DNA of 64,000 bases, from the NCBI GenBank assembly GCA_036227345.1, contig CP109468.1:6510001-6574000 (forward strand), read 5' to 3'. The translations under genes were made by a program, and so were the position numbers. Shown here in pieces: positions 1 through 64,000 of the stretch. Source of the stretch: Streptomyces sp. NBC_01463 (lineage in GTDB: Bacteria; Actinomycetota; Actinomycetes; Streptomycetales; Streptomycetaceae). The notes beneath the pieces were generated by a model. It saw only the letters and a list, made by a program, of their open reading frames with translations. It searched no databases and was not told the DNA's origin. Position 1 is the stretch's first letter, and each line of letters begins with the position of its first letter.

Positions 1-1712
1 TCCACCAGACGGTGGTCGTAGGAGAGCGAGAGGTACGTCATGTCGCGGACACCGATGACGGTGCCCTCCTCGGTCTCGATGACCGCGGGACGCTTGACGG
101 TGGCGCCGATGCCCAGGATGGCTGCCTGGTTCGGCGGCACGATGACGGTGTCGAACAGCGCACCGCGCGAACCGGTGTTGCTGATGGTGAAGGTGGCACC
201 GGACATGTCGTCCGGCGTCAGACCGCCACCGCGGGCCTTGCCGGCCAGCTCGGCGGTCTTCTTCGAGATACCGGCGATGTTGAGGTCGCCCGCACCCTTG
301 ATGACCGGGGTCATCAGACCCTTTTCGGCGTCCACGGCGATGCCGATGTTCTCCGAGTCGAAGTACGTGATCGTGCCTTCGTCCTCGTTGATCCGGGCGT
401 TGACGACCGGGTGGGCCTTCAGCGCCTGGGCGGCGGCCTTGACGTAGAACGGCATCGGGGAGAGCTTGACGCCCTCACGGGCCGCGAAGCCGTCCTTCGC
501 CTTGTTGCGCAGCTTCATCAGCTTCGTGACGTCGACCTCGACGACCGAGGTCAGCTGGGCCTGCGAGTGCAGCGCCTTCATCATGTTGTCGCCGATGACC
601 TTGCGCATGCGGGTCATCTTGACCGTCTGACCGCGCAGCGGGGAGGCCTCCAGCTTCGGCGCCTTGGAGGCGGCGGCCGGAGCGGCGGCGGGTGCCGGGG
701 CGGCAGCGGCGGCCTTGGCGGCCTCCGCGGCGGCGACGACATCCTGCTTGCGGATACGGCCACCGACGCCGGTGCCCTTGACCGAGCCCAGGTCGACGCC
801 GTTCTCGGCGGCGAGCTTGCGGACCAGCGGCGTGACGTACGCGCCGTCGTCACCGGAGGTCGCGGCCGGAGCGGCCGGGGCCGCCGGGGTGACCGGAGCC
901 GGGGCTGCGGCGGCGGGCGCCGGAGCGGCCTGTGCCGGAGCGGCGGCGGGCGCGGCGGGAGCCGCCGGAGCCGGTGCCGGAGCGGCCGGTGCGGGGGCTG
1001 CCGGAGCCGGTGCCGGTGCCGGAGCTGCGGCGGGGGCCGGTGCCGGAGCTGCGGCCGGAGCCGGAGCGGCGGGGGCCGGAGCCGCGGCCGGGGCGGCACC
1101 CGGAGCACCGATGACGGCGAGCTTGGCGCCGACCTCGGCGGTCTCGTCCTCGGCGACGACGATCTCCAGCAGCACGCCGGAGACCGGGGCCGGGATCTCG
1201 GTGTCGACCTTGTCCGTGGAGACCTCGAGCAGGGGCTCGTCCTCCGTGACCTCCTCGCCGACCTCCTTCAGCCAGCGGGTGACGGTGCCCTCGGTGACGC
1301 TCTCGCCGAGCGCAGGGAGGGTGACGTCGGTGCCGGAGGCACCACCGGCCGGGGCGGCGGCCGGAGCCTCGGCCGCGGGGGCCGGGGCCTCGGCGGGGGC
1401 CTCGGCGGCGGGCGCCGGGGCCGGGGCGGCCTCGGGCTCGGCGGCCGGAGCCTCGGCGGGGGCCGGGGAGCCGGTGCCGTCGTCGATGACGGCCAGCTCG
1501 GCGCCGACCTCGACGGTCTCGTCCTCGGCGACCTTGATCGAGGCCAGGATGCCGGAGGCGGGGGCCGGGATCTCGGTGTCGACCTTGTCGGTCGACACCT
1601 CGAGCAGCGGCTCGTCGGCCTCGACGCGCTCGCCCTCGGCCTTCAGCCAGCGGGTGACAGTGCCCTCGGTGACGCTCTCGCCGAGCGCCGGAAGGGTTAC
1701 GGAAACCGACAT
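1..1712 (-). CDS. sucB: Dihydrolipoamide succinyltransferase, E2 of 2-oxoglutarate dehydrogenase (3' end cut off)
   Basis: E2 component that transfers the acyl group from lipoyl-lysine to CoA. Two lipoyl domains are visible, with the lipoylated lysine in STDKVDTE at residues 43 and 168. They are followed by a very long Ala/Pro linker (about 205-285), a peripheral-subunit-binding domain (about 289-325) and the catalytic acyltransferase domain from about 355. The window ends inside the active-site motif: DHRLV is visible, and the remaining 20-odd residues lie outside. The start is ATG at 1712 ([13 protein letters not shown]). It lies 60 bp downstream of lpdA on the same strand, so E3 and E2 are probably co-transcribed. 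In actinobacteria such two-lipoyl E2 proteins can serve pyruvate and 2-oxoglutarate complexes alike; the substrate is not decided by sequence here. Confidence 0.95.
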
Positions 1713-1772
1713 GGTTTCAGTTGCTCCTAACGAAAATGCGGAAGTGGTCGGTCGTCGCGCCCGGTCGACTGG

Positions 1773-3161
1773 TCAGTCGTGGGAGTGCAGGGGCTTGCCG
1801 GCGAGTGCCAGGTGGGCCTCGCCCATCGCCTCGTTCTGCGTCGGGTGGGCGTGGATGAGCTGCGCGACCTCGGCCGGCAGCGCCTCCCAGTTGTAGATCA
1901 GCTGGGCTTCGCCGACCTGCTCGCCCATACGGTCACCGACCATGTGGACGCCGACCACGGCACCGTCCTTGACCTGGACGAGCTTGATCTCGCCCGCGGT
2001 CTTGAGGATCTTGCTCTTGCCGTTGCCCGCGAGGTTGTACTTCAGCGCGACGACCTTGTCCGCGCCGTAGAGCTCCTTGGCCTTGGCCTCGGTGATGCCG
2101 ACGGAGGCGACCTCGGGGTGGCAGTACGTCACCTTCGGGACACCGTCGTAGTCGATCGGCACGGTCTTCATGCCGGCCAGACGCTCCGCCACGAGGATGC
2201 CCTCGGCGAAGCCGACGTGCGCCAGCTGAAGGGTCGGGACCAGGTCGCCCACGGCCGAGATGGTCGGGACGTTCGTCTGCATGTACTCGTCGACGAGGAC
2301 GTAGCCGCGGTCCATCGCGACGCCCGCCTCCTCGTAGCCGAGGCCCTGCGAGACCGGGCCGCGGCCGATCGCGACGAGCAGCAGCTCCGCCTCGAAGGTC
2401 TTGCCGTCGGCCAGGGTCACCCGGACGCCGTCCTGGGTGTACTCGACACCCTGGAAGAACGTACCGAGGTTGAACTTGATGCCGCGCTTGCGGAAAGCGC
2501 GCTCAAGAAGCTTCGAGCTGTTCTCGTCCTCGACCGGGACCAGGTGCTTCAGGCCCTCGACGATGGTGACGTCGGTGCCGAAGGACTTCCACGCCGAGGC
2601 GAACTCGACGCCGATGACGCCGCCGCCCAGCACGATCGCGGACTTCGGTACGCGGTCCAGCTTCAGCGCGTGGTCCGAGGAGATGACGCGGTTGCCGTCG
2701 ATCTCCAGGCCCGGGAGCGACTTCGGCACGGAGCCGGTCGCCAGGAGCACGTGGCGGCCCTGGATGCGCTGGCCGTTCACATCCACCGAGGTCGCGGAGG
2801 ACAGACGTCCCTCACCCTCGATGTAGTGCACCTTGCGGGAGGCGATGAGACCCTGCAGACCCTTGTACAGGCCCGAGATCACGTCGTCCTTGTACTTGTG
2901 GACGGCCGCCATGTCGATGCCCTCGAAGGTGGCCTTGACACCGAACTGGTCGGCCTCGCGCGCCTGGTCGGCGATCTCGCCGGCGTGCAGCAGGGCCTTC
3001 GTGGGAATGCAGCCGTTGTGCAGGCAGGTGCCGCCGACCTTGCCCTTCTCGATCAGGGCGACGTCCAGGCCCAGCTGCGCTCCGCGCAGGGCCGCGGCAT
3101 AACCGCCGCTACCACCGCCGAGGATCACTAGGTCGAAAACGGTGCTGGCGTCGTTCGCCAC
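1773..3161 (-). CDS. lpdA: Dihydrolipoyl dehydrogenase (E3)
   Basis: FAD-dependent E3 that reoxidises dihydrolipoamide with NAD+ for the 2-oxo acid dehydrogenase complexes in the cytoplasm. The product is 462 aa, normal for the family. An N-terminal FAD dinucleotide fold (GGGSGGY) is followed by the redox disulfide C46/C51 in GGTCLHNGCIPTK, a second NAD fold (GGGVIG) and the C-terminal catalytic His-Glu pair in HAHPTQNEAMGE. The GTG start at 3161 was chosen because GGAGG lies 7 nt upstream, and because the longer reading frame adds about 46 low-quality residues before the FAD motif. It is the first gene of an apparent lpdA-sucB unit. The 279 bp up to the pepA terminator should hold its promoter. 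Confidence 0.96.
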   Translation of the reverse strand: MANDASTVFDLVILGGGSGGYAAALRGAQLGLDVALIEKGKVGGTCLHNGCIPTKALLHAGEIADQAREADQFGVKATFEGIDMAAVHKYKDDVISGLYKGLQGLIASRKVHYIEGEGRLSSATSVDVNGQRIQGRHVLLATGSVPKSLPGLEIDGNRVISSDHALKLDRVPKSAIVLGGGVIGVEFASAWKSFGTDVTIVEGLKHLVPVEDENSSKLLERAFRKRGIKFNLGTFFQGVEYTQDGVRVTLADGKTFEAELLLVAIGRGPVSQGLGYEEAGVAMDRGYVLVDEYMQTNVPTISAVGDLVPTLQLAHVGFAEGILVAERLAGMKTVPIDYDGVPKVTYCHPEVASVGITEAKAKELYGADKVVALKYNLAGNGKSKILKTAGEIKLVQVKDGAVVGVHMVGDRMGEQVGEAQLIYNWEALPAEVAQLIHAHPTQNEAMGEAHLALAGKPLHSHD

Positions 3162-3440
3162 GTCACGTCCTCCATGCATGTGCGCCGTACGCCGGGCCCC
3201 GTCATCGGGGTGTGACCGGCCGGTCGGCTGGTGTTCGGCCGCTTTTGTCTTTCGGCCCTGTGGTGGGGGCCCTGTCCTGCCGAGAACCCATCTTCGCACT
3301 TGTTGACGGTGGGCGGGACGCGGGGCCCGTGTCTGAGACGGATGATCGTCCGTCCCAGCGGGTTACCGCTGCGTAGGGACGTACCGATTTCGTCGAGAGC
3401 GAAACCGTTGCGACCTCTGCGGCGGTGCCGTGGGGAGAAC

Positions 3441-3476
3441 ACGTACGGCCCCGGACGTATGCCCGGGGCCGTACGT
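3441..3476 (-). terminator. Intrinsic terminator of pepA
   Basis: Perfect inverted repeat with 14-bp arms (3441-3454 and 3463-3476) and an 8-nt loop. It lies 11 bp past the pepA stop codon and upstream of lpdA, so it should insulate lpdA from pepA read-through. There is no long U tract, as is usual in Streptomyces. Confidence 0.8.
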
Positions 3477-3487
3477 CAGCGACGACC

Positions 3488-5041
3488 TCAGCCGAGGTCT
3501 CCGGCCGCGGTGCGCTCCGCCAGCTTCACCAGGGTGCGGACCGCGGATCCGGTGCCGCCCTTCGGTGTGTAGCCGTACGGCGCGCCCTCGTGGAAGGCCG
3601 GGCCCGCGATGTCCAGGTGGGCCCAGGCGATGCCCTCGCCCACGAACTCCTGCAGGAACAGACCGGCCACCAGGCCGCCGCCCATCCGCTCGCCCATGTT
3701 GGCGATGTCGGCGGTCGGGGAGTCCATGCCCTTGCGCAGGTCCGCCGGGAGCGGCATCGGCCAGGAGGCCTCACCGACCTCTTCGGCGATCTCGTGGATC
3801 GAGGTACGGAAGGCGTCGTCGTTCGCCATGATGCCGAACGTGCGGTTGCCCAGCGCCAGCACCATCGCGCCGGTCAGGGTCGCCACGTCGACGATCGCGT
3901 CAGGGTTCTCCTCCGAGGCGCGGGTCAGCGCGTCGGCGAGGACGAGCCGGCCCTCGGCGTCCGTGTTCAGGACCTCGACGGTCTTGCCGCTGTACATGTG
4001 AAGCACGTCACCGGGGCGGGTGGCGTTGCCCGAGGGCATGTTCTCCGCGAGCGCCAGCCAGCCGGTGACGTTGACCCGCAGGCCGATCCGGGCGGCCGCG
4101 ACGACGGTCGCGAACACGGCGGCGGCGCCGCTCATGTCGCACTTCATCGTCTCGTTGTGGCCGGCCGGCTTCAGCGAGATGCCGCCCGAGTCGTAGGTGA
4201 TGCCCTTGCCCACGAGGGCCAGGGTCTTCTCCGCCTTGGGGTGCGTGTAGGCGAGCTTCACCAGGCGCGGGCCGTGGGCCGAGCCCTGGCCGACGCCCAG
4301 CAGGCCGCCGTAGCCGCCCTTGACGAGTGCCTTCTCGTCGAGGACCTGCACCTTGATGCCGTGCTCCTTGCCGGCGGCCGTGGCCACGGCGGCGAAGGAC
4401 TCGGGGTACAGGTCGTTCGGCGGGGTGTTGATCAGGTCGCGGGCGCGGTTGATCTCCTCGACCAGCGCGACCGCGCGCTCGGCGGCGGCCTTGAACGCCT
4501 TGTCGCGCGGCTTGGTGCCGAGCAGGGCGACCTCGGCCAGCGGCTGCTTCGCGCCCTGGGCCTTGGCGCCCTTGGGGGCGAGCTTGTTCTCGCCGCCCTG
4601 GTAGGCGGTGAAGGCGTACGCGCCCAGCAGCGCGCCCTCCGCGATGGCCGCGGCGTCCTCGACGGAGCCGACGGGCAGGGCGAAGCCGGCCTTCTTGGCG
4701 CCGATGAGGGAGCGGGCGGCGGAGCCCGCGGCCCGGCGCAGCGCCTCGGCGTCGTACGAGCCGTCCTTCCCCGGGACCGGGCCGAGTCCGGCCGCGATGA
4801 CGACCGGGACCTTCAGGCCGTCGGGCGCGGGGAGCTTGGTGAGTTCGCCCTCGGCACCGGAGGCGCCCAGGGTCGCCAGGACGGTGGCGAGCTTTCCGTC
4901 GAACGCCTTGTCCACGGCCTCGGCGCCCGGTGCGAGGACCAGGTCACCGGACTTGGAGCCGGCGCCCTTGGCGACGCCGACGACGAGCGCGTCGGCGCGC
5001 AGCGTCGCCGCACCGGCAGTGCTGAGAGTGAGAGCAGTCAC
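3488..5041 (-). CDS. pepA: Leucyl (cytosol) aminopeptidase, M17 family
   Basis: Metal-dependent aminopeptidase that removes N-terminal residues from peptides. The product is 517 aa, with the variable M17 N-domain (about 1-185) and the conserved catalytic domain carrying the family signature NTDAEGRLVLADAL and the metal-binding stretch around GKGITYDSGGISLKPAG. The start is GTG at 5041, with a weak purine-rich site about 12 nt upstream. The gene stands alone: divergent from the GH114 lipoprotein gene and closed by the hairpin at 3441-3476. M17 enzymes also bind DNA in some bacteria, but nothing here speaks to that. Confidence 0.95.
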   Translation of the reverse strand: MTALTLSTAGAATLRADALVVGVAKGAGSKSGDLVLAPGAEAVDKAFDGKLATVLATLGASGAEGELTKLPAPDGLKVPVVIAAGLGPVPGKDGSYDAEALRRAAGSAARSLIGAKKAGFALPVGSVEDAAAIAEGALLGAYAFTAYQGGENKLAPKGAKAQGAKQPLAEVALLGTKPRDKAFKAAAERAVALVEEINRARDLINTPPNDLYPESFAAVATAAGKEHGIKVQVLDEKALVKGGYGGLLGVGQGSAHGPRLVKLAYTHPKAEKTLALVGKGITYDSGGISLKPAGHNETMKCDMSGAAAVFATVVAAARIGLRVNVTGWLALAENMPSGNATRPGDVLHMYSGKTVEVLNTDAEGRLVLADALTRASEENPDAIVDVATLTGAMVLALGNRTFGIMANDDAFRTSIHEIAEEVGEASWPMPLPADLRKGMDSPTADIANMGERMGGGLVAGLFLQEFVGEGIAWAHLDIAGPAFHEGAPYGYTPKGGTGSAVRTLVKLAERTAAGDLG

Positions 5042-5233
5042 GGTGGTGAAATCTCGCTTCCGTTGAGTTCTGTGACGGGCCGTGCTGGCCAGTGTTGGCT
5101 GAGAGGGCGGGCCGACCGTGCCCGGCGCATCGTAGACGCCGCCGCAATGTGCCGGGAATGAGCCTACGCGCGCCTTTGCTGCCCCATTACGGCGGCGGGC
5201 CGTCGGCGCACCGGCGCGGTCGTACCGTTGTCA

Positions 5234-5255
5234 CCCCGGGAAGATCGTCCCGGGG
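5234..5255 (+). other. Hairpin in the leader of the GH114-type gene
   Basis: Perfect 8-bp stem (5234-5241 with 5248-5255) and a 6-nt loop, 54 bp before the ATG at 5310. It may be a leader structure or an operator. The rest of the 268-bp divergent region 5042-5309 shows no clear promoter or other motif to me. Confidence 0.4.
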
Positions 5256-5309
5256 GAACGGACCACGACCGCAACGGCGTTGGCCGACGTCCTGCGGACA
5301 GGGGGAACG

Positions 5310-6167
5310 ATGCACGACCGGGTGGCCACGCACGGGACCGGACGGCCGCCCGCGGTGTCCGTCGCCGTACTGATTCTGTTGGTGATGCTGGCCGGCTGCA
5401 CGTCGGCGCCCCGCCCCGCCCCGCCGTCCGGCCCGTCCGGCCCGTCCGCCGGGGCGCGCTGGCAGCCCGCGCCGGGCACCGACTGGCAGTGGCAGCTCTC
5501 CGGCCGGCTGGACACCACGGTGGACGCGCCGGTGTACGACATCGACGGCTTCGACCACGCGGCGGACCAGGTGGCGGCCCTGCACCGCAAGGGGCGCAAG
5601 GTCATCTGCTACCTGTCCACCGGCGCCTGGGAGGAGTTTCGCCCGGACGCGGCGCGGTTCCCCACCGCGGTCCTCGGCAAGGGCAACGGCTGGAAGGGCG
5701 AGCGCTGGCTCGACATCCGCCGCACCGACGTCCTGGAGCCGCTGATGGAGAGCCGGATCGCCATGTGCGCGAAGAAGGGCTTCGACGCGGTGGAGCCCGA
5801 CAACATGGACGGCTACCGCAACCGGACCGGCTTCCCGCTGACCGCCGCCGACCAGCTGCGCTACAACCGGCTCGTCGCCCGGATCGCCCACCGCCACCAC
5901 CTCGCGGTCGGTCTGAAGAACGACCTGCCGCAGATTCCCGAGCTCGTCGGGGACTTCGACTTCGCGGTCAACGAGCAGTGCGCCCAGTACGAGGAGTGCG
6001 CGGAGCTCTCCCCGTTCGTGAAGGCGGGCAAGGCGGTCTTCCACGTGGAGTACGAGCTGCCCGTGGCGCGGTTCTGCGCACAGTCCCGGCGGCTGGGGCT
6101 GAGCTCGCTGCTCAAGAAGTACGAGCTCGGCGTCTGGCGTGAGAGGTGCCCGGCGGCGGGGGCCTGA
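5310..6167 (+). CDS. GH114-type (endo-alpha-1,4-polygalactosaminidase-like) lipoprotein
   Basis: Predicted extracytoplasmic glycoside hydrolase of the TM1410/GH114 superfamily, 285 aa. An N-terminal signal ends in the lipobox LAGC, then a Pro-rich tether. The catalytic barrel has the typical blocks WQWQLSG, YDIDGFD, GRKVICYLSTGAWEEFR, VEPDNMDGY and VGLKNDLPQI. The acidic residues in YDIDGFD and VEPDNMDG fit the proposed catalytic positions. The ATG at 5310 is favoured over the upstream in-frame ATG because a GGGGGAA site directly precedes it. The substrate is unknown: a galactosaminoglycan or another amino-sugar polymer is a family-level guess. It is convergent with cobS with only 27 bp between. 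Confidence 0.82.
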   Translation: MHDRVATHGTGRPPAVSVAVLILLVMLAGCTSAPRPAPPSGPSGPSAGARWQPAPGTDWQWQLSGRLDTTVDAPVYDIDGFDHAADQVAALHRKGRKVICYLSTGAWEEFRPDAARFPTAVLGKGNGWKGERWLDIRRTDVLEPLMESRIAMCAKKGFDAVEPDNMDGYRNRTGFPLTAADQLRYNRLVARIAHRHHLAVGLKNDLPQIPELVGDFDFAVNEQCAQYEECAELSPFVKAGKAVFHVEYELPVARFCAQSRRLGLSSLLKKYELGVWRERCPAAGA

Positions 6168-6194
6168 CGGTCCGCCGGACGGCCTCGCGGCGGC

Positions 6195-6974
6195 TCAGCC
6201 GAGCGCCAGTCCCACCAGGGTCACCGTGGCCGCCGTCTCCGCCAGGGCTCCGAACACATCGCCGGTCACCCCGCCGAACCGCCGCACGCAGTGCCGCAGC
6301 AGCCCCTGGGCCACCGCGAGCGCGGCGAGGGCGGCCAGGGCGTAGCGCAGCGCCCCGTACCCGCCGAACAGCGCGCCTGCGCCCGCGCAGCCCGCCACCA
6401 CCACGAGCGCGGCCACGGCCGCGCCGGCGGCCGGGACCGTGCCCGCGACCGCGGCGCCGAGCCCCTCGGGGCGGGCCGCCGGGACACCGCGGCGGGCGGC
6501 CAGGGTCAGGGCGAGCCGGGCGACGACCGCGGACGCGGCGGCCGCGACCGCGCCCTCGGCCCAGCCCCGGGCGTACAGCTGCTGAAGGACCGCCACCTGG
6601 GCGAGCAGGGCGAACACCAGGGTGATCACACCGAATGGCCCAATGTCCGACTGCTTCATGATGCGCAGCGCGTCGTCGGCCGGTTTGCCGCTGCCCAGTC
6701 CGTCGGCGGTGTCCGCGAGTCCGTCGAGGTGCAGCCCCCGGGTGAGGGCCGCCGGCACCGCGGCCGAGGCGACCGCGGCGAGCAGCGGCCCCGAGCCGGA
6801 CAGCAGCAACAGGCTGCCCGGCACCGCCGCGAGCGCCCCCACGACGAGGCCGGCCAGCGGGGCGCACAGCATGCCGGCCCGGGCGGTCCCGCGGTCCCAG
6901 CGGGTGACACGGACGGGGAGCACGGTGAGGGTGCCGAAGGCGAAACGCAGGCCGTGGCTGTTCAGGGAGGTCAC
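6195..6974 (-). CDS. cobS: Adenosylcobinamide-GDP ribazoletransferase (cobalamin synthase)
   Basis: Integral membrane enzyme that joins adenosylcobinamide-GDP to alpha-ribazole in the last step of cobalamin assembly. The product is about 259 aa with many hydrophobic segments and the family blocks FAFGTLTVLPVR, LHLDGLADTADGLG and IMKQSDIGPFGV. I placed the start at GTG 6974 (VTSLNSHGL), just before conservation begins. No good Shine-Dalgarno site is visible, so the start is uncertain by a few codons. It belongs with cobT (10389-11522) and the CobU fusion (12528-13730), but three unrelated genes separate it from them. Confidence 0.92.
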   Translation of the reverse strand: MTSLNSHGLRFAFGTLTVLPVRVTRWDRGTARAGMLCAPLAGLVVGALAAVPGSLLLLSGSGPLLAAVASAAVPAALTRGLHLDGLADTADGLGSGKPADDALRIMKQSDIGPFGVITLVFALLAQVAVLQQLYARGWAEGAVAAAASAVVARLALTLAARRGVPAARPEGLGAAVAGTVPAAGAAVAALVVVAGCAGAGALFGGYGALRYALAALAALAVAQGLLRHCVRRFGGVTGDVFGALAETAATVTLVGLALG

Positions 6975-7062
6975 GGCGCGCAGGCTAATCGCTGGGCGCG
7001 GCCGATAGATTGGGCGAAGCCGTACATAGACGTGCATAAGTGATGGAGCGGGAGTGGGTGGG

Positions 7063-7824
7063 ATGGGTCACTGGTTCGACCGGAACATCGTCGAGCCGGG
7101 GAAGCTGCCCCTGCTCCTGGCGCTGACCGCCTTCGTGCTGACCTTCGCGATCACCCGGGTCATCACCCGGATGATCCGGGCCGGCAAGGGGCCGTTCGGC
7201 AACATCACACCGGGCGGGGTCCATGTCCATCACGTGGTGCCGGGCGTGGTGCTGAGCGTGGTCGGCGGATTCGGCGCGGTGGCCAGCGGCAAGCACGGCT
7301 TCGCGGCCGGGGCCTGCGCGGTGGTCTTCGGGATGGGGGCGGGGCTGGTGCTGGACGAGTTCGCCCTGATCCTGCACATGGACGACGTGTACTGGACCGA
7401 GCAGGGCCGGCAGAGCGTGGAGGTGGTGATCCTGACCGCCGCCCTGGTGCTGCTGGTGCTCGGCGGGTTCTCCCCGCTCGGCGTGGACGATCTGAGCGAC
7501 GATCAGCAACAGGGCCGGCTCGGCGTCGTCCTCACCCTCGTCGTCAACTTCTGCTTCGTGCTGATCGCCCTGTTCAAGGGCAAGGCGCGGATGGCGGTGC
7601 TCGGCACCCTGGTCCCGTTCGTCGCCCTCATCGGGGCGGTCCGGCTGGCCCGGCCCACCTCGATGTGGGCGAAGCGGTTCTACCGCAACCGGCACCGGGC
7701 CCGCTCCAAGGCGGTGCTGCGCGCCTACCACCACGACGTCCGCTGGGCCGGACCGCGAAGGAGGTTTCAGGACTTGATCGGCGGCGCACCCGACCGGGTC
7801 CCGGCCCCCTCGCCCAAGCCCTGA
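7063..7824 (+). CDS. Conserved integral membrane protein of unknown function
   Basis: A 253-aa protein with about six membrane segments: residues 14-35, two around 58-95, then about 120-140, 155-170 and 175-195. A histidine-rich loop VHVHHVVPG and the acidic LDEFALILHMDDVYW lie between early segments and could bind metal, but this is only suggestive. The tail is Arg-rich and cytoplasmic-looking. I do not recognise a named enzymatic family. A GTG at 7054 with its own GGAG site is an alternative start. The last 58 bp overlap the 3' end of the convergent rhomboid-like gene. Confidence 0.82.
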   Translation: MGHWFDRNIVEPGKLPLLLALTAFVLTFAITRVITRMIRAGKGPFGNITPGGVHVHHVVPGVVLSVVGGFGAVASGKHGFAAGACAVVFGMGAGLVLDEFALILHMDDVYWTEQGRQSVEVVILTAALVLLVLGGFSPLGVDDLSDDQQQGRLGVVLTLVVNFCFVLIALFKGKARMAVLGTLVPFVALIGAVRLARPTSMWAKRFYRNRHRARSKAVLRAYHHDVRWAGPRRRFQDLIGGAPDRVPAPSPKP

Positions 7825-8495
7825 CGGTGCCGCGCCCGCCGCCCGTCCCGCAGGGCCCGGGCCGCGCACAGGGCGAGCGCCGCCGCGATGGCCGCCAGGT
7901 GCTCCTTGCCCGCCAGGTTGTCCTTGAGGGCGATCTCGGCCACCATCGCCGCGATCACCAGACCGCCGGTGAACCAGGCCCGGTACACCCAGCAGACGCA
8001 GACGGCCAGGGCGACCACCGCCGCCGAGGGGCCCGTGTCGACGACCAGCGCGTCGGAGCCGGGCCGGCCGAGGAACCCGTCCGGCCCGACGGCGATGCCG
8101 ATCCGCGCGTACAGCGTTCCGGCGAGCGTCGCGACGTACGCGATCAGCAGCGTCCGCCACCGGCCGAGGCAGATCTCGGCGATCCCGAACACCAGCAGCA
8201 CCTGCGCCAGCGCACCCCACACCGGCAGATCGAGCGCGGGGACGAACAGCGACAGCGGGGTGCGCAGCAGCGCCGCCCACAGCGGGTCCTCGGCGCGCAC
8301 CGACCCCAGCGTCTGCACCGGCCCGTAGCCCCAGGACCGGTTCTGCACCACCTGGACCAGCGCCGTCAGGGCGACCGCGGCCAGCGTCATCGGGACGGCC
8401 CGCAGCCGGTCGGCCGCGAGTGCCGTCCGCACGGTCGTCCACAGCGGACCCCACTCCCGGCGGGCCGCCCGGCCGAGCGCGCGCACCGCTCTCAT
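7767..8495 (-). CDS. Rhomboid-like membrane protein
   Basis: A 242-aa protein with about six hydrophobic helices, resembling the actinobacterial rhomboid-like group. A serine in TGPSAAVV stands where true rhomboids carry GxSG, and a later histidine occurs in KEHLAAIAAAL, so proteolytic activity is possible but not assured. The ATG at 8495 overlaps the stop of the upstream MprF-like gene (ATGA, 8492-8495), which implies translational coupling. Its 3' end runs 58 bp into the convergent membrane-protein gene. A longer frame upstream exists but is a shadow of the MprF-like gene. Confidence 0.8.
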   Translation of the reverse strand: MRAVRALGRAARREWGPLWTTVRTALAADRLRAVPMTLAAVALTALVQVVQNRSWGYGPVQTLGSVRAEDPLWAALLRTPLSLFVPALDLPVWGALAQVLLVFGIAEICLGRWRTLLIAYVATLAGTLYARIGIAVGPDGFLGRPGSDALVVDTGPSAAVVALAVCVCWVYRAWFTGGLVIAAMVAEIALKDNLAGKEHLAAIAAALALCAARALRDGRRARHRQGLGEGAGTRSGAPPIKS

Positions 8496-10297
8496 CCACG
8501 CGGTCCGAGCTGCGAGCGGTGCAGCCACTTGGGGAGCCCGGGTGCCTCCAGGAACCCTTCGGCGCGGCCCGCGGCGACGCCGATGCGCAGCAGGTCCGCG
8601 CTCTTCTCGAAGAGCAGGTAGCGCGGCTCCCAGATCGGCCGGTACTTGGCGTTGGCGCGGTACAGCGACTCGATCTGCCACCAGCGGGAGAAGAAGCTCA
8701 GCAGCGAACGCCACAGCCGGAGCACCGGTCCCGCGCCGAGCCGCGAGCCGCGTTCGAAGACCGAGCGGAACATCGCGAAGTTCAGCGACACCTGCGTGAC
8801 GCCGATCTTCCCGGCCCGTTGCAGGAGTTCGATGACCATGAACTCCATCAGTCCGTTCTCGGCGTCCCGGTCACGGCGCATCAGGTCGAGGGAGAGGCCG
8901 TTGGGCCCCCAGGGCACGAAGCTCAGCACGGCCCGCAGCTCCCCGGGACCGCCGTCGTCGCCGGGGGCGGTGTCGCGGCATTCGAGCATCACGCACTGCC
9001 CGTCGGCCGGGTCGCCGAGCCGCCCCAGGGCCATCGAGAAGCCGCGTTCGGTCGCGCCGTCGCGCCAGTCGTCGGCCCGCCGCACCAACTCGGCCATCTC
9101 GGCCCCGGGAATGTCCGCGTGCCGGCGCACCGTCACCTCGTAACCGGCCCGCTTGACCCGGTTGTACGCCTGCCGGACGGTCCGCATCGCCCGCCCCTCC
9201 AGGGTGAAGTCGGCGGTCTCCACGATCGCCTCGTCGCCCAGCTCCAGGGCGTCGAGGCCGTGCCGGGCGTAGATCGTGCCGCCCTCCTCGCTCGCCCCCA
9301 TCACCGCGGGGATCCAGCCGTGCTCGCGGGCCTCGGCCAGCCAGGGGCCGATCGCCCCGGGCCAGGCCTCGGGGTCGCCGATCGGGTCGCCGGAGGCCAG
9401 CGAGACCCCGCCGACCACCCGGTAGGTGACGGCCGCCTTCCCGGTCGGCGACCAGATGACGCTCTTCTCGCAGCGCAGCGCGAAGTAGCCCAGCGAGTCG
9501 CGCTCACCGTGCTTGTCGAGCAGGGCGCGCAGCGCCGTCTCGTCCTCGGGCGTGATCGGGTCGACCGCGCGGCGGGAGCGGAAGGCCGCGTACACGACGG
9601 CGATCAGCAGCAGGGTGGACAGGATGTTGATGACGACGTTGACCCAGCCCGGAGTGGAGATGCCGGGGAACCGGGAGTCGTCCGCCGCGACGGAGACGAG
9701 GCGCAGCGCGCCGTAGCGCCAGCGGTCCAGGAACGTCGAACGGTAGTCGTCGTGCGCGGTGTTGGTGACGGTGACCAGGCCGGCGGCGATCAGCGAGGTG
9801 ACCAGCAGTCCGCCGACCGCCACCAGCGCGGCCAGCTTCGGGTTGGACCGGTCGCCCTTCGCGTAGAACTCGCGCCGGCCGAGGGCCAGGGCGAGGACGA
9901 AGACGGCGGTCAGCGCCAGCGAGATCCAGTTCTGCGGGTACCGGCGGACCTCCGGAAAGCCGATCACCGCGGCGAAGAGCAGCAGTGTGAGTCCGCTCAG
10001 CACCGTGTTCACGATCCACGCGGCCCGTTTGCGCCGCCGCATCGTGACGGCGAGGAACAGCGCGACCACCCCGGACGAGAAGCCCGCGGTGAGCAGATAG
10101 GGCGTGAAGTAGTTCTCGGTGTTGTGGCGGCGCAGGTCCTGGCCGAAGGTGACCCAGACGGCACTCAGGAAATTGATGAACGACACGACGCGCAGGTACC
10201 AGATGGCGAACGCCGCGCTGCGTCGCGACCGTTCGGTGCTCTGCGGCCGGGCGGTGCCCCGCCCGGATTCCTCGCTGGCCAATCGGACCTCTCCCAT
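8492..10297 (-). CDS. MprF-like phosphatidylglycerol lysyltransferase (DUF2156) membrane protein
   Basis: A 601-aa protein. The N-terminal half carries about six to seven membrane helices, and the C-terminal half is a DUF2156 acetyltransferase-like fold typical of MprF/LysX aminoacyl-phosphatidylglycerol synthases. Typical blocks are GYFALRCEKSVIWSPTGKAA, SLASGDPIGDP, FVPWGPNGLSLDLMRRD and the C-terminal SLYRANAKYRPIWEPRY. The family moves lysine (or alanine) from aminoacyl-tRNA to phosphatidylglycerol, changing surface charge. The residue used here is not known. It is the first gene of a two-gene unit with the rhomboid-like protein. A TATGAT hexamer (minus strand, 10306-10311) lies only about 8 nt before the ATG, so the mRNA may be nearly leaderless. 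Confidence 0.85.
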   Translation of the reverse strand: MGEVRLASEESGRGTARPQSTERSRRSAAFAIWYLRVVSFINFLSAVWVTFGQDLRRHNTENYFTPYLLTAGFSSGVVALFLAVTMRRRKRAAWIVNTVLSGLTLLLFAAVIGFPEVRRYPQNWISLALTAVFVLALALGRREFYAKGDRSNPKLAALVAVGGLLVTSLIAAGLVTVTNTAHDDYRSTFLDRWRYGALRLVSVAADDSRFPGISTPGWVNVVINILSTLLLIAVVYAAFRSRRAVDPITPEDETALRALLDKHGERDSLGYFALRCEKSVIWSPTGKAAVTYRVVGGVSLASGDPIGDPEAWPGAIGPWLAEAREHGWIPAVMGASEEGGTIYARHGLDALELGDEAIVETADFTLEGRAMRTVRQAYNRVKRAGYEVTVRRHADIPGAEMAELVRRADDWRDGATERGFSMALGRLGDPADGQCVMLECRDTAPGDDGGPGELRAVLSFVPWGPNGLSLDLMRRDRDAENGLMEFMVIELLQRAGKIGVTQVSLNFAMFRSVFERGSRLGAGPVLRLWRSLLSFFSRWWQIESLYRANAKYRPIWEPRYLLFEKSADLLRIGVAAGRAEGFLEAPGLPKWLHRSQLGPRG

Positions 10298-10340
10298 GAA
10301 AAGCGATCATATGGGGCATCGCGCTTCATGAGGAGGCGCC

Positions 10341-10367
10341 CTGCGGCCGGTGTCCGGGCGGCCGCAG
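10341..10367 (-). terminator. Hairpin after cobT
   Basis: A 9-bp perfect stem (10341-10349 with 10359-10367) in the 91-bp gap between cobT and the MprF-like gene. It would separate the cob transcript from the lipid-modification pair. Confidence 0.5.
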
Positions 10368-10388
10368 TCCTCGACCCTCAGGGGTGGA

Positions 10389-11522
10389 TCAGGCCGGGTC
10401 GGCCACCGCGGCCCCTCCGCCGGCGGCCGCCTCCTCGCTGTCGTCGGTGTACTCGGCGGCCTTCGTCTCGTCCGCGTCGTCCTCCGATGCGCGTTCGGGC
10501 AGCTCCGCCGCCAGCGCGGCCGCGGCCTGGACGAACGGAAGGGCGAGCAGTGCCCCGCTTCCTTCACCGACGATGACGCCGTGGTCCAGCAGCGGGTTGA
10601 GCGCCATCCGGTCCAGCGCCTTCGCCTGCGCCGGCTCACCGCTCAACTGCCCCGCCAGCCACCAGTCCGGCGCCCGGAACGCGGCCCGCTGCGCGACCAG
10701 CGCCGCGGCCGCCGAGACCACGCCGTCCAGGATCACCGGCAGCCGGCGCACCGCGCACTGCAGCAGGAACCCCGTCATCGCCGCCAGATCGGCACCGCCC
10801 ACCGTGGCCAGCAGCTCCAGCTGGTCGCCCAGGACCGGACGGGCCCGGCGCAGCGCGTCACGGACCGCCGCGCACTTGCGCATCCAGGCCAGGTCGTCGA
10901 TCCCCGTGCCGCCGCGCCCGGTGACCACCGAGGCGTCGGTGCCGCAGAGCGCCGCGATCAGGGTGGCCGCGGCCGTCGTACCGCCGACGCTCAGATCGCC
11001 GAGCACCACCAGATCGGTGCCCGAGTCGGCCTCCTCGTCGGCGATCGCCATACCGAGGCGCACCGCCTGCTCGGCCTCCTCGGCTGTCATCGCGTCCTCG
11101 ACGTCGATCCGGCCGCTGCCGCGCCGCACCCGGGTCCGCACCACCGCGTCCGGCAGCAGCTGCGGATCGCAGTCCAGACCGGCGTCGACGATCCGTACGG
11201 GCACGGAGAACCTGCGGGCCAGCACCGCGAGCGGCGTCGAGCCGTCCAGCGTCGCCCGCACCAGCTCGTGCGCGCTGCCGGCCGCACGGCCGGACACCCG
11301 CAGCTCCGCCACCCCGTGATCACCGGCGAAGAGCACCACGCGCGGCTGTTCGATCGCCCTGACCGGCACGGCCTGCTGCGCGGCCGAGAGCCATTCGCCC
11401 AGTTCGTCGAGGCGGCCGAGGGCGCCGGGCGGCACGATGAACCGCTCCCGGCGTTCCTCGGCATCTCGCCGCACACCCCCGTCGGGGCGTTCGATCAGGT
11501 CGGAGAAGTCGTCCAGATTCAC
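10389..11522 (-). CDS. cobT: Nicotinate-nucleotide-dimethylbenzimidazole phosphoribosyltransferase
   Basis: Makes alpha-ribazole phosphate from 5,6-dimethylbenzimidazole and nicotinate mononucleotide for the lower ligand of cobalamin. The product is 377 aa. Visible blocks include VVLFAGDHGVAE, LGDLSVGGTTAAATL, GRGGTGIDD and the C-terminal VGEGSGALLALP, whose glutamate matches the catalytic base of the family. The tail after residue 350 is acidic and Ala-rich, an extension absent from enterobacterial CobT. The start is GTG at 11522 with GAGG 9 nt upstream. It is the third gene of the minus-strand run CobU fusion, methyltransferase, cobT. Confidence 0.95.
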   Translation of the reverse strand: MNLDDFSDLIERPDGGVRRDAEERRERFIVPPGALGRLDELGEWLSAAQQAVPVRAIEQPRVVLFAGDHGVAELRVSGRAAGSAHELVRATLDGSTPLAVLARRFSVPVRIVDAGLDCDPQLLPDAVVRTRVRRGSGRIDVEDAMTAEEAEQAVRLGMAIADEEADSGTDLVVLGDLSVGGTTAAATLIAALCGTDASVVTGRGGTGIDDLAWMRKCAAVRDALRRARPVLGDQLELLATVGGADLAAMTGFLLQCAVRRLPVILDGVVSAAAALVAQRAAFRAPDWWLAGQLSGEPAQAKALDRMALNPLLDHGVIVGEGSGALLALPFVQAAAALAAELPERASEDDADETKAAEYTDDSEEAAAGGGAAVADPA

Positions 11523-11642
11523 GGGGGTCTGCCTCGCGGGTCGTGTGGGGTGGCCGGGGAGCCCGGCGCGGGCTCGGAGGCCGCCGGGTGGCCTCGGAGC
11601 CTCTTGACGGGAACAGTACCTGCCGCGTTTTCCGGCCCTCCC

Positions 11643-12482
11643 TCAGTGCGCCGCCCGGTCCCCGAAGCGCAGCAGGGTCATCGCGGGTGTCAGGGTCCGC
11701 ACCCCGGGGAGCAGGTTCTGGACCCGGATCAGTTCGCCCATGGCGCCGCGCCCGCGCGGCAGACGCAGCGCCCGCACCTCGGTGATGCCCGGATGCGCGC
11801 CGCGCAGCTTCCCGCGCTCACCCGGGTCCATCGCCCAGCGCATCGGCGGGATCGTCATGGCGCCCACCTTCGAGGTGCCCGCCACCGTGCCCTTCGCGAG
11901 CCACCTCGACATCGTGTCCAGGACGAGGATCCCGCCCGGCAGCCGTTCGGCGCAGGCGGCCAGTACGCGGCGCACCTCGGCGGGGCGCAGATACATCAGC
12001 AGCCCCTGCGCCGTGACGACCACGCCCCGGCCCTCCGGGTCCTCGATCTCGTCCAGCCAGGAGAGGTCCGTCGCCGACCCGGACAGCGTCCGCAGCCGGT
12101 CCGAGGGCGGCAGCAGCGTGTGGCGCAGGGTGGCGACCTCGGGCAGCTCCACGCTCAGCCAGTCCAGCCGGCCGTTGTCCACCCGCCAGAACCCGGTCTC
12201 CAGACCGTCTCCGAGCGCGACCACGGTGGCCCGCGGCCGGTCGTCGAGGTACTCCTGCACGGCCAGGTCGAAGCAGCGCGACCGCAGCCCCTGCGCCTGC
12301 GAGTGGAACGGGCCGGGCACCCCGAACCGCTCCTCGAAGGGATAGTCCAGGTTCGCCAGCAACTCGAGCGCCATCGGGTCGTCCAGCACCGGATAGGGCC
12401 GGCCCGCCTCGTACGCCCGGTTGTACAACGTCCACAGCAGGGTCTCCGGCACCCCGTTCAGCATCGGCCGCACACGTGCCAT
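11643..12482 (-). CDS. LCM/PPM-type class I SAM-dependent methyltransferase
   Basis: A 279-aa protein of the leucine-carboxyl-methyltransferase-like group, which includes polyketide O-methyltransferases. An N-terminal block RAYEAGRPYPVLDDPMA is followed by the SAM-binding VVALGDGLETGFWRVD, the SVELPEV acidic stretch and VVVTAQGLLMYLRP. The start is ATG at 12482 with GGAGGAG nearby. It sits between the CobU fusion and cobT with gaps of 45 and 120 bp, so it may share their transcript. A methyl substrate in corrinoid metabolism is possible but unsupported. The substrate is unknown. Confidence 0.85.
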   Translation of the reverse strand: MARVRPMLNGVPETLLWTLYNRAYEAGRPYPVLDDPMALELLANLDYPFEERFGVPGPFHSQAQGLRSRCFDLAVQEYLDDRPRATVVALGDGLETGFWRVDNGRLDWLSVELPEVATLRHTLLPPSDRLRTLSGSATDLSWLDEIEDPEGRGVVVTAQGLLMYLRPAEVRRVLAACAERLPGGILVLDTMSRWLAKGTVAGTSKVGAMTIPPMRWAMDPGERGKLRGAHPGITEVRALRLPRGRGAMGELIRVQNLLPGVRTLTPAMTLLRFGDRAAH

Positions 12483-12527
12483 GTCCGCTCCTCCTGTTCC
12501 GTTCCGTTTCTTCCGGCGGGCGGTCGC

Positions 12528-13730
12528 TCAGCCGCGCAGGGTCAGCGCCTGCCCGGCGACCACCAGCAGCACCTGCTCGCACTCGTCGGCGACCGCGGCG
12601 TTCAGCCGGCCCAGCTCGTCCCGGAAGCGCCGGCCGGCGGCGGTCGCGGGCACCACGCCCGACCCGGTCTCGTTGGTCACCACGACGACGGTGCGCCGCG
12701 TCCCGCGGACCGCGGCCACCAGCTCGGCGGTCCGCTCCCGCAGCGCCCGCTCACCTCCGCCTGCCCAGGCCTCGTCGTCCCAGGCATCCACCCGGTCCAT
12801 CGCGTCCGTCAGCCAGAGCGAGAGGCAGTCGATCAGCAGCGGCGGCCCGTCCGATGCCAGCAGCTCCGCCGGCTCGCAGGTCTCCTCGGTGCGCCAGGCC
12901 GCCGGTCTGCGCTCCCGGTGCAGCCCGATCCGGGCCGCCCACTCCGCGTCGCCCTCCCGGCCGCCGCCGGTCGCCACGTACACGACCTCGGGGTACGTCT
13001 CCAGCCGCCGCTCGGCCTCGACGGACTTGCCGGACCGCGCGCCGCCGGTCACCAGCGTGCGCCGGGGGACCTCGGCCGCCGCGTGGTACCCGCCGACGGT
13101 CAGCGTCGTGCCGTCCGGCACCGCCCGCGCCCCGGCGGCGGCGAGCCGGCGGTCGAGCTCGGGGCCGGACGGGGCGTCGTGGTCCAGATGGACGGCGATC
13201 AGCTCGGTGTCCGGTCCGACCGCCTCGACGGCGCGCAGCCGGGCCACCGCGTCGGGCCGTCCCACGACGTCACCGACGACCATGTCGTACGCCTCCGCCA
13301 CCCGGTCGGCGAGACCTGCCGGAGCGGCGCCCGGCGGCAGGTAGAGCAGCCGCTCGCCCTCCGGTGACGTCACCTCGTACCCGGTGCCCGGCGCGTCCAT
13401 CGGAACGGCCCGCACCCGGTGTCCGCTGATCAGCGTCAGCACCCGTCCGTCCGGCACCCGGCCGGCCGGGGGCAGCCCGGCGGGCAGCTCGACGGCGGGG
13501 CCGTCGTGCGGATGGGTGAGCAGCACCTGCCGTACGCCGGTGAGTGAATGCCCCGCACGGGCGGCGGCGAACACCGCCCCGGGGGTGAGGTCGAGCAGCA
13601 GCGCGTCGTCGACCAGCAGAGCGGTCGCGGCCCGCGCACGCGCCCCGCGGGCGGTGGCGCAGGCGGCGCAGGGGCAGTCGGGCCGCGGCAGCCCGTCGGG
13701 GGCTCCGGTGCCGAGCAGAGTCAGTTCCAC
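12528..13730 (-). CDS. cobU: MBL-fold domain fused to CobU (adenosylcobinamide kinase / guanylyltransferase)
   Basis: A 400-aa fusion. Residues 1 to about 225 form a metallo-beta-lactamase-type fold. Residues about 228-400 are CobU, which phosphorylates adenosylcobinamide and transfers GMP. CobU is clear from the P-loop GGARSGKS and VVVTNETGSGVVP. In the MBL part the metal motif is degenerate: T72-H73-P-H75-D-G-P keeps two histidines but lacks the Asp-His that should follow, although a Cys cluster CPCAAC is present at 19-24. The domain may therefore be structural or regulatory. The start is ATG at 13730 (MELTLLGTGAPDG, typical of MBL proteins). It opens the minus-strand cob run. No cobalamin riboswitch is visible in the 128 bp upstream. 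Confidence 0.92.
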   Translation of the reverse strand: MELTLLGTGAPDGLPRPDCPCAACATARGARARAATALLVDDALLLDLTPGAVFAAARAGHSLTGVRQVLLTHPHDGPAVELPAGLPPAGRVPDGRVLTLISGHRVRAVPMDAPGTGYEVTSPEGERLLYLPPGAAPAGLADRVAEAYDMVVGDVVGRPDAVARLRAVEAVGPDTELIAVHLDHDAPSGPELDRRLAAAGARAVPDGTTLTVGGYHAAAEVPRRTLVTGGARSGKSVEAERRLETYPEVVYVATGGGREGDAEWAARIGLHRERRPAAWRTEETCEPAELLASDGPPLLIDCLSLWLTDAMDRVDAWDDEAWAGGGERALRERTAELVAAVRGTRRTVVVVTNETGSGVVPATAAGRRFRDELGRLNAAVADECEQVLLVVAGQALTLRG

Positions 13731-13858
13731 GCCCCGATCCTCCCGCGTCCCCGCACCGGGTGCGCGACGTGGGGGTGACCGGAGGTGCCGGGGCCCCTTC
13801 CCGCGCTGGTCGTAAGCACTAGGCTGCGGGACGGAACAAAGTGACCCAGGAGGCGGAC

Positions 13859-14068
13859 ATGGCGTGGACGTGGCGGTTCGAGAAGTCCGACGGTACGGAG
13901 ACGGAGCCGGCCCTGCAGCCGGACGAATTCACGACGCAGGGTGACGCGGAGTCCTGGATCGGTGAGTACTGGAAGGAACTCCTCGACGGCGGGGCGGACC
14001 AGGCGACGCTCTTCGACGACACGACGAAGATCTACGGCCCGATGAGCCTCCAGGCCGAGCAGAGCTGA
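13859..14068 (+). CDS. Small conserved protein of unknown function
   Basis: A 69-aa acidic protein starting MAWTWRFEKSDGTE, rich in Asp/Glu and aromatic residues, with no signal or membrane segment. ATG 13859 is preceded by AGGAGG with correct spacing, which supports it over the GTG at 13841. It is monocistronic, divergent from the CobU fusion and closed by a perfect hairpin. I recognise it as a type of short protein common in Streptomyces, but no function is known to me. Confidence 0.8.
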   Translation: MAWTWRFEKSDGTETEPALQPDEFTTQGDAESWIGEYWKELLDGGADQATLFDDTTKIYGPMSLQAEQS

Positions 14069-14076
14069 ACGGAACG

Positions 14077-14112
14077 AACGCCGGGCGGGCCCGAGAGGGC
14101 CCGCCCGGCGTT
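14077..14112. terminator. Bidirectional intrinsic terminator
   Basis: A 16-bp perfect stem (14077-14092 with 14097-14112) capped by a GAGA tetraloop of the GNRA type. It lies between the small-protein gene and the convergent HtrA-like gene and serves both. Confidence 0.9.
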
Positions 14113-14134
14113 GTCCGGACCGTGTGCCGGGGAG

Positions 14135-15226
14135 TCAGATCTCGCCGAGCGTGACCTCGGCCGTCCGGTCCGCACCGGCGCGCTGGTACGTCACGGTGAC
14201 CTTCTGGCCCGGCTTGTCCGACGCCAGCGCCTCCGAGAGGGAGGTGATCGTGGTGACGGGAGTGCTGCCGATCTTGGTGATGATGTCGCCGGCCCGCAGC
14301 CCCGCCTTCTCCGCGGCGCCGCCCTTCGTCACGCTGACGAGCGCGACCCCCGCCGGCTGGTAGCTGTCGTCGACGACGGTCCGGCCGGTGATGTTCAGCG
14401 CGGCCCGGCCGGAGTCGGTGACCTTGCCGCTCTTGATGATCTGGTCAGCGACCGTCTTCACCATCGAGACGGGGATGGCGAAGCCGATGCCAGGCGCCGC
14501 GCTGTCACCCATCTGGGGGTCCGTGGCCGCCAGCGTCGGGATGCCGATGACCTCGCTGTCCAGGTTCACCAGGGCGCCGCCGCTGTTGCCCGGGTTGATC
14601 GCCGCCGAGGTCTGCACCATGTTGGCGATGGTCGCGCCCGTGCCGCCGCCGGCGCGGGTCTCGCTCACGGTCCGGCCGAGCGCCGAGACGATGCCCTGGG
14701 TGACGCTGCTGGACAGGCCAAGGGGCGAGCCCATCGCCAGCACGATCTGGCCGACCGCGACCTTCTCCGAGTCGCCGAACTTCGCGGGCTTCAGCCCGTC
14801 CGGGACGTCGTCGAGCTTGATGACCGCGAGATCCTGCTCGGGATAGGCGGCGACCAGCGAGGCGCTCAGCACCTTCTCGCCGGTGGCCACGGTCACCTTG
14901 AAGGTCTTCTCGTCGCCGACGACATGGGCGTTGGTGACGATGTGGCCCTTGGCGTCGTAGACGATGCCGGAGCCGAGACTGTCCGAGGCGTCGATCTGCA
15001 CCACCGAGGGAAGCACGTCCTCGATGACGGACTGGTATTCGCTCTGAAGATCACCGGTGGCCTTCGCGGCCGAGCCCTGCTGGGTCGAACCGGACTTCGT
15101 CGCGGAGGCGTCGGAGGCTGGGGAATTCGAGTCGGAGCAACCGCTCACCAGCGCGATCGCACAGACACCTGCGGACAGGGGCAGCAGCAGCCGGCGCACA
15201 CGGCTGCGGGAGTGAAAGGCATCCAT
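14135..15226 (-). CDS. HtrA/DegP-like serine protease lipoprotein with PDZ domain
   Basis: A 363-aa envelope protease of the S1C family. A signal with lipobox LVSGC, a Ser/Ala linker, then a trypsin-like domain with all three catalytic residues: His in VTNAHVVG, Asp in DLAVIKLDD and Ser in GNSGGAL. A C-terminal PDZ domain (about 270-363, AGLRAGDIITKIG) binds substrate tails. Family members degrade or hold misfolded exported proteins. The start is ATG at 15226. A TAATAAT hexamer ends only about 6 nt before the ATG, so the message may be leaderless. It is followed by the 14077-14112 terminator. Confidence 0.93.
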   Translation of the reverse strand: MDAFHSRSRVRRLLLPLSAGVCAIALVSGCSDSNSPASDASATKSGSTQQGSAAKATGDLQSEYQSVIEDVLPSVVQIDASDSLGSGIVYDAKGHIVTNAHVVGDEKTFKVTVATGEKVLSASLVAAYPEQDLAVIKLDDVPDGLKPAKFGDSEKVAVGQIVLAMGSPLGLSSSVTQGIVSALGRTVSETRAGGGTGATIANMVQTSAAINPGNSGGALVNLDSEVIGIPTLAATDPQMGDSAAPGIGFAIPVSMVKTVADQIIKSGKVTDSGRAALNITGRTVVDDSYQPAGVALVSVTKGGAAEKAGLRAGDIITKIGSTPVTTITSLSEALASDKPGQKVTVTYQRAGADRTAEVTLGEI

Positions 15227-15317
15227 GTCCGGATTATTACGTTTAACCCCATTGGCGGCCTGCCGGGCGCACCCGCCCGGGGAGCCCCCGGCCGAAGGGC
15301 CGTCCTGCGGGGCGGTG

Positions 15318-16130
15318 TCAGCCCCGCACGCCGCACAGGTGCAGCAGCGCGGCCACCCTGCGGTACGGATCCGTGCGTCCCGCCCGGTCCTCCGCGGCCA
15401 GCACCCGCTCCAGCTCCGCCGCCGACGGCAGTTCCGCGTCGTTGCTCACGTTGTCCGTGAAGACCCGCACCCCGTACCAGGCGCGCAGCGGTGCGGCGAT
15501 CCCGGCGAGCGTCGCGGTGAGGGCGTCGAGCCGGTCCGCGCGCACGGAGAGCCCGAGGCGGTTGGTGTACCGGTCCGTGTCGAACGCGGTCAGCGCCGCC
15601 TCCCAGTCCCCGGCGGTCCCGGGCCGCATCGCCAGCGCGTCCGCGTTCCGCACGAGCAGCGACAGCAGTCCGCCCGGGGCGAGCATCCGGGCCAGACCGG
15701 CCACCATGGCGTCGGGCTCCTGGACGTACATCAGGACGCCGTGGCAGAGCACCACGTCGAAACTGCCGGGCAGGAAGTGGACCCCGGTGTCCTGGCCGTT
15801 GCCCTCGATGAGCCGGACCCGCTCACGGATGCCGGCGGGCTCGCCGCCGAGCGCCTCGCGGGCGACCCGCAGCATCTCGGCGTCGGATTCGAGACCCGTG
15901 ACCGTGTGACCGGCCCGGGCCAGGCGCAGCGCCTGGGTGCCCTGGCCCATGCCGACATCGAGGATCCGCAGCCGCTGCCCGACCGGGAAGCGCGCCGCGA
16001 TCTGCTCGTCCAGCTGCCGGGCGACCAGCTCCTGGCGGACGGTGTTGCGCAGTCCGCCGAGCCCCTTCAGCCAGGCCGGCGAAGCCCCGGCGAAACCGGG
16101 GACCGCATCACCCGGCCGACCGGCGGACAC
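15318..16130 (-). CDS. Class I SAM-dependent methyltransferase, CmoM/SmtA-like
   Basis: A 270-aa protein with motif I ILDVGMGQGTQAL, an acidic loop GLESD, VLCHGVLMYV and APGGLLSLLVRN. The C-terminal block RAWYGVRVFTDNV resembles CmoM/SmtA, which methylates a wobble-uridine modification in gamma-proteobacterial tRNA. Whether that modification exists here is unknown, so only the methyltransferase fold is firmly supported. A GTG start at 16130 is used, without a good ribosome-binding site. It follows the DUF3043 gene by 29 bp on the same strand, suggesting one transcript. Confidence 0.85.
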   Translation of the reverse strand: MSAGRPGDAVPGFAGASPAWLKGLGGLRNTVRQELVARQLDEQIAARFPVGQRLRILDVGMGQGTQALRLARAGHTVTGLESDAEMLRVAREALGGEPAGIRERVRLIEGNGQDTGVHFLPGSFDVVLCHGVLMYVQEPDAMVAGLARMLAPGGLLSLLVRNADALAMRPGTAGDWEAALTAFDTDRYTNRLGLSVRADRLDALTATLAGIAAPLRAWYGVRVFTDNVSNDAELPSAAELERVLAAEDRAGRTDPYRRVAALLHLCGVRG

Positions 16131-16159
16131 GCCGCCGGCCGGACCGGAGAGATCCGTAC

Positions 16160-16759
16160 TCAGGGCCGCTCTCCGCGCTTGACCTGCGGCTTCGGCAGCC
16201 GGAGCCGGCGCATCTGGAGCGTACGCATCAGGCCGTAGGCGACCGCGCCACGCTTGGGCGTGTCCGGGAAGCGCTCGTTCAGCTGCTTGCGCAGCCGGAA
16301 CGTGAGCCCGATCGAGTCGATGACGATCAGCACGATCACGCCGAGCCAGAGCAGCAGCGAGATGTTCTGGATGCCCTGCACCTGGATCACGCTGAGGATC
16401 AGGATGACCACGGCGAGCGGCAGGAAGAACTCCGCGATGCAGAAGCGCGAGTCCACGAAGTCGCGGACGAAGCGGCGGACCGGACCCTTGTCGCGGGCCG
16501 GCAGATAGCGCTCGTCGCCACTGGCCAGCGCCTCGCGCTGCTTGGCCATGTCGACACGGCGCGCTTCGCGCTGGCGCTTCATGGCCTCCTTGCGGTCGGT
16601 CGGCGCACCACTGGAGGCACGGCGGCGCTGCGACTGGGCGTCGCTGCGCTTGGGGGTGGGGCGACCTTTGGGGGCCTGCGGGTCGCGGGACGTCTTGGAG
16701 AGGTCCGCCGTCACCTTGTCGGTGGGGGCCTTCTCTTCCTTGGAGCGGCTACGGAACAC
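16160..16759 (-). CDS. DUF3043 membrane protein
   Basis: A 199-aa actinobacterial protein. The highly charged N-terminal half (Lys/Arg/Gln-rich, about 1-95) is cytoplasmic, and two adjacent membrane helices follow (FFLPLAVVILILSVI and LLLWLGVIVLIVIDSIGL), then a basic tail. It matches the DUF3043 family, whose function is not established. I use GTG 16759 (VFRSRSKEE); the longer frame to 16870 adds residues without family character. It is divergent from pspA, and the 284 bp between them hold both promoters. Confidence 0.85.
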   Translation of the reverse strand: MFRSRSKEEKAPTDKVTADLSKTSRDPQAPKGRPTPKRSDAQSQRRRASSGAPTDRKEAMKRQREARRVDMAKQREALASGDERYLPARDKGPVRRFVRDFVDSRFCIAEFFLPLAVVILILSVIQVQGIQNISLLLWLGVIVLIVIDSIGLTFRLRKQLNERFPDTPKRGAVAYGLMRTLQMRRLRLPKPQVKRGERP

Positions 16760-17043
16760 AAGGCCCAAGGGTACGGGGTCGATCGCCACGACCCCAGGCC
16801 GGCCGGGAACGATCCGGCAACGGCCTGCGTCCTCGCTGGTGTGCGAGCGGGACGATACGGGCGTCACCACCGGTTTCCCTGACCTTCACCTACTCCCTGG
16901 GCCGGAGTGGTCACCGGTGGCAGTCGTCCTTGGGGAGGACCCCATCCTTGCTCGAACAGTGCGGTAATAGAGGCAGGGCCCGTACTGTGGGTTCTGTTGG
17001 AGTGCTGGAGACCCGTTAAGTCAGAAGGGGGCGCGCGAAGCCC

Positions 17044-17841
17044 ATGAGCGGTGTCATGAAGCGTATGGGGATGATCTTCCGCGCGAAGGCAAACAAGGCC
17101 CTGGACCGGGCCGAGGATCCGCGCGAGACCCTCGATTACTCGTACCAGAAGCAGCTGGAGCTGCTTCAGAAGGTGCGCCGCGGTGTCGCCGATGTGGCGA
17201 CCTCGCGCAAGCGCCTGGAGCTGCAGCTGAACCAGCTGCAGGGCCAGACGTCCAAGCTGGAGGACCAGGGCCGCAAGGCGCTCGCGCTCGGCCGCGAGGA
17301 CCTGGCCCGCGAGGCGCTGTCGCGCCGCGCCGCCCTCCAGCAGCAGGTCACCGACCTGGAGACGCAGCACACCACGCTGCAGGGCGAGGAGGAGAAGCTC
17401 ACTCTGGCGGCCCAGCGGCTGCAGGCCAAGGTCGACGCCTTCCGTACGAAGAAGGAGACGATCAAGGCCACCTACACGGCCGCCCAGGCGCAGACCCGGA
17501 TCGGCGAGGCCTTCTCCGGCATCTCCGAGGAGATGGGCGACGTCGGCCTGGCCATCCAGCGGGCCGAGGACAAGACCCAGCAGCTCCAGGCCCGCGCGGG
17601 CGCGATCGACGAGCTGCTCGCCTCCGGCGCCCTGGACGACCCGACCGGCACGGCGAAGGACGACCTCACCGCCGAGCTGGACCGGATCTCCGGCGGTTCG
17701 GACGTGGAGCTGGAGCTGCAGCGCATGAAGGCCGAACTGGCCGGCGGCTCCCCCTCGAAGCAGGCCATCGAGGGCGGCCCGCAGGACGCCGCCCAGCAGC
17801 AGTCCCCGACCCAGACCCCGCACAAGTTCGACAAGAATTAA
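17044..17841 (+). CDS. pspA: Phage-shock protein A / Vipp1 family membrane-repair protein
   Basis: A 265-aa PspA/IM30 protein, almost wholly coiled coil (about 25-215), with the expected amphipathic N-terminus MSGVMKRMGMIFRAKANKAL that docks on stressed membranes. Family members polymerise into ESCRT-III-like coats that stabilise the membrane and proton-motive force. The C-terminus is a Gln/Pro/Ser tail ending HKFDKN. ATG 17044 is preceded by a GGGGGC-rich site. The next gene, 9 bp downstream, is the actinobacterial partner PspAA, so the two form an operon. Confidence 0.95.
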   Translation: MSGVMKRMGMIFRAKANKALDRAEDPRETLDYSYQKQLELLQKVRRGVADVATSRKRLELQLNQLQGQTSKLEDQGRKALALGREDLAREALSRRAALQQQVTDLETQHTTLQGEEEKLTLAAQRLQAKVDAFRTKKETIKATYTAAQAQTRIGEAFSGISEEMGDVGLAIQRAEDKTQQLQARAGAIDELLASGALDDPTGTAKDDLTAELDRISGGSDVELELQRMKAELAGGSPSKQAIEGGPQDAAQQQSPTQTPHKFDKN

Positions 17842-17850
17842 GGCAGCGTC

Positions 17851-18129
17851 ATGATCGTACGGATCATGGGGGAGGGCCAGGCAGTCCTGGCCGACAGTCA
17901 TCTCGCCGAGCTCAACAAACTCGACAACGAACTGCTCGCCGAAATGGAGAGCGGTGACGGACCAGGCTTCCGCACCACGCTCCACGCGCTCCTCGCCAGG
18001 GTGCGCGAACTCGGCACACCCTTGCCGGACGACTCCCTGGAGCCGTCCGAGCTGATCCTGCCGTCGCCCGACGCGACCCTCGAAGAGGTCCGCGCCATGC
18101 TCAGCGACGACGGCCTGATTCCCGGCTGA
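17851..18129 (+). CDS. pspAA: PspA-associated protein PspAA
   Basis: A 92-aa protein, MIVRIMGEGQAVLADSHLAELNKLDNEL..., matching the PspAA family found directly after pspA in actinobacteria. It has a mixed alpha/beta start followed by helices and no membrane segment. Its biochemical role is not established; genomic association points to membrane-stress responses with PspA. The 150 bp after it carry only the palindrome at 18200-18212. Confidence 0.88.
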   Translation: MIVRIMGEGQAVLADSHLAELNKLDNELLAEMESGDGPGFRTTLHALLARVRELGTPLPDDSLEPSELILPSPDATLEEVRAMLSDDGLIPG

Positions 18130-18199
18130 CGACCGGCAGCACCAGCACCCGCACGACCGTGCCCCGTGACCGGCCCCGCCGGACAGGGGGCACAGTTGT

Positions 18200-18212
18200 G
18201 TGTGGTCCACAC
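18200..18212. promoter_or_regulatory. Palindrome upstream of the two-component operon
   Basis: GTGTGG-T-CCACAC, a perfect 13-bp dyad 67 bp before the histidine-kinase start. The position suits a response-regulator or repressor operator. A TAGCTT hexamer at 18271-18276 lies 3 nt before the GTG, so the kinase mRNA is probably leaderless. Confidence 0.35.
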
Positions 18213-18279
18213 CGGTTCTCCCGGCATCTCCCGCCCGCGCGGACCGGAATCCCCGCGACACGCCGTAACGTAGCTTGAC

Positions 18280-19551
18280 GTGACCACCCTCGGAACCGGG
18301 GTTCTGCGCATCCGGAACTGGCTGCGCGACCATCCCCTCGCGCTGGACGGCGCGCTCGCCCTGGCCGTGTTCGTGGCCATGTTCATCGGTTCCTTCGCCG
18401 ATCCGAACGCACACCACGGGCCCACCTTCGGCACCCGCACACCCGAACCCGGCAGCGTGTTCCTGATGGTGCTCGGCGCCCTCGCCCTGGTCTGGCGGCG
18501 CCGCAGGCCGATGGCCGTGCTCGCCGCCACCGGGGTGCTGACCGTCGTCGAGCTGGTGGTGGAGGACCCGCCCGCCCCGGTGGTGATGAGCGCCGTCATC
18601 GCGCTGTGCACCGTCGCCGCCCGCACCGACCGGCCGACGACCTGGCGGGTCGGGCTGCTCACCATGGCCGCGCTCACCGCGGCCGCGATGTTCTTCGGCT
18701 CGGCCCCCTGGTACAGCCAGGAGAACCTCGGGATCTTCGCCTGGACCGGGATGGCGGCCGCGGCGGGCGACGCGGTCCGCTCCCGGCGCGCGTTCGTCGA
18801 CGCGATCAGGGAGCGTGCCGAGCGGGCCGAACGGACCCGCGAAGAGGAGGCCAGGCGCCGGGTGGCCGAGGAACGGCTGCGCATCGCCCGCGACCTGCAC
18901 GACGTCGTCGCCCATCACATCGCCCTGGTCAACGTGCAGGCCGGGGTCGCGGCCCACGTCATGGACAAACGCCCCGACCAGGCCAAGGAGGCGCTCGCCC
19001 ACGTCCGGGAGGCGAGCCGCTCCGCGCTCAACGAACTGCGGGCCACCGTGGGGCTGCTGCGCCAGTCCGGCGACCCGGCCGCGCCGACCGAACCCGCCCC
19101 GGGCCTCGCCGTCCTCGACGAGCTCGTGGAGACCGTGCGACGGGCCGGGCTGCCCGTCGAGGTGGCCTGCTCGGCGAAGGACGAGCCGCCGCTGCCGGCC
19201 GCCGTGGACCTGGCCGCCTACCGGGTGATCCAGGAGGCGCTGACCAATGTGCGCAAGCACGCGGGCCCCGGCGCCAAGGCCGAGGTGAGCGTCGTACGGG
19301 TCGGTGGCACGGCCGAGGTCATGGTGCTGGACAACGGCCGCGGAACGGCCGGCCGCGCCACCGGCGACCCGGCCGGCGGCGGCCACGGCCTCCTCGGCAT
19401 GCGCGAGCGGGTCACCGCACTGGGCGGCACCCTCACCGCCGGACCCCGTTACGGGGGCGGCTTCCGGGTTCATGCGATCCTGCCCCTCAAGACCCGTGCG
19501 CGGGAGCCGGACCATCCGGGCGCGGCGGACCGGACGGGGGAGCACGCATGA
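18280..19551 (+). CDS. NarL-type two-component sensor histidine kinase
   Basis: A 423-aa kinase. The N-terminal half has four to five membrane helices (about 18-170) with no large extracellular loop, so it probably senses a membrane or intramembrane signal. A short coiled segment then leads to the HisKA_3 dimerisation helix with phospho-acceptor H207 in ARDLHDVVAHH. The C-terminal ATPase domain carries DNGRGTAG and GHGLLGMRERV. GTG 18280 has no Shine-Dalgarno site, consistent with a leaderless mRNA. Its stop overlaps the regulator start (ATGA, 19548-19551). The signal and targets are unknown; the RND exporter gene 164 bp after the pair is a plausible target. Confidence 0.93.
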   Translation: MTTLGTGVLRIRNWLRDHPLALDGALALAVFVAMFIGSFADPNAHHGPTFGTRTPEPGSVFLMVLGALALVWRRRRPMAVLAATGVLTVVELVVEDPPAPVVMSAVIALCTVAARTDRPTTWRVGLLTMAALTAAAMFFGSAPWYSQENLGIFAWTGMAAAAGDAVRSRRAFVDAIRERAERAERTREEEARRRVAEERLRIARDLHDVVAHHIALVNVQAGVAAHVMDKRPDQAKEALAHVREASRSALNELRATVGLLRQSGDPAAPTEPAPGLAVLDELVETVRRAGLPVEVACSAKDEPPLPAAVDLAAYRVIQEALTNVRKHAGPGAKAEVSVVRVGGTAEVMVLDNGRGTAGRATGDPAGGGHGLLGMRERVTALGGTLTAGPRYGGGFRVHAILPLKTRAREPDHPGAADRTGEHA

Positions 19552-20243
19552 CAGCGGCCATCAAGGTCCTGCTCGTCGACGACCAGGCGCTGCTGCGCAG
19601 CGCGTTCCGCGTCCTGGTCGACTCGGAGCCCGACATGGAGGTGGTCGGCGAGGCGGCGGACGGGGCGCAGGCCGTGGACCTGGCCCGCTCGACCCGCGCC
19701 GACGTGGTCCTGATGGACATCCGGATGCCCGGCACGGACGGTCTCACCGCGACCCGGATGATCAGCGCCGACCCGGAACTCGCGGATGTGCGCGTGGTCA
19801 TGCTCACCACCTTCGAGGTGGACGAGTACGTGGTGCAGTCCCTGCGGGCCGGCGCCTCGGGCTTCCTCGGCAAGGGGGCGGAACCGGAGGAACTCCTCAA
19901 CGCCATCCGGATCGCCGCGGGCGGCGAGGCGCTGCTGTCGCCCGCCGCGACCAAGGGGCTGATCGCCACCTTCCTCGCCCAGGGCGGGAGTTCGGGCGAC
20001 GGCGGGCCGGGAGCCGCCGAGTACTCCGCACGGCTGGATGCCCTCACCACCCGCGAACGCGAGGTGCTGGTCCTCGTCGCGGGCGGACTGTCCAACGACG
20101 AGATCGCCGAGCGGCTCGTGGTCAGTCCGCTCACCGTCAAGACCCATGTCAACAGGGCGATGGCAAAGCTGGGCGCCCGCGACCGGGCCCAACTGGTCGT
20201 AATTGCGTACGAATCGGGCCTGGTTCGGCCACGGGTGGAGTGA
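19548..20243 (+). CDS. NarL/LuxR-family response regulator
   Basis: A 231-aa regulator. The receiver domain (1 to about 125) has acidic residues in LLVDDQ, phospho-acceptor D57 in VVLMDIRMP and the conserved lysine in FLGKGAEP. A linker leads to the LuxR-type helix-turn-helix (LTTREREVLVLVAGGLSNDEIAERL...VKTHV). The ATG overlaps the stop of the kinase, so the pair is translationally coupled. A longer frame extending upstream is only read-through inside the kinase. Confidence 0.94.
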   Translation: MTAAIKVLLVDDQALLRSAFRVLVDSEPDMEVVGEAADGAQAVDLARSTRADVVLMDIRMPGTDGLTATRMISADPELADVRVVMLTTFEVDEYVVQSLRAGASGFLGKGAEPEELLNAIRIAAGGEALLSPAATKGLIATFLAQGGSSGDGGPGAAEYSARLDALTTREREVLVLVAGGLSNDEIAERLVVSPLTVKTHVNRAMAKLGARDRAQLVVIAYESGLVRPRVE

Positions 20244-20337
20244 GGGTGCAGCCGCGGCGTACTCCACCTGCGGTATGCGCGGCATAAGAAAGCGACCTGG
20301 GACCGACGCCTTCGGCTCAGGCGATGGGCGATCGTAT

Positions 20338-20375
20338 AGGTGGGCCGGGTCTGTCCCCGAGTTACCCGCCCACCT
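20338..20375 (+). other. Inverted repeat in the RND-gene leader
   Basis: AGGTGGGC (20338-20345) and GCCCACCT (20368-20375) could form an 8-bp stem 31 nt before the RND start. A TATAGG hexamer overlaps its left edge and could be a -10 element, which would make the repeat an operator at the start site. Confidence 0.35.
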
Positions 20376-20406
20376 GCCGCGTAAGCCACAGAAGAGAGAC
20401 CCACCC

Positions 20407-23400
20407 ATGTCCTGGCTGTCCAGATTCAGCCTCGCGCAAAGGGCCCTGATCGGGCTGATCTCGATCGTCGCGCTCGTATTCGGAGCGATCGCGATCCCGC
20501 AGCTCAAGCAGCAGCTGCTGCCCACCATCGAACTGCCGATGGTGTCGGTGCTCGCCCCGTACCAGGGTGCGTCCCCCGATGTGGTCGAGAAGCAGGTCGT
20601 CGAACCGCTCGAGAATTCGATCAAGGCCGTCGACGGCGTCACCGGAATGACCTCCACCGCCAGCGAGGGCAACGCCGTCATCATGGCGACGTTCGACTTC
20701 GGCGACGAGGGCACCAAGCAGCTCGTCGCGGACATCCAGCAGGCGGTGAACCGCGCCCGCATCCAGCTGCCCGACGATGTGGACCCGCAGGTCATCGCGG
20801 GCTCGACCGACGACATCCCGACCGTCGTCCTCGCCGTCACCTCCGACAAGGACCAGCAGGCCCTCGCGGACCAGCTGGACCGCACGGTCGTCCCCGCCCT
20901 GGAGGACATCGACGGCGTCGGCCAGGTCACCGTCGACGGGGTGCAGGACCTCCAGGTCTCCATCACCCCCGACGACAAGAAGCTCGCGGCGGCCGGACTG
21001 AACGCGACCTCGCTCGCCCAGGCGCTCCAGGCCGGCGGCGCGACCGTCCCGGCGGGTTCCTTCTCCGAGGCCGGCAAGAGCCGCACCGTCCAGGTCGGCG
21101 GCACGTTCACCACCCTCCAGCAGTTCGAGGACCTGCGGGTCTCCGGGCAGGACCCGGCGACCGGCAAGCCCGGCAAGCCGGTCCGGGTCGGTGACATCGC
21201 CACGGTGAAGCAGGAGCCGTCCACCGCGGTCTCCATCACGCGCACCAACGGCAAGCCGAGCCTGGCCGTCATGGCGACGATGGACAAGGACGGCAGCGCC
21301 GTCGCCATCTCGGACGCCGTCAAGGACAAGCTCCCGGACCTGCGCAAGGACCTCGGCGCCGGCGCCGAGCTGACCGTCGTCTCCGACCAGGGCCCCGCCG
21401 TCTCCAAGGCGATCTCGGGTCTGACCACCGAGGGCGCGCTCGGCCTGCTCTTCGCGGTCATCGTGATCCTGGTCTTCCTGGCCTCGCTGCGCTCGACCCT
21501 GGTCACCGCGGTCTCCATCCCGCTCTCCGTGGTCCTCGCGCTGATCGTGCTCTGGACCCGTGACCTGTCGCTCAACATGCTCACCCTGGGCGCGCTGACC
21601 ATCGCGATCGGCCGGGTCGTCGACGACTCGATCGTCGTCCTGGAGAACATCAAGCGTCACCTCGGCTACGGCGAGGAGCGCCAGTCGGCGATCACCACCG
21701 CGGTGAAGGAGGTGGCCGGCGCGGTCACCGCCTCCACGCTCACCACCGTCGCCGTCTTCCTGCCCATCGGCCTGGTCGGCGGTATGGTCGGCCAGCTCTT
21801 CGGCTCGTTCTCGCTGACCGTCACCGCGGCCCTGCTGGCCTCCCTGCTGGTCTCGCTGACCGTCGTCCCCGTCCTGTCGTACTGGTTCCTGCGCGCCCCC
21901 AAGGGCAGCGCCGAGGACCCGGACAAGGCGCGCCGCGAGGCCGAGGAGAAGGAAGCCCGCAGCAGGCTCCAGCGGATCTACGTCCCGGTGCTGCGCTTCG
22001 CCACCCGTCGCCGCATCACCAGCATCGTCATCGCCGTCGCCGTGCTGTTCGGCACCTTCGGCATGGTCCCGCTGCTCAAGACGAACTTCTTCGACCAGGG
22101 CGAGCAGGAGGTCCTGTCCATCAAGCAGGAGCTCACCCCGGGCACCAGCCTGGCGGCCGCCGACGAGGCGGCCAAGAAGGTCGAGAAGGTCATCGCCGGT
22201 GACGAGGGCGTCAAGGACTACCAGGTCACCGTCGGATCGTCCGGCTTCATGGCGGCCTTCGGCGGCGGCACCGGCGCCAACCAGGCGTCCTACCAGGTCA
22301 CCCTGAAGGACTCCGCCGACTACGACGCCACCCAGGACCGCATCGACGAGGCCCTGGCCAAGCTCGACGGCATCGGGGACACCACCATCGCCGCGGGCGA
22401 CGGCTTCGGCAGCCAGGACCTCAGCGTCGTGGTCAAGGCCGCCGACGCGGACACCCTGAAGAAGGCCTCCGAAGAGGTGCGCGCCGAGGTGGCCGAGCTC
22501 AAGGACGTCACCGACGTCCAGAGCGACCTGGCGCAGAGCATCCCGCGCGTCTCGGTCAAGGCCAACGCCAAGGCCGCCGACGCCGGTTACAGCCAGGCCA
22601 CGCTGGGCGCGGCCGTCGCCTCCGCCGTACGGGGCACCCCGTCCGGCAAGGCGATCATGGACGATACCGAGCGCGACGTCGTCATCAAGTCGGCCCACCC
22701 GGCCACCACGATGGAGGAGCTGAAGAACCTCCCGCTGGGAGCGGTCAGGCTCGGGTCCATCGCCGATGTGCAGCTGGTCCCCGGACCGGTCTCCATGACC
22801 CGGATCGACGGCCAGCGCGCCGCGACGATCACGGCCAAGCCCACCGGTGACAACACCGGCGCGGTCAGCACCTCGCTCCAGACGAAGATCGACGCCCTGG
22901 ATCTCCCGGACGGCGCCACCGCCACCATCGGCGGCGTCACCCAGGACCAGGACGACGCGTTCACGAAGCTGGGCCTGGCCATGCTGGCGGCCATCGCGAT
23001 CGTCTTCATGCTGCTGGTCGCGACCTTCCGGTCGCTCGTCCAGCCGCTGATCCTGCTGGTCTCCATCCCGTTCGCCGCCACGGGCGCCATCGGCCTGCTC
23101 CTCATCACGGGCACCCCGATGGGCGTCCCGGCGATGATCGGCATGCTGATGCTGATCGGCATCGTGGTGACCAACGCGATCGTGCTGATCGACCTGATCA
23201 ACCAGTACCGCGCCCAGGGCATGGCCGTGGTCGACGCCATCGTCGAGGGCGGCCGTCACCGGCTCCGCCCGATCCTGATGACGGCACTGGCGACGATCTT
23301 CGCCCTCCTCCCGATGGCGCTCGGCGTCACCGGCGAGGGCGGCTTCATCTCGCAGCCGCTGGCCGTCGTGGTCATCGGCGGTCTGGTCACCTCGACGCTG

Positions 23401-23565
23401 CTGACGCTGCTCCTGGTGCCGACGCTGTACGCGATGGTGGAGCTCTTCAAGGAGCGCCGCGCGAAGAAGAAGGCCGCGAAGCGGGCGAAGAAGGCCGGAA
23501 TCCCGGCCCCGGCCGAATCGGAGGAGACCACCTCCTCCGACGAGCCGGAGCCCGCGAAGGCCTGA
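20407..23565 (+). CDS. RND-family (AcrB/SwrC-like) exporter
   Basis: A 1052-aa proton-driven exporter of the HAE1/SwrC type. It has the usual twelve helices in two repeats, each with a large external loop (about 35-330 and 560-860). The proton-relay aspartates are kept (D406, D407 in AIGRVVDDSIVV). The N-terminus FSLAQRALIGLISIVALVFGAIAIPQL is the standard first helix. A Lys/Arg-rich cytoplasmic tail ends the protein. Gram-positive members act without an outer-membrane channel, and one in Bacillus exports surfactin. The ATG at 20407 was chosen because family homology begins there; the frame continues upstream to 20203 only as a shadow. It follows the NarL-type pair and ends at a strong terminator. 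Confidence 0.93.
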   Translation: MSWLSRFSLAQRALIGLISIVALVFGAIAIPQLKQQLLPTIELPMVSVLAPYQGASPDVVEKQVVEPLENSIKAVDGVTGMTSTASEGNAVIMATFDFGDEGTKQLVADIQQAVNRARIQLPDDVDPQVIAGSTDDIPTVVLAVTSDKDQQALADQLDRTVVPALEDIDGVGQVTVDGVQDLQVSITPDDKKLAAAGLNATSLAQALQAGGATVPAGSFSEAGKSRTVQVGGTFTTLQQFEDLRVSGQDPATGKPGKPVRVGDIATVKQEPSTAVSITRTNGKPSLAVMATMDKDGSAVAISDAVKDKLPDLRKDLGAGAELTVVSDQGPAVSKAISGLTTEGALGLLFAVIVILVFLASLRSTLVTAVSIPLSVVLALIVLWTRDLSLNMLTLGALTIAIGRVVDDSIVVLENIKRHLGYGEERQSAITTAVKEVAGAVTASTLTTVAVFLPIGLVGGMVGQLFGSFSLTVTAALLASLLVSLTVVPVLSYWFLRAPKGSAEDPDKARREAEEKEARSRLQRIYVPVLRFATRRRITSIVIAVAVLFGTFGMVPLLKTNFFDQGEQEVLSIKQELTPGTSLAAADEAAKKVEKVIAGDEGVKDYQVTVGSSGFMAAFGGGTGANQASYQVTLKDSADYDATQDRIDEALAKLDGIGDTTIAAGDGFGSQDLSVVVKAADADTLKKASEEVRAEVAELKDVTDVQSDLAQSIPRVSVKANAKAADAGYSQATLGAAVASAVRGTPSGKAIMDDTERDVVIKSAHPATTMEELKNLPLGAVRLGSIADVQLVPGPVSMTRIDGQRAATITAKPTGDNTGAVSTSLQTKIDALDLPDGATATIGGVTQDQDDAFTKLGLAMLAAIAIVFMLLVATFRSLVQPLILLVSIPFAATGAIGLLLITGTPMGVPAMIGMLMLIGIVVTNAIVLIDLINQYRAQGMAVVDAIVEGGRHRLRPILMTALATIFALLPMALGVTGEGGFISQPLAVVVIGGLVTSTLLTLLLVPTLYAMVELFKERRAKKKAAKRAKKAGIPAPAESEETTSSDEPEPAKA

Positions 23566-23573
23566 CCGGGCAT

Positions 23574-23616
23574 GCGGAAGGCCCCGGCACCGGAATCCGG
23601 TGCCGGGGCCTTCCGC
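23574..23616. terminator. Bidirectional intrinsic terminator
   Basis: A 20-bp perfect stem (23574-23593 with 23597-23616) and a 3-nt loop, between the RND exporter gene and the convergent nadA gene. Confidence 0.92.
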
Positions 23617-23621
23617 TGTGC

Positions 23622-24809
23622 CTACGGCAGCGCCAGCATGCGCTCCAGCGCCAGCTTGGCGTACTTCTCGGTCTCCGGGTCGACCTCGATCCGGTTGACG
23701 AGGTTGCCCTCGGCCAGCGACTCCAGCGTCCACACCAGGTGCGGCAGGTCGATCCGGTTCATCGTCGAGCAGAAGCAGACCGTCTTGTCGAGGAAGACGA
23801 TCTCCTTGTCCTCCGCGGCGAAACGGTTGGCCAGCCGGCGCACCAGGTTCAGCTCCGTGCCGATCGCCCACTTCGAGCCGGCCGGGGCCGCCTCCAGGGC
23901 CTTGATGATGTACTCCGTCGAGCCGACGTAGTCCGCGGCCGCCACGACCTCGTGCTTGCACTCCGGGTGCACCAGCACGTTGACCCCGGGTATACGGGCC
24001 CGCACGTCGTTGACGGACTCCACCGAGAAGCGCCCGTGCACCGAGCAGTGCCCGCGCCACAGGATCATCTTCGCGTTGCGCAGCTCCTCGGCGGTCAGGC
24101 CGCCGTTCGGCTTGTGCGGGTTGTAGAGGACGCAGTCCTCCAGGGTCATCCCCATGTCCCGTACGGCGGTGTTCCGGCCCAGGTGCTGGTCCGGGAGGAA
24201 CAGGACCTTCTCGCCCTGTTCGAAGGCCCACTCCAGGGCGCGCTTCGCATTCGACGAGGTGCAGATCGTGCCGCCGTGGCGGCCGGTGAAGGCCTTGATG
24301 TCCGCGGAGGAGTTCATGTACGAGACGGGCACGACCTGCTCGGCGACGCCGGCCTCGGTGAGCACGTCCCAGCACTCGGCGACCTGCTCGGCGGTGGCCA
24401 TGTCGGCCATCGAGCAGCCCGCCGCCAGGTCCGGCAGCACGACCTTCTGGTCGGCCGTGGTCAGGATGTCCGCGGACTCGGCCATGAAGTGCACACCGCA
24501 GAAGACGATGTACTCCGCCTCCGGCCGGGCCGCCGCGTCGCGGGCGAGCTTGAACGAGTCTCCCGTCACATCCGCGAACTGGATGACCTCGTCGCGCTGG
24601 TAGTGGTGCCCGAGGACGAAGACCTTCTCCCCCAGCTTCTCCTTGGCCGCGCGGGCGCGCTCCACCAGGTCCGGGTCGGACGGGGAGGGCAGGTCGCCGG
24701 GGCATTCGACGCCACGCTCGCTCTTGGGGTCGGCGTCGCGGCCGAGCAGGAGCAGGGCGAGGGGCGTCGGCTGGACATCGAGATCCTGGACGGGGTGGGC
24801 CGTGGTCAC
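23622..24809 (-). CDS. nadA: Quinolinate synthase A
   Basis: A [4Fe-4S] enzyme that condenses iminoaspartate with dihydroxyacetone phosphate to quinolinate in NAD synthesis. The product is about 395 aa, with family blocks VLGHHYQRDEVIQFAD, GCSMADMA, YMNSSADIKA, TSSNA and WRGHCSVHGRF. Conserved cluster cysteines lie in FCGVHFM, HPECKHEV and KTVCFCSTMNR. I chose GTG 24809 because AAAGG lies 9 nt upstream; a GTG three codons earlier touches that site, and the longest frame starts at 24869. nadB and nadC are not next to it here. It is divergent from erpA, itself a cluster-delivery protein. Confidence 0.93.
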   Translation of the reverse strand: MTTAHPVQDLDVQPTPLALLLLGRDADPKSERGVECPGDLPSPSDPDLVERARAAKEKLGEKVFVLGHHYQRDEVIQFADVTGDSFKLARDAAARPEAEYIVFCGVHFMAESADILTTADQKVVLPDLAAGCSMADMATAEQVAECWDVLTEAGVAEQVVPVSYMNSSADIKAFTGRHGGTICTSSNAKRALEWAFEQGEKVLFLPDQHLGRNTAVRDMGMTLEDCVLYNPHKPNGGLTAEELRNAKMILWRGHCSVHGRFSVESVNDVRARIPGVNVLVHPECKHEVVAAADYVGSTEYIIKALEAAPAGSKWAIGTELNLVRRLANRFAAEDKEIVFLDKTVCFCSTMNRIDLPHLVWTLESLAEGNLVNRIEVDPETEKYAKLALERMLALP

Positions 24810-24853
24810 GTCACGCACCCTTTCTTCTCTGCGGAGGAGCCTTTTCGTCGAAT

Positions 24854-24884
24854 TGACGTTATCTATCATAACCGGTTCACGTCA
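24854..24884 (-). promoter_or_regulatory. Dyad-rich region upstream of nadA
   Basis: GTTAT-CTATC-ATAAC (24858-24872) is a perfect 5-5-5 dyad that overlaps a TATGAT -10-like hexamer read on the minus strand. It is nested inside TGACGT...ACGTCA (24854-24884), and TGACG recurs at about 24889 and 24912. This looks like an operator at the nadA promoter. No regulator is identified. Confidence 0.4.
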
Positions 24885-25041
24885 CTTTGACGATGCCGAT
24901 AGCGTCGATGTGACGCATCCGCCCGCCGGGCCGGTGTGCGAGCATGAATGGAACAGGCAAGCGCTCGGCCCGGAATGAATCCGCGGTCCCGACGGTTGCA
25001 ACGTCGGCAAGCAGTCTCCGTACAACCCGGGAGAGAAGCAG

Positions 25042-25398
25042 ATGTCCGTATCGGACGAGACCACCACCGTGAGCGACGGCATCCTCCTGTCCGACGCCGC
25101 CGCAGCCAAGGTCAAGGGCCTGCTGGAGCAGGAAGGCCGCGACGACCTGGCACTGCGCGTCGCCGTCCAGCCCGGCGGCTGCTCGGGCCTGCGTTACCAG
25201 CTCTTCTTCGATGAGCGTTCGCTGGACGGCGATGTCGTGAAGGACTTCGACGGCGTCAAGGTCGTCACCGACCGGATGAGCGCCCCGTACCTGGGCGGCG
25301 CCTCCGTCGACTTCGTGGACACCATCGAGAAGCAGGGCTTCACGATCGACAACCCGAACGCCACGGGTTCCTGCGCCTGCGGCGACTCCTTCAGCTAA
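25042..25398 (+). CDS. erpA: A-type iron-sulfur cluster carrier/insertion protein
   Basis: A 118-aa HesB/IscA/ErpA protein that carries [Fe-S] clusters to apo-proteins. The three conserved cysteines are C47 in PGGCSGL and C111/C113 in SCACGDSFS. The length is normal apart from a short N-terminal extension. ATG 25042 follows GGGAGAGA. It is divergent from nadA, whose product needs a [4Fe-4S] cluster, and is closed by a strong hairpin. Confidence 0.94.
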   Translation: MSVSDETTTVSDGILLSDAAAAKVKGLLEQEGRDDLALRVAVQPGGCSGLRYQLFFDERSLDGDVVKDFDGVKVVTDRMSAPYLGGASVDFVDTIEKQGFTIDNPNATGSCACGDSFS

Positions 25399-25422
25399 AC
25401 GCGGAGGAAGCGGTAGCGAACG

Positions 25423-25466
25423 TACGGCGGCGGCCCCGGGATTCCGATCCCGGGGCCGCCGCCGTA
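25423..25466. terminator. Bidirectional intrinsic terminator
   Basis: A 19-bp perfect stem (25423-25441 with 25448-25466) and a 6-nt loop, between erpA and the convergent secreted-protein gene. Confidence 0.92.
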
Positions 25467-25508
25467 GCCGTGTGCGCGTGGTGCCGTGTACGAGTCAGGC
25501 GCGTCGTG

Positions 25509-26975
25509 TCAGGCGCGCGGCACCGCGACGTCCGATGCCGCGTCGACGACCTTCCGCTCGCCCAGCGGCTCATCCAGGGTGACCTTGCGGGTCAGCTCCT
25601 TGGCGATCATGACGCAGACCTTGCCCTTCTCCGGCTTCGACTCCGTCACCGAGACGGACACCGTGGAGCCGTTCTCGCTCGCGCTCGCGGTGTACTTGCT
25701 GCAGACGCCGCCCCAGAAGGTCACCGAGAGGGTCCGCCCGTCGGCGCTGTACGACAGGACCTTGCGCCCGGACGTCTTCGTTCCGCCGTTGTCCGGGGTC
25801 TTCCCGGGCGGGGTGTCCGCCAGGAACTCCGGGTCCACCGCCACCTGGGTCACGGTGCTGCCCGTGCCGCCCGCGGCCGGCCGGACCGTGAAGATCCAGG
25901 ACGGTACGAGCAGCTGCTTGCCCTCCACGTACCGGGCGGCCAGGCCGAAGGCCGCCTTGTCGACCGTCACCGTCGTCGTGGGCGTCTCCGCCCCGGTCCG
26001 GGCGCCGCAGCTGACGCCGGACGACTTCGTGCCGTCCTCCAGCGGTGCGGGGCTCGCACAGCCGCCGGTGTTCCCGCCGCTCGGCGGCCGGCTGGCGTTC
26101 AGCTGCTTCACCGCCTCGCCCGCGCTGATCACCGGGTATTCGGCGCCCTTCTCCAGGCCCTTCAACTGCCCGCTGCCACCAGTCACTTCACCGTCGGGGC
26201 CGACCTGGATCCCGGTCGCCCAGCCGGACGTCGGCAGCCCGTCGACCACCGGGTCGGCGTTCACCACCCGTACAGAACCCATCAGCTGGCGGGCGTCGAG
26301 AGCGGCGTCGTCCTGGCCGACCGCCTTCAGTACGGGGACCGCGGCGGCCTTCGCGGCCTTCTCGCTCACCGGCGTGCCCGATCCGCCCGGCGCCACCCGC
26401 TTGCTCGAACAGACCTTCTCGCTCTCGCAGTTGTCCGTGCCGCCGGAGCCGTACCGGGCGAACGTCCAGGTGCCGGGGGCCTGCTTGGTCACCCGCAGCA
26501 CCGGCCCCGAACCGTCCCCGTCGGAGCCCACCTTCCAGGACGTGCCCTCGGCCTGCGGGGTGCCCTGCACACCCAGTGCCTTCGCCAGCCGGGCCACCTC
26601 GGCGGCCGACACGGTCCCGCTCGGCCGCCGGACCGCGGCCCGGTCCGGGCCGTCCGGAAGCTTGCCGGAGGCGCGGTAGACGATGCGCCCGCCGTGCGGA
26701 TCGGGCTCGCCCGGCGCGATGCCCTGCGTCGGAGCGGAGGGCCGGGGCGAGGGCGTGACCGGTCCGTCCGCCCGTTCGTCCAGGGCGAGCGGTGGGGGAG
26801 TGGCGCCGGAACCGTCCGAGCCGCTGTACTCGCCGCCGCCATGGCCGTCCGCCGCCATGGCCCAGTACGCGCCGCCGCCACCGGCCAGAAGTACGGCCGC
26901 CGCCACCGAAGCCACGGCCAGCGGCGACCGCCGCCGGTTGCCGGTCACATCGTTGTCGGGTCGCTCGGTGCTCAC
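25509..26975 (-). CDS. Membrane-anchored extracytoplasmic protein of unknown function
   Basis: A 488-aa protein. A short cytoplasmic N-terminus is followed by one membrane helix (SPLAVASVAAAVLLAGGGGAYWAMA, about residues 17-41) and a large Thr/Ser/Gly-rich external part. Pairs of cysteines (DNCESEKVC, GGCASPAP, GVSCGA, GVCSKY, KVCVMI) suggest disulfides in the oxidising exterior. No enzymatic motif is recognised. GTG 26975 has an AAGGAG site upstream; the longer frame to 27065 is less likely. It follows the 65-aa gene on the same strand. Confidence 0.82.
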   Translation of the reverse strand: MSTERPDNDVTGNRRRSPLAVASVAAAVLLAGGGGAYWAMAADGHGGGEYSGSDGSGATPPPLALDERADGPVTPSPRPSAPTQGIAPGEPDPHGGRIVYRASGKLPDGPDRAAVRRPSGTVSAAEVARLAKALGVQGTPQAEGTSWKVGSDGDGSGPVLRVTKQAPGTWTFARYGSGGTDNCESEKVCSSKRVAPGGSGTPVSEKAAKAAAVPVLKAVGQDDAALDARQLMGSVRVVNADPVVDGLPTSGWATGIQVGPDGEVTGGSGQLKGLEKGAEYPVISAGEAVKQLNASRPPSGGNTGGCASPAPLEDGTKSSGVSCGARTGAETPTTTVTVDKAAFGLAARYVEGKQLLVPSWIFTVRPAAGGTGSTVTQVAVDPEFLADTPPGKTPDNGGTKTSGRKVLSYSADGRTLSVTFWGGVCSKYTASASENGSTVSVSVTESKPEKGKVCVMIAKELTRKVTLDEPLGERKVVDAASDVAVPRA

Positions 26976-27128
26976 CGGTTCGCTCCTTCGCCGTCGTACG
27001 CCAGGACCCTGCGGGGCCCGTCCCGCTGATGCGGAACACCGTTGGGACGGGGCGCGGGCGCGCACGGTTCCCTCCCGGGGCGGCAGTTGCGAGGAGGAGG
27101 CCGGTCCGGGGACCGCCGGCGGCCGGTC

Positions 27129-27326
27129 TCAGCCGCCGTACTCCGCCGTCGCGTCGATCAGCCTGGCCGAGGCTGGCGGCACGGTCACGCCGTGGATCAG
27201 CGCGGGCGGCACAGGGGTGGGAGCGGTCTTCGCGGGTACCACCCAGTGCGGAGCCATCCGTGCGCAGTCCCCGCGCAGCTCGGCCAGCGTGGTCTCGGAC
27301 TCGCGCGTAGCGATGTGGTTCGACAT
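27129..27326 (-). CDS. Small conserved protein of unknown function
   Basis: A 65-aa protein starting MSNHIATRESETTLAELRGD, with a helical charged first third and a Pro/Ala/Val-rich rest. It has no membrane segment. The ribosome-binding site is weak (GGTGCGG). Codon use matches its neighbours, and it is divergent from the PfkB kinase gene. The call rests on frame quality and length only. Confidence 0.55.
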   Translation of the reverse strand: MSNHIATRESETTLAELRGDCARMAPHWVVPAKTAPTPVPPALIHGVTVPPASARLIDATAEYGG

Positions 27327-27482
27327 ATCCGCACCGTAAGCACCCCCGACCTCAGGAGGAAAGCCCTACTATCGGGTAGTTTTCCCCCCTTCGCCTGACT
27401 GCAGGAACCGGTAGCGTTAACTGTCACGCCGACCCGGGAACACGGACACCGTTCCCTCGACCTCCGCAGGAGCAGTCTCCCC

Positions 27483-28457
27483 GTGCGTATCGCAGTCACC
27501 GGCTCCATCGCCACCGACCACCTCATGACCTTCCCCGGCCGATTCGCCGACCAACTGGTCGCCGATCAGCTGCACACGGTCTCGCTCTCCTTCCTGGTCG
27601 ACAACCTGGACGTCCGCCGGGGAGGTGTCGCCGCCAACATCTGCTTCGGCATGGGGCTGCTCGGCACCGCCCCCATCCTGGTCGGCGCCGCGGGCTCCGA
27701 CTTCGACGAGTACCGCGCCTGGCTCGACCGCCACGGCGTCGACACGGGTTCGGTGCGGATCTCCGAGGTCCTGCACACCGCCCGCTTCGTCTGCACGACG
27801 GACGCCGACCACAACCAGATCGGCTCCTTCTACACGGGCGCCATGAGCGAGGCCCGGCTGATCGAGCTGAAGGCCGTCGCCGACCGGGTGGGCGGCCTCG
27901 ACCTCGTGTCGATCGGCGCCGACGACCCGGAGGGCATGCTCCGCCACACCGAGGAGTGCCGCACCCGCGGTATCCCGTTCGCCGCGGACTTCTCGCAGCA
28001 GATCGCCCGGATGGACGGCGACGAGATCCGGATCCTCCTCGACGGCGCCACGTACCTCTTCTCCAACGAGTACGAGAAGGGGCTCATCGAGTCCAAGACC
28101 GGCTGGACCGACGCGGAGATCCTCTCCAGGGTCGGCCACCGGGTCACCACCCTCGGCGCCCAGGGCGTACGGATCGAGCGCGCCGGTGACGAGCCGATCG
28201 AGGTCGGCTGCGCGGAGGAGGAGACCAAGGCCGACCCGACCGGCGTCGGCGACGCCTTCCGCGCCGGATTCCTCTCCGGACTCGCCTGGGGCGTCGGCCT
28301 CGAGCGGGCCGCGCAGGTCGGCTGCATGCTCGCCACCCTGGTCATCGAGACGGTCGGCACGCAGGAGTACACCCTGCACCGCACCCGCTTCATGGACCGC
28401 TTCACCAAGGCGTACGGCCACGAGGCCGCGGCCGAGGTGCGCACGCACCTCGCGTAG
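27483..28457 (+). CDS. PfkB-family carbohydrate/nucleoside kinase, adenosine-kinase-like
   Basis: A 324-aa ribokinase-fold enzyme. The C-terminal signature DPTGVGDAFRAGFLSGL contains the catalytic aspartate and anion hole, in the variant (GVGD) that I associate with mycobacterial adenosine kinase. The N-terminal block GGVAANICFGMGLLG fits substrate binding. It probably phosphorylates adenosine, but a sugar substrate is not excluded. GTG 27483 has a GCAGGAG site. Its stop codon directly abuts the stop of the convergent NifS-TusA gene with no base between. Confidence 0.9.
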   Translation: MRIAVTGSIATDHLMTFPGRFADQLVADQLHTVSLSFLVDNLDVRRGGVAANICFGMGLLGTAPILVGAAGSDFDEYRAWLDRHGVDTGSVRISEVLHTARFVCTTDADHNQIGSFYTGAMSEARLIELKAVADRVGGLDLVSIGADDPEGMLRHTEECRTRGIPFAADFSQQIARMDGDEIRILLDGATYLFSNEYEKGLIESKTGWTDAEILSRVGHRVTTLGAQGVRIERAGDEPIEVGCAEEETKADPTGVGDAFRAGFLSGLAWGVGLERAAQVGCMLATLVIETVGTQEYTLHRTRFMDRFTKAYGHEAAAEVRTHLA

Positions 28458-29840
28458 TCAGGACAGCCGGCGGACCACATAGGCCGAGCCCCGGTCCGCC
28501 GGCTCCTCACCCACGTACTCCTGCTCCCGCATCGCGCACCAGGCCGGAATGTCCAGGCGCGCCGCCTCGTCGTCGGACAGGACGGTCACCGTGCCGCCCA
28601 CCGGTACCTCTCCGATCACCTTTGCGAGCTCGATCACCGGAATCGGGCAGCGCCGCCCGAGCGCGTCCACCACCAGGGAGGGCGCCGAGGCGGCGGAGGG
28701 GGCGGCCGCCGCGGGGGCGCCCAGCTTCTCCCGTACCGCTGCCACCACCGGGGGCAGCGCCGCCAGGAAGCGGTCGACGTCCTCGTCGGTGGTGCCCGTG
28801 GGCAGTGACACCCGGACGTTGCCCTCCGAGAGCACGCCCATCGCCTTGAGCACATGGCTCGGCGTCAGCGTGCTGCTCGTGCAGGACGAGCCGGACGAAA
28901 CGGAGAAACCGGCCCGGTCCAGCTCATGGAGCAGGGTCTCTCCGTCGACATAGAGACAGGAGAAGGTGACCAGATGCGGCAGCCGCCGCACCGGATCGCC
29001 GACCACCTCCACATCGGGCACCAGTCCGGGCACCCGGGTCCTGATCCGGTCCACCAGTGCCCGCAGCCGGGCCGACTCCGCGGTCGCCTCCGCCCGCACC
29101 GCCCGCAGGGACGCGGCCGCAGCCACGATCGCCGGGATGTTCTCGAAGCCGGCGGCCCGCCCCGACTCCCGCTCGTCGGCCGGACCTCGGACGGCGAACC
29201 GGACGCCCTTGCGCACCGCGAGCAGTCCGACCCCGGCCGGGCCGCCCCACTTGTGGGCGCTCGCCGCCAGCAGTGACCAGCCGTCCGGAACCGGCCCCCA
29301 GCCCAGCGACTGCGCGGCGTCCACCAGCAGCGGCACCCCCGCCGCCCGGCAGAGCCCGGCCACCTCGGCCACCGGCTGCTCGGTGCCGACCTCGTGGTTG
29401 GCGGACTGCAGACAGGCCAGCGCGGTGTCCTCGCGCAGGGCCGACGCGTACGCCTCCGTACCCACCGCACCCGCCCGGTCCACCGGCACCTCGGTGACCT
29501 GCCCGCCCCGGTCCTCGTGGGCGGCGGCCGAATGGAGCACCGACGAGTGTTCGACCGCCGACACCACCAGATGGCGGCCGACACGCCGACGCCCCGCGAG
29601 AGCTCCGGAAATTCCGGAGTGCACCGCGCGGGTGCCCGAAGAGGTGAAGGTGAGCTCGTCGGGACGGCATCCGACGGCCTCCGCGGCGGCCTCCCTGGCC
29701 GCGTCCAGCAGCAGCCGGGCCCGCCGTCCCTCGCGGTAGAGCCGGGCGGGGTCGGCCCAGCCCTCGTCCAGCGCGGCATGCAGCGCCTGGCGGGCGACGG
29801 GATGGAGCGGGGCGGCGGACGCAGTGTCGAAGTAGGGCAC
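28458..29840 (-). CDS. Cysteine desulfurase (NifS-like) fused to a TusA sulfur-carrier domain
   Basis: A 460-aa fusion. Residues 1 to about 370 are a class V PLP enzyme: K197 in SAHKWGG binds PLP, the histidine is in VSAVEHSS, and C320 in SSGSSCTSST is the persulfide cysteine. After an Ala/Pro linker, residues about 385-460 form a TusA domain with C398 in GRRCPIPVIELAK (CPxP motif). The layout implies that sulfur from cysteine passes directly to the attached carrier, for tRNA thiolation, cofactor or metabolite sulfur; the final acceptor is unknown. The start is GTG at 29840. The gene stands alone, divergent from ctaC. Confidence 0.9.
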   Translation of the reverse strand: MPYFDTASAAPLHPVARQALHAALDEGWADPARLYREGRRARLLLDAAREAAAEAVGCRPDELTFTSSGTRAVHSGISGALAGRRRVGRHLVVSAVEHSSVLHSAAAHEDRGGQVTEVPVDRAGAVGTEAYASALREDTALACLQSANHEVGTEQPVAEVAGLCRAAGVPLLVDAAQSLGWGPVPDGWSLLAASAHKWGGPAGVGLLAVRKGVRFAVRGPADERESGRAAGFENIPAIVAAAASLRAVRAEATAESARLRALVDRIRTRVPGLVPDVEVVGDPVRRLPHLVTFSCLYVDGETLLHELDRAGFSVSSGSSCTSSTLTPSHVLKAMGVLSEGNVRVSLPTGTTDEDVDRFLAALPPVVAAVREKLGAPAAAAPSAASAPSLVVDALGRRCPIPVIELAKVIGEVPVGGTVTVLSDDEAARLDIPAWCAMREQEYVGEEPADRGSAYVVRRLS

Positions 29841-30002
29841 CCGGCCACGCTAGCCCGGCCCGGACCCCGGCCCCGGACCGGCTGCCCCGACAGTCGGGAG
29901 AGGGGGCGTCAGATGGCGGCCGGAGCCCCGGATTCCACCCCTTCGGGGAGTCGGGCGGCGCGTTGGGCACCCTCCCCGCGCGACCCCAAATAGCGTCCAG
30001 TA

Positions 30003-30031
30003 GGGTTTGGTCCGCATAAACATCCAAACCC
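30003..30031 (+). other. Inverted repeat upstream of ctaC
   Basis: GGGTTTGG (30003-30010) and CCAAACCC (30024-30031) form an 8-bp dyad with a 13-nt spacer, about 80 bp before the ctaC start. A second small hairpin (CCCTG...CAGGG) follows at once. This could be an operator or a leader structure. The rest of the 270-bp gap 29841-30110 shows no other clear motif. Confidence 0.4.
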
Positions 30032-30110
30032 CTGCCCGCGTCAGGGGCGGCGACCGACAAACGAGACGGGCGCGCCGACCGTGCGGGCGAGACTCTCGGG
30101 AAGGCGCTAC

Positions 30111-31073
30111 GTGAGTCCCAACGGCTCCGACCGCTCGTCGCGGCGCCCGATGCGGCGGAAGCTGCCGCAGGTGCTGACTGCGGGACTGATCCTGGCGACC
30201 GCAACCGGTTGCACATACAAGGACTTCCCCCGCCTTGGTATGCCTACGCCGGTAACGGAAGAGGCCCCACGGATCCTTTCCCTCTGGCAGGGCTCGTGGG
30301 CGGCAGCGCTCGCCACGGGCGTGCTGGTCTGGGGCCTGATCCTGTGGAGCGTCATCTTCCACCGGCGCAGCCGCACCAAGGTGGAGGTACCTCCGCAGAC
30401 CCGGTACAACATGCCCATCGAGGCGCTGTACACCGTGGTCCCTCTGATCATCGTCTCGGTGCTGTTCTACTTCACCGCCCGCGACGAGACGAAGCTCCTC
30501 GAGCTCTCCCCGAAGCCCGCCCACACCGTCAACGTGGTCGGCTACCAGTGGAGCTGGGGCTTCAACTACATCGAGAACGTGGACGGCTCCGCCGCCACGG
30601 GCAACGAGGTCCCCAAGGAGCTCGACGCCATCCCGGACCGGTTCCGCAAGGACTTCCCGAAGGGTGCGGACGGCGTCTACGACGTCGGCGTCCCGGGAGA
30701 CCGGAACCCGCAGAACGGCAACCCCGGCCCCACCCTGTGGCTGCCCAAGGGGGAGAAGGTCCGCTTCATCCTGACTTCGCGTGATGTCATCCACTCCTTC
30801 TGGGTGGTGCCGTTCCTCATGAAGCAGGACGTCATCCCGGGCCACACCAACTCCTTCGAGGTGACTCCCAACCAGGAGGGCACCTTCATGGGCAAGTGCG
30901 CCGAACTGTGCGGCGTCGACCACTCCCGGATGCTCTTCAACGTCAAGGTCGTCTCCCCGGAGCGCTACCAGGCGCACCTGAAGGAGCTGGCGAAGAAGGG
31001 CCAGACGGGCTACGTGCCGGCCGGTATCGAGCAGACTGACCCGGCCAGGAATGCGGAGACGAACAAACTGTGA
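30111..31073 (+). CDS. ctaC: Cytochrome c oxidase subunit II
   Basis: A 320-aa lipoprotein subunit of the aa3 oxidase that takes electrons from the diheme cytochrome c of the bcc complex. The signal has a lipobox at ATGC. Two membrane helices follow (about 60-80 and 105-125), then the extracellular cupredoxin domain. The CuA ligands are visible in IHSFWVVP and in [15 protein letters not shown] 30111 was chosen over the frame start at 30081 because GGGAAGG lies 6 nt upstream. Its stop overlaps the ctaD start (GTGA). Confidence 0.96.
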
Positions 31074-32806
31074 GCATCCTCAACGAACCTCAGGGTGCCG
31101 CGGCAGCAGACGACTCGTACGAGGACGAGCTGCCGGTCCGGCGCAAGCAGCCGGGAAACGTCGTCATCAAGTGGATGACCACCACTGACCACAAGACGAT
31201 CGGCACGATGTACCTGGTCACATCGTTCGCGTTCTTCTGCATCGGCGGACTGATGGCGCTCTTCATGCGCGCCGAGCTGGCCCGTCCCGGCACGCAGATC
31301 ATGTCGAACGAGCAGTTCAACCAGGCGTTCACGATGCACGGCACGATCATGCTGCTGATGTTCGCGACGCCGCTGTTCGCCGGATTCGCGAACTGGATCA
31401 TGCCGCTGCAGATCGGTGCGCCCGATGTGGCGTTCCCGCGGCTGAACATGTTCGCGTACTGGCTGTACCTCTTCGGCTCGATCCTCGCCGTGGCCGGCTT
31501 CCTCACCCCGCAGGGTGCGGCCGACTTCGGCTGGTTCGCCTACTCCCCGCTGTCGGACGCCGTCCGCTCGCCGGGTGTCGGTGCCGACATGTGGATCATG
31601 GGTCTGGCCTTCTCCGGCTTCGGCACGATCCTCGGCTCGGTCAACTTCATCACCACGATCATCTGCATGCGCGCCCCCGGCATGACGATGTTCCGCATGC
31701 CGATCTTCGTCTGGAACGTCCTGCTGACCGGTGTGCTGGTCCTGCTGGCCTTCCCGGTGCTGGCGGCGGCGCTCTTCGCGCTGGAGGCGGACCGTAAATT
31801 CGGTGCGCATGTATTCGACGCGGCCAACGGCGGGGCATTGCTCTGGCAACACCTCTTCTGGTTCTTCGGACATCCAGAGGTGTACATCATCGCCTTGCCC
31901 TTCTTCGGGATCATTTCGGAAGTGATCCCGGTGTTCAGCCGCAAGCCGATGTTCGGATACATCGGCCTGGTGGCCGCGACGATCTCCATCGCCGGTCTCT
32001 CCGTGACCGTGTGGGCGCACCACATGTACGTCACCGGAGGCGTGCTCCTGCCGTTCTTCTCCTTCATGACGTTCCTCATCGCGGTGCCCACCGGGGTGAA
32101 GTTCTTCAACTGGATCGGCACGATGTGGAAGGGCTCGCTGTCCTTCGAGACACCGATGCTCTGGGCCGTCGGCTTCCTGATCACCTTCACCTTCGGTGGT
32201 CTGACCGGCGTCATCCTGGCCTCGCCGCCGATGGACTTCCACGTCTCGGACTCGTACTTCGTGGTCGCGCACTTCCACTACGTCGTCTTCGGCACCGTGG
32301 TGTTCGCGATGTTCTCCGGATTCCACTTCTGGTGGCCGAAGTTCACCGGCAAGATGCTCGACGAGCGGCTCGGGAAGATCACCTTCTGGACGCTGTTCAT
32401 CGGCTTCCACGGCACGTTCCTGGTGCAGCACTGGCTGGGCGCCGAGGGTATGCCGCGTCGTTACGCGGACTACCTGGCCGCCGACGGCTTCACCGCGCTG
32501 AACACGATCTCGACGATCTCCTCGTTCCTGCTCGGCCTGTCGATCCTGCCGTTCTTCTACAACGTGTGGAAGACCGCCAAGTACGGCAAGAAGGTCGAGG
32601 TCGACGACCCGTGGGGCTACGGCCGTTCGCTGGAGTGGGCGACGTCCTGCCCGCCGCCGCGGCACAACTTCCTCACGCTGCCGCGGATCCGTTCCGAATC
32701 CCCGGCGTTCGACCTGCACCACCCGGAGATCACGGCGCTCGAGCAGCTCGATCACCTCTCCGAGGGTGACAAGGCCCTCGCCGGTGGCAAGGAGGCGGGC
32801 AAGTGA
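31070..32806 (+). CDS. ctaD: Cytochrome c oxidase subunit I
   Basis: A 578-aa twelve-helix catalytic subunit that reduces oxygen at heme a3-CuB and pumps protons. The binuclear-centre block [14 protein letters not shown] contains the His-Tyr pair. Other histidines lie in HHMYVTGG and in [10 protein letters not shown], and the low-spin heme ligand is in [13 protein letters not shown] 31070 overlaps the ctaC stop, and its own stop overlaps the ctaF start, so ctaC-D-F are translationally coupled. Confidence 0.97.
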
Positions 32807-33201
32807 AGGTCCAGGGCAAGATGTTCCTCGGTCTGGCGCTGTTCATCCTCGTCATGGCCATCACCTACGGCGTGTGGTCCAAGGAGCCGGTCGGCACCAC
32901 CGCGCTCGTCCTGGCCTTCGGCCTGAGCGTCATGATCGGCTTCTACCTGGCCTTCACGGCCAGGCGGGTCGACGCACTGGCGCAGGACAACAAGGAAGCC
33001 GATGTTGCGGACGAGGCCGGCGACGTGGGGTTCTTCTCCCCGCACAGCTGGCAGCCGCTCTCGCTGGCGGTCGGCGGCGCACTCGCCTTCATGGGAGTCG
33101 TCTTCGGCTGGTGGCTGCTCTACTTCTCGGCCCCGGTCATCCTGATCGGTCTGTTCGGCTGGGTCTTCGAGTACTACCGCGGTGAGAACCGCACCCAGTG
33201 A
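32803..33201 (+). CDS. ctaF: Cytochrome c oxidase subunit IV (actinobacterial type)
   Basis: A 132-aa accessory subunit of the bcc-aa3 supercomplex. Four membrane helices: two at the N-terminus (about 5-22 and 30-48), then two after a charged loop (about 84-125). GTG 32803 overlaps the ctaD stop and has an AAGGAGG site 7 nt upstream. It ends the ctaC-D-F unit at a strong terminator. Confidence 0.93.
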
Positions 33202-33232
33202 CACCGCTCCACCCGTGACACCGCTCCACCTG

Positions 33233-33273
33233 ACGGGGGGCCCGCACTTCCACGAGAAGTGCGGGCCCCCCGT
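33233..33273 (+). terminator. Intrinsic terminator of ctaC-ctaD-ctaF
   Basis: An 18-bp perfect stem (33233-33250 with 33256-33273) and a 5-nt loop, followed by TT. It separates the oxidase unit from the L,D-transpeptidase gene. Confidence 0.92.
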
Positions 33274-33323
33274 TTGCAGTCACCCGGCGCGCTGAAACGG
33301 ATGAATCTTCTTAGCGTGGGTTC

Positions 33324-34580
33324 ATGAACCACACGCCGCGTATCCGTCCCGTAGTGAGCTGCACTCTGCTGGCCGCGACCCTGGTGGCAGGGGCGGCCGC
33401 CTGCGGGGAGTCCGGCAGCCATCCGCTCTCGGCACAGCCGTACGACGCGGCGGACGAGATCTCCTCCAACGCCTCCGACGGCGCCGAGAAGGTCGACCCG
33501 GACAAGCCGCTCGAAGTCAGCGTCGACAGCGACGACGGCCGGATCACCGATGTGACGGCCGTGGACACCGAAGGACGCCATCTGGCGGGCGAGCTCGACG
33601 CCGACGGCCACCGCTGGCGCTCCACCGCCCCGCTGGCCGCGGGGACCCGGTACACCGTCAAGGTCAGCATGGAGGACGACGACGGGGCTCCAGGCAGCCG
33701 TACGCTCTCCTTCTCGACCGCGGCGGCCAAGAAGTTCCTGAAGGTCACCTTCGGCCCGCAGGCGGGCACCTACGGCGTCGGACAGCCCGTCACGGCGCAA
33801 CTCAGCGCCCCGGTCACCGACAAGGCCTCCCGCGCCACCGTCGAGCGCGCCCTGAGGGTGCGCTCCACGCCCGCCGTCACCGGTTCCTGGTACTGGGTCG
33901 ACGACAAGACGCTGCACTACCGGCCCAAGGACTACTGGCCGGCGAAGGCCAGCATCGAGGTCAGCAGCAACCTGACCGGCATCAAGGTCACCAACGCGCT
34001 CTACGGAGCCCCCGCGAAAGCGTTGAAGATCACTACCGGCGACCGCATCGAGGCCATCACCGACGCCTCGGAGCACTCCATGACGGTGCTGCGCAACGGC
34101 GAAGTGATCAACACCATCCCGGTGACCACCGGCAAGCCCGGCTTCTCCACCCGCAACGGCGTCAAGGTCGTGCTGGGCAAGGAGTACTACGTACGTATGC
34201 GCGGGGAGTCCATCGGCATCGCGGAGGGCTCGGAGGACTCGTACGACCTGCCGGTCTACTACGCGACACGGGTCACCTGGAGCGGCGAGTACGTGCACGC
34301 GGCCCCGTGGTCCACCGGATCACAGGGATCCGCGAACGTCAGCCACGGCTGCACCGGGATGAGCACCAGCGAGGCCGAGTGGTTCTTCAACACCGTGCGC
34401 GAGGGCGACATCGTGAAGGTCGTCGGCAGCGAGGGCGAGACCATGACGCCGTTCGACAACGGCTACGGCGACTGGAACCTGTCCTGGGCCAAGTGGCAGA
34501 AGGGCAGCGCGCTCAACAACGACGCCACGCCGGACCGTGTCGACACGGTCCGGGCGGCGCGGCTGCGCCCCCAGGTCTGA
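33324..34580 (+). CDS. L,D-transpeptidase lipoprotein (Ig-like domains plus YkuD)
   Basis: A 418-aa envelope enzyme that forms 3-3 cross-links in peptidoglycan. A signal with lipobox ending at C27 is followed by two Ig-like beta domains (about 55-250) and the YkuD catalytic domain (about 250-385) with nucleophile C343 in SHGCTGMS. A C-terminal Trp-rich extension (DWNLSWAKWQKG) matches mycobacterial LdtMt2-type enzymes. ATG 33324. It is monocistronic and lies between two groups of respiratory genes with no visible functional link to them. Confidence 0.93.
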   Translation: MNHTPRIRPVVSCTLLAATLVAGAAACGESGSHPLSAQPYDAADEISSNASDGAEKVDPDKPLEVSVDSDDGRITDVTAVDTEGRHLAGELDADGHRWRSTAPLAAGTRYTVKVSMEDDDGAPGSRTLSFSTAAAKKFLKVTFGPQAGTYGVGQPVTAQLSAPVTDKASRATVERALRVRSTPAVTGSWYWVDDKTLHYRPKDYWPAKASIEVSSNLTGIKVTNALYGAPAKALKITTGDRIEAITDASEHSMTVLRNGEVINTIPVTTGKPGFSTRNGVKVVLGKEYYVRMRGESIGIAEGSEDSYDLPVYYATRVTWSGEYVHAAPWSTGSQGSANVSHGCTGMSTSEAEWFFNTVREGDIVKVVGSEGETMTPFDNGYGDWNLSWAKWQKGSALNNDATPDRVDTVRAARLRPQV

Positions 34581-34625
34581 CGGCCGGGGGTGCGCCGCGC
34601 CTCGGAACGGCGGGCGGGAGGGGCC

Positions 34626-35027
34626 TCAGGCCCCCACGGAGAGCCTGCTGCGCAGCAGGGCGGCCAGGGCGTCCGCGAACTCGACCGGTTCGACCGGAAG
34701 GGTCACCGCGGCGTCCGCGCGGCTCCAGGTGGCCAGCCAGGCGTCCTGGGGGCGCCCGATCAGCAGCAGCACGGGCGGGCAGCGGAAGATCTCGTCCTTG
34801 ATCTGCCGGCAGACCCCCATGCCGCCCGCCGGGGCCGTCTCGCCGTCCAACACGCAGACGTCGACGCCTCCGTGCTCCAGCGCGTCCAGGACGGCGGGCA
34901 GGGTCGCGCACTCCAGGAACTCCACCTGCGGCACGTCTGCGGCAGGCCTGCGCCCGGCTGCCAGCCTCACCTGCTCACGGGTGTGTGCGTTGTCGCTGTA
35001 GACCAGGACCGTGGCGGTCGGCTGCAT
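34626..35027 (-). CDS. CheY-like pseudo-receiver protein
   Basis: A 133-aa single-domain protein with a receiver-like fold. The aspartate at the phosphorylation position is kept (D61 in VCVLDGETAP), but the Mg-binding acidic pair is reduced to S11-D12 and the conserved Lys-Pro is replaced by PVEP. It is therefore probably phosphorylated poorly or not at all. ATG 35027 with GGAGG upstream; the longer frame to 35375 overlaps the ctaE coding region and is rejected. The gene is divergent from ctaE (203 bp). The conserved position suggests a regulatory or structural role, but there is no evidence of one. Confidence 0.82.
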   Translation of the reverse strand: MQPTATVLVYSDNAHTREQVRLAAGRRPAADVPQVEFLECATLPAVLDALEHGGVDVCVLDGETAPAGGMGVCRQIKDEIFRCPPVLLLIGRPQDAWLATWSRADAAVTLPVEPVEFADALAALLRSRLSVGA

Positions 35028-35218
35028 GGTTCCTCCGTGACATCCGTGTCTTCGGGGCTGTCGGGGCCCCCGGTGCGTGAGGGCTGCCCGATGCGCGGAT
35101 CGTACTCCGCCCGATGGGCTGTCAGCATCGCCCGGGACAGCGGATCCATGGGCCGTTCGGGGAGGACACACCCCTCTGACACACCGAACGGCACCCCCCG
35201 GAGTGAGGGCGGGATAAG

Positions 35219-35239
35219 CGACCGACATAATGTCGGTCG
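35219..35239. promoter_or_regulatory. Palindrome over the ctaE start codon
   Basis: Perfect 10-bp arms (35219-35228 and 35230-35239) around one central base. The ATG start codon at 35230 lies at the edge of the right arm. It could be an operator or an RNA hairpin hiding the start codon. Confidence 0.45.
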
Positions 35240-35850
35240 TGGCGACAGCAACGACAGTAGAAACCGGGCACGCGCACCCGTCGGTCAATCGGCCGAACCT
35301 CACCAGCGTCGGAACCATCATCTGGTTGAGTTCCGAGCTGATGTTCTTCGCGGCCCTCTTCGCGATGTACTTCACCCTGCGATCGGTGACCGGAGCGGAT
35401 CACTGGAAGGAAATGGCGTCAGCCCTGAACTTCCCGTTCTCGGCGACGAACACCACGATCCTGGTGCTCTCCTCACTCACCTGCCAGCTCGGCGTCTTCG
35501 CCGCGGAGCGGGGCGATGTGAAGAAGCTCCGTGCCTGGTTCGTGATCACCTTCGTGATGGGTTCGATCTTCATCGGAGGCCAGGTCTTCGAGTACACCGA
35601 GCTGGTGAAGAAGGACGGCCTCTCGCTGTCCTCGGACCCGTACGGCTCGGTGTTCTACCTGACCACCGGCTTCCACGGTCTGCACGTGACAGGCGGCCTC
35701 ATCGCCTTCCTGCTCGTTCTGGGCAGGACATACGCAGCCAAGAGGTTCACCCATGAGCAGGCGACCGCAGCCATCGTCGTGTCCTATTACTGGCACTTCG
35801 TCGATGTCGTGTGGATCGGCCTGTTCGCCACGATCTACATGATCAAGTAA
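35230..35850 (+). CDS. ctaE: Cytochrome c oxidase subunit III
   Basis: A 206-aa five-helix subunit III of the aa3 oxidase, which stabilises proton uptake at subunit I. Recognisable blocks are [29 protein letters not shown] and [14 protein letters not shown]. The start is ATG 35230; an in-frame GTG at 35239 is the alternative. No strong Shine-Dalgarno site is seen, and a perfect palindrome covers the start. It leads the ctaE-qcrC-qcrA-qcrB unit, placing subunit III with the bcc complex rather than with ctaC-D-F. Confidence 0.95.
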
Positions 35851-35908
35851 CCGGGCCAGAGCCCGAACCACATCATCGACGCAGAAGATCCTGACACCGG
35901 GGTAATCC

Positions 35909-36718
35909 GTGAAAAAGCTCTCCGCACGACGACGCCATCCGTTGGCGGCGGTCGTCGTACTACTCCTCGCGCTTGCGGCTACTGGGGGGCTGTACGCCGC
36001 GTTTGCGCCCGCGAGTAAGGCGCAGGCCGACGAAACCGCCCAGTCCCTCGCCATCGACGAGGGCAAGAAGCTGTACTCCGTCGGTTGCGCCAGCTGCCAC
36101 GGAACCGGCGGTCAGGGCACCACCGACGGGCCCCAGCTTGTCGGCGTGGGCTCCGCCGCCGTGGACTTCCAGGTCGGTACGGGCCGTATGCCGGCACAGC
36201 AGCCGGGCGCCCAGGTACCGAAGAAGAAGGTCATCTACACCCAGGCCGAGATCGACCAGCTCGCGGCGTACGTCGCGTCGCTCGGCGCCGGCCCGATCGT
36301 CCCCACCAAGAGCCAGGTCAGCCCTGACGGTGCGGACATCGCCAAGGGTGGCGACCTGTTCCGCACCAACTGCGCGCAGTGCCACAACTTCACCGGCGAG
36401 GGCGGTGCCCTGACGAAGGGCAAGTACGCCCCCAGCCTCGAAGGCGTGGACCCGAAGCACATCTACGAGGCCATGCAGACCGGCCCGCAGAGCATGCCGT
36501 CCTTCCCCGACTCGACGATGCCCAATCAGCAGAAGAAGGACATCATCGCGTACATCCAGACCGTGAACGGTGCCGAGTCGGAGAGCCCCGGCGGGCTCTC
36601 GCTCGGCGGCCTCGGTCCGGTCAGCGAGGGTCTCTTCGGCTGGATCTTCGGGCTCGGCGCACTGATCGCAGTTGCCATCTGGGTCGCGGCCCACACCGCT
36701 AAGGCCAAGAAGTCATGA
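35909..36718 (+). CDS. qcrC: Diheme cytochrome c of the bcc complex
   Basis: A 269-aa membrane-anchored diheme cytochrome that passes electrons from the Rieske protein to the aa3 oxidase without soluble cytochrome c. An N-terminal helix (about 10-32) is followed by two heme c domains with CASCH and CAQCH, and a C-terminal anchor helix (about 243-262). GTG 35909 starts 59 bp after ctaE. Its stop overlaps the qcrA ATG (ATGA). Confidence 0.96.
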   Translation: MKKLSARRRHPLAAVVVLLLALAATGGLYAAFAPASKAQADETAQSLAIDEGKKLYSVGCASCHGTGGQGTTDGPQLVGVGSAAVDFQVGTGRMPAQQPGAQVPKKKVIYTQAEIDQLAAYVASLGAGPIVPTKSQVSPDGADIAKGGDLFRTNCAQCHNFTGEGGALTKGKYAPSLEGVDPKHIYEAMQTGPQSMPSFPDSTMPNQQKKDIIAYIQTVNGAESESPGGLSLGGLGPVSEGLFGWIFGLGALIAVAIWVAAHTAKAKKS

Positions 36719-37767
36719 GTAGCCAAGAGATTCCAGAAGAGAACCTGCCCGCAGAGCAGGATTCCGCGCACGGCGCGGTAGAGGGTACGGACGACCCGTT
36801 CGCCGACCCGGGGCTGCCGGCCCACAAGCCGCGCATCCAGGACATCGACGAACGGGCCGCCAACCGGTCCGAGCGCGCGGTCGCGTTCATGTTCACGCTG
36901 TCCATGCTGGCGACGGTCGGCTTCATCGCCTCCTACGTCATCTTCCCGGTCGACAAGATCGTCTACATCTTCCCGTTCGGTCATGTGAGCGCGCTCAACT
37001 TCTCCCTGGGGCTGACCCTGGGCGTGGCGCTCTTCGCGATCGGCGCGGGCGCCGTCCACTGGGCGCGCACCCTGATGTCGGACGTGGAGGTCGCCGACGA
37101 GCGGCACGCGATCTCGGCCGAGCCCGAGGTCAAGGCGAAGGTTCTCGCCGACTTCGCGGCAGGCGCCGAGGAGTCCGCGTTCGGCCGGCGCAAGCTGATC
37201 CGCAACACCATGTTCGGCGCGCTGGCCCTGGTGCCGCTCGCCGGTGTGGTGCTGCTGCGCGACCTCGGTCCGCTGCCGGAGAAGAAGCTCCGCTCGACCC
37301 TGTGGGCCAAGGGCAAGCAGCTCATCAACATGAACACCAATGAGCCGCTGCGCCCCGAGGACGTCGTCGTCGGTTCGCTGACCTTCGCCATGCCGGAGGG
37401 CCTGGAGGAGGACGCGCACGACTTCCAGACGCAGATCGCCAAGGCCGCGCTGATGATCATCCGCATCGAGCCGGACAACATCAAGGACAAGCGCGAGCGC
37501 GAGTGGGCCCACGAGGGAATCGTGGCCTTCTCCAAGATCTGCACCCACGTCGGCTGCCCGATCAGCCTGTACGAGCAGCAGACGCACCACGTGCTCTGCC
37601 CGTGCCACCAGTCCACCTTCGACCTCTCCGACGGCGCCCGCGTCATCTTCGGTCCGGCCGGTCACGCTCTCCCGCAGCTGCGGATCGGCGTGAACAGCGA
37701 GGGCAACCTCGAGGCGCTCGGTGACTTCGAAGAGCCCGTCGGTCCTGCATTCTGGGAGCGCGGATGA
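36715..37767 (+). CDS. qcrA: Rieske iron-sulfur subunit of the bcc complex
   Basis: A 350-aa Rieske protein with three N-terminal membrane helices, as is typical of actinobacteria (about 57-78, 88-115 and 165-180), and a C-terminal Rieske domain. Cluster ligands are in CTHVGCP and CPCHQSTFDLSDG. It accepts electrons from menaquinol. The start overlaps qcrC and the stop overlaps qcrB, so translation is coupled along the operon. Confidence 0.96.
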   Translation: MSSQEIPEENLPAEQDSAHGAVEGTDDPFADPGLPAHKPRIQDIDERAANRSERAVAFMFTLSMLATVGFIASYVIFPVDKIVYIFPFGHVSALNFSLGLTLGVALFAIGAGAVHWARTLMSDVEVADERHAISAEPEVKAKVLADFAAGAEESAFGRRKLIRNTMFGALALVPLAGVVLLRDLGPLPEKKLRSTLWAKGKQLINMNTNEPLRPEDVVVGSLTFAMPEGLEEDAHDFQTQIAKAALMIIRIEPDNIKDKREREWAHEGIVAFSKICTHVGCPISLYEQQTHHVLCPCHQSTFDLSDGARVIFGPAGHALPQLRIGVNSEGNLEALGDFEEPVGPAFWERG

Positions 37768-39389
37768 GTACTGCGACCGATACGAAGCGCAAGGCGCCCG
37801 CCGGTGAGAAGGTTGCCGACTGGGCGGACGGCCGGCTCGGGATCTACTCCCTGGCCAAGGCCAACATGCGCAAGATCTTCCCGGACCACTGGTCCTTCAT
37901 GCTCGGTGAGATCTGCCTCTACAGCTTCATCATCATCATCCTCACGGGTGTGTATCTGACGCTGTTCTTCCACCCGAGCATGAACGAGGTCGTGTACCAC
38001 GGCCCGTACGAGCCCATGCAGGGCATCCGGATGTCCGAGGCCTACGCCTCGACCCTGAACATCAGCTTCGACGTCCGCGGTGGTCTGCTCGTCCGGCAGA
38101 TCCACCACTGGGCCGCGCTGATCTTCCTGGCCGGCATGTTCGTGCACATGATGCGCGTCTTCTTCACGGGCGCGTTCCGCAAGCCGCGCGAGATCAACTG
38201 GATGTTCGGCTTCCTGCTGTTCGTCCTCGGGATGTTCACCGGCTTCACCGGCTACTCGCTCCCGGACGACCTGCTCTCGGGTACCGGTGTCCGGTTCACC
38301 CAGGGCGCGATCCTGGCCACGCCGATCGTCGGCACGTACATCTCGATGTTCCTGTTCGGCGGAGAGTTCCCCGGCGGCGACTTCGTCGCCCGGTTCTACT
38401 CGATCCACATCCTGCTGCTGCCGGGCATCATGCTCGGGCTGCTGGTGGGCCACCTGATCCTGGTCTTCTACCACAAGCACACGCAGTTCGCGGGTCCCGG
38501 CCGGACCAACAAGAACGTCGTGGGCATGCCGCTGCTGCCGGTGTACATGGCGAAGGCCGGAGGCTTCTTCTTCCTGGTCTTCGGTGTCATCGCCGTCATC
38601 GCGGGCATCGCCTCGATCAACCCGATCTGGGCCATCGGCCCGTACCGCCCGGACCAGGTGTCCACCGGCGCCCAGCCCGACTGGTACATGGGCTTCGCCG
38701 AGGGTCTGATCCGAGTGATGCCCGGCTGGGAGATCAACCTCTGGGGTCACACGCTCGTCCTGGGCGTGTTCATCCCGCTGGTCCTCTTCGGTGTGATCCT
38801 GGGTGCGATCGCGATGTACCCGTTCATCGAGTCCTGGGTCACCGGCGACAAGCGCGAGCACCACATCCTGGACCGCCCGCGCAACGCCCCGACCCGGACG
38901 GCCTTCGGTGTCGCCTGGATCACGGTCTACTTCGTCGGCCTCGTCGGCGGTGGTAACGACCTCTGGGCGACGCACTTCCACCTGTCGCTGAACTCGATCT
39001 CCTGGTTCGTCCGGATCTTCTTCTTCGTGGGCCCGGTCCTCGCGTTCATCGTGACGAAGCGGATCTGCCTCGGCCTTCAGCGCCGCGACAAGGAGAAGGT
39101 GCTGCACGGACGCGAGTCCGGCCTCATCAAGCGCCTGCCGCACGGTGAGTTCGTCGAGGTCCACGAGCCGCTCTCGCCCGCGCAGCTGCACACGCTCACC
39201 GCGCACGAGCAGTACAAGCCGGTCGAGATCGGCCCGACGGTCGACGAGAACGGTGTCGAGCGCAAGGTCTCCCCGGTCGCCAGGGTGCGGGCCAAGCTCA
39301 GCAAGGGCTACTACGGCGAGAACAACCAGATCGCCAAGCCCACCGCCGAGGAGTACAAGGAGATCACCAGCGGCCACGGCCACCACTGA
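37764..39389 (+). CDS. qcrB: Cytochrome b subunit of the bcc complex
   Basis: A 541-aa menaquinol-oxidising cytochrome b. It has eight to nine membrane helices with paired heme-ligand histidines (RQIHHWAALIFLAGMFVHMMRVFFTG and YSIHILLLPGIMLGLLVGHLILV regions). The Qo-site PEWY motif is replaced by PDWYMGFAEG, as expected in actinobacteria. A long hydrophilic C-terminal tail (about 435-541) is also characteristic. It ends the operon at a hairpin terminator. Confidence 0.96.
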   Translation: MSTATDTKRKAPAGEKVADWADGRLGIYSLAKANMRKIFPDHWSFMLGEICLYSFIIIILTGVYLTLFFHPSMNEVVYHGPYEPMQGIRMSEAYASTLNISFDVRGGLLVRQIHHWAALIFLAGMFVHMMRVFFTGAFRKPREINWMFGFLLFVLGMFTGFTGYSLPDDLLSGTGVRFTQGAILATPIVGTYISMFLFGGEFPGGDFVARFYSIHILLLPGIMLGLLVGHLILVFYHKHTQFAGPGRTNKNVVGMPLLPVYMAKAGGFFFLVFGVIAVIAGIASINPIWAIGPYRPDQVSTGAQPDWYMGFAEGLIRVMPGWEINLWGHTLVLGVFIPLVLFGVILGAIAMYPFIESWVTGDKREHHILDRPRNAPTRTAFGVAWITVYFVGLVGGGNDLWATHFHLSLNSISWFVRIFFFVGPVLAFIVTKRICLGLQRRDKEKVLHGRESGLIKRLPHGEFVEVHEPLSPAQLHTLTAHEQYKPVEIGPTVDENGVERKVSPVARVRAKLSKGYYGENNQIAKPTAEEYKEITSGHGHH

Positions 39390-39414
39390 TCACCTGAACT
39401 GATCGCCACAGCGG

Positions 39415-39443
39415 GAGCCCCGTCCATTCGATGGACGGGGCTC
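39415..39443 (+). terminator. Intrinsic terminator of ctaE-qcrCAB
   Basis: A 13-bp perfect stem (39415-39427 with 39431-39443), 3-nt loop, followed by TTT. It separates qcrB from trpD. Confidence 0.9.
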
Positions 39444-39513
39444 TTTGCTGCCCCTGGGGCTCGATAGGGTGGTCCCATCCCCTAATCGGCTGTGGACCCC
39501 CCAGGAGCGGACC

Positions 39514-40578
39514 ATGAACGTTGTGACCCCGGTCGGCGGCGACAGCGTGGCGGCTCGTTCCTGGCCCGGCGTGCTGACCCCCCTGCTGCGCGGCGAGGAC
39601 CTGACCGAGGACGACACCGCCTGGGCCATGGACCGCATCATGAGCGGCGAGGCCACCGACGTGCAGATCGCCGGATTCGCGGTGGCGCTGCGGGCCAAGG
39701 GCGAGACCGTCACGGAGGTCGCCGGCCTGGTCCGCGCGATGTACGAGCACGCCACCACCATCCATGTGCCCGGCCGTACCGTCGACATCGTGGGCACCGG
39801 CGGCGACATGGCCAAGACGGTCAACATCTCCACCATGTCGGCGATCGTCGTGGCGGGCACCGGGGCCAAGGTCGTCAAGCACGGCAACCGCGCCTCGTCG
39901 TCGGCCAGCGGCTCCTCCGACGTCCTGGGCAAGCTCGGCGTCAACCTGGAACTGCCCCCGCAGCGGGTCGTGGAGGTGGCCGAGGAAGCGGGCATCACCT
40001 TCTGCTTCGCGGTCAAGTTCCACCCCGCACTGCGGTACGCGGCGAAGGCCCGGGCGGAGCTCGGCGCGCCGACCACGTTCAACATCCTCGGCCCGCTCAC
40101 CAACCCGGCCAAGGTGCGGTCGCAGGCGATCGGCGTCGCCGACCTGCGGATGGCGCCCATCGTCGCGGGCGTCCTCGCCGAGCGCGGCAACTCCGCCCTG
40201 GTCTTCCGCGGCGACGACGGCCTGGACGAGCTGACCACCACCGCGACCTCCCGGGTCTGGATCGCCCGGGACGGCGTGGTGCGCGAGGAGGCGTTCGACC
40301 CGCGCGACGTCGGTCTCGAGCTGGTGCCGGTGGACGCGCTGCGCGGCGCCGACGCCTCGTACAACGCCGATGTGGCCCGCCGGCTGCTCGCCGGTGAGAC
40401 GGGGCCCGTACGGGACGCCGTCCTGCTCAACTCGGCGGCGGCCCTGGTCGCGCTGGACCCGGGGGAGGGCACGCTGGCCGAGCAGATCGCCGGCGGGATC
40501 GTGAAGGCCGCCGAGTCCATCGACTCGGGCGCGGCGGGCCGGGTGCTGGAGCGCTGGGTCGTGGCCAGCAACGCCTGA
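39514..40578 (+). CDS. trpD: Anthranilate phosphoribosyltransferase
   Basis: A 354-aa enzyme that joins anthranilate to PRPP in tryptophan synthesis. The PRPP loop [17 protein letters not shown] and the blocks [17 protein letters not shown] and [12 protein letters not shown] are clear. ATG 39514 follows AGGAGCGG; the frame to 39445 is a shadow into the terminator. No other trp genes are near. Streptomyces often carry two trpD copies, so this may be a second isoform. Confidence 0.94.
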
Positions 40579-40596
40579 GGGCACGGAGTGTGAGGC

Positions 40597-40627
40597 AGGG
40601 CGCAGTCCAGATCATGGACTGCGCCTT
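40597..40627 (+). terminator. Intrinsic terminator of trpD
   Basis: An 11-bp perfect stem (40599-40609 with 40615-40625), extended by a G-T and an A-T pair, with a 5-nt loop and TT. It lies just before the SAM-IV riboswitch. Confidence 0.82.
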
Positions 40628-40661
40628 GCGCGTTTGCGTACGTATGGCAAGATGCTGCGCA

Positions 40662-40780
40662 GGTCATGAGTGACAGCGACTACGGCCCCGGCCCGCTGTC
40701 CGGCAACCCTCCGTCCGTGGCGGGGTGCCCCGGGTGAAGACCAGGCCGTAGGCAGCGAGGTCTGCGGCAAGCGCGGACCC
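40662..40780 (+). ncRNA. SAM-IV riboswitch
   Basis: S-adenosylmethionine-sensing aptamer of the actinobacterial SAM-IV class. Diagnostic blocks are GGTCATGAGTG at the 5' end of P1, GCAACCCTCC, GGGGTGCCCCGGGTGA, the P1 3' strand AAGACC and the 3' block GGCAAGCGCGGACC. These match the SAM-IV consensus that I know from mycobacteria and Streptomyces in order and spacing. It precedes a cysteine-desulfurase-like gene, consistent with control of sulfur metabolism by SAM. Confidence 0.93.
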
Positions 40781-40953
40781 CTCGACATCGTGAGATGTCC
40801 ACCCGTGGGGTCCTGGTCCTCAGGGAGCCTCTTGTGAGCAAGCGAATGCGATAGGGCTTTTCGGCCCTCCTCCGCACACCCTTCTTTCTTCCCTCCGTGC
40901 TGCCGCGTCGTCGCAGGCACGCGGATTTCGCCTGCCTGTTACGGGAGTTCGTC
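40781..40953 (+). promoter_or_regulatory. Candidate expression platform of the SAM-IV riboswitch
   Basis: The 173 nt between aptamer and start codon contain a hairpin (GACATC-GTGA-GATGTC, 40784-40799). It lies inside a 7-bp outer stem (40775-40781 with 40807-40813) whose left strand is the end of the aptamer. CCTGGTC at 40812-40818 can pair with GACCAGG at 40739-40745, which includes the P1 3' strand. A third hairpin (AGGGC...GCCCT) lies around 40853-40868. These mutually exclusive pairings look like a switch, but the mechanism is inferred. Confidence 0.5.
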
Positions 40954-42330
40954 ATGTCTGTCTTCACCGCTGCCGCCGACCAGTCCATTTGTTCCCCGCT
41001 GCCCGTTCTGGGCAAGGATGTGACGGTCCCGCTGGTCACCGGCGGTGAGGTCACCTACGCCGCACTCGACTACGCCGCCAGCGCCCCGGCCCTGCAGCGG
41101 GTGTGGGACGACGTCGCCGCCTACGCCCCGTACTACGGCAGCGTCCACCGCGGCGCCGGCTACCTCTCGCAGCTCTCCACGGACCTCTTCGAGTCCAGCC
41201 GCGTCACCGTCGCCGAGTTCCTCGGCTGCCGCCCCGACGACCAGGTGATCTTCACCCGGTCGACCACAGACTCGCTCAACCTGCTGGCCGCGGCCGTGCC
41301 GGCCGACTGCCAGGTCTTCGTGTACGAGACCGAGCACCACGCCTCGCTGCTGCCCTGGCGCGACGCCCGGGTGACCTACCTGAACGCCCCGCGCACCCCG
41401 GCCCAGGCCGTCGCCACGCTGGAGCGGGCGCTCGCCGACCGTGACCCGTACGGCCCCGCGCTGGTGTGCGTCACCGGCGCCTCCAACGTCACCGGTGAGC
41501 TGTGGCCGGTCAAGGAGCTCGCCGCCGCCGCGCACGCCCACGGCGCGCGGATCGTCCTCGACGCCGCGCAGCTCGCCCCGCACCACCCCGTCGACATCGC
41601 CGAGCTGGACGTCGACTGGGTCGCCTTCTCCGGCCACAAGCTGTACGCGCCGTTCGGCTCCGGCGTCCTCGCCGGCCGCTCCGACTGGCTGCGCAGCGCC
41701 GAGCCCTACCTGGCCGGCGGCGGCGCCTCCCGCAAGGTCGCGCGGCGCACCGACGGCGGAGTGGACGTCGAGTGGCACACCACCGCCGCCCGCCACGAGG
41801 CCGGCTCTCCCAACGTCATCGGCGTCTACTCCATCGCCTCCGCCTGCAAGGCGCTCACCGAGGCCGGATTCGACAGCCTGGTCGCCCGCGAGCAGCACCT
41901 CGTCAGCGCGGTCCGCGCCGGACTCGCCGAGGTCCCCGAGGTCAAGGTGCTCTCACTGTTCGGCGACGACGCCCCGCGGGTCGGCGTCATCTCCTTCGTG
42001 GTGGAGGGCTGGAACAGCTCCCACTTCGCCGCGGCACTCTCCGCCGAGTACGGCATCGGGGTGCGCGACGGACTCTTCTGCGCCCACCCGCTGGTGCGCA
42101 CCCTGCTCGGCAGCGACCCGCAGGACGTCGGCGAGTGCGGCGCGCCGGAGGCCGAGCCGGGCGAGCGGTCCCTCAACGCGATCCGCGTCAGCTTCGGCGC
42201 CGGTACCCCGGAGGAGCACATCGAGCGCTTCCTGCGCGCCGTCCGCGAGCTGGTCAGCGAGGGCGCCCAGTGGAAGTACCGCACCGAGGACGGCCGTTGC
42301 GTCCCGGACCGCGGCACCGCGCAGGTCTGA
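40954..42330 (+). CDS. Class V aminotransferase / SufS-like cysteine desulfurase
   Basis: A 458-aa PLP enzyme of the SufS/CsdA type. PLP lysine K229 in FSGHKLYAPFGSG, the histidines of YETEHHASLLPW and a cysteine at the catalytic position, C376 in GVRDGLFCAHP, support a desulfurase. A C-terminal extension WKYRTEDGRCVPD is unusual. ATG 40954 follows CGGGAG. Control by a SAM-IV riboswitch implies a role in sulfur or methionine supply rather than bulk Fe-S assembly. It is the second desulfurase-like gene in the window, besides the TusA fusion at 28458. Confidence 0.9.
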   Translation: MSVFTAAADQSICSPLPVLGKDVTVPLVTGGEVTYAALDYAASAPALQRVWDDVAAYAPYYGSVHRGAGYLSQLSTDLFESSRVTVAEFLGCRPDDQVIFTRSTTDSLNLLAAAVPADCQVFVYETEHHASLLPWRDARVTYLNAPRTPAQAVATLERALADRDPYGPALVCVTGASNVTGELWPVKELAAAAHAHGARIVLDAAQLAPHHPVDIAELDVDWVAFSGHKLYAPFGSGVLAGRSDWLRSAEPYLAGGGASRKVARRTDGGVDVEWHTTAARHEAGSPNVIGVYSIASACKALTEAGFDSLVAREQHLVSAVRAGLAEVPEVKVLSLFGDDAPRVGVISFVVEGWNSSHFAAALSAEYGIGVRDGLFCAHPLVRTLLGSDPQDVGECGAPEAEPGERSLNAIRVSFGAGTPEEHIERFLRAVRELVSEGAQWKYRTEDGRCVPDRGTAQV

Positions 42331-42336
42331 GGCGGA

Positions 42337-42386
42337 CAGCACTTCGGCCGGGCACGGACAGCTGTCCGTGCCCGGCCGAAGTGCTG
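42337..42386. terminator. 50-bp perfect palindrome, bidirectional terminator
   Basis: Two 25-nt arms (42337-42361 and 42362-42386) are exact reverse complements with no spacer. It sits between the SufS-like gene (stop 6 bp before) and the convergent Lrp-domain gene (stop 6 bp after). In RNA it would fold into a stem of about 23 bp with an AGCT turn. Confidence 0.93.
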
Positions 42387-42391
42387 CCCTG

Positions 42392-42673
42392 CTAGCCGTC
42401 CAGGCCGATGGCGAACGCGGCTTCCAGGTCGTGCTGGGAGTACGTACGGAACGCGACGTGTGTGTCGGTCCCCTCGACACCGGGGATCTTGCTGATCCGG
42501 CCGGGGATGACGTCGGCGAGATCGTCGTGCTTGGAGACCCGGACCATGGCGATCAGGTCGTAGGTACCGGTGACCGAGAAGACCTCGCTGACGCTGTCCA
42601 GCGCGGCGATGGCCTCGGCGATCTCGGGAATCCGGTCCACGCTGGTTTTGATGAGCACGATCGCGGTGATCAC
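42392..42673 (-). CDS. Stand-alone Lrp/AsnC effector (RAM) domain protein
   Basis: A 93-aa protein made only of the Lrp/AsnC ligand-binding and oligomerisation domain (VTGTYDLIAMVRV and IPGVEGTDTHVAF are typical). It has no DNA-binding helix-turn-helix. Such proteins form rings and may bind amino acids or modulate full-length Lrp partners. GTG 42673 with GGGAG upstream. The amino acid sensed is unknown. Confidence 0.9.
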   Translation of the reverse strand: MITAIVLIKTSVDRIPEIAEAIAALDSVSEVFSVTGTYDLIAMVRVSKHDDLADVIPGRISKIPGVEGTDTHVAFRTYSQHDLEAAFAIGLDG

Positions 42674-42747
42674 GGCTGGCTTTCTCCCTCGGTGGCCGTG
42701 GCTGGGGACTTCACTCTAGAGCCTTGCGCCGGGAGCGTGCCGGGCTC

Positions 42748-42841
42748 GCGGGGTCCGGCACGCGCATCTGCGGCGTTGTCGTCAGTCGCCACTGCTCCGC
42801 AGTGCCTCCTGCGCCTTGCAGCTGCACGCACCGGACCCCGC
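42748..42841. repeat. Dispersed structured repeat, copy A
   Basis: An 11-bp perfect outer stem (42748-42758 with 42831-42841) encloses GGCGTTGTCGTCA (42772-42784), a 6-bp hairpin CACTGC-TCC-GCAGTG (42790-42804) and CGCCTTGCAGCTGCACGCAC (42812-42831). The same blocks recur at 63320-63455 with compensated stems. It lies 4 bp past the rhomboid stop, so it may also act as its terminator. The remaining part of the gap 42674-42747 shows nothing else. Confidence 0.75.
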
Positions 42842-42845
42842 TCCC

Positions 42846-43565
42846 TTATCCGGCCTGCTCCCGGCGCAAGGCTCCGGCCTCACGCCTGTAGCGCCCCCAC
42901 GCATAGAGAAACCCGGTGGCGAAGCCGACCACGTGGGCGAGGTAGGCCACGCCCGGCCCGCTGCCCGCGCCCTCGGCCGCCAGCCACTGCAGGACGAACC
43001 AGAAGACCAGCACGATCCAGGCGGGGAAGCGCAGCGGCAGGAACAGCAGGAACGGGAACAGGCTGGTGACCCGGGCCCGGGGGAAGAGGTAGAGGAAGGC
43101 GCCCAGCACCGCCGAGATCGCCCCCGACGCGCCGACGAGGGTCTGGTCGGACGTGGCGTGCGCGGCCGCGTAGGCGAGCAGGGCGAGATAGCCGCAGCCG
43201 AGGTAGAAGAAGGCGAACTCGGTGTGGCCCATCCGTTCCTCGGCCATCGCCCCGAACACGTACAGGAACAGCATGTTGCCGAGCAGATGCAGCCAGCTGC
43301 CGTGCACGAACAGGGCGGTGAGCGGGGTGAGCACGGCGTGCCCCGACCCGTCCCACAGCTCGCTCGGGATCACGCCCCAGCGTTCGAAGTACCCGGCCTG
43401 CGCGGCGAGCAGGGCGTCCGCGCTGCCGTAGACCGGGTTGAACCCGGACAGCGGGCTGATCACGAAGACCACGCAGCACAGGGCGATGAGGGCGTACGTC
43501 ACCGGCGGCCCGCCCGAGGTGGCCGCCCGCAGGATTCTGCCGGCCGCAGCCCGCCGATCGATCAT
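42846..43565 (-). CDS. Rhomboid-family intramembrane serine protease
   Basis: A 239-aa six-helix protease of the S54 family. Catalytic serine in VGASGAISAVLG and histidine in LAHVVGFATGF are both present, as is the HGSWLHLLGNMLFLYVFG block on helix 2. It cleaves membrane proteins within or near the bilayer; substrates are unknown. ATG 43565 was chosen over an in-frame TTG at 43583; neither has a strong ribosome-binding site. It is divergent from the zinc-ribbon gene. Confidence 0.93.
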   Translation of the reverse strand: MIDRRAAAGRILRAATSGGPPVTYALIALCCVVFVISPLSGFNPVYGSADALLAAQAGYFERWGVIPSELWDGSGHAVLTPLTALFVHGSWLHLLGNMLFLYVFGAMAEERMGHTEFAFFYLGCGYLALLAYAAAHATSDQTLVGASGAISAVLGAFLYLFPRARVTSLFPFLLFLPLRFPAWIVLVFWFVLQWLAAEGAGSGPGVAYLAHVVGFATGFLYAWGRYRREAGALRREQAG

Positions 43566-43725
43566 GAACAGAGCATGACGCAAGCGGAGGGAACGGGACA
43601 GAGCGCCTCGCCGTGCCGGTGGGATGCGCCGAGGCCGTAGGGTTGCAGCAGGACATCCGCAGTTCGACGGCGCACCGCGAGATCCTTGTCCGGCGGCTCA
43701 CGGCTCGAGATAAGAGGACACAACG

Positions 43726-43968
43726 ATGACGACGGTTCCCCAGCCGACCGACGGGACCCGCTGGCGCTGCACGCTCTGCGGAAACCTGACGCGGTTCGAC
43801 GTGACGCGCTCGTCCAAGGTCGTCGAGTACGTGCACCTCGACCTGGCCGGTGAGTCCAGTGTCGAAGAACGCGAGGTCGTCAGTGAGACCATCGAGTCGG
43901 TGCGGTGTCGTTGGTGCAACGCGGTGGACCAGATCGAACTAGTCGACAGGCCGGGTGCCGACTCCTGA
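43726..43968 (+). CDS. Small zinc-ribbon protein
   Basis: An 80-aa protein with two CxxC knuckles (RCTLCGN near residue 15 and RCRWCNA near residue 61), which would bind one zinc ion. The middle is acidic and probably beta-rich (VVEYVHLDLAG). ATG 43726 follows AAGAGGA. It lies 32 bp before the NYN-domain gene on the same strand, suggesting a common transcript and perhaps a shared RNA-related role. Confidence 0.85.
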   Translation: MTTVPQPTDGTRWRCTLCGNLTRFDVTRSSKVVEYVHLDLAGESSVEEREVVSETIESVRCRWCNAVDQIELVDRPGADS

Positions 43969-44000
43969 CGGGGCCGTGCGGACATAAAACGAGGTGACGG

Positions 44001-45365
44001 ATGGTGGAGCAGCCCGCTGGCGGCGCCGCGTCGGCCGATGCGGCCGACGATGCCGTGGAGGCGCTCGACCGCCCGCTGCCCGAAGGCGTGCGGCGGCGGG
44101 TCGTCGCGCTGGTCTCGGACGCGTTCGGCGGGCTCACGGTCTCCGAACTCCCGGCTCAGCTCAGACAGTACGCCCGCTTCACCCCGACCCGGCGGGCGAA
44201 GTTCGCCGGCAACGCGATGGCGGCCGCGCTGGAGGGCGACGCGCCCTTCCGCCGGCGCATCGGTGAACGGCTGACGGAGTCCCAGCCGGAACTGGCCGCC
44301 GCGCTCGTGGCGGGCTCCCCGCCCGCCGCCGCCGACCCCGTCGACGTGGCCGCCGCGGCCTATGTGCTGCGCCCCGCGGGCTGGGTCAAGCTGGTCGCCG
44401 CCGCGGGCGAGGAGGCCGAACGGGTCCACGCCGAGCGCGCCGACGAGGAGAGCCGGCTCGAACTGGAGCGGCTGCGCGAGGAACTCGCCCAGGCGCGCGC
44501 CCAGACCAAGAGCGACACCGAACGGCTCCGCGGTGAGCTGGAGGCGGCCCGCAAGGAGGCCGATTCGCTCCAGCGCAAACTGCGCAGCGCGGCCAACGAG
44601 GTGAAGCGCGGCGAGGCGGCGCTGCGCCGCGGCAAGGCCGAGAGCGACGCCGTGCGGGCCGAGGCGGCCGCCCAGGTGTCCGCGGCGGAGAGCGAGACGC
44701 GGCGGCTGCGGGCGAGGCTCGGTGAGGCGGAGGCGTCCGTCGAGGCGGGCCGCAGGGCCGCCAGGGAGGGGCGCTCGGTCGAGGACATGCGGCTGCGGCT
44801 GCTGCTCGACACGGTCATCGAGGCGGCCGGCGGACTGCGGCGCGAACTGGCGCTGCCGCCCTCGTCGATGCGGCCCGCGGACAGCGTGGACGCGGTCGAG
44901 CCGGGGCGGATGTCGCCCAAGGACATTGCCGCGAGGGCTCTTTCGGAGACGGACCCGGCACTGCTCGACCAACTGCTCGCGCTGCCGCAGGCCCATCTGA
45001 TCGTGGACGGCTACAACGTGACCAAGACCGGCTATCCGCAGATGCCGCTGGAGAAGCAGCGGCTGCGGCTGCTGGGCGGCCTCTCGGTGCTCGCGGCCCA
45101 GACGGGCGCCGAGATGACCTGTGTCTTCGACGGGGCCGAACTGGCGGCGCCGGTGCTGCTCGCACCGCCGCGCGGCGTGCGGGTGCTGTTCAGCAAGCCG
45201 GGTGTCACGGCCGACGAGGTCATCAGGCAACTGGCCCGTGCCGAACCGTCCGGAAGGCCCGTCGTGGTGGTCTCCACCGACCGCGAGGTGGCCGACGGAG
45301 TGGCGAAGGCGGGGGCCAGGCCCGTTGCGTCCGTCTTGCTCCTGAAGCGGCTTTCGCGCGTCTAG
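44001..45365 (+). CDS. NYN (PIN-like, YacP-type) domain protein with coiled coil
   Basis: A 454-aa protein. The N-terminal helical region (1 to about 130, Ala-rich) is followed by a long charged coiled coil (about 135-255) and a C-terminal NYN/YacP RNase-like domain (about 330-454). The domain has the acidic active-site blocks LIVDGYNVTK, CVFDGAEL and VVVSTDREVADGV. YacP (Rae1) in Bacillus cleaves mRNA on ribosomes; here RNA cleavage is an inference from the fold. ATG 44001 follows GAGGTGACGG. Confidence 0.88.
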   Translation: MVEQPAGGAASADAADDAVEALDRPLPEGVRRRVVALVSDAFGGLTVSELPAQLRQYARFTPTRRAKFAGNAMAAALEGDAPFRRRIGERLTESQPELAAALVAGSPPAAADPVDVAAAAYVLRPAGWVKLVAAAGEEAERVHAERADEESRLELERLREELAQARAQTKSDTERLRGELEAARKEADSLQRKLRSAANEVKRGEAALRRGKAESDAVRAEAAAQVSAAESETRRLRARLGEAEASVEAGRRAAREGRSVEDMRLRLLLDTVIEAAGGLRRELALPPSSMRPADSVDAVEPGRMSPKDIAARALSETDPALLDQLLALPQAHLIVDGYNVTKTGYPQMPLEKQRLRLLGGLSVLAAQTGAEMTCVFDGAELAAPVLLAPPRGVRVLFSKPGVTADEVIRQLARAEPSGRPVVVVSTDREVADGVAKAGARPVASVLLLKRLSRV

Positions 45366-45449
45366 TCCGGCTTGTCATGACGTTCCGGACATCACGGAAC
45401 GGACCGTCAAGTCACCGCTACACCCTGTGTGATGTGAGTAAAGAAGTAC

Positions 45450-45467
45450 CTCGTGTGACGAGATTTT
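45450..45467 (+). terminator. Short hairpin with U tract after the NYN gene
   Basis: A 5-bp stem CTCGT-GTG-ACGAG (45450-45462) followed by ATTTTT. The stem is short for this GC-rich genome, but the U tract is unusual here and suits a terminator. Confidence 0.45.
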
Positions 45468-45479
45468 TCCCGCGAGGAT

Positions 45480-45509
45480 TTGAACTGATCACAAGACGGT
45501 CACTAAGGT
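45480..45509 (+). promoter_or_regulatory. Vegetative-type promoter of the riboswitch-controlled NlpC/P60 gene
   Basis: TTGAAC (45480-45485) and TAAGGT (45504-45509) with an 18-bp spacer fit a HrdB-type promoter. The transcript would begin near 45516, just before the ydaO-like aptamer. Confidence 0.6.
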
Positions 45510-45515
45510 CGGGCC

Positions 45516-45632
45516 TCGAACCTTCGAACGGTTGATCACCCATCCGGGGTGGCAGCGAAGGAACCGCCGAGTCCGTGACGTGCACGGAGCCGGGGACTCA
45601 CCTCCCCCACTTCCCGGTAGGCGGCTCGAGGA
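45516..45632 (+). ncRNA. ydaO-type c-di-AMP riboswitch
   Basis: The leader contains TTGATCACCCATCCGGGGTG, CCGCCGAGTCCG, GAGCCGGGGAC and, near the 3' end, CCCGGTAGGCGGC. These are the blocks I associate with ydaO/yuaA aptamers that precede cell-wall hydrolase genes (rpfA, NlpC/P60) in Streptomyces. The boundaries are approximate. By analogy, c-di-AMP would lower expression of the downstream endopeptidase. Confidence 0.75.
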
Positions 45633-45649
45633 AGAAGGAGCTCGCCTTC

Positions 45650-46675
45650 GTGGCGTCCCACCGTCGTCCCAAGCAGCCGAGCCGCACCCGCGTGACCGTG
45701 CTCACCGCAACTGCCGCCGCAGCCGTGGCCCTGACCTCCCAGGCCGCCCACGCCGACCCCAAGCCGACCAAGAGCGAGGTCAAGGCGAAGGTCGACAAGC
45801 TCTACCACGAGGCGGAGGAGGCCACCGAGCAGTACAGCGGGGCCAAGGAGAAGCAGGAGAAGCTCGAGAAGCAGATCGACGCGCTGCAGGACAAGGTCGC
45901 CCGCGGTCAGCAGGATCTCAACTCGCTCCGCTCCGGCCTCGGTTCCCTCGCCGCCGCGCAGTACCGCTCCGGAGGCATCGACCCCTCCGTGCAGCTCTTC
46001 CTCGCGTCGGACCCGGACAGCTTCCTCGACCAGGCCTCCGCGCTCGACCAGTTGACCGCCAAGCAGGCCGAGTCGCTGTCGAAGATCCAGGAGAAGCAGC
46101 GGTCCCTCGCGCAGGAGCGCAAGGAGGCGCAGGACAAGCTGAGCGACCTCGCGGATGTCCGCAAGACGCTCGGCGAGAAGAAGAAGAAGCAGCAGGCCAA
46201 GCTCGCCGAGGCGCAGAAGGTGCTCAACACCCTCACCGCCGCCGAGCGCGCCAAGATGCGCCAGGACGACCTCCGCGCCAGCCGCGCCGCCGGTGACCGG
46301 GTCGACCTCGGCAACGAGGCCCCCGCGTCCGGTCTGGGCGGGGCCGCCCTCCAGGCCGCCAGCACCCGGGTCGGCATGCCGTACGTCTCCGGCGCCACGG
46401 GCCCCGGCTCCTTCGACTGCTCGGGTCTGACCCAGTGGGCCTACGCCCAGGCCGGTGCCCAGATCACCCGCACCACGTACACCCAGATCAACCAGGGCAC
46501 CCAGATCGCCCGCAGCCAGCTCAAGCCGGGCGACCTGGTCTTCTTCAGCAACACCTCGCACGTGGCCCTCTACGCGGGCAACAACACCGTGCTGCACGCG
46601 CCCAAGCCGGGTGCCTCGGTGCGCTACGAGTCGATGAACACGGTCGGCAGCTACCAGACCGCGGTGCGCATCTGA
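45650..46675 (+). CDS. NlpC/P60 peptidoglycan endopeptidase
   Basis: A 341-aa secreted D,L-endopeptidase that cuts peptidoglycan stem peptides. The signal peptide ends near SQAAHA; a long coiled coil follows (about 40-205), then the NlpC/P60 domain with C257 in SFDCSGLTQWAY and histidines in SHVALYAG and LHAPKPG. The coiled coil resembles the RipA/CwlO autoinhibitory region. GTG 45650 follows AAGGAG. It is preceded by a promoter and a c-di-AMP-type riboswitch, linking wall hydrolysis to turgor control. Confidence 0.94.
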   Translation: MASHRRPKQPSRTRVTVLTATAAAAVALTSQAAHADPKPTKSEVKAKVDKLYHEAEEATEQYSGAKEKQEKLEKQIDALQDKVARGQQDLNSLRSGLGSLAAAQYRSGGIDPSVQLFLASDPDSFLDQASALDQLTAKQAESLSKIQEKQRSLAQERKEAQDKLSDLADVRKTLGEKKKKQQAKLAEAQKVLNTLTAAERAKMRQDDLRASRAAGDRVDLGNEAPASGLGGAALQAASTRVGMPYVSGATGPGSFDCSGLTQWAYAQAGAQITRTTYTQINQGTQIARSQLKPGDLVFFSNTSHVALYAGNNTVLHAPKPGASVRYESMNTVGSYQTAVRI

Positions 46676-46719
46676 TCACGCCCGAACGGGCGAATTCCCG
46701 CGCCCCGTACTGACGCCCC

Positions 46720-46752
46720 GCCCCGCCGGAGACCACAGGTCACCGGCGGGGC
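46720..46752 (+). terminator. Intrinsic terminator after the first NlpC/P60 gene
   Basis: A 10-bp stem (46720-46729 with 46743-46752), an A-A mismatch, then four more pairs (GACC-ACA-GGTC). It should stop transcription before the paralogue. Confidence 0.8.
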
Positions 46753-46916
46753 GCCGTCGTTTGCGCCCCCTGTCCGCCCGGCGCGGTCTTTGTCCGCTCC
46801 GTGATCGCCCGACTACTGTCTGCCTGCTGAGCAGCTCCCGTGCGTCGGTCCGCCCGCCCCGGGTGGCAGGGGCTGCGCACGTCTGCGTACAGCGGAAGGG
46901 AGTACGGCGTCCTGTG

Positions 46917-47948
46917 GTGTCCCATCGCCGTTCCACACAGCCCGGCGTCAGCCGGAGCGTCCGGGTCACTGTCCTGTCGGCCGCCGCCGCGACCGCCGCC
47001 GCGGCGCTCGGGGCGGCCACCGCGAACGCCGAGCCGCACGACACCCGGCAGGCCGCCGGGGCCCGGGTCGACCGCCTCTACGCCGAGGCCGAGCGGGCGA
47101 CCGAGCAGTACAACAAGGCCGGTGAGAACGTCGGCCGGCTGCGCGGCGAGGTGAGCCGGGCCCAGGACCGGGCCGCCCGGGGCCAGGAACGCATCAACGG
47201 GATGCGCGCGGAGCTGGGTTCGGCCGCCCGCGAGCAGTACCGGTCCGGCGGCATCGACCCCTCGCTCGCGCTGCTGCTCTCCTCCGACCCCGACGGCTAC
47301 CTCGACGCGGCCGCCGCCCTGGGCCGGGCCGACGAACACCGCGCCACCACGCTGGACCGGATCCGCAAGGCGCAGCGGGTGCTCGCCCAGACCCGTGCGG
47401 AGGCCGCCCGCGCGCTCGCCGGCCTGGAGCGCAACCGCGAGGCCGTCACCCGCCACAAGCGCACCGTCGAGCGCAAGCTCGTCCAGGCCAGGCAGGTGCT
47501 GAAGTCGCTGCCCGGCGCCGACCGGGAAGCCCTCGAACGGGCCTCGCGCACCGGCCGCGACGACGGGAGCGCAGGACCCGTGGCAGGTCTGCCCGCCGGC
47601 TCGTCCCGGGCGGCCGCCGCCGTCATGGCCGTCCAGCAGGCGCTGGGCCGGCCCTACGTCTGGGGCGCGAACGGACCCTCGGGGTTCGACTGCTCCGGCC
47701 TGATGCAGTGGGCGTACGCCCGGGCCGGGGTGAGTCTGCCGCGGACCTCGCAGGCCCAGCGGTACGCCGGTCACATGGTGCCGCTCTCCGAGGCCCGCCC
47801 CGGGGACCTCGTCGCCTACCGCGCGGACGCCAGCCACATCGGCATGTACGTCGGAAACGGCCAGGTCATCCACGCCCCGTACCCGGGCGCCCCGGTCCGC
47901 TACGACCCCGTCGGCATGATGCCCGTCTCCTCGGTCACCCGGGTCTGA
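46917..47948 (+). CDS. NlpC/P60 peptidoglycan endopeptidase, second paralogue
   Basis: A 343-aa secreted enzyme with the same plan as its upstream neighbour: signal peptide ending near ATANA, coiled coil (about 45-210) and NlpC/P60 domain with C259 in GFDCSGLMQWAY and histidine in SHIGMYVG. It is clearly a tandem duplicate. Its leader carries no ydaO-type aptamer, so it should be regulated differently. An adjacent GTG at 46914 is an equal alternative start; GGGAG lies 11-14 nt upstream. Confidence 0.92.
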   Translation: MSHRRSTQPGVSRSVRVTVLSAAAATAAAALGAATANAEPHDTRQAAGARVDRLYAEAERATEQYNKAGENVGRLRGEVSRAQDRAARGQERINGMRAELGSAAREQYRSGGIDPSLALLLSSDPDGYLDAAAALGRADEHRATTLDRIRKAQRVLAQTRAEAARALAGLERNREAVTRHKRTVERKLVQARQVLKSLPGADREALERASRTGRDDGSAGPVAGLPAGSSRAAAAVMAVQQALGRPYVWGANGPSGFDCSGLMQWAYARAGVSLPRTSQAQRYAGHMVPLSEARPGDLVAYRADASHIGMYVGNGQVIHAPYPGAPVRYDPVGMMPVSSVTRV

Positions 47949-47963
47949 CCGTACCCTCGTCAT

Positions 47964-49220
47964 GTGGCTGATCAGGGGCGTACCGCGGGGCGGGCGCGCG
48001 GTGGACGACGGCGCGCGGCGGGCGCGGTGCTCGCCGTGCTGCTGTGCGCGGCCGCCTGCACCGCCCCGGCCGCCGACGAGGTCCCCGACCCCGCCGCGCG
48101 TGACATCCGCGCCACGCTGGACCGCCGCGCGGCCGCCGTGCTGCACCACGACCCGGCGGCCTACGCCGCCGTCGTCGATCCGGACGCCACGGCCCTGCGG
48201 ACCGCCCAGCGCCGGGAGCTCGGCCACCTCGCGGACGTGCCGCTCGGCTCCTGGACGTACCGGCTGACCGGTCTCGCCGCGCACGGCGCCGACCGGGCCA
48301 CCGCCGACGTCCGGCTCGGCTACCGGATCAAGGGGTACGACAGCGCGCCGGTCTCCGTCGACCGGGTCGTCGACCTGGAGCGGGACCGGGCCGACGGCCG
48401 CTGGTACATCACCGCCGACCGGGCCGCCGACGGCGGCGGACGACAGCTCTGGCAGCAGGGCGACATCGACGTCGTGCGCGGCACGCACAGCCTGGTGCTC
48501 GGCGTCGGCCGCTCCCGGGCGGAGCTGGACGGGATCGCGGCCACCGCGGACCGGGCGGTGCCCGACGTCTCCGGGGCCTGGCCGGACCACTGGGCCGGGC
48601 GCGTGGTGGTGCTGGTGCCGGACACCGTGGCGGACATGGCGGAGCTGCTCGGCTCGCCCGCCGCGAACTACCGGGGCATAGCGGCCGTCACCACCGGGGA
48701 GACGGGCGGTTCGGGCAAGGCCCCCGCCGACCGGGTGATCGTCAACCCGGAGGCGTACGCGATGCTCGGCGCCTTCGGACAGCGCGTCGTCCTCACCCAC
48801 GAGACCACCCATGTGGCGACCCGCACCCGGACCTCCGCCGCCACCCCGGTCTGGCTCTCCGAGGGCTTCGCCGACTGGGCCGCCTACCGGACGCAGGGCC
48901 GCACCGCCGCCGAGGTCGCGCCCGAACTGGCCGACGCCGTCCGCGGCGGCGACGTACCCGCCGCCCTGCCCACGGACGAGGACTTCGGCTTCGCCGGCGA
49001 CGCGGACCGCCTCGCGAGGGCCTACGAGGGCGGCTGGCTGGCCTGCGAGCTCATCGCGGGCCACTGGGGCCAGGACAAGCTGCTGGCCTTCTACCGGGCC
49101 GTGGGGGCGCACTCCGGGCGGGACGGGGCGGTCGAGCAGGCCCTGCACGAGGTCCTGGGCACGACCCCGCAGGACTTCACGGCGCGCTGGCGGGAGTATC
49201 TGCGGAGCCGGCTCGGCTGA
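47964..49220 (+). CDS. HExxH metallopeptidase-like lipoprotein
   Basis: A 418-aa extracytoplasmic protein. A signal with a cysteine at CAAAC is followed by an NTF2/SnoaL-like region (about 45-165) and a gluzincin peptidase-MA-like domain. The zinc site is H279-E280-x-x-H283 in LTHETTHVAT, with the third ligand glutamate in WLSEGFADW. Substrates are unknown. GTG 47964 starts 15 bp after the second NlpC/P60 stop, so co-transcription is likely. The last 44 bp overlap the convergent GT87 gene. Confidence 0.87.
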   Translation: MADQGRTAGRARGGRRRAAGAVLAVLLCAAACTAPAADEVPDPAARDIRATLDRRAAAVLHHDPAAYAAVVDPDATALRTAQRRELGHLADVPLGSWTYRLTGLAAHGADRATADVRLGYRIKGYDSAPVSVDRVVDLERDRADGRWYITADRAADGGGRQLWQQGDIDVVRGTHSLVLGVGRSRAELDGIAATADRAVPDVSGAWPDHWAGRVVVLVPDTVADMAELLGSPAANYRGIAAVTTGETGGSGKAPADRVIVNPEAYAMLGAFGQRVVLTHETTHVATRTRTSAATPVWLSEGFADWAAYRTQGRTAAEVAPELADAVRGGDVPAALPTDEDFGFAGDADRLARAYEGGWLACELIAGHWGQDKLLAFYRAVGAHSGRDGAVEQALHEVLGTTPQDFTARWREYLRSRLG

Positions 49221-50466
49221 ACGGGGGCGCGACGGGCTCCGCGCCGGCCGCCGTGACCTCGTCGGACCGCGCACCGTCCCGGACCGGGCCGCGCACGGTG
49301 TCCCGCCACAGCCGCCCGCACGCGAGCAGTGTCGCCGCGACCAGCAGCCCGTTGCGCAGGAACATCAGGGTCACGCCCGTCGCGTCACTGGTCACCACGT
49401 GGACGAAGCCGAGCGGGAACTCCAGCTGCGTGACGCCCGTCGCGACCAGCACCAGGACGGCGGGCAGCGCCATCCGGCTCGCCCGGAAGACCAGGCAGAC
49501 CGCGGCCAGGCCGACCAGCCACAGCATGTACTGGGGGCTGATCACCCGGCTCGTGGTGGTGAACAGCAGCACCGCGGTGAAGGCCGCGTCCGCCGGCGTA
49601 CTCACCCCGAAGGTGCGCGCCCGCAGCCGCCACACCAGCAGCCAGCCGAACGCGACCACGCTCAGCCCGAGCGCGAGGGTGCTCACCAGCGGTACGTGCG
49701 GGCCCAGGAACTCCAGCGAGCCGTAGTGCAGCTCCACCCGGCCCTGCCAGCCGAACTGCCGCGCCACATGGAAGACCAGGGCCCCCAGCGACTCGACCTC
49801 GGTGCCCCGGTCCCGCTGGAAACCCAGGAACGCCAGCGCGCCGGGCGCCGCCGCGGCGCACAGCAGCAGCAGACCGGCCGCCACCCCGGCCGCCGTCGCC
49901 CACGCCAGCCGGGTCCGCCGCCCGCGCGCGGTACCGGCGAGCAGCAGCGCGGGCCACACCTTCAGCAGCGCGCCGAAGGCGGCCAGCGCCCCCATCACCC
50001 GCGGATGCCGGACCCCGGCCAGCAGCGCCGCCACGGCCACGGCCGTCACCATCACGTCGTACCGGGCGTACGCGGTCGTCCCCAGCAGCGGCACCCCCGC
50101 CACCCACACCCAGGCCCCGGCCGTCCTGCGGCCGGCGCCCCGGCCCGCGTGCAGCAGCAGGCCCAGCACCAGCGCGTCGCACAGGAACGCGAGGACGAAG
50201 AAGGCCGACGCGTAGTCCAGGAAGGGCAGCAGGGCGGGGGAGAGGATGGCGAGCGCCGCGACCGGCGGGTACTGCCAGGTGACGTCGGACTGCGGGTAGC
50301 TGCCCGACCTCAGCACGTCGTACCAGCCGTGGTAGATCACCGACACGTCGCTCGTCACGTCCGGGCCGGGCAGCGTGATCACCTTCACGACGCAGAGCAG
50401 GAGCACGGACCTGGTCAGCGCCCACACCGCGAAGGCACTCGTCCGTGTGCCGCTCGAACCCGTCAT
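49177..50466 (-). CDS. GT87-type polyprenol-phosphate-dependent mannosyltransferase
   Basis: A 429-aa integral membrane glycosyltransferase of the GT-C superfamily (GT87), with about ten to eleven helices. The first external loop DVTSDVSVIYHGWYDVLRSG contains the acidic residues expected of the catalytic motif, and TWQYPPVAA is a typical block. Relatives extend phosphatidylinositol mannosides or lipoglycans with polyprenyl-phosphate mannose. ATG 50466 was chosen because the hydrophobic profile begins there; the frame continues to 51798 as a shadow of the GT4 gene. It is divergent from the GT4 gene, which suggests a shared glycolipid pathway. Confidence 0.87.
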   Translation of the reverse strand: MTGSSGTRTSAFAVWALTRSVLLLCVVKVITLPGPDVTSDVSVIYHGWYDVLRSGSYPQSDVTWQYPPVAALAILSPALLPFLDYASAFFVLAFLCDALVLGLLLHAGRGAGRRTAGAWVWVAGVPLLGTTAYARYDVMVTAVAVAALLAGVRHPRVMGALAAFGALLKVWPALLLAGTARGRRTRLAWATAAGVAAGLLLLCAAAAPGALAFLGFQRDRGTEVESLGALVFHVARQFGWQGRVELHYGSLEFLGPHVPLVSTLALGLSVVAFGWLLVWRLRARTFGVSTPADAAFTAVLLFTTTSRVISPQYMLWLVGLAAVCLVFRASRMALPAVLVLVATGVTQLEFPLGFVHVVTSDATGVTLMFLRNGLLVAATLLACGRLWRDTVRGPVRDGARSDEVTAAGAEPVAPPFSRAGSADTPASAP

Positions 50467-50607
50467 GACCCGCCCTTGCCCGTCCGCCAGTGGTACGACA
50501 GGCCATGATGCCCCGCCCGTCTGTGCGGGAGCCACAGAACCGGGTCCGGGACTCCGCGTGGCGTCGCGGGGAATCCCGCACCCGGCCGCCCGGTACTGTC
50601 GGCGGCG

Positions 50608-51750
50608 ATGGACAAGACCTTGATCGTGACCAATGACTTCCCGCCCCGCCCCGGTGGCATCCAGGCGTTCCTGCACAACATGGCGCTCCGGCTGGACCCG
50701 GAACAGGTCGTCGTCTACGCCTCCACCTGGAAGCGCGGCGCCGAGGGCGCGGCGGCCACCGCGGCCTTCGACGCCGGGCAGCCCTTCACCGTGGTCCGCG
50801 ACCGCACGACGATGCTGCTGCCGACCCCGCGGGTGACCCGGCGCGCGGCGCAGCTGCTGCGGACCCACGGCTGCTCCTCCGTCTGGTTCGGCGCCGCCGC
50901 CCCGCTCGGGCTGATGGCCCCTGCGCTGCGCCGGGCCGGTGCCCGCAGGCTGGTCGCCACCACCCACGGGCACGAGGCCGGCTGGGCCCAGCTGCCCGCC
51001 TCCCGGCAGCTGCTGCGGCGGATCGGCGAGGGCACCGACACGATCACCTACCTCGGCGAGTACACCCGCTCCCGGATCGCCGCCGCGCTCACCCCGGCGG
51101 CCGCGGCCCGCATGGTGCAGCTGCCGCCCGGCGTCGACGAGAAGACCTTCCACCCGGACTCCGGCGGCGACCGGGTCCGGGCCCGGCTCGGGCTCACCGA
51201 CCGGCCCGTCGTCGTCTGCGTGTCCCGGCTGGTGCCCCGCAAGGGCCAGGACACCCTGATCCTCGCGATGCCGGCGATCCTGGCCGAGGTGCCCGACGCC
51301 GTCCTGCTGATCGTCGGCGGCGGACCGTACGCCGGCGAGCTGGAGAAGCTGGCGGCGGAGACCGGGGTGCTGGACTCGGTGCGGTTCACCGGCCCGGTGC
51401 CGTGGGAGGAACTGCCCGCGCACTACGGGGCCGGTGACGTCTTCGCGATGCCGTGCCGCACCCGGCGCGGCGGCCTCGACGTGGAGGGCCTGGGCATCGT
51501 CTACCTGGAGGCGTCCGCGACCGGACTGCCGGTGGTGGCGGGCGACTCGGGCGGCGCCCCGGACGCCGTGCTCGACGGCGAGACGGGATGGGTGGTGCGC
51601 GGCGGCTCGGCCGAGGAGTCGGCGGAGCGGATCGTCGCGCTGCTCGGCGACCCGGAGCTGCGGCAGCGGATGGGGGAGCGGGGCCGGGCCTGGGTCGAGG
51701 AGAAGTGGCGCTGGGACCTGCTCGCGGAGAGGCTCCGGGAACTGCTCTGA
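50608..51750 (+). CDS. pimB: GT4 mannosyltransferase, PimB'-like
   Basis: A 380-aa GT-B enzyme, probably the GDP-mannose-dependent alpha-1,6-mannosyltransferase that adds the second mannose to phosphatidylinositol mannoside. The acceptor-side block TNDFPPRPGGIQAFL and donor-side motifs VSRLVPRKGQDTLI and EGLGIVYLEASATGLPVVAG are characteristic of PimB'. It acts on the cytoplasmic face of the membrane. ATG 50608 has no strong ribosome-binding site. It is closed by a perfect hairpin. Confidence 0.88.
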   Translation: MDKTLIVTNDFPPRPGGIQAFLHNMALRLDPEQVVVYASTWKRGAEGAAATAAFDAGQPFTVVRDRTTMLLPTPRVTRRAAQLLRTHGCSSVWFGAAAPLGLMAPALRRAGARRLVATTHGHEAGWAQLPASRQLLRRIGEGTDTITYLGEYTRSRIAAALTPAAAARMVQLPPGVDEKTFHPDSGGDRVRARLGLTDRPVVVCVSRLVPRKGQDTLILAMPAILAEVPDAVLLIVGGGPYAGELEKLAAETGVLDSVRFTGPVPWEELPAHYGAGDVFAMPCRTRRGGLDVEGLGIVYLEASATGLPVVAGDSGGAPDAVLDGETGWVVRGGSAEESAERIVALLGDPELRQRMGERGRAWVEEKWRWDLLAERLRELL

Positions 51751-51754
51751 ACGT

Positions 51755-51794
51755 ACGGAGGGGCCCGCGCCACCCTCGGCGCGGGCCCCTCCGT
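51755..51794. terminator. Bidirectional intrinsic terminator
   Basis: A 17-bp perfect stem (51755-51771 with 51778-51794) and a 6-nt loop, between the GT4 gene and the convergent fadD-type gene. Confidence 0.92.
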
Positions 51795-51805
51795 GCACGA
51801 GTGGA

Positions 51806-53602
51806 TCAGGCGCGGTAGATCGACTCCACCTCGTCCGCGAAGTCCTTCGCCACCACGTTCCGCTTCAGCTTCAGCGACGGCGTGATGTGGCCCGCCTCCT
51901 CGGTGAACTGGGCGGCCAGGATGCGGAACTTGCGTACGGACTCGGCCTTGGACACCGCGGCGTTGCCGTCGTCGATCGCGCGCTGCACCTCGGCCAGCAG
52001 CTCCGCGTCCTCGCGCAGCGACAGGGCCGTCGAACCGACCGGCTTGCCGTGCTCCTCGGCCCAGTGGCCCAGGAACTCCTCGTCCAGCGTCACCAGGGCG
52101 CCCACGAACGGGCGCCCGTCGCCGACGACCATGCACTCCGCGACGAGGGCGTGCCCGCGGATGCGGTCCTCGATCACGGCGGGAGCGACGTTCTTGCCGC
52201 CCGCCGTGACGATGATCTCCTTCTTGCGGCCGGTGATCGCGAGGTAGCCGTCCTCGTCGAGCGTGCCGATGTCACCGGTGTGGAACCAGCCGTCGGCCAG
52301 CGCCTCGGCGGTCGCCGTCTCGTTGTTCCAGTAGCCGGAGAACAGGTGCTCGCCGTGCAGCAGCACCTCGCCGTCGTCGGCGATGCGCACCACGGAGCCA
52401 GGCAGCGGCTGGCCGACCGTACCGATCTTCTGCCGGTCCCACGGGTTGAAGGCGGTGGCCGCGCACGTCTCGGTCAGGCCGTAGCCCTCCAGGACGGTGA
52501 AGCCGATGCCGCGGTAGAAGTGGCCGAGCCGCTCGCCCAGCGGCGCGCCGCCGGAGATCGCGTACTCACCGCGTCCGCCGAGCACGGCCCGCAGCTTGCT
52601 GTAGACGAGCCGGTCGAACACCTTGTGCTTGAACTTCAGGCCCACCGACGGCCCCTGCGGGGTGCCCAGCGCGCGGCTGTAGGCGATCGCGGTGTTCGCG
52701 GCCTTGTCGAAGATCTTGCCCTTGCCGTCGGCCTGCGCCTTGGCCCGGGCCGAGTTGTAGACCTTCTCGAAGACCCGCGGCACACCGAGGATCAGCGTCG
52801 GCCGGAAAGCGGCCAGCTCATCGGTGAGGTTCTTGATGTCCGGTACGCAGCCGAGCTTGATCGGCGCCATCACGGAGGCGACCTCGACCAGCCGGCCGAA
52901 GACGTGCGCGGCGGGCAGGAAGAGCAGTACCGAGCACTCGCCGGTGCGGAAGAGGGGCTTGAGCCGCTCCACCACGTTGCCGCACTCCGCGAAGAAGCTG
53001 CGGTGCGTCAGCACACAGCCCTTGGGGCGGCCGGTGGTGCCGGAGGTGTAGACGATGGTGGCCGGGTCGTCGGCCTTGGCGCTCGTCATCCGCAGGTCGA
53101 GCGCCTCGTCCGAGATCTCCTCGCCGGCCGCCGACATCTGCCGGATGGTGTCGCCCTCGATCTGCCAGATGCCCTTCAGCCCGGGCAGACCGGCCCGGAC
53201 CGAGACCACGGACGCCTGGTGCGCATCGGACTCCACGATGCACAGGGTGGCGCCGGAGTCACCGAGGATCCACTGGATCTGCTCGGCGGAACTGGTCTCG
53301 TACACCGGCACGGTGACCGCGCCCGCGCTCCAGATCGCGAAGTCGAGCAGCACCCACTCGTAACGGGTGCGGGAGAGCAGGGCGACCCGGTCGCCGGGCT
53401 CGACACCGGCGGCCATCAGCCCCTTGGCGACGGCTCTGACCTCGGCCAGGAACTGGGTGGCGGTGACGTCCGTCCAGACGCCTGCCACTTTGCGGCTCAT
53501 CACCGCGACGTCGGGATGCTGAGCGGCATTGCGGCGGATGAGATCCGTCAGGTTGCCGTCCGAGGGGACCTCGTACAGGGCCGGAAGGCTGAACTCGCGC
53601 AA
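51806..53602 (-). CDS. fadD: Long-chain acyl-CoA synthetase, FadD15-like
   Basis: A 598-aa AMP-forming ligase that activates fatty acids with ATP and CoA. The P-loop-like TIVYTSGTTGRPKG, the motif GYGLTETCAA, the hinge DGWFHTGDIGTLDEDGYLAITGRKK and a C-terminal catalytic lysine region (SLKLKRNVV) are all present. The start is TTG at 53602 with GAGGAG 8 nt upstream. Upstream lies a 279-bp region with a dyad at 53673-53692. FadD15-type enzymes feed membrane-lipid turnover and beta-oxidation. Confidence 0.94.
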   Translation of the reverse strand: MREFSLPALYEVPSDGNLTDLIRRNAAQHPDVAVMSRKVAGVWTDVTATQFLAEVRAVAKGLMAAGVEPGDRVALLSRTRYEWVLLDFAIWSAGAVTVPVYETSSAEQIQWILGDSGATLCIVESDAHQASVVSVRAGLPGLKGIWQIEGDTIRQMSAAGEEISDEALDLRMTSAKADDPATIVYTSGTTGRPKGCVLTHRSFFAECGNVVERLKPLFRTGECSVLLFLPAAHVFGRLVEVASVMAPIKLGCVPDIKNLTDELAAFRPTLILGVPRVFEKVYNSARAKAQADGKGKIFDKAANTAIAYSRALGTPQGPSVGLKFKHKVFDRLVYSKLRAVLGGRGEYAISGGAPLGERLGHFYRGIGFTVLEGYGLTETCAATAFNPWDRQKIGTVGQPLPGSVVRIADDGEVLLHGEHLFSGYWNNETATAEALADGWFHTGDIGTLDEDGYLAITGRKKEIIVTAGGKNVAPAVIEDRIRGHALVAECMVVGDGRPFVGALVTLDEEFLGHWAEEHGKPVGSTALSLREDAELLAEVQRAIDDGNAAVSKAESVRKFRILAAQFTEEAGHITPSLKLKRNVVAKDFADEVESIYRA

Positions 53603-53672
53603 GACTGCTGCTCCTCATCGGGCTCCGGTGCCACGGCTCTGTGTGACGCACCGGCGCGGTCCAAGAATGGCG

Positions 53673-53692
53673 GGTGCTCAGTGGGGTGAGCA
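53673..53692. promoter_or_regulatory. Dyad upstream of fadD
   Basis: GTGCTCA-N6-TGAGCAC, perfect 7-bp arms, about 70 bp before the fadD start. It suits an operator for a dimeric repressor (fatty-acid regulators often bind such dyads). No other structure is clear in 53603-53881. Confidence 0.4.
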
Positions 53693-53881
53693 CGACTGGA
53701 CTGCCCGGACGTTACCCACCGGTACTCGGTTCCGGATAGGGGGTTCAGGCCAGATGTCTTATGCGTCACACATATCGGTGGTCCTTGCGCGCAGAGTAGT
53801 GCACCCCGGCCGGCACTCGGAAGTAACCGCAGGTCCGGCGGCCCCTACCCAGGTGGACGCCGGAGTTCTAGGGTGATCGTC

Positions 53882-54688
53882 ATGGCAGCAGGACCGAACA
53901 GCAGGGACGCCGGCGCCGGACGGCGCACCCGCATCCACGTGGTCAGTGACGTGCACGGCAACACCGAGGCGCTCGCCCGCGCCGGGGAGGGCGCCGACGC
54001 CCTCGTCTGTCTGGGTGACCTGGTGCTCTTCCTCGACTACGCGGACCACTCGCGCGGCATCTTCCCCGACCTGTTCGGCGTGGAGAACGCCGACCGCATC
54101 GTCGCCCTGCGCACCGAGCGCCGCTTCGAGGAGGCCCGGGACTTCGGCCGGGAGCTGTGGGCGGGCCTGGACCGCAACGCCGCGATCATCGCCGCCGTGC
54201 GCAAGCAGTACGCCGAGATGTTCGCCGCCCTGCCCGCCCCGACGTACGCCACCTACGGCAACGTCGACATCCCCGACCTGTGGCCCGAGTACGCCGGCCC
54301 CGGCACCACCGTCCTGGACGGCGACCGCGTCGAGATCGGCGGCCGGGTCTTCGGTTTCGTCGGCGGCGGCCTGCGGACCCCGATGCGCACCCCGTACGAG
54401 ATCAGCGACGAGGAGTACGCCGCCAAGATCGAGGCGGTGGGCGAGGTCGACGTCCTCTGCACGCACATCCCGCCCGATGTCCCCGAGCTGACGTACGACA
54501 CCGTGGCGCGCCGCTTCGAGCGCGGCAGCCGGGCGCTGCTCGCCGCCATCCGCCGCACCCGGCCCCGCTACTCCGTCTTCGGCCACGTCCACCAGCCGCT
54601 GGTCCGCCGGATGCGGATCGGCGTCACCGAGTGCGTCAACGTCGGCCACTTCGCCTCGACCGGCCGGCCCTGGGCCCTGGAGTGGTGA
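53882..54688 (+). CDS. Calcineurin-like metallophosphoesterase
   Basis: A 268-aa cytoplasmic phosphoesterase. All five metal-site motifs are present: VSDVHGN, CLGDLV, YGNVD, CTHIPP and FGHVHQP. The substrate cannot be told; nucleotides, phosphoproteins or lipid phosphates are all possible. ATG 53882 was chosen over the GTG at 53873; both lie near an AGGG site. It lies 114 bp before the SRPBCC gene, and genes to 57020 share its strand, so a shared transcript is possible. Confidence 0.88.
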   Translation: MAAGPNSRDAGAGRRTRIHVVSDVHGNTEALARAGEGADALVCLGDLVLFLDYADHSRGIFPDLFGVENADRIVALRTERRFEEARDFGRELWAGLDRNAAIIAAVRKQYAEMFAALPAPTYATYGNVDIPDLWPEYAGPGTTVLDGDRVEIGGRVFGFVGGGLRTPMRTPYEISDEEYAAKIEAVGEVDVLCTHIPPDVPELTYDTVARRFERGSRALLAAIRRTRPRYSVFGHVHQPLVRRMRIGVTECVNVGHFASTGRPWALEW

Positions 54689-54802
54689 CCCCCCGCCCCT
54701 GCCCGGGCCGGACCCTGCGACCCGGCGCAGCGCGCACGCGATAGCCTTCTGGCGGCAGGCCTCTGCCGACCGACCGGTACACCGCACTGGAGGGCCACAG
54801 CG

Positions 54803-55252
54803 ATGGCTGAACACACCAGCTCGAGCATCACGATCGAGGCGGCACCGGCCGACGTCATGGGCGTGATCGCCGACTTCGACCGCTATCCGGAGTGGACCGG
54901 CGAGGTCAAGGAGGCCGAGGTGCTCGGCACCGACGACCGCGGCCGCGCCGAGAAGGTCCGCCTCGTCCTGGACGCCGGCGCGATCAAGGACGACCACACC
55001 CTCGCGTACACCTGGATCGGCGACTACGAGGTCAGCTGGACCCTGGTCAAGTCCCAGATGCTGCGCGCCATCGACGGCTCCTACGCCCTCGCGCCGCTCG
55101 GCGACGGCGACCGCACCGAGGTCACCTACCGGCTGACCGTCGACGTCAAGATCCCGATGCTCGGCATGATCAAGCGCAAGGCCGAGAAGGTCATCATCGA
55201 CCGCGCCCTGGCCGGACTCAAGAAGCGCGTCGAGTCCGTCCCGAAGGCCTGA
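54803..55252 (+). CDS. SRPBCC (START-like / polyketide-cyclase-like) ligand-binding protein
   Basis: A 149-aa helix-grip protein, MAEHTSSSITIEAAPADVMGVIADFDRYPEWTGEVKE..., with the classical SRPBCC start block. Such proteins bind hydrophobic ligands in a deep cavity; the C-terminal helix is basic (KRKAEKVIIDRALAGLKKRV) and may contact a membrane. ATG 54803 follows GGAGGG. The ArsA-like gene begins 5 bp downstream, so the two are coupled. Confidence 0.88.
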   Translation: MAEHTSSSITIEAAPADVMGVIADFDRYPEWTGEVKEAEVLGTDDRGRAEKVRLVLDAGAIKDDHTLAYTWIGDYEVSWTLVKSQMLRAIDGSYALAPLGDGDRTEVTYRLTVDVKIPMLGMIKRKAEKVIIDRALAGLKKRVESVPKA

Positions 55253-55257
55253 CCGGG

Positions 55258-56478
55258 GTGCGTACGGTCCTGGTCACCGGCCTCGGCGGCGCGGGCCGCA
55301 GCACCGTCGCGGCGGCCACCGCCCTGGCCGGCGCCCGGAGCGGCGCCCGCACGCTGCTGCTCTCCGCCGACGCCATACCCGGCTTCCCCGCCGAAACCGC
55401 GCCCACCCGCGTCAACGACACGCTGTCATCCGTCCGGATCGACTCCGGCGAGCACTTCCGCGGCGAACTCCTCGCACTCCAGGACGAGTTGTCCGGCGTG
55501 CTCGATCTGCTCGGCGGCAACCGCATGGACGGCGAGGAGCTCACCGAACTCCCCGGCAGCACCGAACTCGCCCTGCTGCACGCGCTGCGCCGCGCCGCCC
55601 GGGGCGACTGGTCCCGCGCCGGGTACGACCTCCTCGTCGTCGACCTGCCGCCGCTGCGCGAAGCCCTCGCCGTACTGGCCCTGCCCGAGCAGCTGCGCCG
55701 CTACCTGCGGCGGCTGCTGCCGCAGGAACGCCAGGCCGCACGCGCCCTGCGCCCCATGCTCGCCCAGCTGGCCGGGGTGCCCATGCCCGCCCAGTGGCTG
55801 TACGAGGCCGCCGCCCGGCGCGACGCCGAACTCGCCGAGGTCCAGGAGCTGATCGAGGACCGTGCGACCACGCTCCGGCTGGTCGCCGAACCGGGCCCGG
55901 CGGCCGAGGACGCCCTGCGCACCGCCCGGACCGGGCTCGCCCTGCACGGGCTGCGCGTCGATGCCGTGGTCGCCAACCGGGTGCTGCCCCGCCACTCGTC
56001 CGACCCCTGGTTCGCCGCGCTCGCCGCACAGCAGGAGAAGTGCCTCGGCCACTGGCGCGAGGAATGGACGGCCGAGGCCCCCTCGGTCCTGGTGCCGCAC
56101 CTGGGCCGCGACCCGCACGGCCCCGACGACCTCACCGGCCTGGACGGCACGGACGGCGCGCCGTCCCTGGCACCGGACACGCGCGGCGGCGGCCGCGCCG
56201 ATGACCCCTGGTGGATCGAGGAGGCCGGCGCCCCGGACGGGCCGGACGGCGGCGACGGGATACTCGTCTGGTGCCTGCGGCTTCCCGGCGCCGTCAAGAA
56301 GGACCTCCAGCTCGTCCGGCGCGGCAGCGAGCTGCTCCTCACCGTCGGAACCTTCCACCGCATCGTGCCCCTGGAGTCCGCCCTGCGCCGCTGCACCGTC
56401 TCCGGCGCGGCCCTCACGGACGGTGTGCTGCGGGTCAGGTTCACGCCGGATCCCGGCCTGTGGCCGAGGACGGGCTGA
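55258..56478 (+). CDS. ArsA/Get3-like ATPase with degenerate P-loop
   Basis: A 406-aa protein with an ArsA-like fold. The deviant Walker A is altered to GLGGAGRST (residues 8-16), whereas working members have GKGGVGKT: both signature lysines are lost (L9 and R14). The Walker B-like stretch DLLVVDLPPLREAL and the tail C-terminal domain VWCLRLPGAVKKDLQLVRRGSELLLTVG (an Hsp20-like beta sandwich, typical of actinobacterial ArsA proteins) are retained. ATP hydrolysis is therefore doubtful. GTG 55258 starts 5 bp after the SRPBCC gene. Confidence 0.82.
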   Translation: MRTVLVTGLGGAGRSTVAAATALAGARSGARTLLLSADAIPGFPAETAPTRVNDTLSSVRIDSGEHFRGELLALQDELSGVLDLLGGNRMDGEELTELPGSTELALLHALRRAARGDWSRAGYDLLVVDLPPLREALAVLALPEQLRRYLRRLLPQERQAARALRPMLAQLAGVPMPAQWLYEAAARRDAELAEVQELIEDRATTLRLVAEPGPAAEDALRTARTGLALHGLRVDAVVANRVLPRHSSDPWFAALAAQQEKCLGHWREEWTAEAPSVLVPHLGRDPHGPDDLTGLDGTDGAPSLAPDTRGGGRADDPWWIEEAGAPDGPDGGDGILVWCLRLPGAVKKDLQLVRRGSELLLTVGTFHRIVPLESALRRCTVSGAALTDGVLRVRFTPDPGLWPRTG

Positions 56479-56561
56479 ACGGCGTACCACCGTTCGGGTA
56501 ACGTCGGTAGAAGGCGTCCCGGACGCCGGGCCGCCGGTCACCCACGTCGCAGGAGTCCGCC

Positions 56562-57020
56562 ATGAGCGAAGCCACCGATCGTCCCGCCGACGACGACGCG
56601 TGGGCGCAGGCCTGCGCCGAGGACCTCGCCGCCGAGAAGGCCCGCCGCCGCGCCGAGTACGGCCCGCCGCCCGGCTCCGCCGCCGAGGAACTGCGCAAGC
56701 TGGTCGACGCCGTGGCCGACAAGCTGGGTTCCCTCCAGTCGCCGCTGTTCGGGGTGGCGGCCCAGGGAGCCGTGCAGCAGGTCATCAAGCAGGCGAAGTC
56801 CGCCGTCGAGCCCGTCATCGAACGCAATCCGGACGTTTTCGAGCACATCGCCGCGGCCGGCAGTGAACTGCTCGCCGCCTACCGCTCCGCCGTCGAGGGT
56901 CAGGAACGTCGCTGGACCCAGGGCGCGGGGGACCCCGCAGGCACGGAAACGAAGGCGGAGGGCCCCACCGACCCCCGTGACGAGGGGCCCGGCGCCGGCG
57001 AACACATCGACCTGGACTGA
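56562..57020 (+). CDS. DUF5304-type protein of unknown function
   Basis: A 152-aa, mostly helical, charged protein starting MSEATDRPADDDAWAQACAEDLAAEKARR. A central amphipathic helix (SAAEELRKLVDAVADKL) and an acidic disordered tail ending EHIDLD are seen, with no membrane segment. It matches a Streptomyces family that I know as DUF5304; the role is unknown. ATG 56562 follows CAGGAG. It lies 83 bp after the ArsA-like gene. Confidence 0.8.
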   Translation: MSEATDRPADDDAWAQACAEDLAAEKARRRAEYGPPPGSAAEELRKLVDAVADKLGSLQSPLFGVAAQGAVQQVIKQAKSAVEPVIERNPDVFEHIAAAGSELLAAYRSAVEGQERRWTQGAGDPAGTETKAEGPTDPRDEGPGAGEHIDLD

Positions 57021-57093
57021 CCGGCGACGACAGGGCGGGGTCCGGCCTCGGGTACGGTTGCCTCAGCGGGGCTCGACCGAAACTGAGGGATTC

Positions 57094-58035
57094 ATGGGAC
57101 TCACCATCGGCGTCGATATCGGCGGCACGAAGATCGCAGCTGGAGTGGTCGACGAAGAGGGCCACATCCTCTCGACCTTCAAGGTGCCGACCCCGCCGAC
57201 GGCCGAAGGCATCGTGGACGCGATCGCGGCGGCGGTGTCCGGCGCGAGCGAGGGGCATCCCGTCGAGGCGGTCGGCATCGGCGCAGCCGGATACGTCGAC
57301 GACAAGCGGGCCACGGTGCTGTTCGCACCGAACATCAACTGGCGGCACGAGCCGCTGAAGGACAAGGTCGAGCAGCGCGTCGGCCTCCCCGTGGTCGTGG
57401 AGAACGACGCCAACGCGGCGGCCTGGGGCGAGTACCGCTTCGGCGCCGGTCAGGGCCATGACGACGTCATCTGCATCACGCTCGGCACGGGCCTCGGCGG
57501 CGGCATCATCATCGGCAACAAGCTGCGCCGCGGACGCTTCGGCGTGGCCGCCGAGTTCGGCCACATCCGGGTCGTCCCGGACGGGCTGCTCTGCGGCTGC
57601 GGCAGCCAGGGCTGCTGGGAGCAGTACGCCTCCGGCCGGGCGCTCGTGCGGTACGCGAAGCAGCGCGCCAACGCCACCCCCGAGAACGCCACGATCCTGC
57701 TGGCGCTCGGTGACGGCACGGTCGAGGGCATCGAGGGCAAGCACATCAGCGAGGCCGCCCGGCAGGGCTGCCCGGTGGCGGTCGACTCCTTCCGTGAGCT
57801 GGCCCGCTGGGCCGGCGCCGGACTGGCCGACCTCGCCTCGCTCTTCGACCCGTCCGCCTTCATCGTCGGCGGCGGCGTGTCGGACGAGGGCGAACTGGTC
57901 CTCGACCCGATCCGCAAGTCGTTCCGGCGCTGGCTGATCGGCGGCGAGTGGCGCCCGCACGCCCAGGTGCTCGCGGCCCAACTGGGCGGCAAGGCCGGTC
58001 TGGTGGGCGCGGCGGACCTGGCCCGGCAGGGCTGA
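57094..58035 (+). CDS. glkA: Glucokinase, ROK family
   Basis: A 313-aa ATP-dependent glucokinase that phosphorylates intracellular glucose. The ATP site GVDIGGTKIAAG, the glucose-binding and catalytic stretch VVENDANAAAWGEYRFGAG, the ROK block LGTGLGGGIIIGNKL and the zinc-binding CGCGSQGCWEQYASGRALV are all intact. In S. coelicolor this enzyme also mediates carbon catabolite repression, which is knowledge from that species. ATG 57094; the frame to 56863 is a shadow. It is closed by a hairpin. Confidence 0.96.
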   Translation: MGLTIGVDIGGTKIAAGVVDEEGHILSTFKVPTPPTAEGIVDAIAAAVSGASEGHPVEAVGIGAAGYVDDKRATVLFAPNINWRHEPLKDKVEQRVGLPVVVENDANAAAWGEYRFGAGQGHDDVICITLGTGLGGGIIIGNKLRRGRFGVAAEFGHIRVVPDGLLCGCGSQGCWEQYASGRALVRYAKQRANATPENATILLALGDGTVEGIEGKHISEAARQGCPVAVDSFRELARWAGAGLADLASLFDPSAFIVGGGVSDEGELVLDPIRKSFRRWLIGGEWRPHAQVLAAQLGGKAGLVGAADLARQG

Positions 58036-58057
58036 CCGACCCGGCACCACGGACATG

Positions 58058-58101
58058 ACGGACGCCCGTCGCGCCCCTCTCGGGGAGCGGCGGGCGTCCG
58101 T
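58058..58101 (+). terminator. Intrinsic terminator of glkA
   Basis: An 11-bp perfect outer stem (58058-58068 with 58091-58101) with an inner CCCC-GGGG pairing. It lies 23 bp after glkA and just before the next start. Confidence 0.8.
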
Positions 58102-58116
58102 CGTATCGTGATCCGC

Positions 58117-58875
58117 ATGGCCATGATGTCGCTGCCAGACTCCCGTACCGAGCAGGACGGCTCGGCCGTCGTCAGAGTGCTCAGCTACAACATCCGCTCG
58201 ATGCGCGACGACTTCCCGGCGCTGGTCCGCGTCATCCGCGCCTGCGCACCCGACCTGGTCCTCATCCAGGAGGCGCCGCGCTTCTTCCGCTGGCGCAAGC
58301 GCGCCGCCCGGCTGGCCGCCGCCAGTGATCTGGTGATCCTCGGCGGCGGCGCCACCGCGGCCGGCCCGCTGCTGCTCTGCTCGCTGCGCGCCACGGTGGA
58401 GCGCACCGAGGACATCCTGCTGCCGCTCACCCCGGGGCTGCACCGCAGGGGCTTCGCCACCGCGGTGGTCCGGATCGCGGGCACCCGGATCGGGGTGCTG
58501 AGCTGCCATCTGAGCCTGCAGCGTCAGGAGCGCCTCGCCCAGGCGGAGCGGCTGCTGGAGACGGTGGACGCGATGGACGTGGAGCACGTCGTCGTCGCCG
58601 GTGACCTCAACGACGTACCGAGCGGGCGCGCCTTCCGGCTGCTCGCCGGGCGGCTCCAGGACTGCTGGGAGGTACGTCCCCGGGGCGGCGAGCACACCTT
58701 TCCGCCGCACGAACCGCAGCGGCGGATCGACGCGGTCTTCGCGACCGGTGGCATCGAGGTGCTCGGCTGCGGGGTCCCGGCGGGACTGCCCGGGGTGTGG
58801 CCGCCCGACCTGCTGGCCGCGACCGACCACCTGCCGGTGCTGGCCGCGCTGCGGGTGCCCGCGGCCCGGCCGTAG
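58117..58875 (+). CDS. Endonuclease/exonuclease/phosphatase-superfamily protein
   Basis: A 252-aa DNase I-like metal-dependent phosphodiesterase. Motifs are VLSYNIRSM, LVLIQEAPRFF, LSCHLSLQ, VVAGDLNDVPSG, RRIDAVFAT and ATDHLPVLAAL, covering the metal and catalytic residues. It lacks a signal peptide, so it acts in the cytoplasm. DNA, nucleotides or lipids could be the substrate. ATG 58117 was chosen; a GTG at 58108 is possible. No Shine-Dalgarno site is visible. Confidence 0.87.
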   Translation: MAMMSLPDSRTEQDGSAVVRVLSYNIRSMRDDFPALVRVIRACAPDLVLIQEAPRFFRWRKRAARLAAASDLVILGGGATAAGPLLLCSLRATVERTEDILLPLTPGLHRRGFATAVVRIAGTRIGVLSCHLSLQRQERLAQAERLLETVDAMDVEHVVVAGDLNDVPSGRAFRLLAGRLQDCWEVRPRGGEHTFPPHEPQRRIDAVFATGGIEVLGCGVPAGLPGVWPPDLLAATDHLPVLAALRVPAARP

Positions 58876-58884
58876 CGTCCCGGC

Positions 58885-59562
58885 TCAGACCACCGCGCCG
58901 CGGCCGGGGTCGTCGCCGTCCTCGTCGTCGTGTTCCATCCGGGCCACCAGCGTCACGAAACCGCCCAGGAAGCCGCCGACGCAGACCGTCGTCAGCCACC
59001 ACGTCATCTCCCACTGGAGCAGCACCGCGAGCAGCAGCAGCACCGGACCGCCGACCACCGCGAGCCAGGCGAACTTCGCCGTGACGTCGGCCTCCGGCAA
59101 CGGCGGCGGCTCCGGCGGCACGAAGTGCCCCTCGCCGCTGTCGTCATCGTCGTCGATGTCGCCCGCGGCGGGCTCGGCCGGTTCGTAGTCGCGCGGGCCG
59201 CCGACGCCCGGCGCGAAGACCACCGAACTGCCGAGCGGCTTCTCCGGCGGCTTGGGCCGGCTCTTGCCGAGGCCCTTGTCCGGGTCCGGGGCGACGGTGT
59301 CCTCCTCCGGGAGCGCGAGATCCTCGATCGACCGGAAGGGGCGGGCCCCCGGCGGGTCCGGCGGCTCCTCCCCGTACCCGGCGACGATCGCCTGCCAGAC
59401 GGCGTCCTCGTCGACCTGGCGTTCTCCGTCCGCGCCCGAGGGGCCGGCCGCCGCCTCGGGGGCCGGCGCACCGCCCTCCTCGTCGGGAACGGCCGCTCCC
59501 CCGGCGGGGAGGGGTTCGCGCTCCTCGTCGCTGCCTGCGCGCTCCGCGTCGTGCTCAGCCAC
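58885..59562 (-). CDS. Conserved membrane protein of unknown function
   Basis: A 225-aa protein. The first 150 residues are acidic and Pro/Gly-rich, probably disordered and cytoplasmic. Two membrane helices follow (about 163-184 and 190-207), then an acidic tail MEHDDEDGDDPGRG. No family is recognised with confidence. GTG 59562 has GGGGAG 8 nt upstream. It overlaps the end of the alpha/beta-hydrolase gene by 8 bp, so they are translationally coupled. Confidence 0.82.
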   Translation of the reverse strand: MAEHDAERAGSDEEREPLPAGGAAVPDEEGGAPAPEAAAGPSGADGERQVDEDAVWQAIVAGYGEEPPDPPGARPFRSIEDLALPEEDTVAPDPDKGLGKSRPKPPEKPLGSSVVFAPGVGGPRDYEPAEPAAGDIDDDDDSGEGHFVPPEPPPLPEADVTAKFAWLAVVGGPVLLLLAVLLQWEMTWWLTTVCVGGFLGGFVTLVARMEHDDEDGDDPGRGAVV

Positions 59563-60334
59563 CGGACGTGCTCCCCTTCTTTCCGACGCTCGGAGCGAGG
59601 CGGCCGATGAACGAGTGGCTCTCGTCGAAGATCCGCTCCGCATCGTGGTCCAACGTCGCGACGTGGTAGCTCTGTTCCAGCAGGATCTCCTCGACGTCCG
59701 TCGAGGACACCCGGCTCAGGATCCGGGCGGTGTCGGCGGGCGGCACCACATGGTCCTGCGGGCTGTGCAGCAGCAGGACCGGCTGGGTCACCTGGGGCAG
59801 CTCGGCGTCGACCAGCCGGAAGAACTTCCGCACCGAGTGCGCCGCGTGCAGAGGCACCCGGTCGTAGCCCACCTCGTGGGACCCCGCCAGCGCGATGTCG
59901 CTCGTCAGCCCCTTCGTCGTCCGCACCAGGTGCCGGGCGACCGGCAGCGCGTACGCCGACAGGCCGTGCACCTTGTTGGCCGGGTTGACCAGCACCAGAC
60001 CCCGGACCCCGTCACCGTGCTTCGCGGCGAGCCGCAGCGCCAGCGCGCCGCCCATGGAGAGGCCGAAGACGAAGACCTGCTCGCACCGCTCCAGCAGCTC
60101 CCGCAGCGCCCGGTCCACCTCCGCGTACCAGTCCTGCCAGCCGGTCACCTGCATGTCCTCCCAGCGGGTGCCGTGCCCGGGCAGCAGCGGCAGCGAGACC
60201 GTGAGTCCGCGCTCCGCCAGATAGTCGGCCCAGGGGCGCAGCGACTGCGGGGAACCGGTGAATCCGTGACAGAGGAGGACGCCGACCTCTCCGCCCTCGT
60301 GGCGGAACGGCTCGGCTCCAGGAAGGACCGGCAC
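59555..60334 (-). CDS. Alpha/beta hydrolase (carboxylesterase / monoacylglycerol-lipase type)
   Basis: A 259-aa esterase. Nucleophile Ser in VFGLSMGGALAL, acid Asp in LLLHSPQDHVVPP and catalytic His in SYHVATLDHDAE complete the triad, and the oxyanion block LLCHGFTGSPQSL is clear. It resembles Est30-type carboxylesterases. GTG 60334 with AGGAG 6-7 nt upstream is preferred over the frame start at 60457. It is divergent from plsC; both enzymes handle acyl esters. Confidence 0.9.
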   Translation of the reverse strand: MPVLPGAEPFRHEGGEVGVLLCHGFTGSPQSLRPWADYLAERGLTVSLPLLPGHGTRWEDMQVTGWQDWYAEVDRALRELLERCEQVFVFGLSMGGALALRLAAKHGDGVRGLVLVNPANKVHGLSAYALPVARHLVRTTKGLTSDIALAGSHEVGYDRVPLHAAHSVRKFFRLVDAELPQVTQPVLLLHSPQDHVVPPADTARILSRVSSTDVEEILLEQSYHVATLDHDAERIFDESHSFIGRLAPSVGKKGSTSGG

Positions 60335-60497
60335 CGGGGTCTCCTGTTCGTGAGGCTCGAAGGGGAGCGGAAGGGGGGAGTGCAGAAGGATTACTTCACC
60401 GTACGCGACCGGGCCGACACCGACCAGGGCCGTCACGGGGAGCACGGGCGACCGCACGGGTTAAGGTCTGTCGGACAGCACACAGGAGGCACCCGAG

Positions 60498-61268
60498 TTG
60501 ATCTACGGCGCTATGAAGTTCTCCATCGGCGGGTCTCTGAAGCTCGCCTTCAGGCCGTGGGTGGAGGGCCTGGAGAACATTCCCGCGCAGGGACCCGCGA
60601 TCCTCGCGAGCAATCATCTGTCGTTCTCCGACTCCTTCTTCCTGCCGGCCGTCCTGGACCGCAAGGTCACCTTCATCGCCAAGGCCGAGTACTTCACCGC
60701 GCCCGGGGTCAAGGGCAAGCTCACGGCCGCCTTCTTCAAGGGCGTGGGACAGCTCCCGGTGGACCGCTCCGGTGCCCGCGGGGCCGGTGAGGCGGCGATC
60801 AAGGCCGGTATCGAGGTCATCGAGAGCGGTGGGCTCTTCGGCATCTACCCGGAGGGCACCCGGTCGCCCGACGGCCGCCTGTACCGCGGCAAGCCCGGCG
60901 GTCTCGCCCGGGTGGCGCTCGCCACCGGCGCCCCGGTCATCCCCGTCGCGATGATCGACACGGAGAAGATCCAGCCGCCCGGGCAGGTGATGCCCAAGCT
61001 GATGCGCCCGGGGATCAGGATCGGCAAGCCGCTCGACTTCAGCCGCTACCACGGCATGGAGGGCGACCGCTTCATCCTGCGCTCGGTCACCGACGAGGTG
61101 ATGTACGAGATCATGAAGCTGTCCGGGCAGGAGTACGTCGACATCTACGCGACGGCCGCCAAGCGGCAGCTCGCGGACGAGGCGAAGCGGCAGGCGGAGG
61201 CCGCGAAGCAGGCCGCGTCCGGCGGCCGGGACGAGCAGCGGGGGACGGACGGGGACCGCGGCGCCTGA
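60498..61268 (+). CDS. plsC: 1-acyl-sn-glycerol-3-phosphate acyltransferase
   Basis: A 256-aa acyltransferase that makes phosphatidic acid at the membrane. The catalytic NHxxxxD motif is NHLSFSD, and the acceptor motif is YPEGTRSPDGRLYRG. The tail after residue 215 is a charged helix (AKRQLADEAKRQAEAAKQAA). The TTG start at 60498 has AGGAGG 8 nt upstream, which decides it over ATG 60513. It lies 35 bp before macS, so these may be co-transcribed. Confidence 0.93.
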   Translation: MIYGAMKFSIGGSLKLAFRPWVEGLENIPAQGPAILASNHLSFSDSFFLPAVLDRKVTFIAKAEYFTAPGVKGKLTAAFFKGVGQLPVDRSGARGAGEAAIKAGIEVIESGGLFGIYPEGTRSPDGRLYRGKPGGLARVALATGAPVIPVAMIDTEKIQPPGQVMPKLMRPGIRIGKPLDFSRYHGMEGDRFILRSVTDEVMYEIMKLSGQEYVDIYATAAKRQLADEAKRQAEAAKQAASGGRDEQRGTDGDRGA

Positions 61269-61303
61269 GCGCGCGCGGAAGTCCGGGGCGGGGGGAGAAG
61301 AAG

Positions 61304-62530
61304 ATGGCCAGACGGGTGCGGGTCGTGCGGATGTCGGTCGAGCAGCCGCTGTGGCGTGCCCTGACCGCGTACCGCGTCCTGACGATGCTCTACGCGATCC
61401 TGCTCGCGGTCTTCGGCCGCGAGAAGTACGAGCGGCCGTGGGTGGCCGTCGTCTTCCTGACGGTCATGGCCGTCTGGACGCTCGCCACCCTGCCGAAGGT
61501 GGCGGGCGCGGTCGCCTGCACCAAGCGCTTCCTGGGCGCCGACCTCACGCTCGCGCTGACCGGCATCCTCATCACGCCGCTCGCCGACTTCCAGGCCCAG
61601 CACATGGACGGCCCCACCCTGCCGTCCATCTGGACCGCGGGCTCCGTCCTCGCCTTCGCGATCAAGGGCGGCTGGCGGTGGGCGGCCTTCGCCTCCACCT
61701 TCGTCGCCGTCGCCAACCTGATCGAGCGCGCCGAGCCCAGCCGCGACACCCTGCACAACGTCCTGCTGGTCTGGGTCGCCTCCATCGCCATCGGGTACGT
61801 CGTCGAGGTCGCCCGCGCCAGTGAGCGCACCCTCGCCCGCGCCCTGGAGATCGAGGCGGCCACCCGTGAGCGCGAACGGCTTGCCCGGGACATCCACGAC
61901 AGCGTGCTCCAGGTCCTCGCGATGGTGCAGCGCCGCGGCACGGCGCTCGGCGGCGAGGCGGCCGAGCTGGGCCGGATGGCCGGGGAACAGGAGGTCGCCC
62001 TGCGCACCCTGGTCTCCAGCGGCCTGGTACCGCCCACCCGGCTCTCCGAGGACGCGGCCGAGGGCGCCGTCGTACGGACCGTCGAGACGGACGACGACGA
62101 GGCCGACGTGCCGGCCGAGACCGATCTGCGCGCCCTGCTCGCCCCGCACGCCGGCTCCCGGGTCAGTTTCGCGGAGCCCGGTGCCCCGGTGCTGCTCGCG
62201 CCCGGGGCGGCCGGCGAACTGGCGGCCGCCGTCAGCGCGGCACTGGACAATGTCCGGGTGCACGCGGGGGAGAGCGCCCAGGCGTGGATCCTGGTCGAGG
62301 ACTGGCCCGACGAGGTGATCGTCACGGTCCGGGACGACGGACCGGGCATCCCGGACGGGCGGCTCGCCCAGGCCGAGGGCGAGGGCCGCCTCGGCGTCGC
62401 CCTCTCCATCCGCGGGCGGCTGCGCGATCTGGGCGGCACGGCAGAACTGATCTCGGTGCCCGGCCAGGGCACCGAGGTCGAACTGAAGGTTCCGAAGGTT
62501 TCACGGGGGAAGGCGGGTTCAGTCCGATGA
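61304..62530 (+). CDS. macS: Two-component sensor kinase MacS
   Basis: A 408-aa NarL-family kinase. Five to six membrane helices make up the first half (about 20-170), then the HisKA_3 helix with H198 in ARDIHDSVLQVLAMVQ and an ATPase domain with VRDDGPGIPDGRL and GRLGVALSIRGRLRDLGG. Position directly before pfkA and the sequence character match MacS of S. coelicolor, part of a pair reported to control morphogenetic membrane-protein genes and actinorhodin. ATG 61304 follows GGGGGGAG. Its stop overlaps the macR start. Confidence 0.9.
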   Translation: MARRVRVVRMSVEQPLWRALTAYRVLTMLYAILLAVFGREKYERPWVAVVFLTVMAVWTLATLPKVAGAVACTKRFLGADLTLALTGILITPLADFQAQHMDGPTLPSIWTAGSVLAFAIKGGWRWAAFASTFVAVANLIERAEPSRDTLHNVLLVWVASIAIGYVVEVARASERTLARALEIEAATRERERLARDIHDSVLQVLAMVQRRGTALGGEAAELGRMAGEQEVALRTLVSSGLVPPTRLSEDAAEGAVVRTVETDDDEADVPAETDLRALLAPHAGSRVSFAEPGAPVLLAPGAAGELAAAVSAALDNVRVHAGESAQAWILVEDWPDEVIVTVRDDGPGIPDGRLAQAEGEGRLGVALSIRGRLRDLGGTAELISVPGQGTEVELKVPKVSRGKAGSVR

Positions 62531-63222
62531 GCGCAGCACACGAGGAGAACGCCGGGCAGCAGCGGCCGATCAGGGTGATGGTCGTCGACGACCACCCGAT
62601 GTGGCGCGACGCCGTCGCCCGCGACCTCGCCGAGTCCGGCTTCGACGTGGTGGCGACGGCGGGCGACGGCCCGCAGGCCGTCCGCCGGGCCGGGGCCGTC
62701 ACCCCCGACGTCCTGGTCCTCGACCTCAACCTGCCCGGGATGCCGGGCGTCCAGGTCTGCAAGGAACTCGTCGGATCGCAGCCGGGACTGCGGGTCCTGG
62801 TGCTCTCCGCGAGCGGCGAGCACGCCGACGTCCTGGAGGCGGTCAAGTCCGGTGCCACCGGCTATCTGCTGAAGTCGGCGAGCACCCGGGAGCTGACCGA
62901 CGCGGTCCGCTCCACCGCCGTCGGCGACCCGGTCTTCACCCCCGGCCTCGCCGGGCTCGTCCTCGGCGAGTACCGCAGACTGGCCTCCGAGCCCGCACCC
63001 GTCGCCTCGGACGAGCCGAAGGCCCCGCAGCTCACCGACCGGGAGACCGAGGTGCTGCGGCTGGTGGCCAAGGGACTCTCGTACAAGCAGATCGCCGAGC
63101 GCCTCGTCATCTCGCACCGCACCGTGCAGAACCACGTCCAGAACACCCTGGGCAAGCTCCAGTTGCACAACCGGGTGGAGCTCGTGCGGTACGCCATCGA
63201 GCGCGGACTCGACGACGTCTGA
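62527..63222 (+). CDS. macR: NarL/LuxR-family response regulator MacR
   Basis: A 231-aa regulator. The receiver has VVDDHP, phospho-acceptor D66 in VLVLDLNLPG and the lysine in YLLKSAS. The LuxR-type helix-turn-helix is LTDRETEVLRLVAKGLSYKQIAERL with recognition part HRTVQNHVQN. The ATG overlaps the macS stop (ATGA). It is paralogous in plan to the regulator at 19548 but clearly a distinct subgroup. Confidence 0.92.
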   Translation: MSAAHEENAGQQRPIRVMVVDDHPMWRDAVARDLAESGFDVVATAGDGPQAVRRAGAVTPDVLVLDLNLPGMPGVQVCKELVGSQPGLRVLVLSASGEHADVLEAVKSGATGYLLKSASTRELTDAVRSTAVGDPVFTPGLAGLVLGEYRRLASEPAPVASDEPKAPQLTDRETEVLRLVAKGLSYKQIAERLVISHRTVQNHVQNTLGKLQLHNRVELVRYAIERGLDDV

Positions 63223-63290
63223 GATCAACACCCGGACATTGCACGGGAATTGACCGTCCGACCCATCCCTCTGTGACCTGGATCACCCTT

Positions 63291-63488
63291 AGACTGACCG
63301 GCACATGAGGGGTGGCGTCGCGGGGCTGGGCACGCACTCCCCCAAGCTCTCGGCTTCACTCGAGCAGGGGGGACCCCCTCCGGCGTTGTCGTCAATCACC
63401 ATGGCTCTGCCATGGCTCACTCCTCCGCCTTGCAGCTGCACGCACCCAGCCCCGCTCCTTCTTCCACCCCTCATGTGCCGGGCAGTCT
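63291..63488. repeat. TIR-bounded intergenic element holding structured repeat copy B
   Basis: 25-bp terminal inverted repeats (63291-63315 and 63464-63488) match at 24 of 25 positions. Inside, 63320-63330 pairs perfectly with 63445-63455 and encloses the same core as copy A: GGCGTTGTCGTCA, a hairpin CCATGGC-TCT-GCCATGG (63399-63415) and CGCCTTGCAGCTGCACGCAC. An extra hairpin block with CTCCCCC and GGGGGG arms (about 63337-63375) is absent from copy A. It fills the 310-bp gap before pfkA and has no coding capacity. Confidence 0.75.
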
Positions 63489-63532
63489 CAGCGTGGAACC
63501 GAGTGAGCTCACTTCGGCGAAGGGATGCTTCC

Positions 63533-64000
63533 ATGCGGGTCGGAGTACTGACCGGGGGCGGCGACTGCCCCGGGCTCAACGCGGTCATCCGCGCCCTCGT
63601 CCGCAAGGGCGTGCAGGAGTACGACTACGACTTCATCGGCTTCCGGGACGGCTGGCGCGGGGTGCTGGAGGGTGAGACGGTCCCGCTCTCCATCCCGGCG
63701 GTGCGCGGCATCCTGCCGCGCGGCGGCACCATCATCGGATCCTCGCGCACCAACCCGCTCAACGCCGAGCACGGTGTCCGCCGGGTGCGCGAGACCCTCG
63801 CCAAGTACGAGGTCGACGCGCTCGTCACGATCGGCGGCGAGGACACCCTCGGGGTGGCGGCCACCCTGTCCGACACGTACGCCGTCCCCTGCGTCGGCGT
63901 GCCCAAGACCATCGACAACGACCTGTCCGCCACCGACTACACCTTCGGCTTCGACACCGCCGTCGGCATCGCGACCGAGGCCATCGACCGGCTGCACACC
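63533..64000 (+). CDS. pfkA: 6-phosphofructokinase (3' end cut off)
   Basis: The first 156 residues of a PfkA-family phosphofructokinase. The phosphate-donor loop TGGGDCPGLN, GGTIIGSSRTNP, IGGEDTLG and VPKTIDND are present. Residues D104 (GGED) and K125 (PKTIDND) are the pair associated with pyrophosphate-dependent enzymes; E. coli ATP-PFK has glycines there. ATG 63533 follows GAAGGGA. Upstream is the TIR-bounded repeat, which may carry or disturb its promoter. Confidence 0.93.
   Translation, partial: MRVGVLTGGGDCPGLNAVIRALVRKGVQEYDYDFIGFRDGWRGVLEGETVPLSIPAVRGILPRGGTIIGSSRTNPLNAEHGVRRVRETLAKYEVDALVTIGGEDTLGVAATLSDTYAVPCVGVPKTIDNDLSATDYTFGFDTAVGIATEAIDRLHT

Follow-up and report, generated by a model that had tools for sequence, protein, structure and literature searches.

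Two intergenic sites, A and B, in a 64,000-nt window of the Streptomyces sp. NBC_01463 genome (GCA_036227345.1, contig CP109468.1, 6,510,001 to 6,574,000) share short sequence blocks and fold alike, raising the question of whether they represent an RNA, a folded single-stranded transposition substrate or another type of element. A first-pass annotation had described them as copies of a dispersed element under selection for structure, belonging to no named family, and had proposed a covariance-model search and a test of covariation significance. Two ordered blocks, GGCGTTGTCGTCA and CGCCTTGCAGCTGCACGCAC, are common to A and B as claimed, and the 11-bp outer stems and the inner hairpins of each copy pair with their own arms (Table 1). 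The fold energies of both copies are below those of all 200 dinucleotide shuffles (z -4.34 for A and -4.08 for B). The sequence CTTGCAGCTGCACGCA has two exact occurrences in the window and three matches at ≤3 mismatches, a number equalled by 7 of 100 shuffles, so that the short block alone is weak and the wider family must decide.

Table 1. Features of copies A and B, in positions of the window.
Feature	Position	Strand	Basis
Copy A, whole element, 156 bp	42719..42874	- (best-folding strand)	Inverted repeats, arm-matched ends, empty sites in relatives
Target CTAG left of A	42716..42719	.	Element-free CACTCTAG in relatives L400 and L401
Left terminal inverted repeat of A	42719..42743	+	92% complementary to 42850-42874
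Outer core stem, left arm, A	42748..42758	+	Sequence and fold
Conserved block 1, A	42772..42784	+	Complement has CGACAACGCC in the folding strand
Inner hairpin CACTGC/GCAGTG, A	42790..42804	+	Sequence and fold
Conserved block 2, A	42812..42831	+	GCAAGGCG on its complement, the folding strand
Outer core stem, right arm, A	42831..42841	+	Sequence and fold
Right terminal inverted repeat of A	42850..42874	+	Inverted-repeat detection
Copy B, whole element, 196 bp	63292..63487	- (best-folding strand)	Inverted repeats, uninterrupted site in relatives
Left-hand TTA of B, probable target duplication of 3 bp	63289..63291	.	TCA as the right copy, 63488-63490
Left terminal inverted repeat of B	63292..63315	+	Sequence and inverted-repeat detection
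Outer core stem, left arm, B	63320..63330	+	Sequence and fold
Secondary hairpin module (CTCCCCC...GGGGGGACCCCC) within B core	63337..63379	+	Sequence
Conserved block 1, B	63382..63394	+	Sequence
Inner hairpin CATGGC/GCCATG, B	63400..63414	+	Sequence and fold
Conserved block 2, B	63426..63445	+	Sequence
Outer core stem, right arm, B	63445..63455	+	Sequence and fold
Right terminal inverted repeat of B	63464..63487	+	Sequence and inverted-repeat detection

The covariance-model search returned many copies, both in the same genome and across the class, bearing out the description of the element as dispersed. Model R2 matches A at 42745-42843 (minus strand, 106 bits, E 2.7e-21) and B at 63361-63457 (minus strand, 58.9 bits). 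Sixteen model matches at E≤1 are found in the NBC_01463 genome, plus three copies located by motif, while 68 unique exact-motif copies derive from 24 of the 81 genomes of the genus. A broader model, applied to a sample of 197 genomes of the class, has matches in at least 56 of them, representing at least 18 of 90 genera. Recent spread is reflected in near-identical copies elsewhere, with two copies in genome G049 being 99.0% identical and having different flanks. Matches in the plasmid search were restricted to Streptomyces and the phage search returned no match; carriage by phages or viruses was rejected, four viral-contig matches being taken as chance, and one further pattern match was recorded.

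The conserved core of the element is a hairpin of ~100 nt enclosed by terminal repeats. The coordinates originally given for A and B hold for this core, but not for the whole elements, since the outer inverted repeats (arms of 25 nt in A and 32 nt in B) lie outside it. B differs from A in the presence of the secondary hairpin module, and a module of this type occupies the corresponding place in the core of other copies too. Each of the two is a complete mobile element, with terminal repeats, a target duplication of 2-3 bp and empty sites. The empty site of A is an unbroken CACTCTAG in two relatives, with CTAG intact, and the right target copy of A reads CCGG, which we infer to be a decayed TA duplication. 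The corresponding sequence at the empty sites for B is TTAG or near it: among the 18 relatives in which both flanks were found, compared by eye, 11 have an uninterrupted TTAGCG, three have TAGCG after another base, one has TTACCG and three have no such site, and the core is absent from all 18. Copy B is located upstream of a phosphofructokinase gene. A further suggestion, that A is inserted exactly in the stop codon of a rhomboid gene, was dropped, an in-frame reading of the relatives at this site not being evident.

The lengths of A and B (156 and 196 bp) fall below the limit of about 500 bp for MITEs, and both are non-coding as judged by eye. Computed lengths are mostly 154 to 190 bp among the copies without a left insert. 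Together with the terminal inverted repeats, the many dispersed copies and the target duplication flanking an element missing from empty sites (decayed at the right TA of A and reading TTA and TCA in B), these are hallmarks of a DNA-transposon-type MITE. The terminal repeats vary together from copy to copy, and one conserved core is found inside terminal repeats of unrelated sequence. When ends were set by arm pairing alone, without a TA bonus, CTAG is present at both ends in 41 of 96 copies, at one end in 17 and at neither in 38, one further copy of the 97 being without ends; the background frequency of CTAG within a 9-mer is 0.4%. An end finder that rewarded TA beside the ends, and so leans to CTAG, placed CTAG at both ends in 47 of 94 copies, at one end in 18, YTNAR at both in four and neither in 25, with three copies without ends.

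IS5-family insertion sequences of the relevant group target CTAG or CTNAG with a duplication of 2-3 bp, a pattern which is observed in part of the copies. Two scans of IS5-family (PF13340) loci, one requiring a YT(N)AG target and the other not, revealed terminal repeats of the same style beside CTAG, even where no target was requested. Furthermore, the core-bearing element L364 of the NBC_01463 genome shares GGGCGTGTTTCGAAAGT (17 nt) with the end of such an insertion sequence in another genome (L203). For A and B, no insertion sequence having the same ends was identified, and the IS5 link of these two copies is one of repeat style and target. This resemblance to Streptomyces IS5-family ends, in repeat style, target and the 17-nt end of one element, is the basis on which the elements are classed as IS5-type MITEs; they differ from the insertion sequences themselves in lacking an internal transposase. 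Among 45 transposase loci searched with model R1, one weak match (E 0.027) was observed, with none at E≤0.1 in the others. Transposases of the DDE_Tnp_4 family (PF13359) were rejected as a source, given that the 30 loci examined had no matching ends of this type on both sides. The 38 of 96 copies without CTAG at either end are a point against the IS5-type account.

The earlier statement that the element belongs to no named family stands as far as was searched. Rfam identified only a SAM-IV match in the window, elsewhere than A and B, and five miRNA matches far below cut-off over six core-bearing loci at E≤1, including a mir-1397 match over the L366 core (23.9 bits versus a cut-off of 70, E 0.51), which was taken as chance. 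No description of this family was found in a literature search. The elements can be likened to ERIC, which are imperfect palindromes with internal insertions and likewise short intergenic MITEs of variable copy number, and to Correia elements, MITEs of about 200 bp with a TA duplication. A review classes ERIC elements as short intergenic repeats of the MITE type, with widely varying copy number between genomes and a potential influence on transcripts when at gene ends, and describes the Correia repeat enclosed elements of Neisseria as ~200-bp MITEs which carry promoters and an IHF site and give rise to transcripts that undergo RNase III cleavage (PMC10969869). ERIC elements are, however, enterobacterial, while those described here occur in actinobacteria and have unrelated terminal repeats around one conserved core, and unlike in Correia elements this core, with its conserved loops, spans at least 18 of 90 genera. 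Imperfect hairpins and a strand preference are also shared with REP sequences and IS200/IS605-type elements, the latter having a known orientation to replication. To our knowledge, however, neither has terminal inverted repeats with target duplication, and the presence of both here sets the elements apart from IS200/IS605-type single-strand transposons. In combination with the empty sites, they also make a purely single-stranded transposition substrate, as raised in the first-pass annotation, less likely.

The sequence of the core has diverged, but its shape is conserved. Compensatory change occurs in 25 of its 33 pairs, with 353 compensatory cells observed versus 112.2 in shuffled and at most 102 in slid controls. 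With a phylogeny-aware null, from which copy B was omitted as its insert distorts the alignment, 94.4% of cells are paired versus a null maximum of 77.9%, and eight column pairs are significant at E<0.05, seven of which belong to the structure. Alignment A1 comprises 38 sequences, the rest having inserts, being truncated or misfitting the block-1 pattern, with 13 locus matches skipped by name in its selection; alignment A3 was obtained by fitting to the model, which favours the structure. Covariation exceeds all three types of control and supports the original claim of selection on a folded strand. The retention of shape suggests that the core probably does its work as a single folded strand, of RNA in all likelihood, and not in the form of ordinary DNA.

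The strand first described is the weaker one, pairing being kept on its complement, which is more stable in all 97 copies analysed (mean 16.2 kcal/mol). These cores were selected by similar patterns and include duplicate genomes, with identical cores counted once and some ends doubtful (e.g. L269). In the folding strand, the core consists of a long stem that includes conserved G-U pairs and a bulged AA, an internal loop whose two sides carry GGAGGAG and GACGACAAC, and a small hairpin that caps the structure. Three conserved 'mismatches' of the strand first described are G-U pairs on the complement, these C-A or A-C sites forming standard or G-U pairs there in 290 of 291 cells. Among the inferred changes away from a standard pair, those to A-C outnumber those to G-U (44 versus 14, p 1e-4), although this excess is carried by two columns, without which the counts are 25 versus 14 (p 0.11). 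Long palindromes are known to undergo arm-to-arm correction, and template switching within the palindrome could keep the arms alike and yield covariation without selection on the fold, a view in line with the joint variation of the terminal repeats. Such correction would tend to erase asymmetric features, yet the AA bulge, a T-C mismatch at columns 23/84 (unpaired in 96 of 97 copies) and the three C-A/A-C sites persist, and no strand preference would be predicted where all 97 copies favour one strand, making this explanation very improbable. A short reading frame in the core with a GTG or ATG start on the folding strand was also dropped, as lengths shift between subfamilies (by eye).

Using a home-made gene finder, 92 of 151 copies could be scored for gene context (30 were skipped and 29 were too far). 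Copies occur between convergent genes in 40 cases and divergent genes in 13, and no clear bias in orientation to the flanking genes is evident in the co-directional cases (22 and 17). The flanking genes vary among copies. While the convergent excess is what a terminator might produce, an RNA serving the flanking genes would predict a biased orientation, and the empty sites in relatives show that the genes manage without the element; a leader, terminator or riboswitch acting in cis on such varied neighbours is thus extremely unlikely. Orientation to the replication fork is strongly biased among the copies listed, with 63 of 78 aligned (p 4e-8), or 45 of 59 with the NBC_01463 genome left out (p 7e-5). 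An initial tally of 60 of 72 listed copies, to which six more were added (three agreeing and three not), was reached in none of 20000 within-genome shuffles. These tallies cover genomes with a located dnaA, leaving out G055, G007, G012 and origin-less contigs as their layout looked rotated or unclear.

The fork orientation points to DNA rather than transcription, and the core may accordingly have been selected as single-stranded DNA exposed at forks and recognised in transposition or replication. The lack of a clear gene-orientation bias would suit such a role, as would the tolerance of G-T pairs in DNA and the bulge and internal loops, which in imperfect hairpins are typical of single-stranded DNA substrates. 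By contrast, the favoured orientation would place the wobble strand on the leading-strand template rather than the exposed lagging-strand template, the terminal repeats, like the duplication of TA or TNA, are more in keeping with a DDE transposase acting on double strands, and two genomes have no fork bias among the copies listed (G049, 5/9; G040, 3/7), so that we consider selection as single-stranded DNA unlikely. A bolder reading, less likely than not, is that the conserved unit is the folded core itself and not the transposon ends. The core would then be an RNA or single-strand parasite, mobile throughout the class, which has used many transposases in turn, with matched ends acquired or evolved and insertion or survival tied to fork direction.

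The reading we consider probable is that A and B are non-autonomous IS5-type MITEs with a conserved core that folds as a single strand. The matched terminal repeats would be recognised by an IS5-family transposase encoded at another locus, which would move the element in trans, with insertion at CTAG or CTNAG duplicating TA or TNA. The core would act as an RNA produced by transcription across the element, and the role we favour for this fold is that of an RNA serving the element. Tentatively, a host RNA-binding protein or nuclease may bind or process the hairpin via its conserved internal loop, and the bound or processed hairpin could make insertions near gene ends tolerable, allowing the element to persist.

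Bacterial MITEs are usually viewed as deletion products of insertion sequences that play a passive part. Stems and ends differ across genomes of at least 18 genera, yet a fold with conserved loops has been retained, which implies a function for this fold. Streptomyces genomes that serve the search for antibiotics are among those with the elements, which can occupy promoters and positions near gene ends. The covariance model makes this hairpin-core family countable and permits tests of which strand is transcribed, what binds to the GGAGGAG/GACGACAAC loop and why the copies align with the replication fork.

The first-pass annotation had described two copies, A and B, of an intergenic element with shared blocks and a common fold, and both are present in the window sequence. 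Its coordinates are correct for the core, a hairpin of ~100 nt, while each full element is a longer inverted repeat around it. The neighbours of copy A are two minus-strand genes, one of the rhomboid family and one short; copy B has plus-strand neighbours, a LuxR-type response regulator gene on one side and a phosphofructokinase gene on the other. The insertion point of B lies shortly past a CRP-like palindrome, GTGACCTGGATCAC, which is found upstream of the phosphofructokinase gene, fully or almost fully conserved, in many of the relatives listed. A SAM-IV riboswitch (108.8 bits) is found upstream of a class-V aminotransferase gene. In a genome of another genus (locus L424), the gap between the two genes flanking A holds a palindromic element of another kind, also bounded by CTAG.

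Positions of the two elements and of other features in the window
Feature	Window positions	Remark
Copy A, whole element	42719-42874	longer inverted repeat
Copy B, whole element	63292-63487	longer inverted repeat
GTGACCTGGATCAC palindrome	63273-63286	
SAM-IV riboswitch	40662-40779	
CTCCCCC...GGGG(G)ACCCC module	63337-63379	hairpin module

In two relatives (L400, L401) an intact CTAG, which A occupies in the genome of the window, is read straight through with no element; by eye L405 is the same, and other relatives show short-gap differences. At the B site, where the element interrupts a CTTAG, the 18 relatives with both flanks found were read by eye as having an uninterrupted TTAGCG (11), TAGCG after another base (three), TTACCG (one) or no such site (three). 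With ends picked from arm pairing alone, CTAG occurs at both ends of 41 of the 97 distinct core copies, at one end of 17 and at neither of 38, one having no ends, while an earlier tally, in which a bonus for TA favoured the end choice, gave 47, 18, 29 (four with YTNAR at both) and three, respectively. Ends of the same form are found at loci of PF13340 (IS5 family) transposases, many of which carry CTAG or CTNAG followed by a TGTC- or TGTT-like sequence, and 17 nt of end sequence are common to the core-bearing L364 of the window's genome and the IS element L203 of another. DDE_Tnp_4 transposases did not fit the element. On the basis of the empty sites, the CTAG ends, the likeness to PF13340 ends and the DDE_Tnp_4 misfit, A and B are classed as IS5-type MITEs, with movement by any given transposase presumed. 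Within one genome, copies with different flanks reach 99.0% identity, which indicates that movement is recent. Loci L116, L110, L184 and L151 hold very short palindromes that share these ends but lack the core, and are apparently deletion derivatives.

The same core is enclosed by seemingly unrelated terminal repeats in the window's genome, for example at L358, L359, L360, L362, L364, L365 and L366, the two ends of each of these elements matching one another. The repeats of A represent the common end type in a variant form, changed on both arms. The L192 element has GTCCGGCGGATC at one end and GATCCAAACGAC at the other, and is possibly a recombinant between end types. The tabulated hairpin module, also seen at L002, L006, L007, L008, L057 and L060, is inserted at either of two core positions in many copies and genomes, and appears to be a further repeat, mobile or modular, with hairpins as its target. 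Two neighbouring same-strand cores with different stems at L050 (1427-1529 and 1590-1692) are adjacent or nested elements.

Of 81 genomes of the genus, 24 contain the exact motif, the window's own among them. In the latter, a covariance model of 38 copies gave 16 matches at E<=1, and three more copies, with inserts, were detected by the motif only. A broader model of 34 sequences, on the complementary strand, matched at E<=1e-4 in 56 genomes (own counted) of a class-wide sample of 197, and in 18 of 90 genera, with up to 20 matches per genome, the number of candidates scored, so that these counts are lower bounds. Among the matches listed, named records with motif and block 1, a conserved core block, belong to Streptomyces and Actinacidiphila; those in Rubrivivax, Rhizobium, Actinocrinis and one actinomycete MAG lack block 1 and appear chance-like. 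The 61 plasmid records matched are all from Streptomyces, and a phage search for the element gave no match. In agreement with the first-pass annotation, which knew of no named family, the core gives no match to an Rfam family at that family's cut-off; the core of L366 is matched by one miRNA model at chance level. A literature search, with subscription journals mostly outside its reach, found no published description of the family, and 'Streptomyces' and 'Actinobacteri' are absent from the main text of a 2024 review of prokaryotic MITEs (PMC10969869). ERIC and Correia elements are alike in form, a likeness judged without direct comparison.

Selection on structure had been proposed from base pairs changed on both strands, and such changes in the core exceed shuffled, slid and tree-based controls. 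Among 38 copies, both sides are changed in 72 cells, where shuffling gives a mean of 20.8 (0 of 500 shuffles as high); with divergent members added, the values are 103 and 21.1 (21 of 33 pairs). For 53 distinct rows they are 353 and 112.2 (25 of 33 pairs), and sliding the partner gives no more than 102. Under a tree null of our own (not R-scape), in which observed substitutions were re-placed at random on the tree, three column pairs reached E<0.05 among 97 copies (60 null alignments), all of them structure pairs. Among 52 broader sequences (300 null alignments) there were eight, seven in the structure, and pairing was 94.4% against a null maximum of 77.9%. Counting against the covariation are the fitting of the broad alignment to the model, the use of the same short sequences for the trees, the home-made null, and the innermost GGCG/CGCC stem, which varies little save at one position, where 24 of 53 rows have the pair broken. 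Internal-loop positions outside the structure (columns 42/74 of core alignment A3 and 44/65 of A1) also covary, with E 0.03 for the 52 broader sequences and 0.17 for the 97 copies, and possibly form a non-canonical contact.

The strand originally described is not the one that folds better: its complement does so in 97 of 97 copies, which are related and thus not 97 independent tests, by a mean of 16.2 kcal/mol, random 103-nt window pieces differing by 2.0 (standard deviation 7.1). Three positions that read C-A or A-C on the described strand become G-U pairs when the complement is read, and there G-U or a standard pair occurs in 97, 97 and 96 of the 97 copies. Correction of one arm from the other by template switching would also keep the arms alike; this explanation is disfavoured by a persisting bulge, a persisting mismatch and the preference for one strand in folding. 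On the folding strand, the conserved GCAAGGCGGAGGAG and CGACAACGC lie on either side of a short capping hairpin, in what looks like a binding site.

With replication arms set relative to the origin, located by dnaA, 63 of 78 copies (p 4e-8) have the described strand as the plus strand if they lie on the right arm and as the minus strand if they lie on the left. The share is 18 of 19 in the window's genome and 45 of 59 in the others (p 7e-5); genomes G049 (5/9) and G040 (3/7) show no such bias. The better-folding strand is the leading-strand template in the favoured orientation. On one reading, copies in the opposite orientation, which places the stronger hairpin on the lagging-strand template, would be lost more often; on another, the bias would arise through replication-coupled insertion.

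Among the 92 of 151 copies with both neighbours scored, 40 lie between convergent and 13 between divergent genes, and between co-directional genes the folding strand is sense in 22 and antisense in 17, so that the transcribed strand is not clearly preferred. Tree-inferred changes from a standard pair led to A-C 44 times against 14 to G-U (p 1e-4); two columns contribute 19 of the changes to A-C, and their removal leaves 25 against 14 (p 0.11). The terminal repeats show a similar tendency (63 against 18 cells, with one ancestral state possibly counted many times). The rechecked count slightly raises the standing of the main rival, that the fold acts as single-stranded DNA, and slightly lowers that of an RNA. 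We favour the latter reading, in which the core would act as an RNA serving the element itself.
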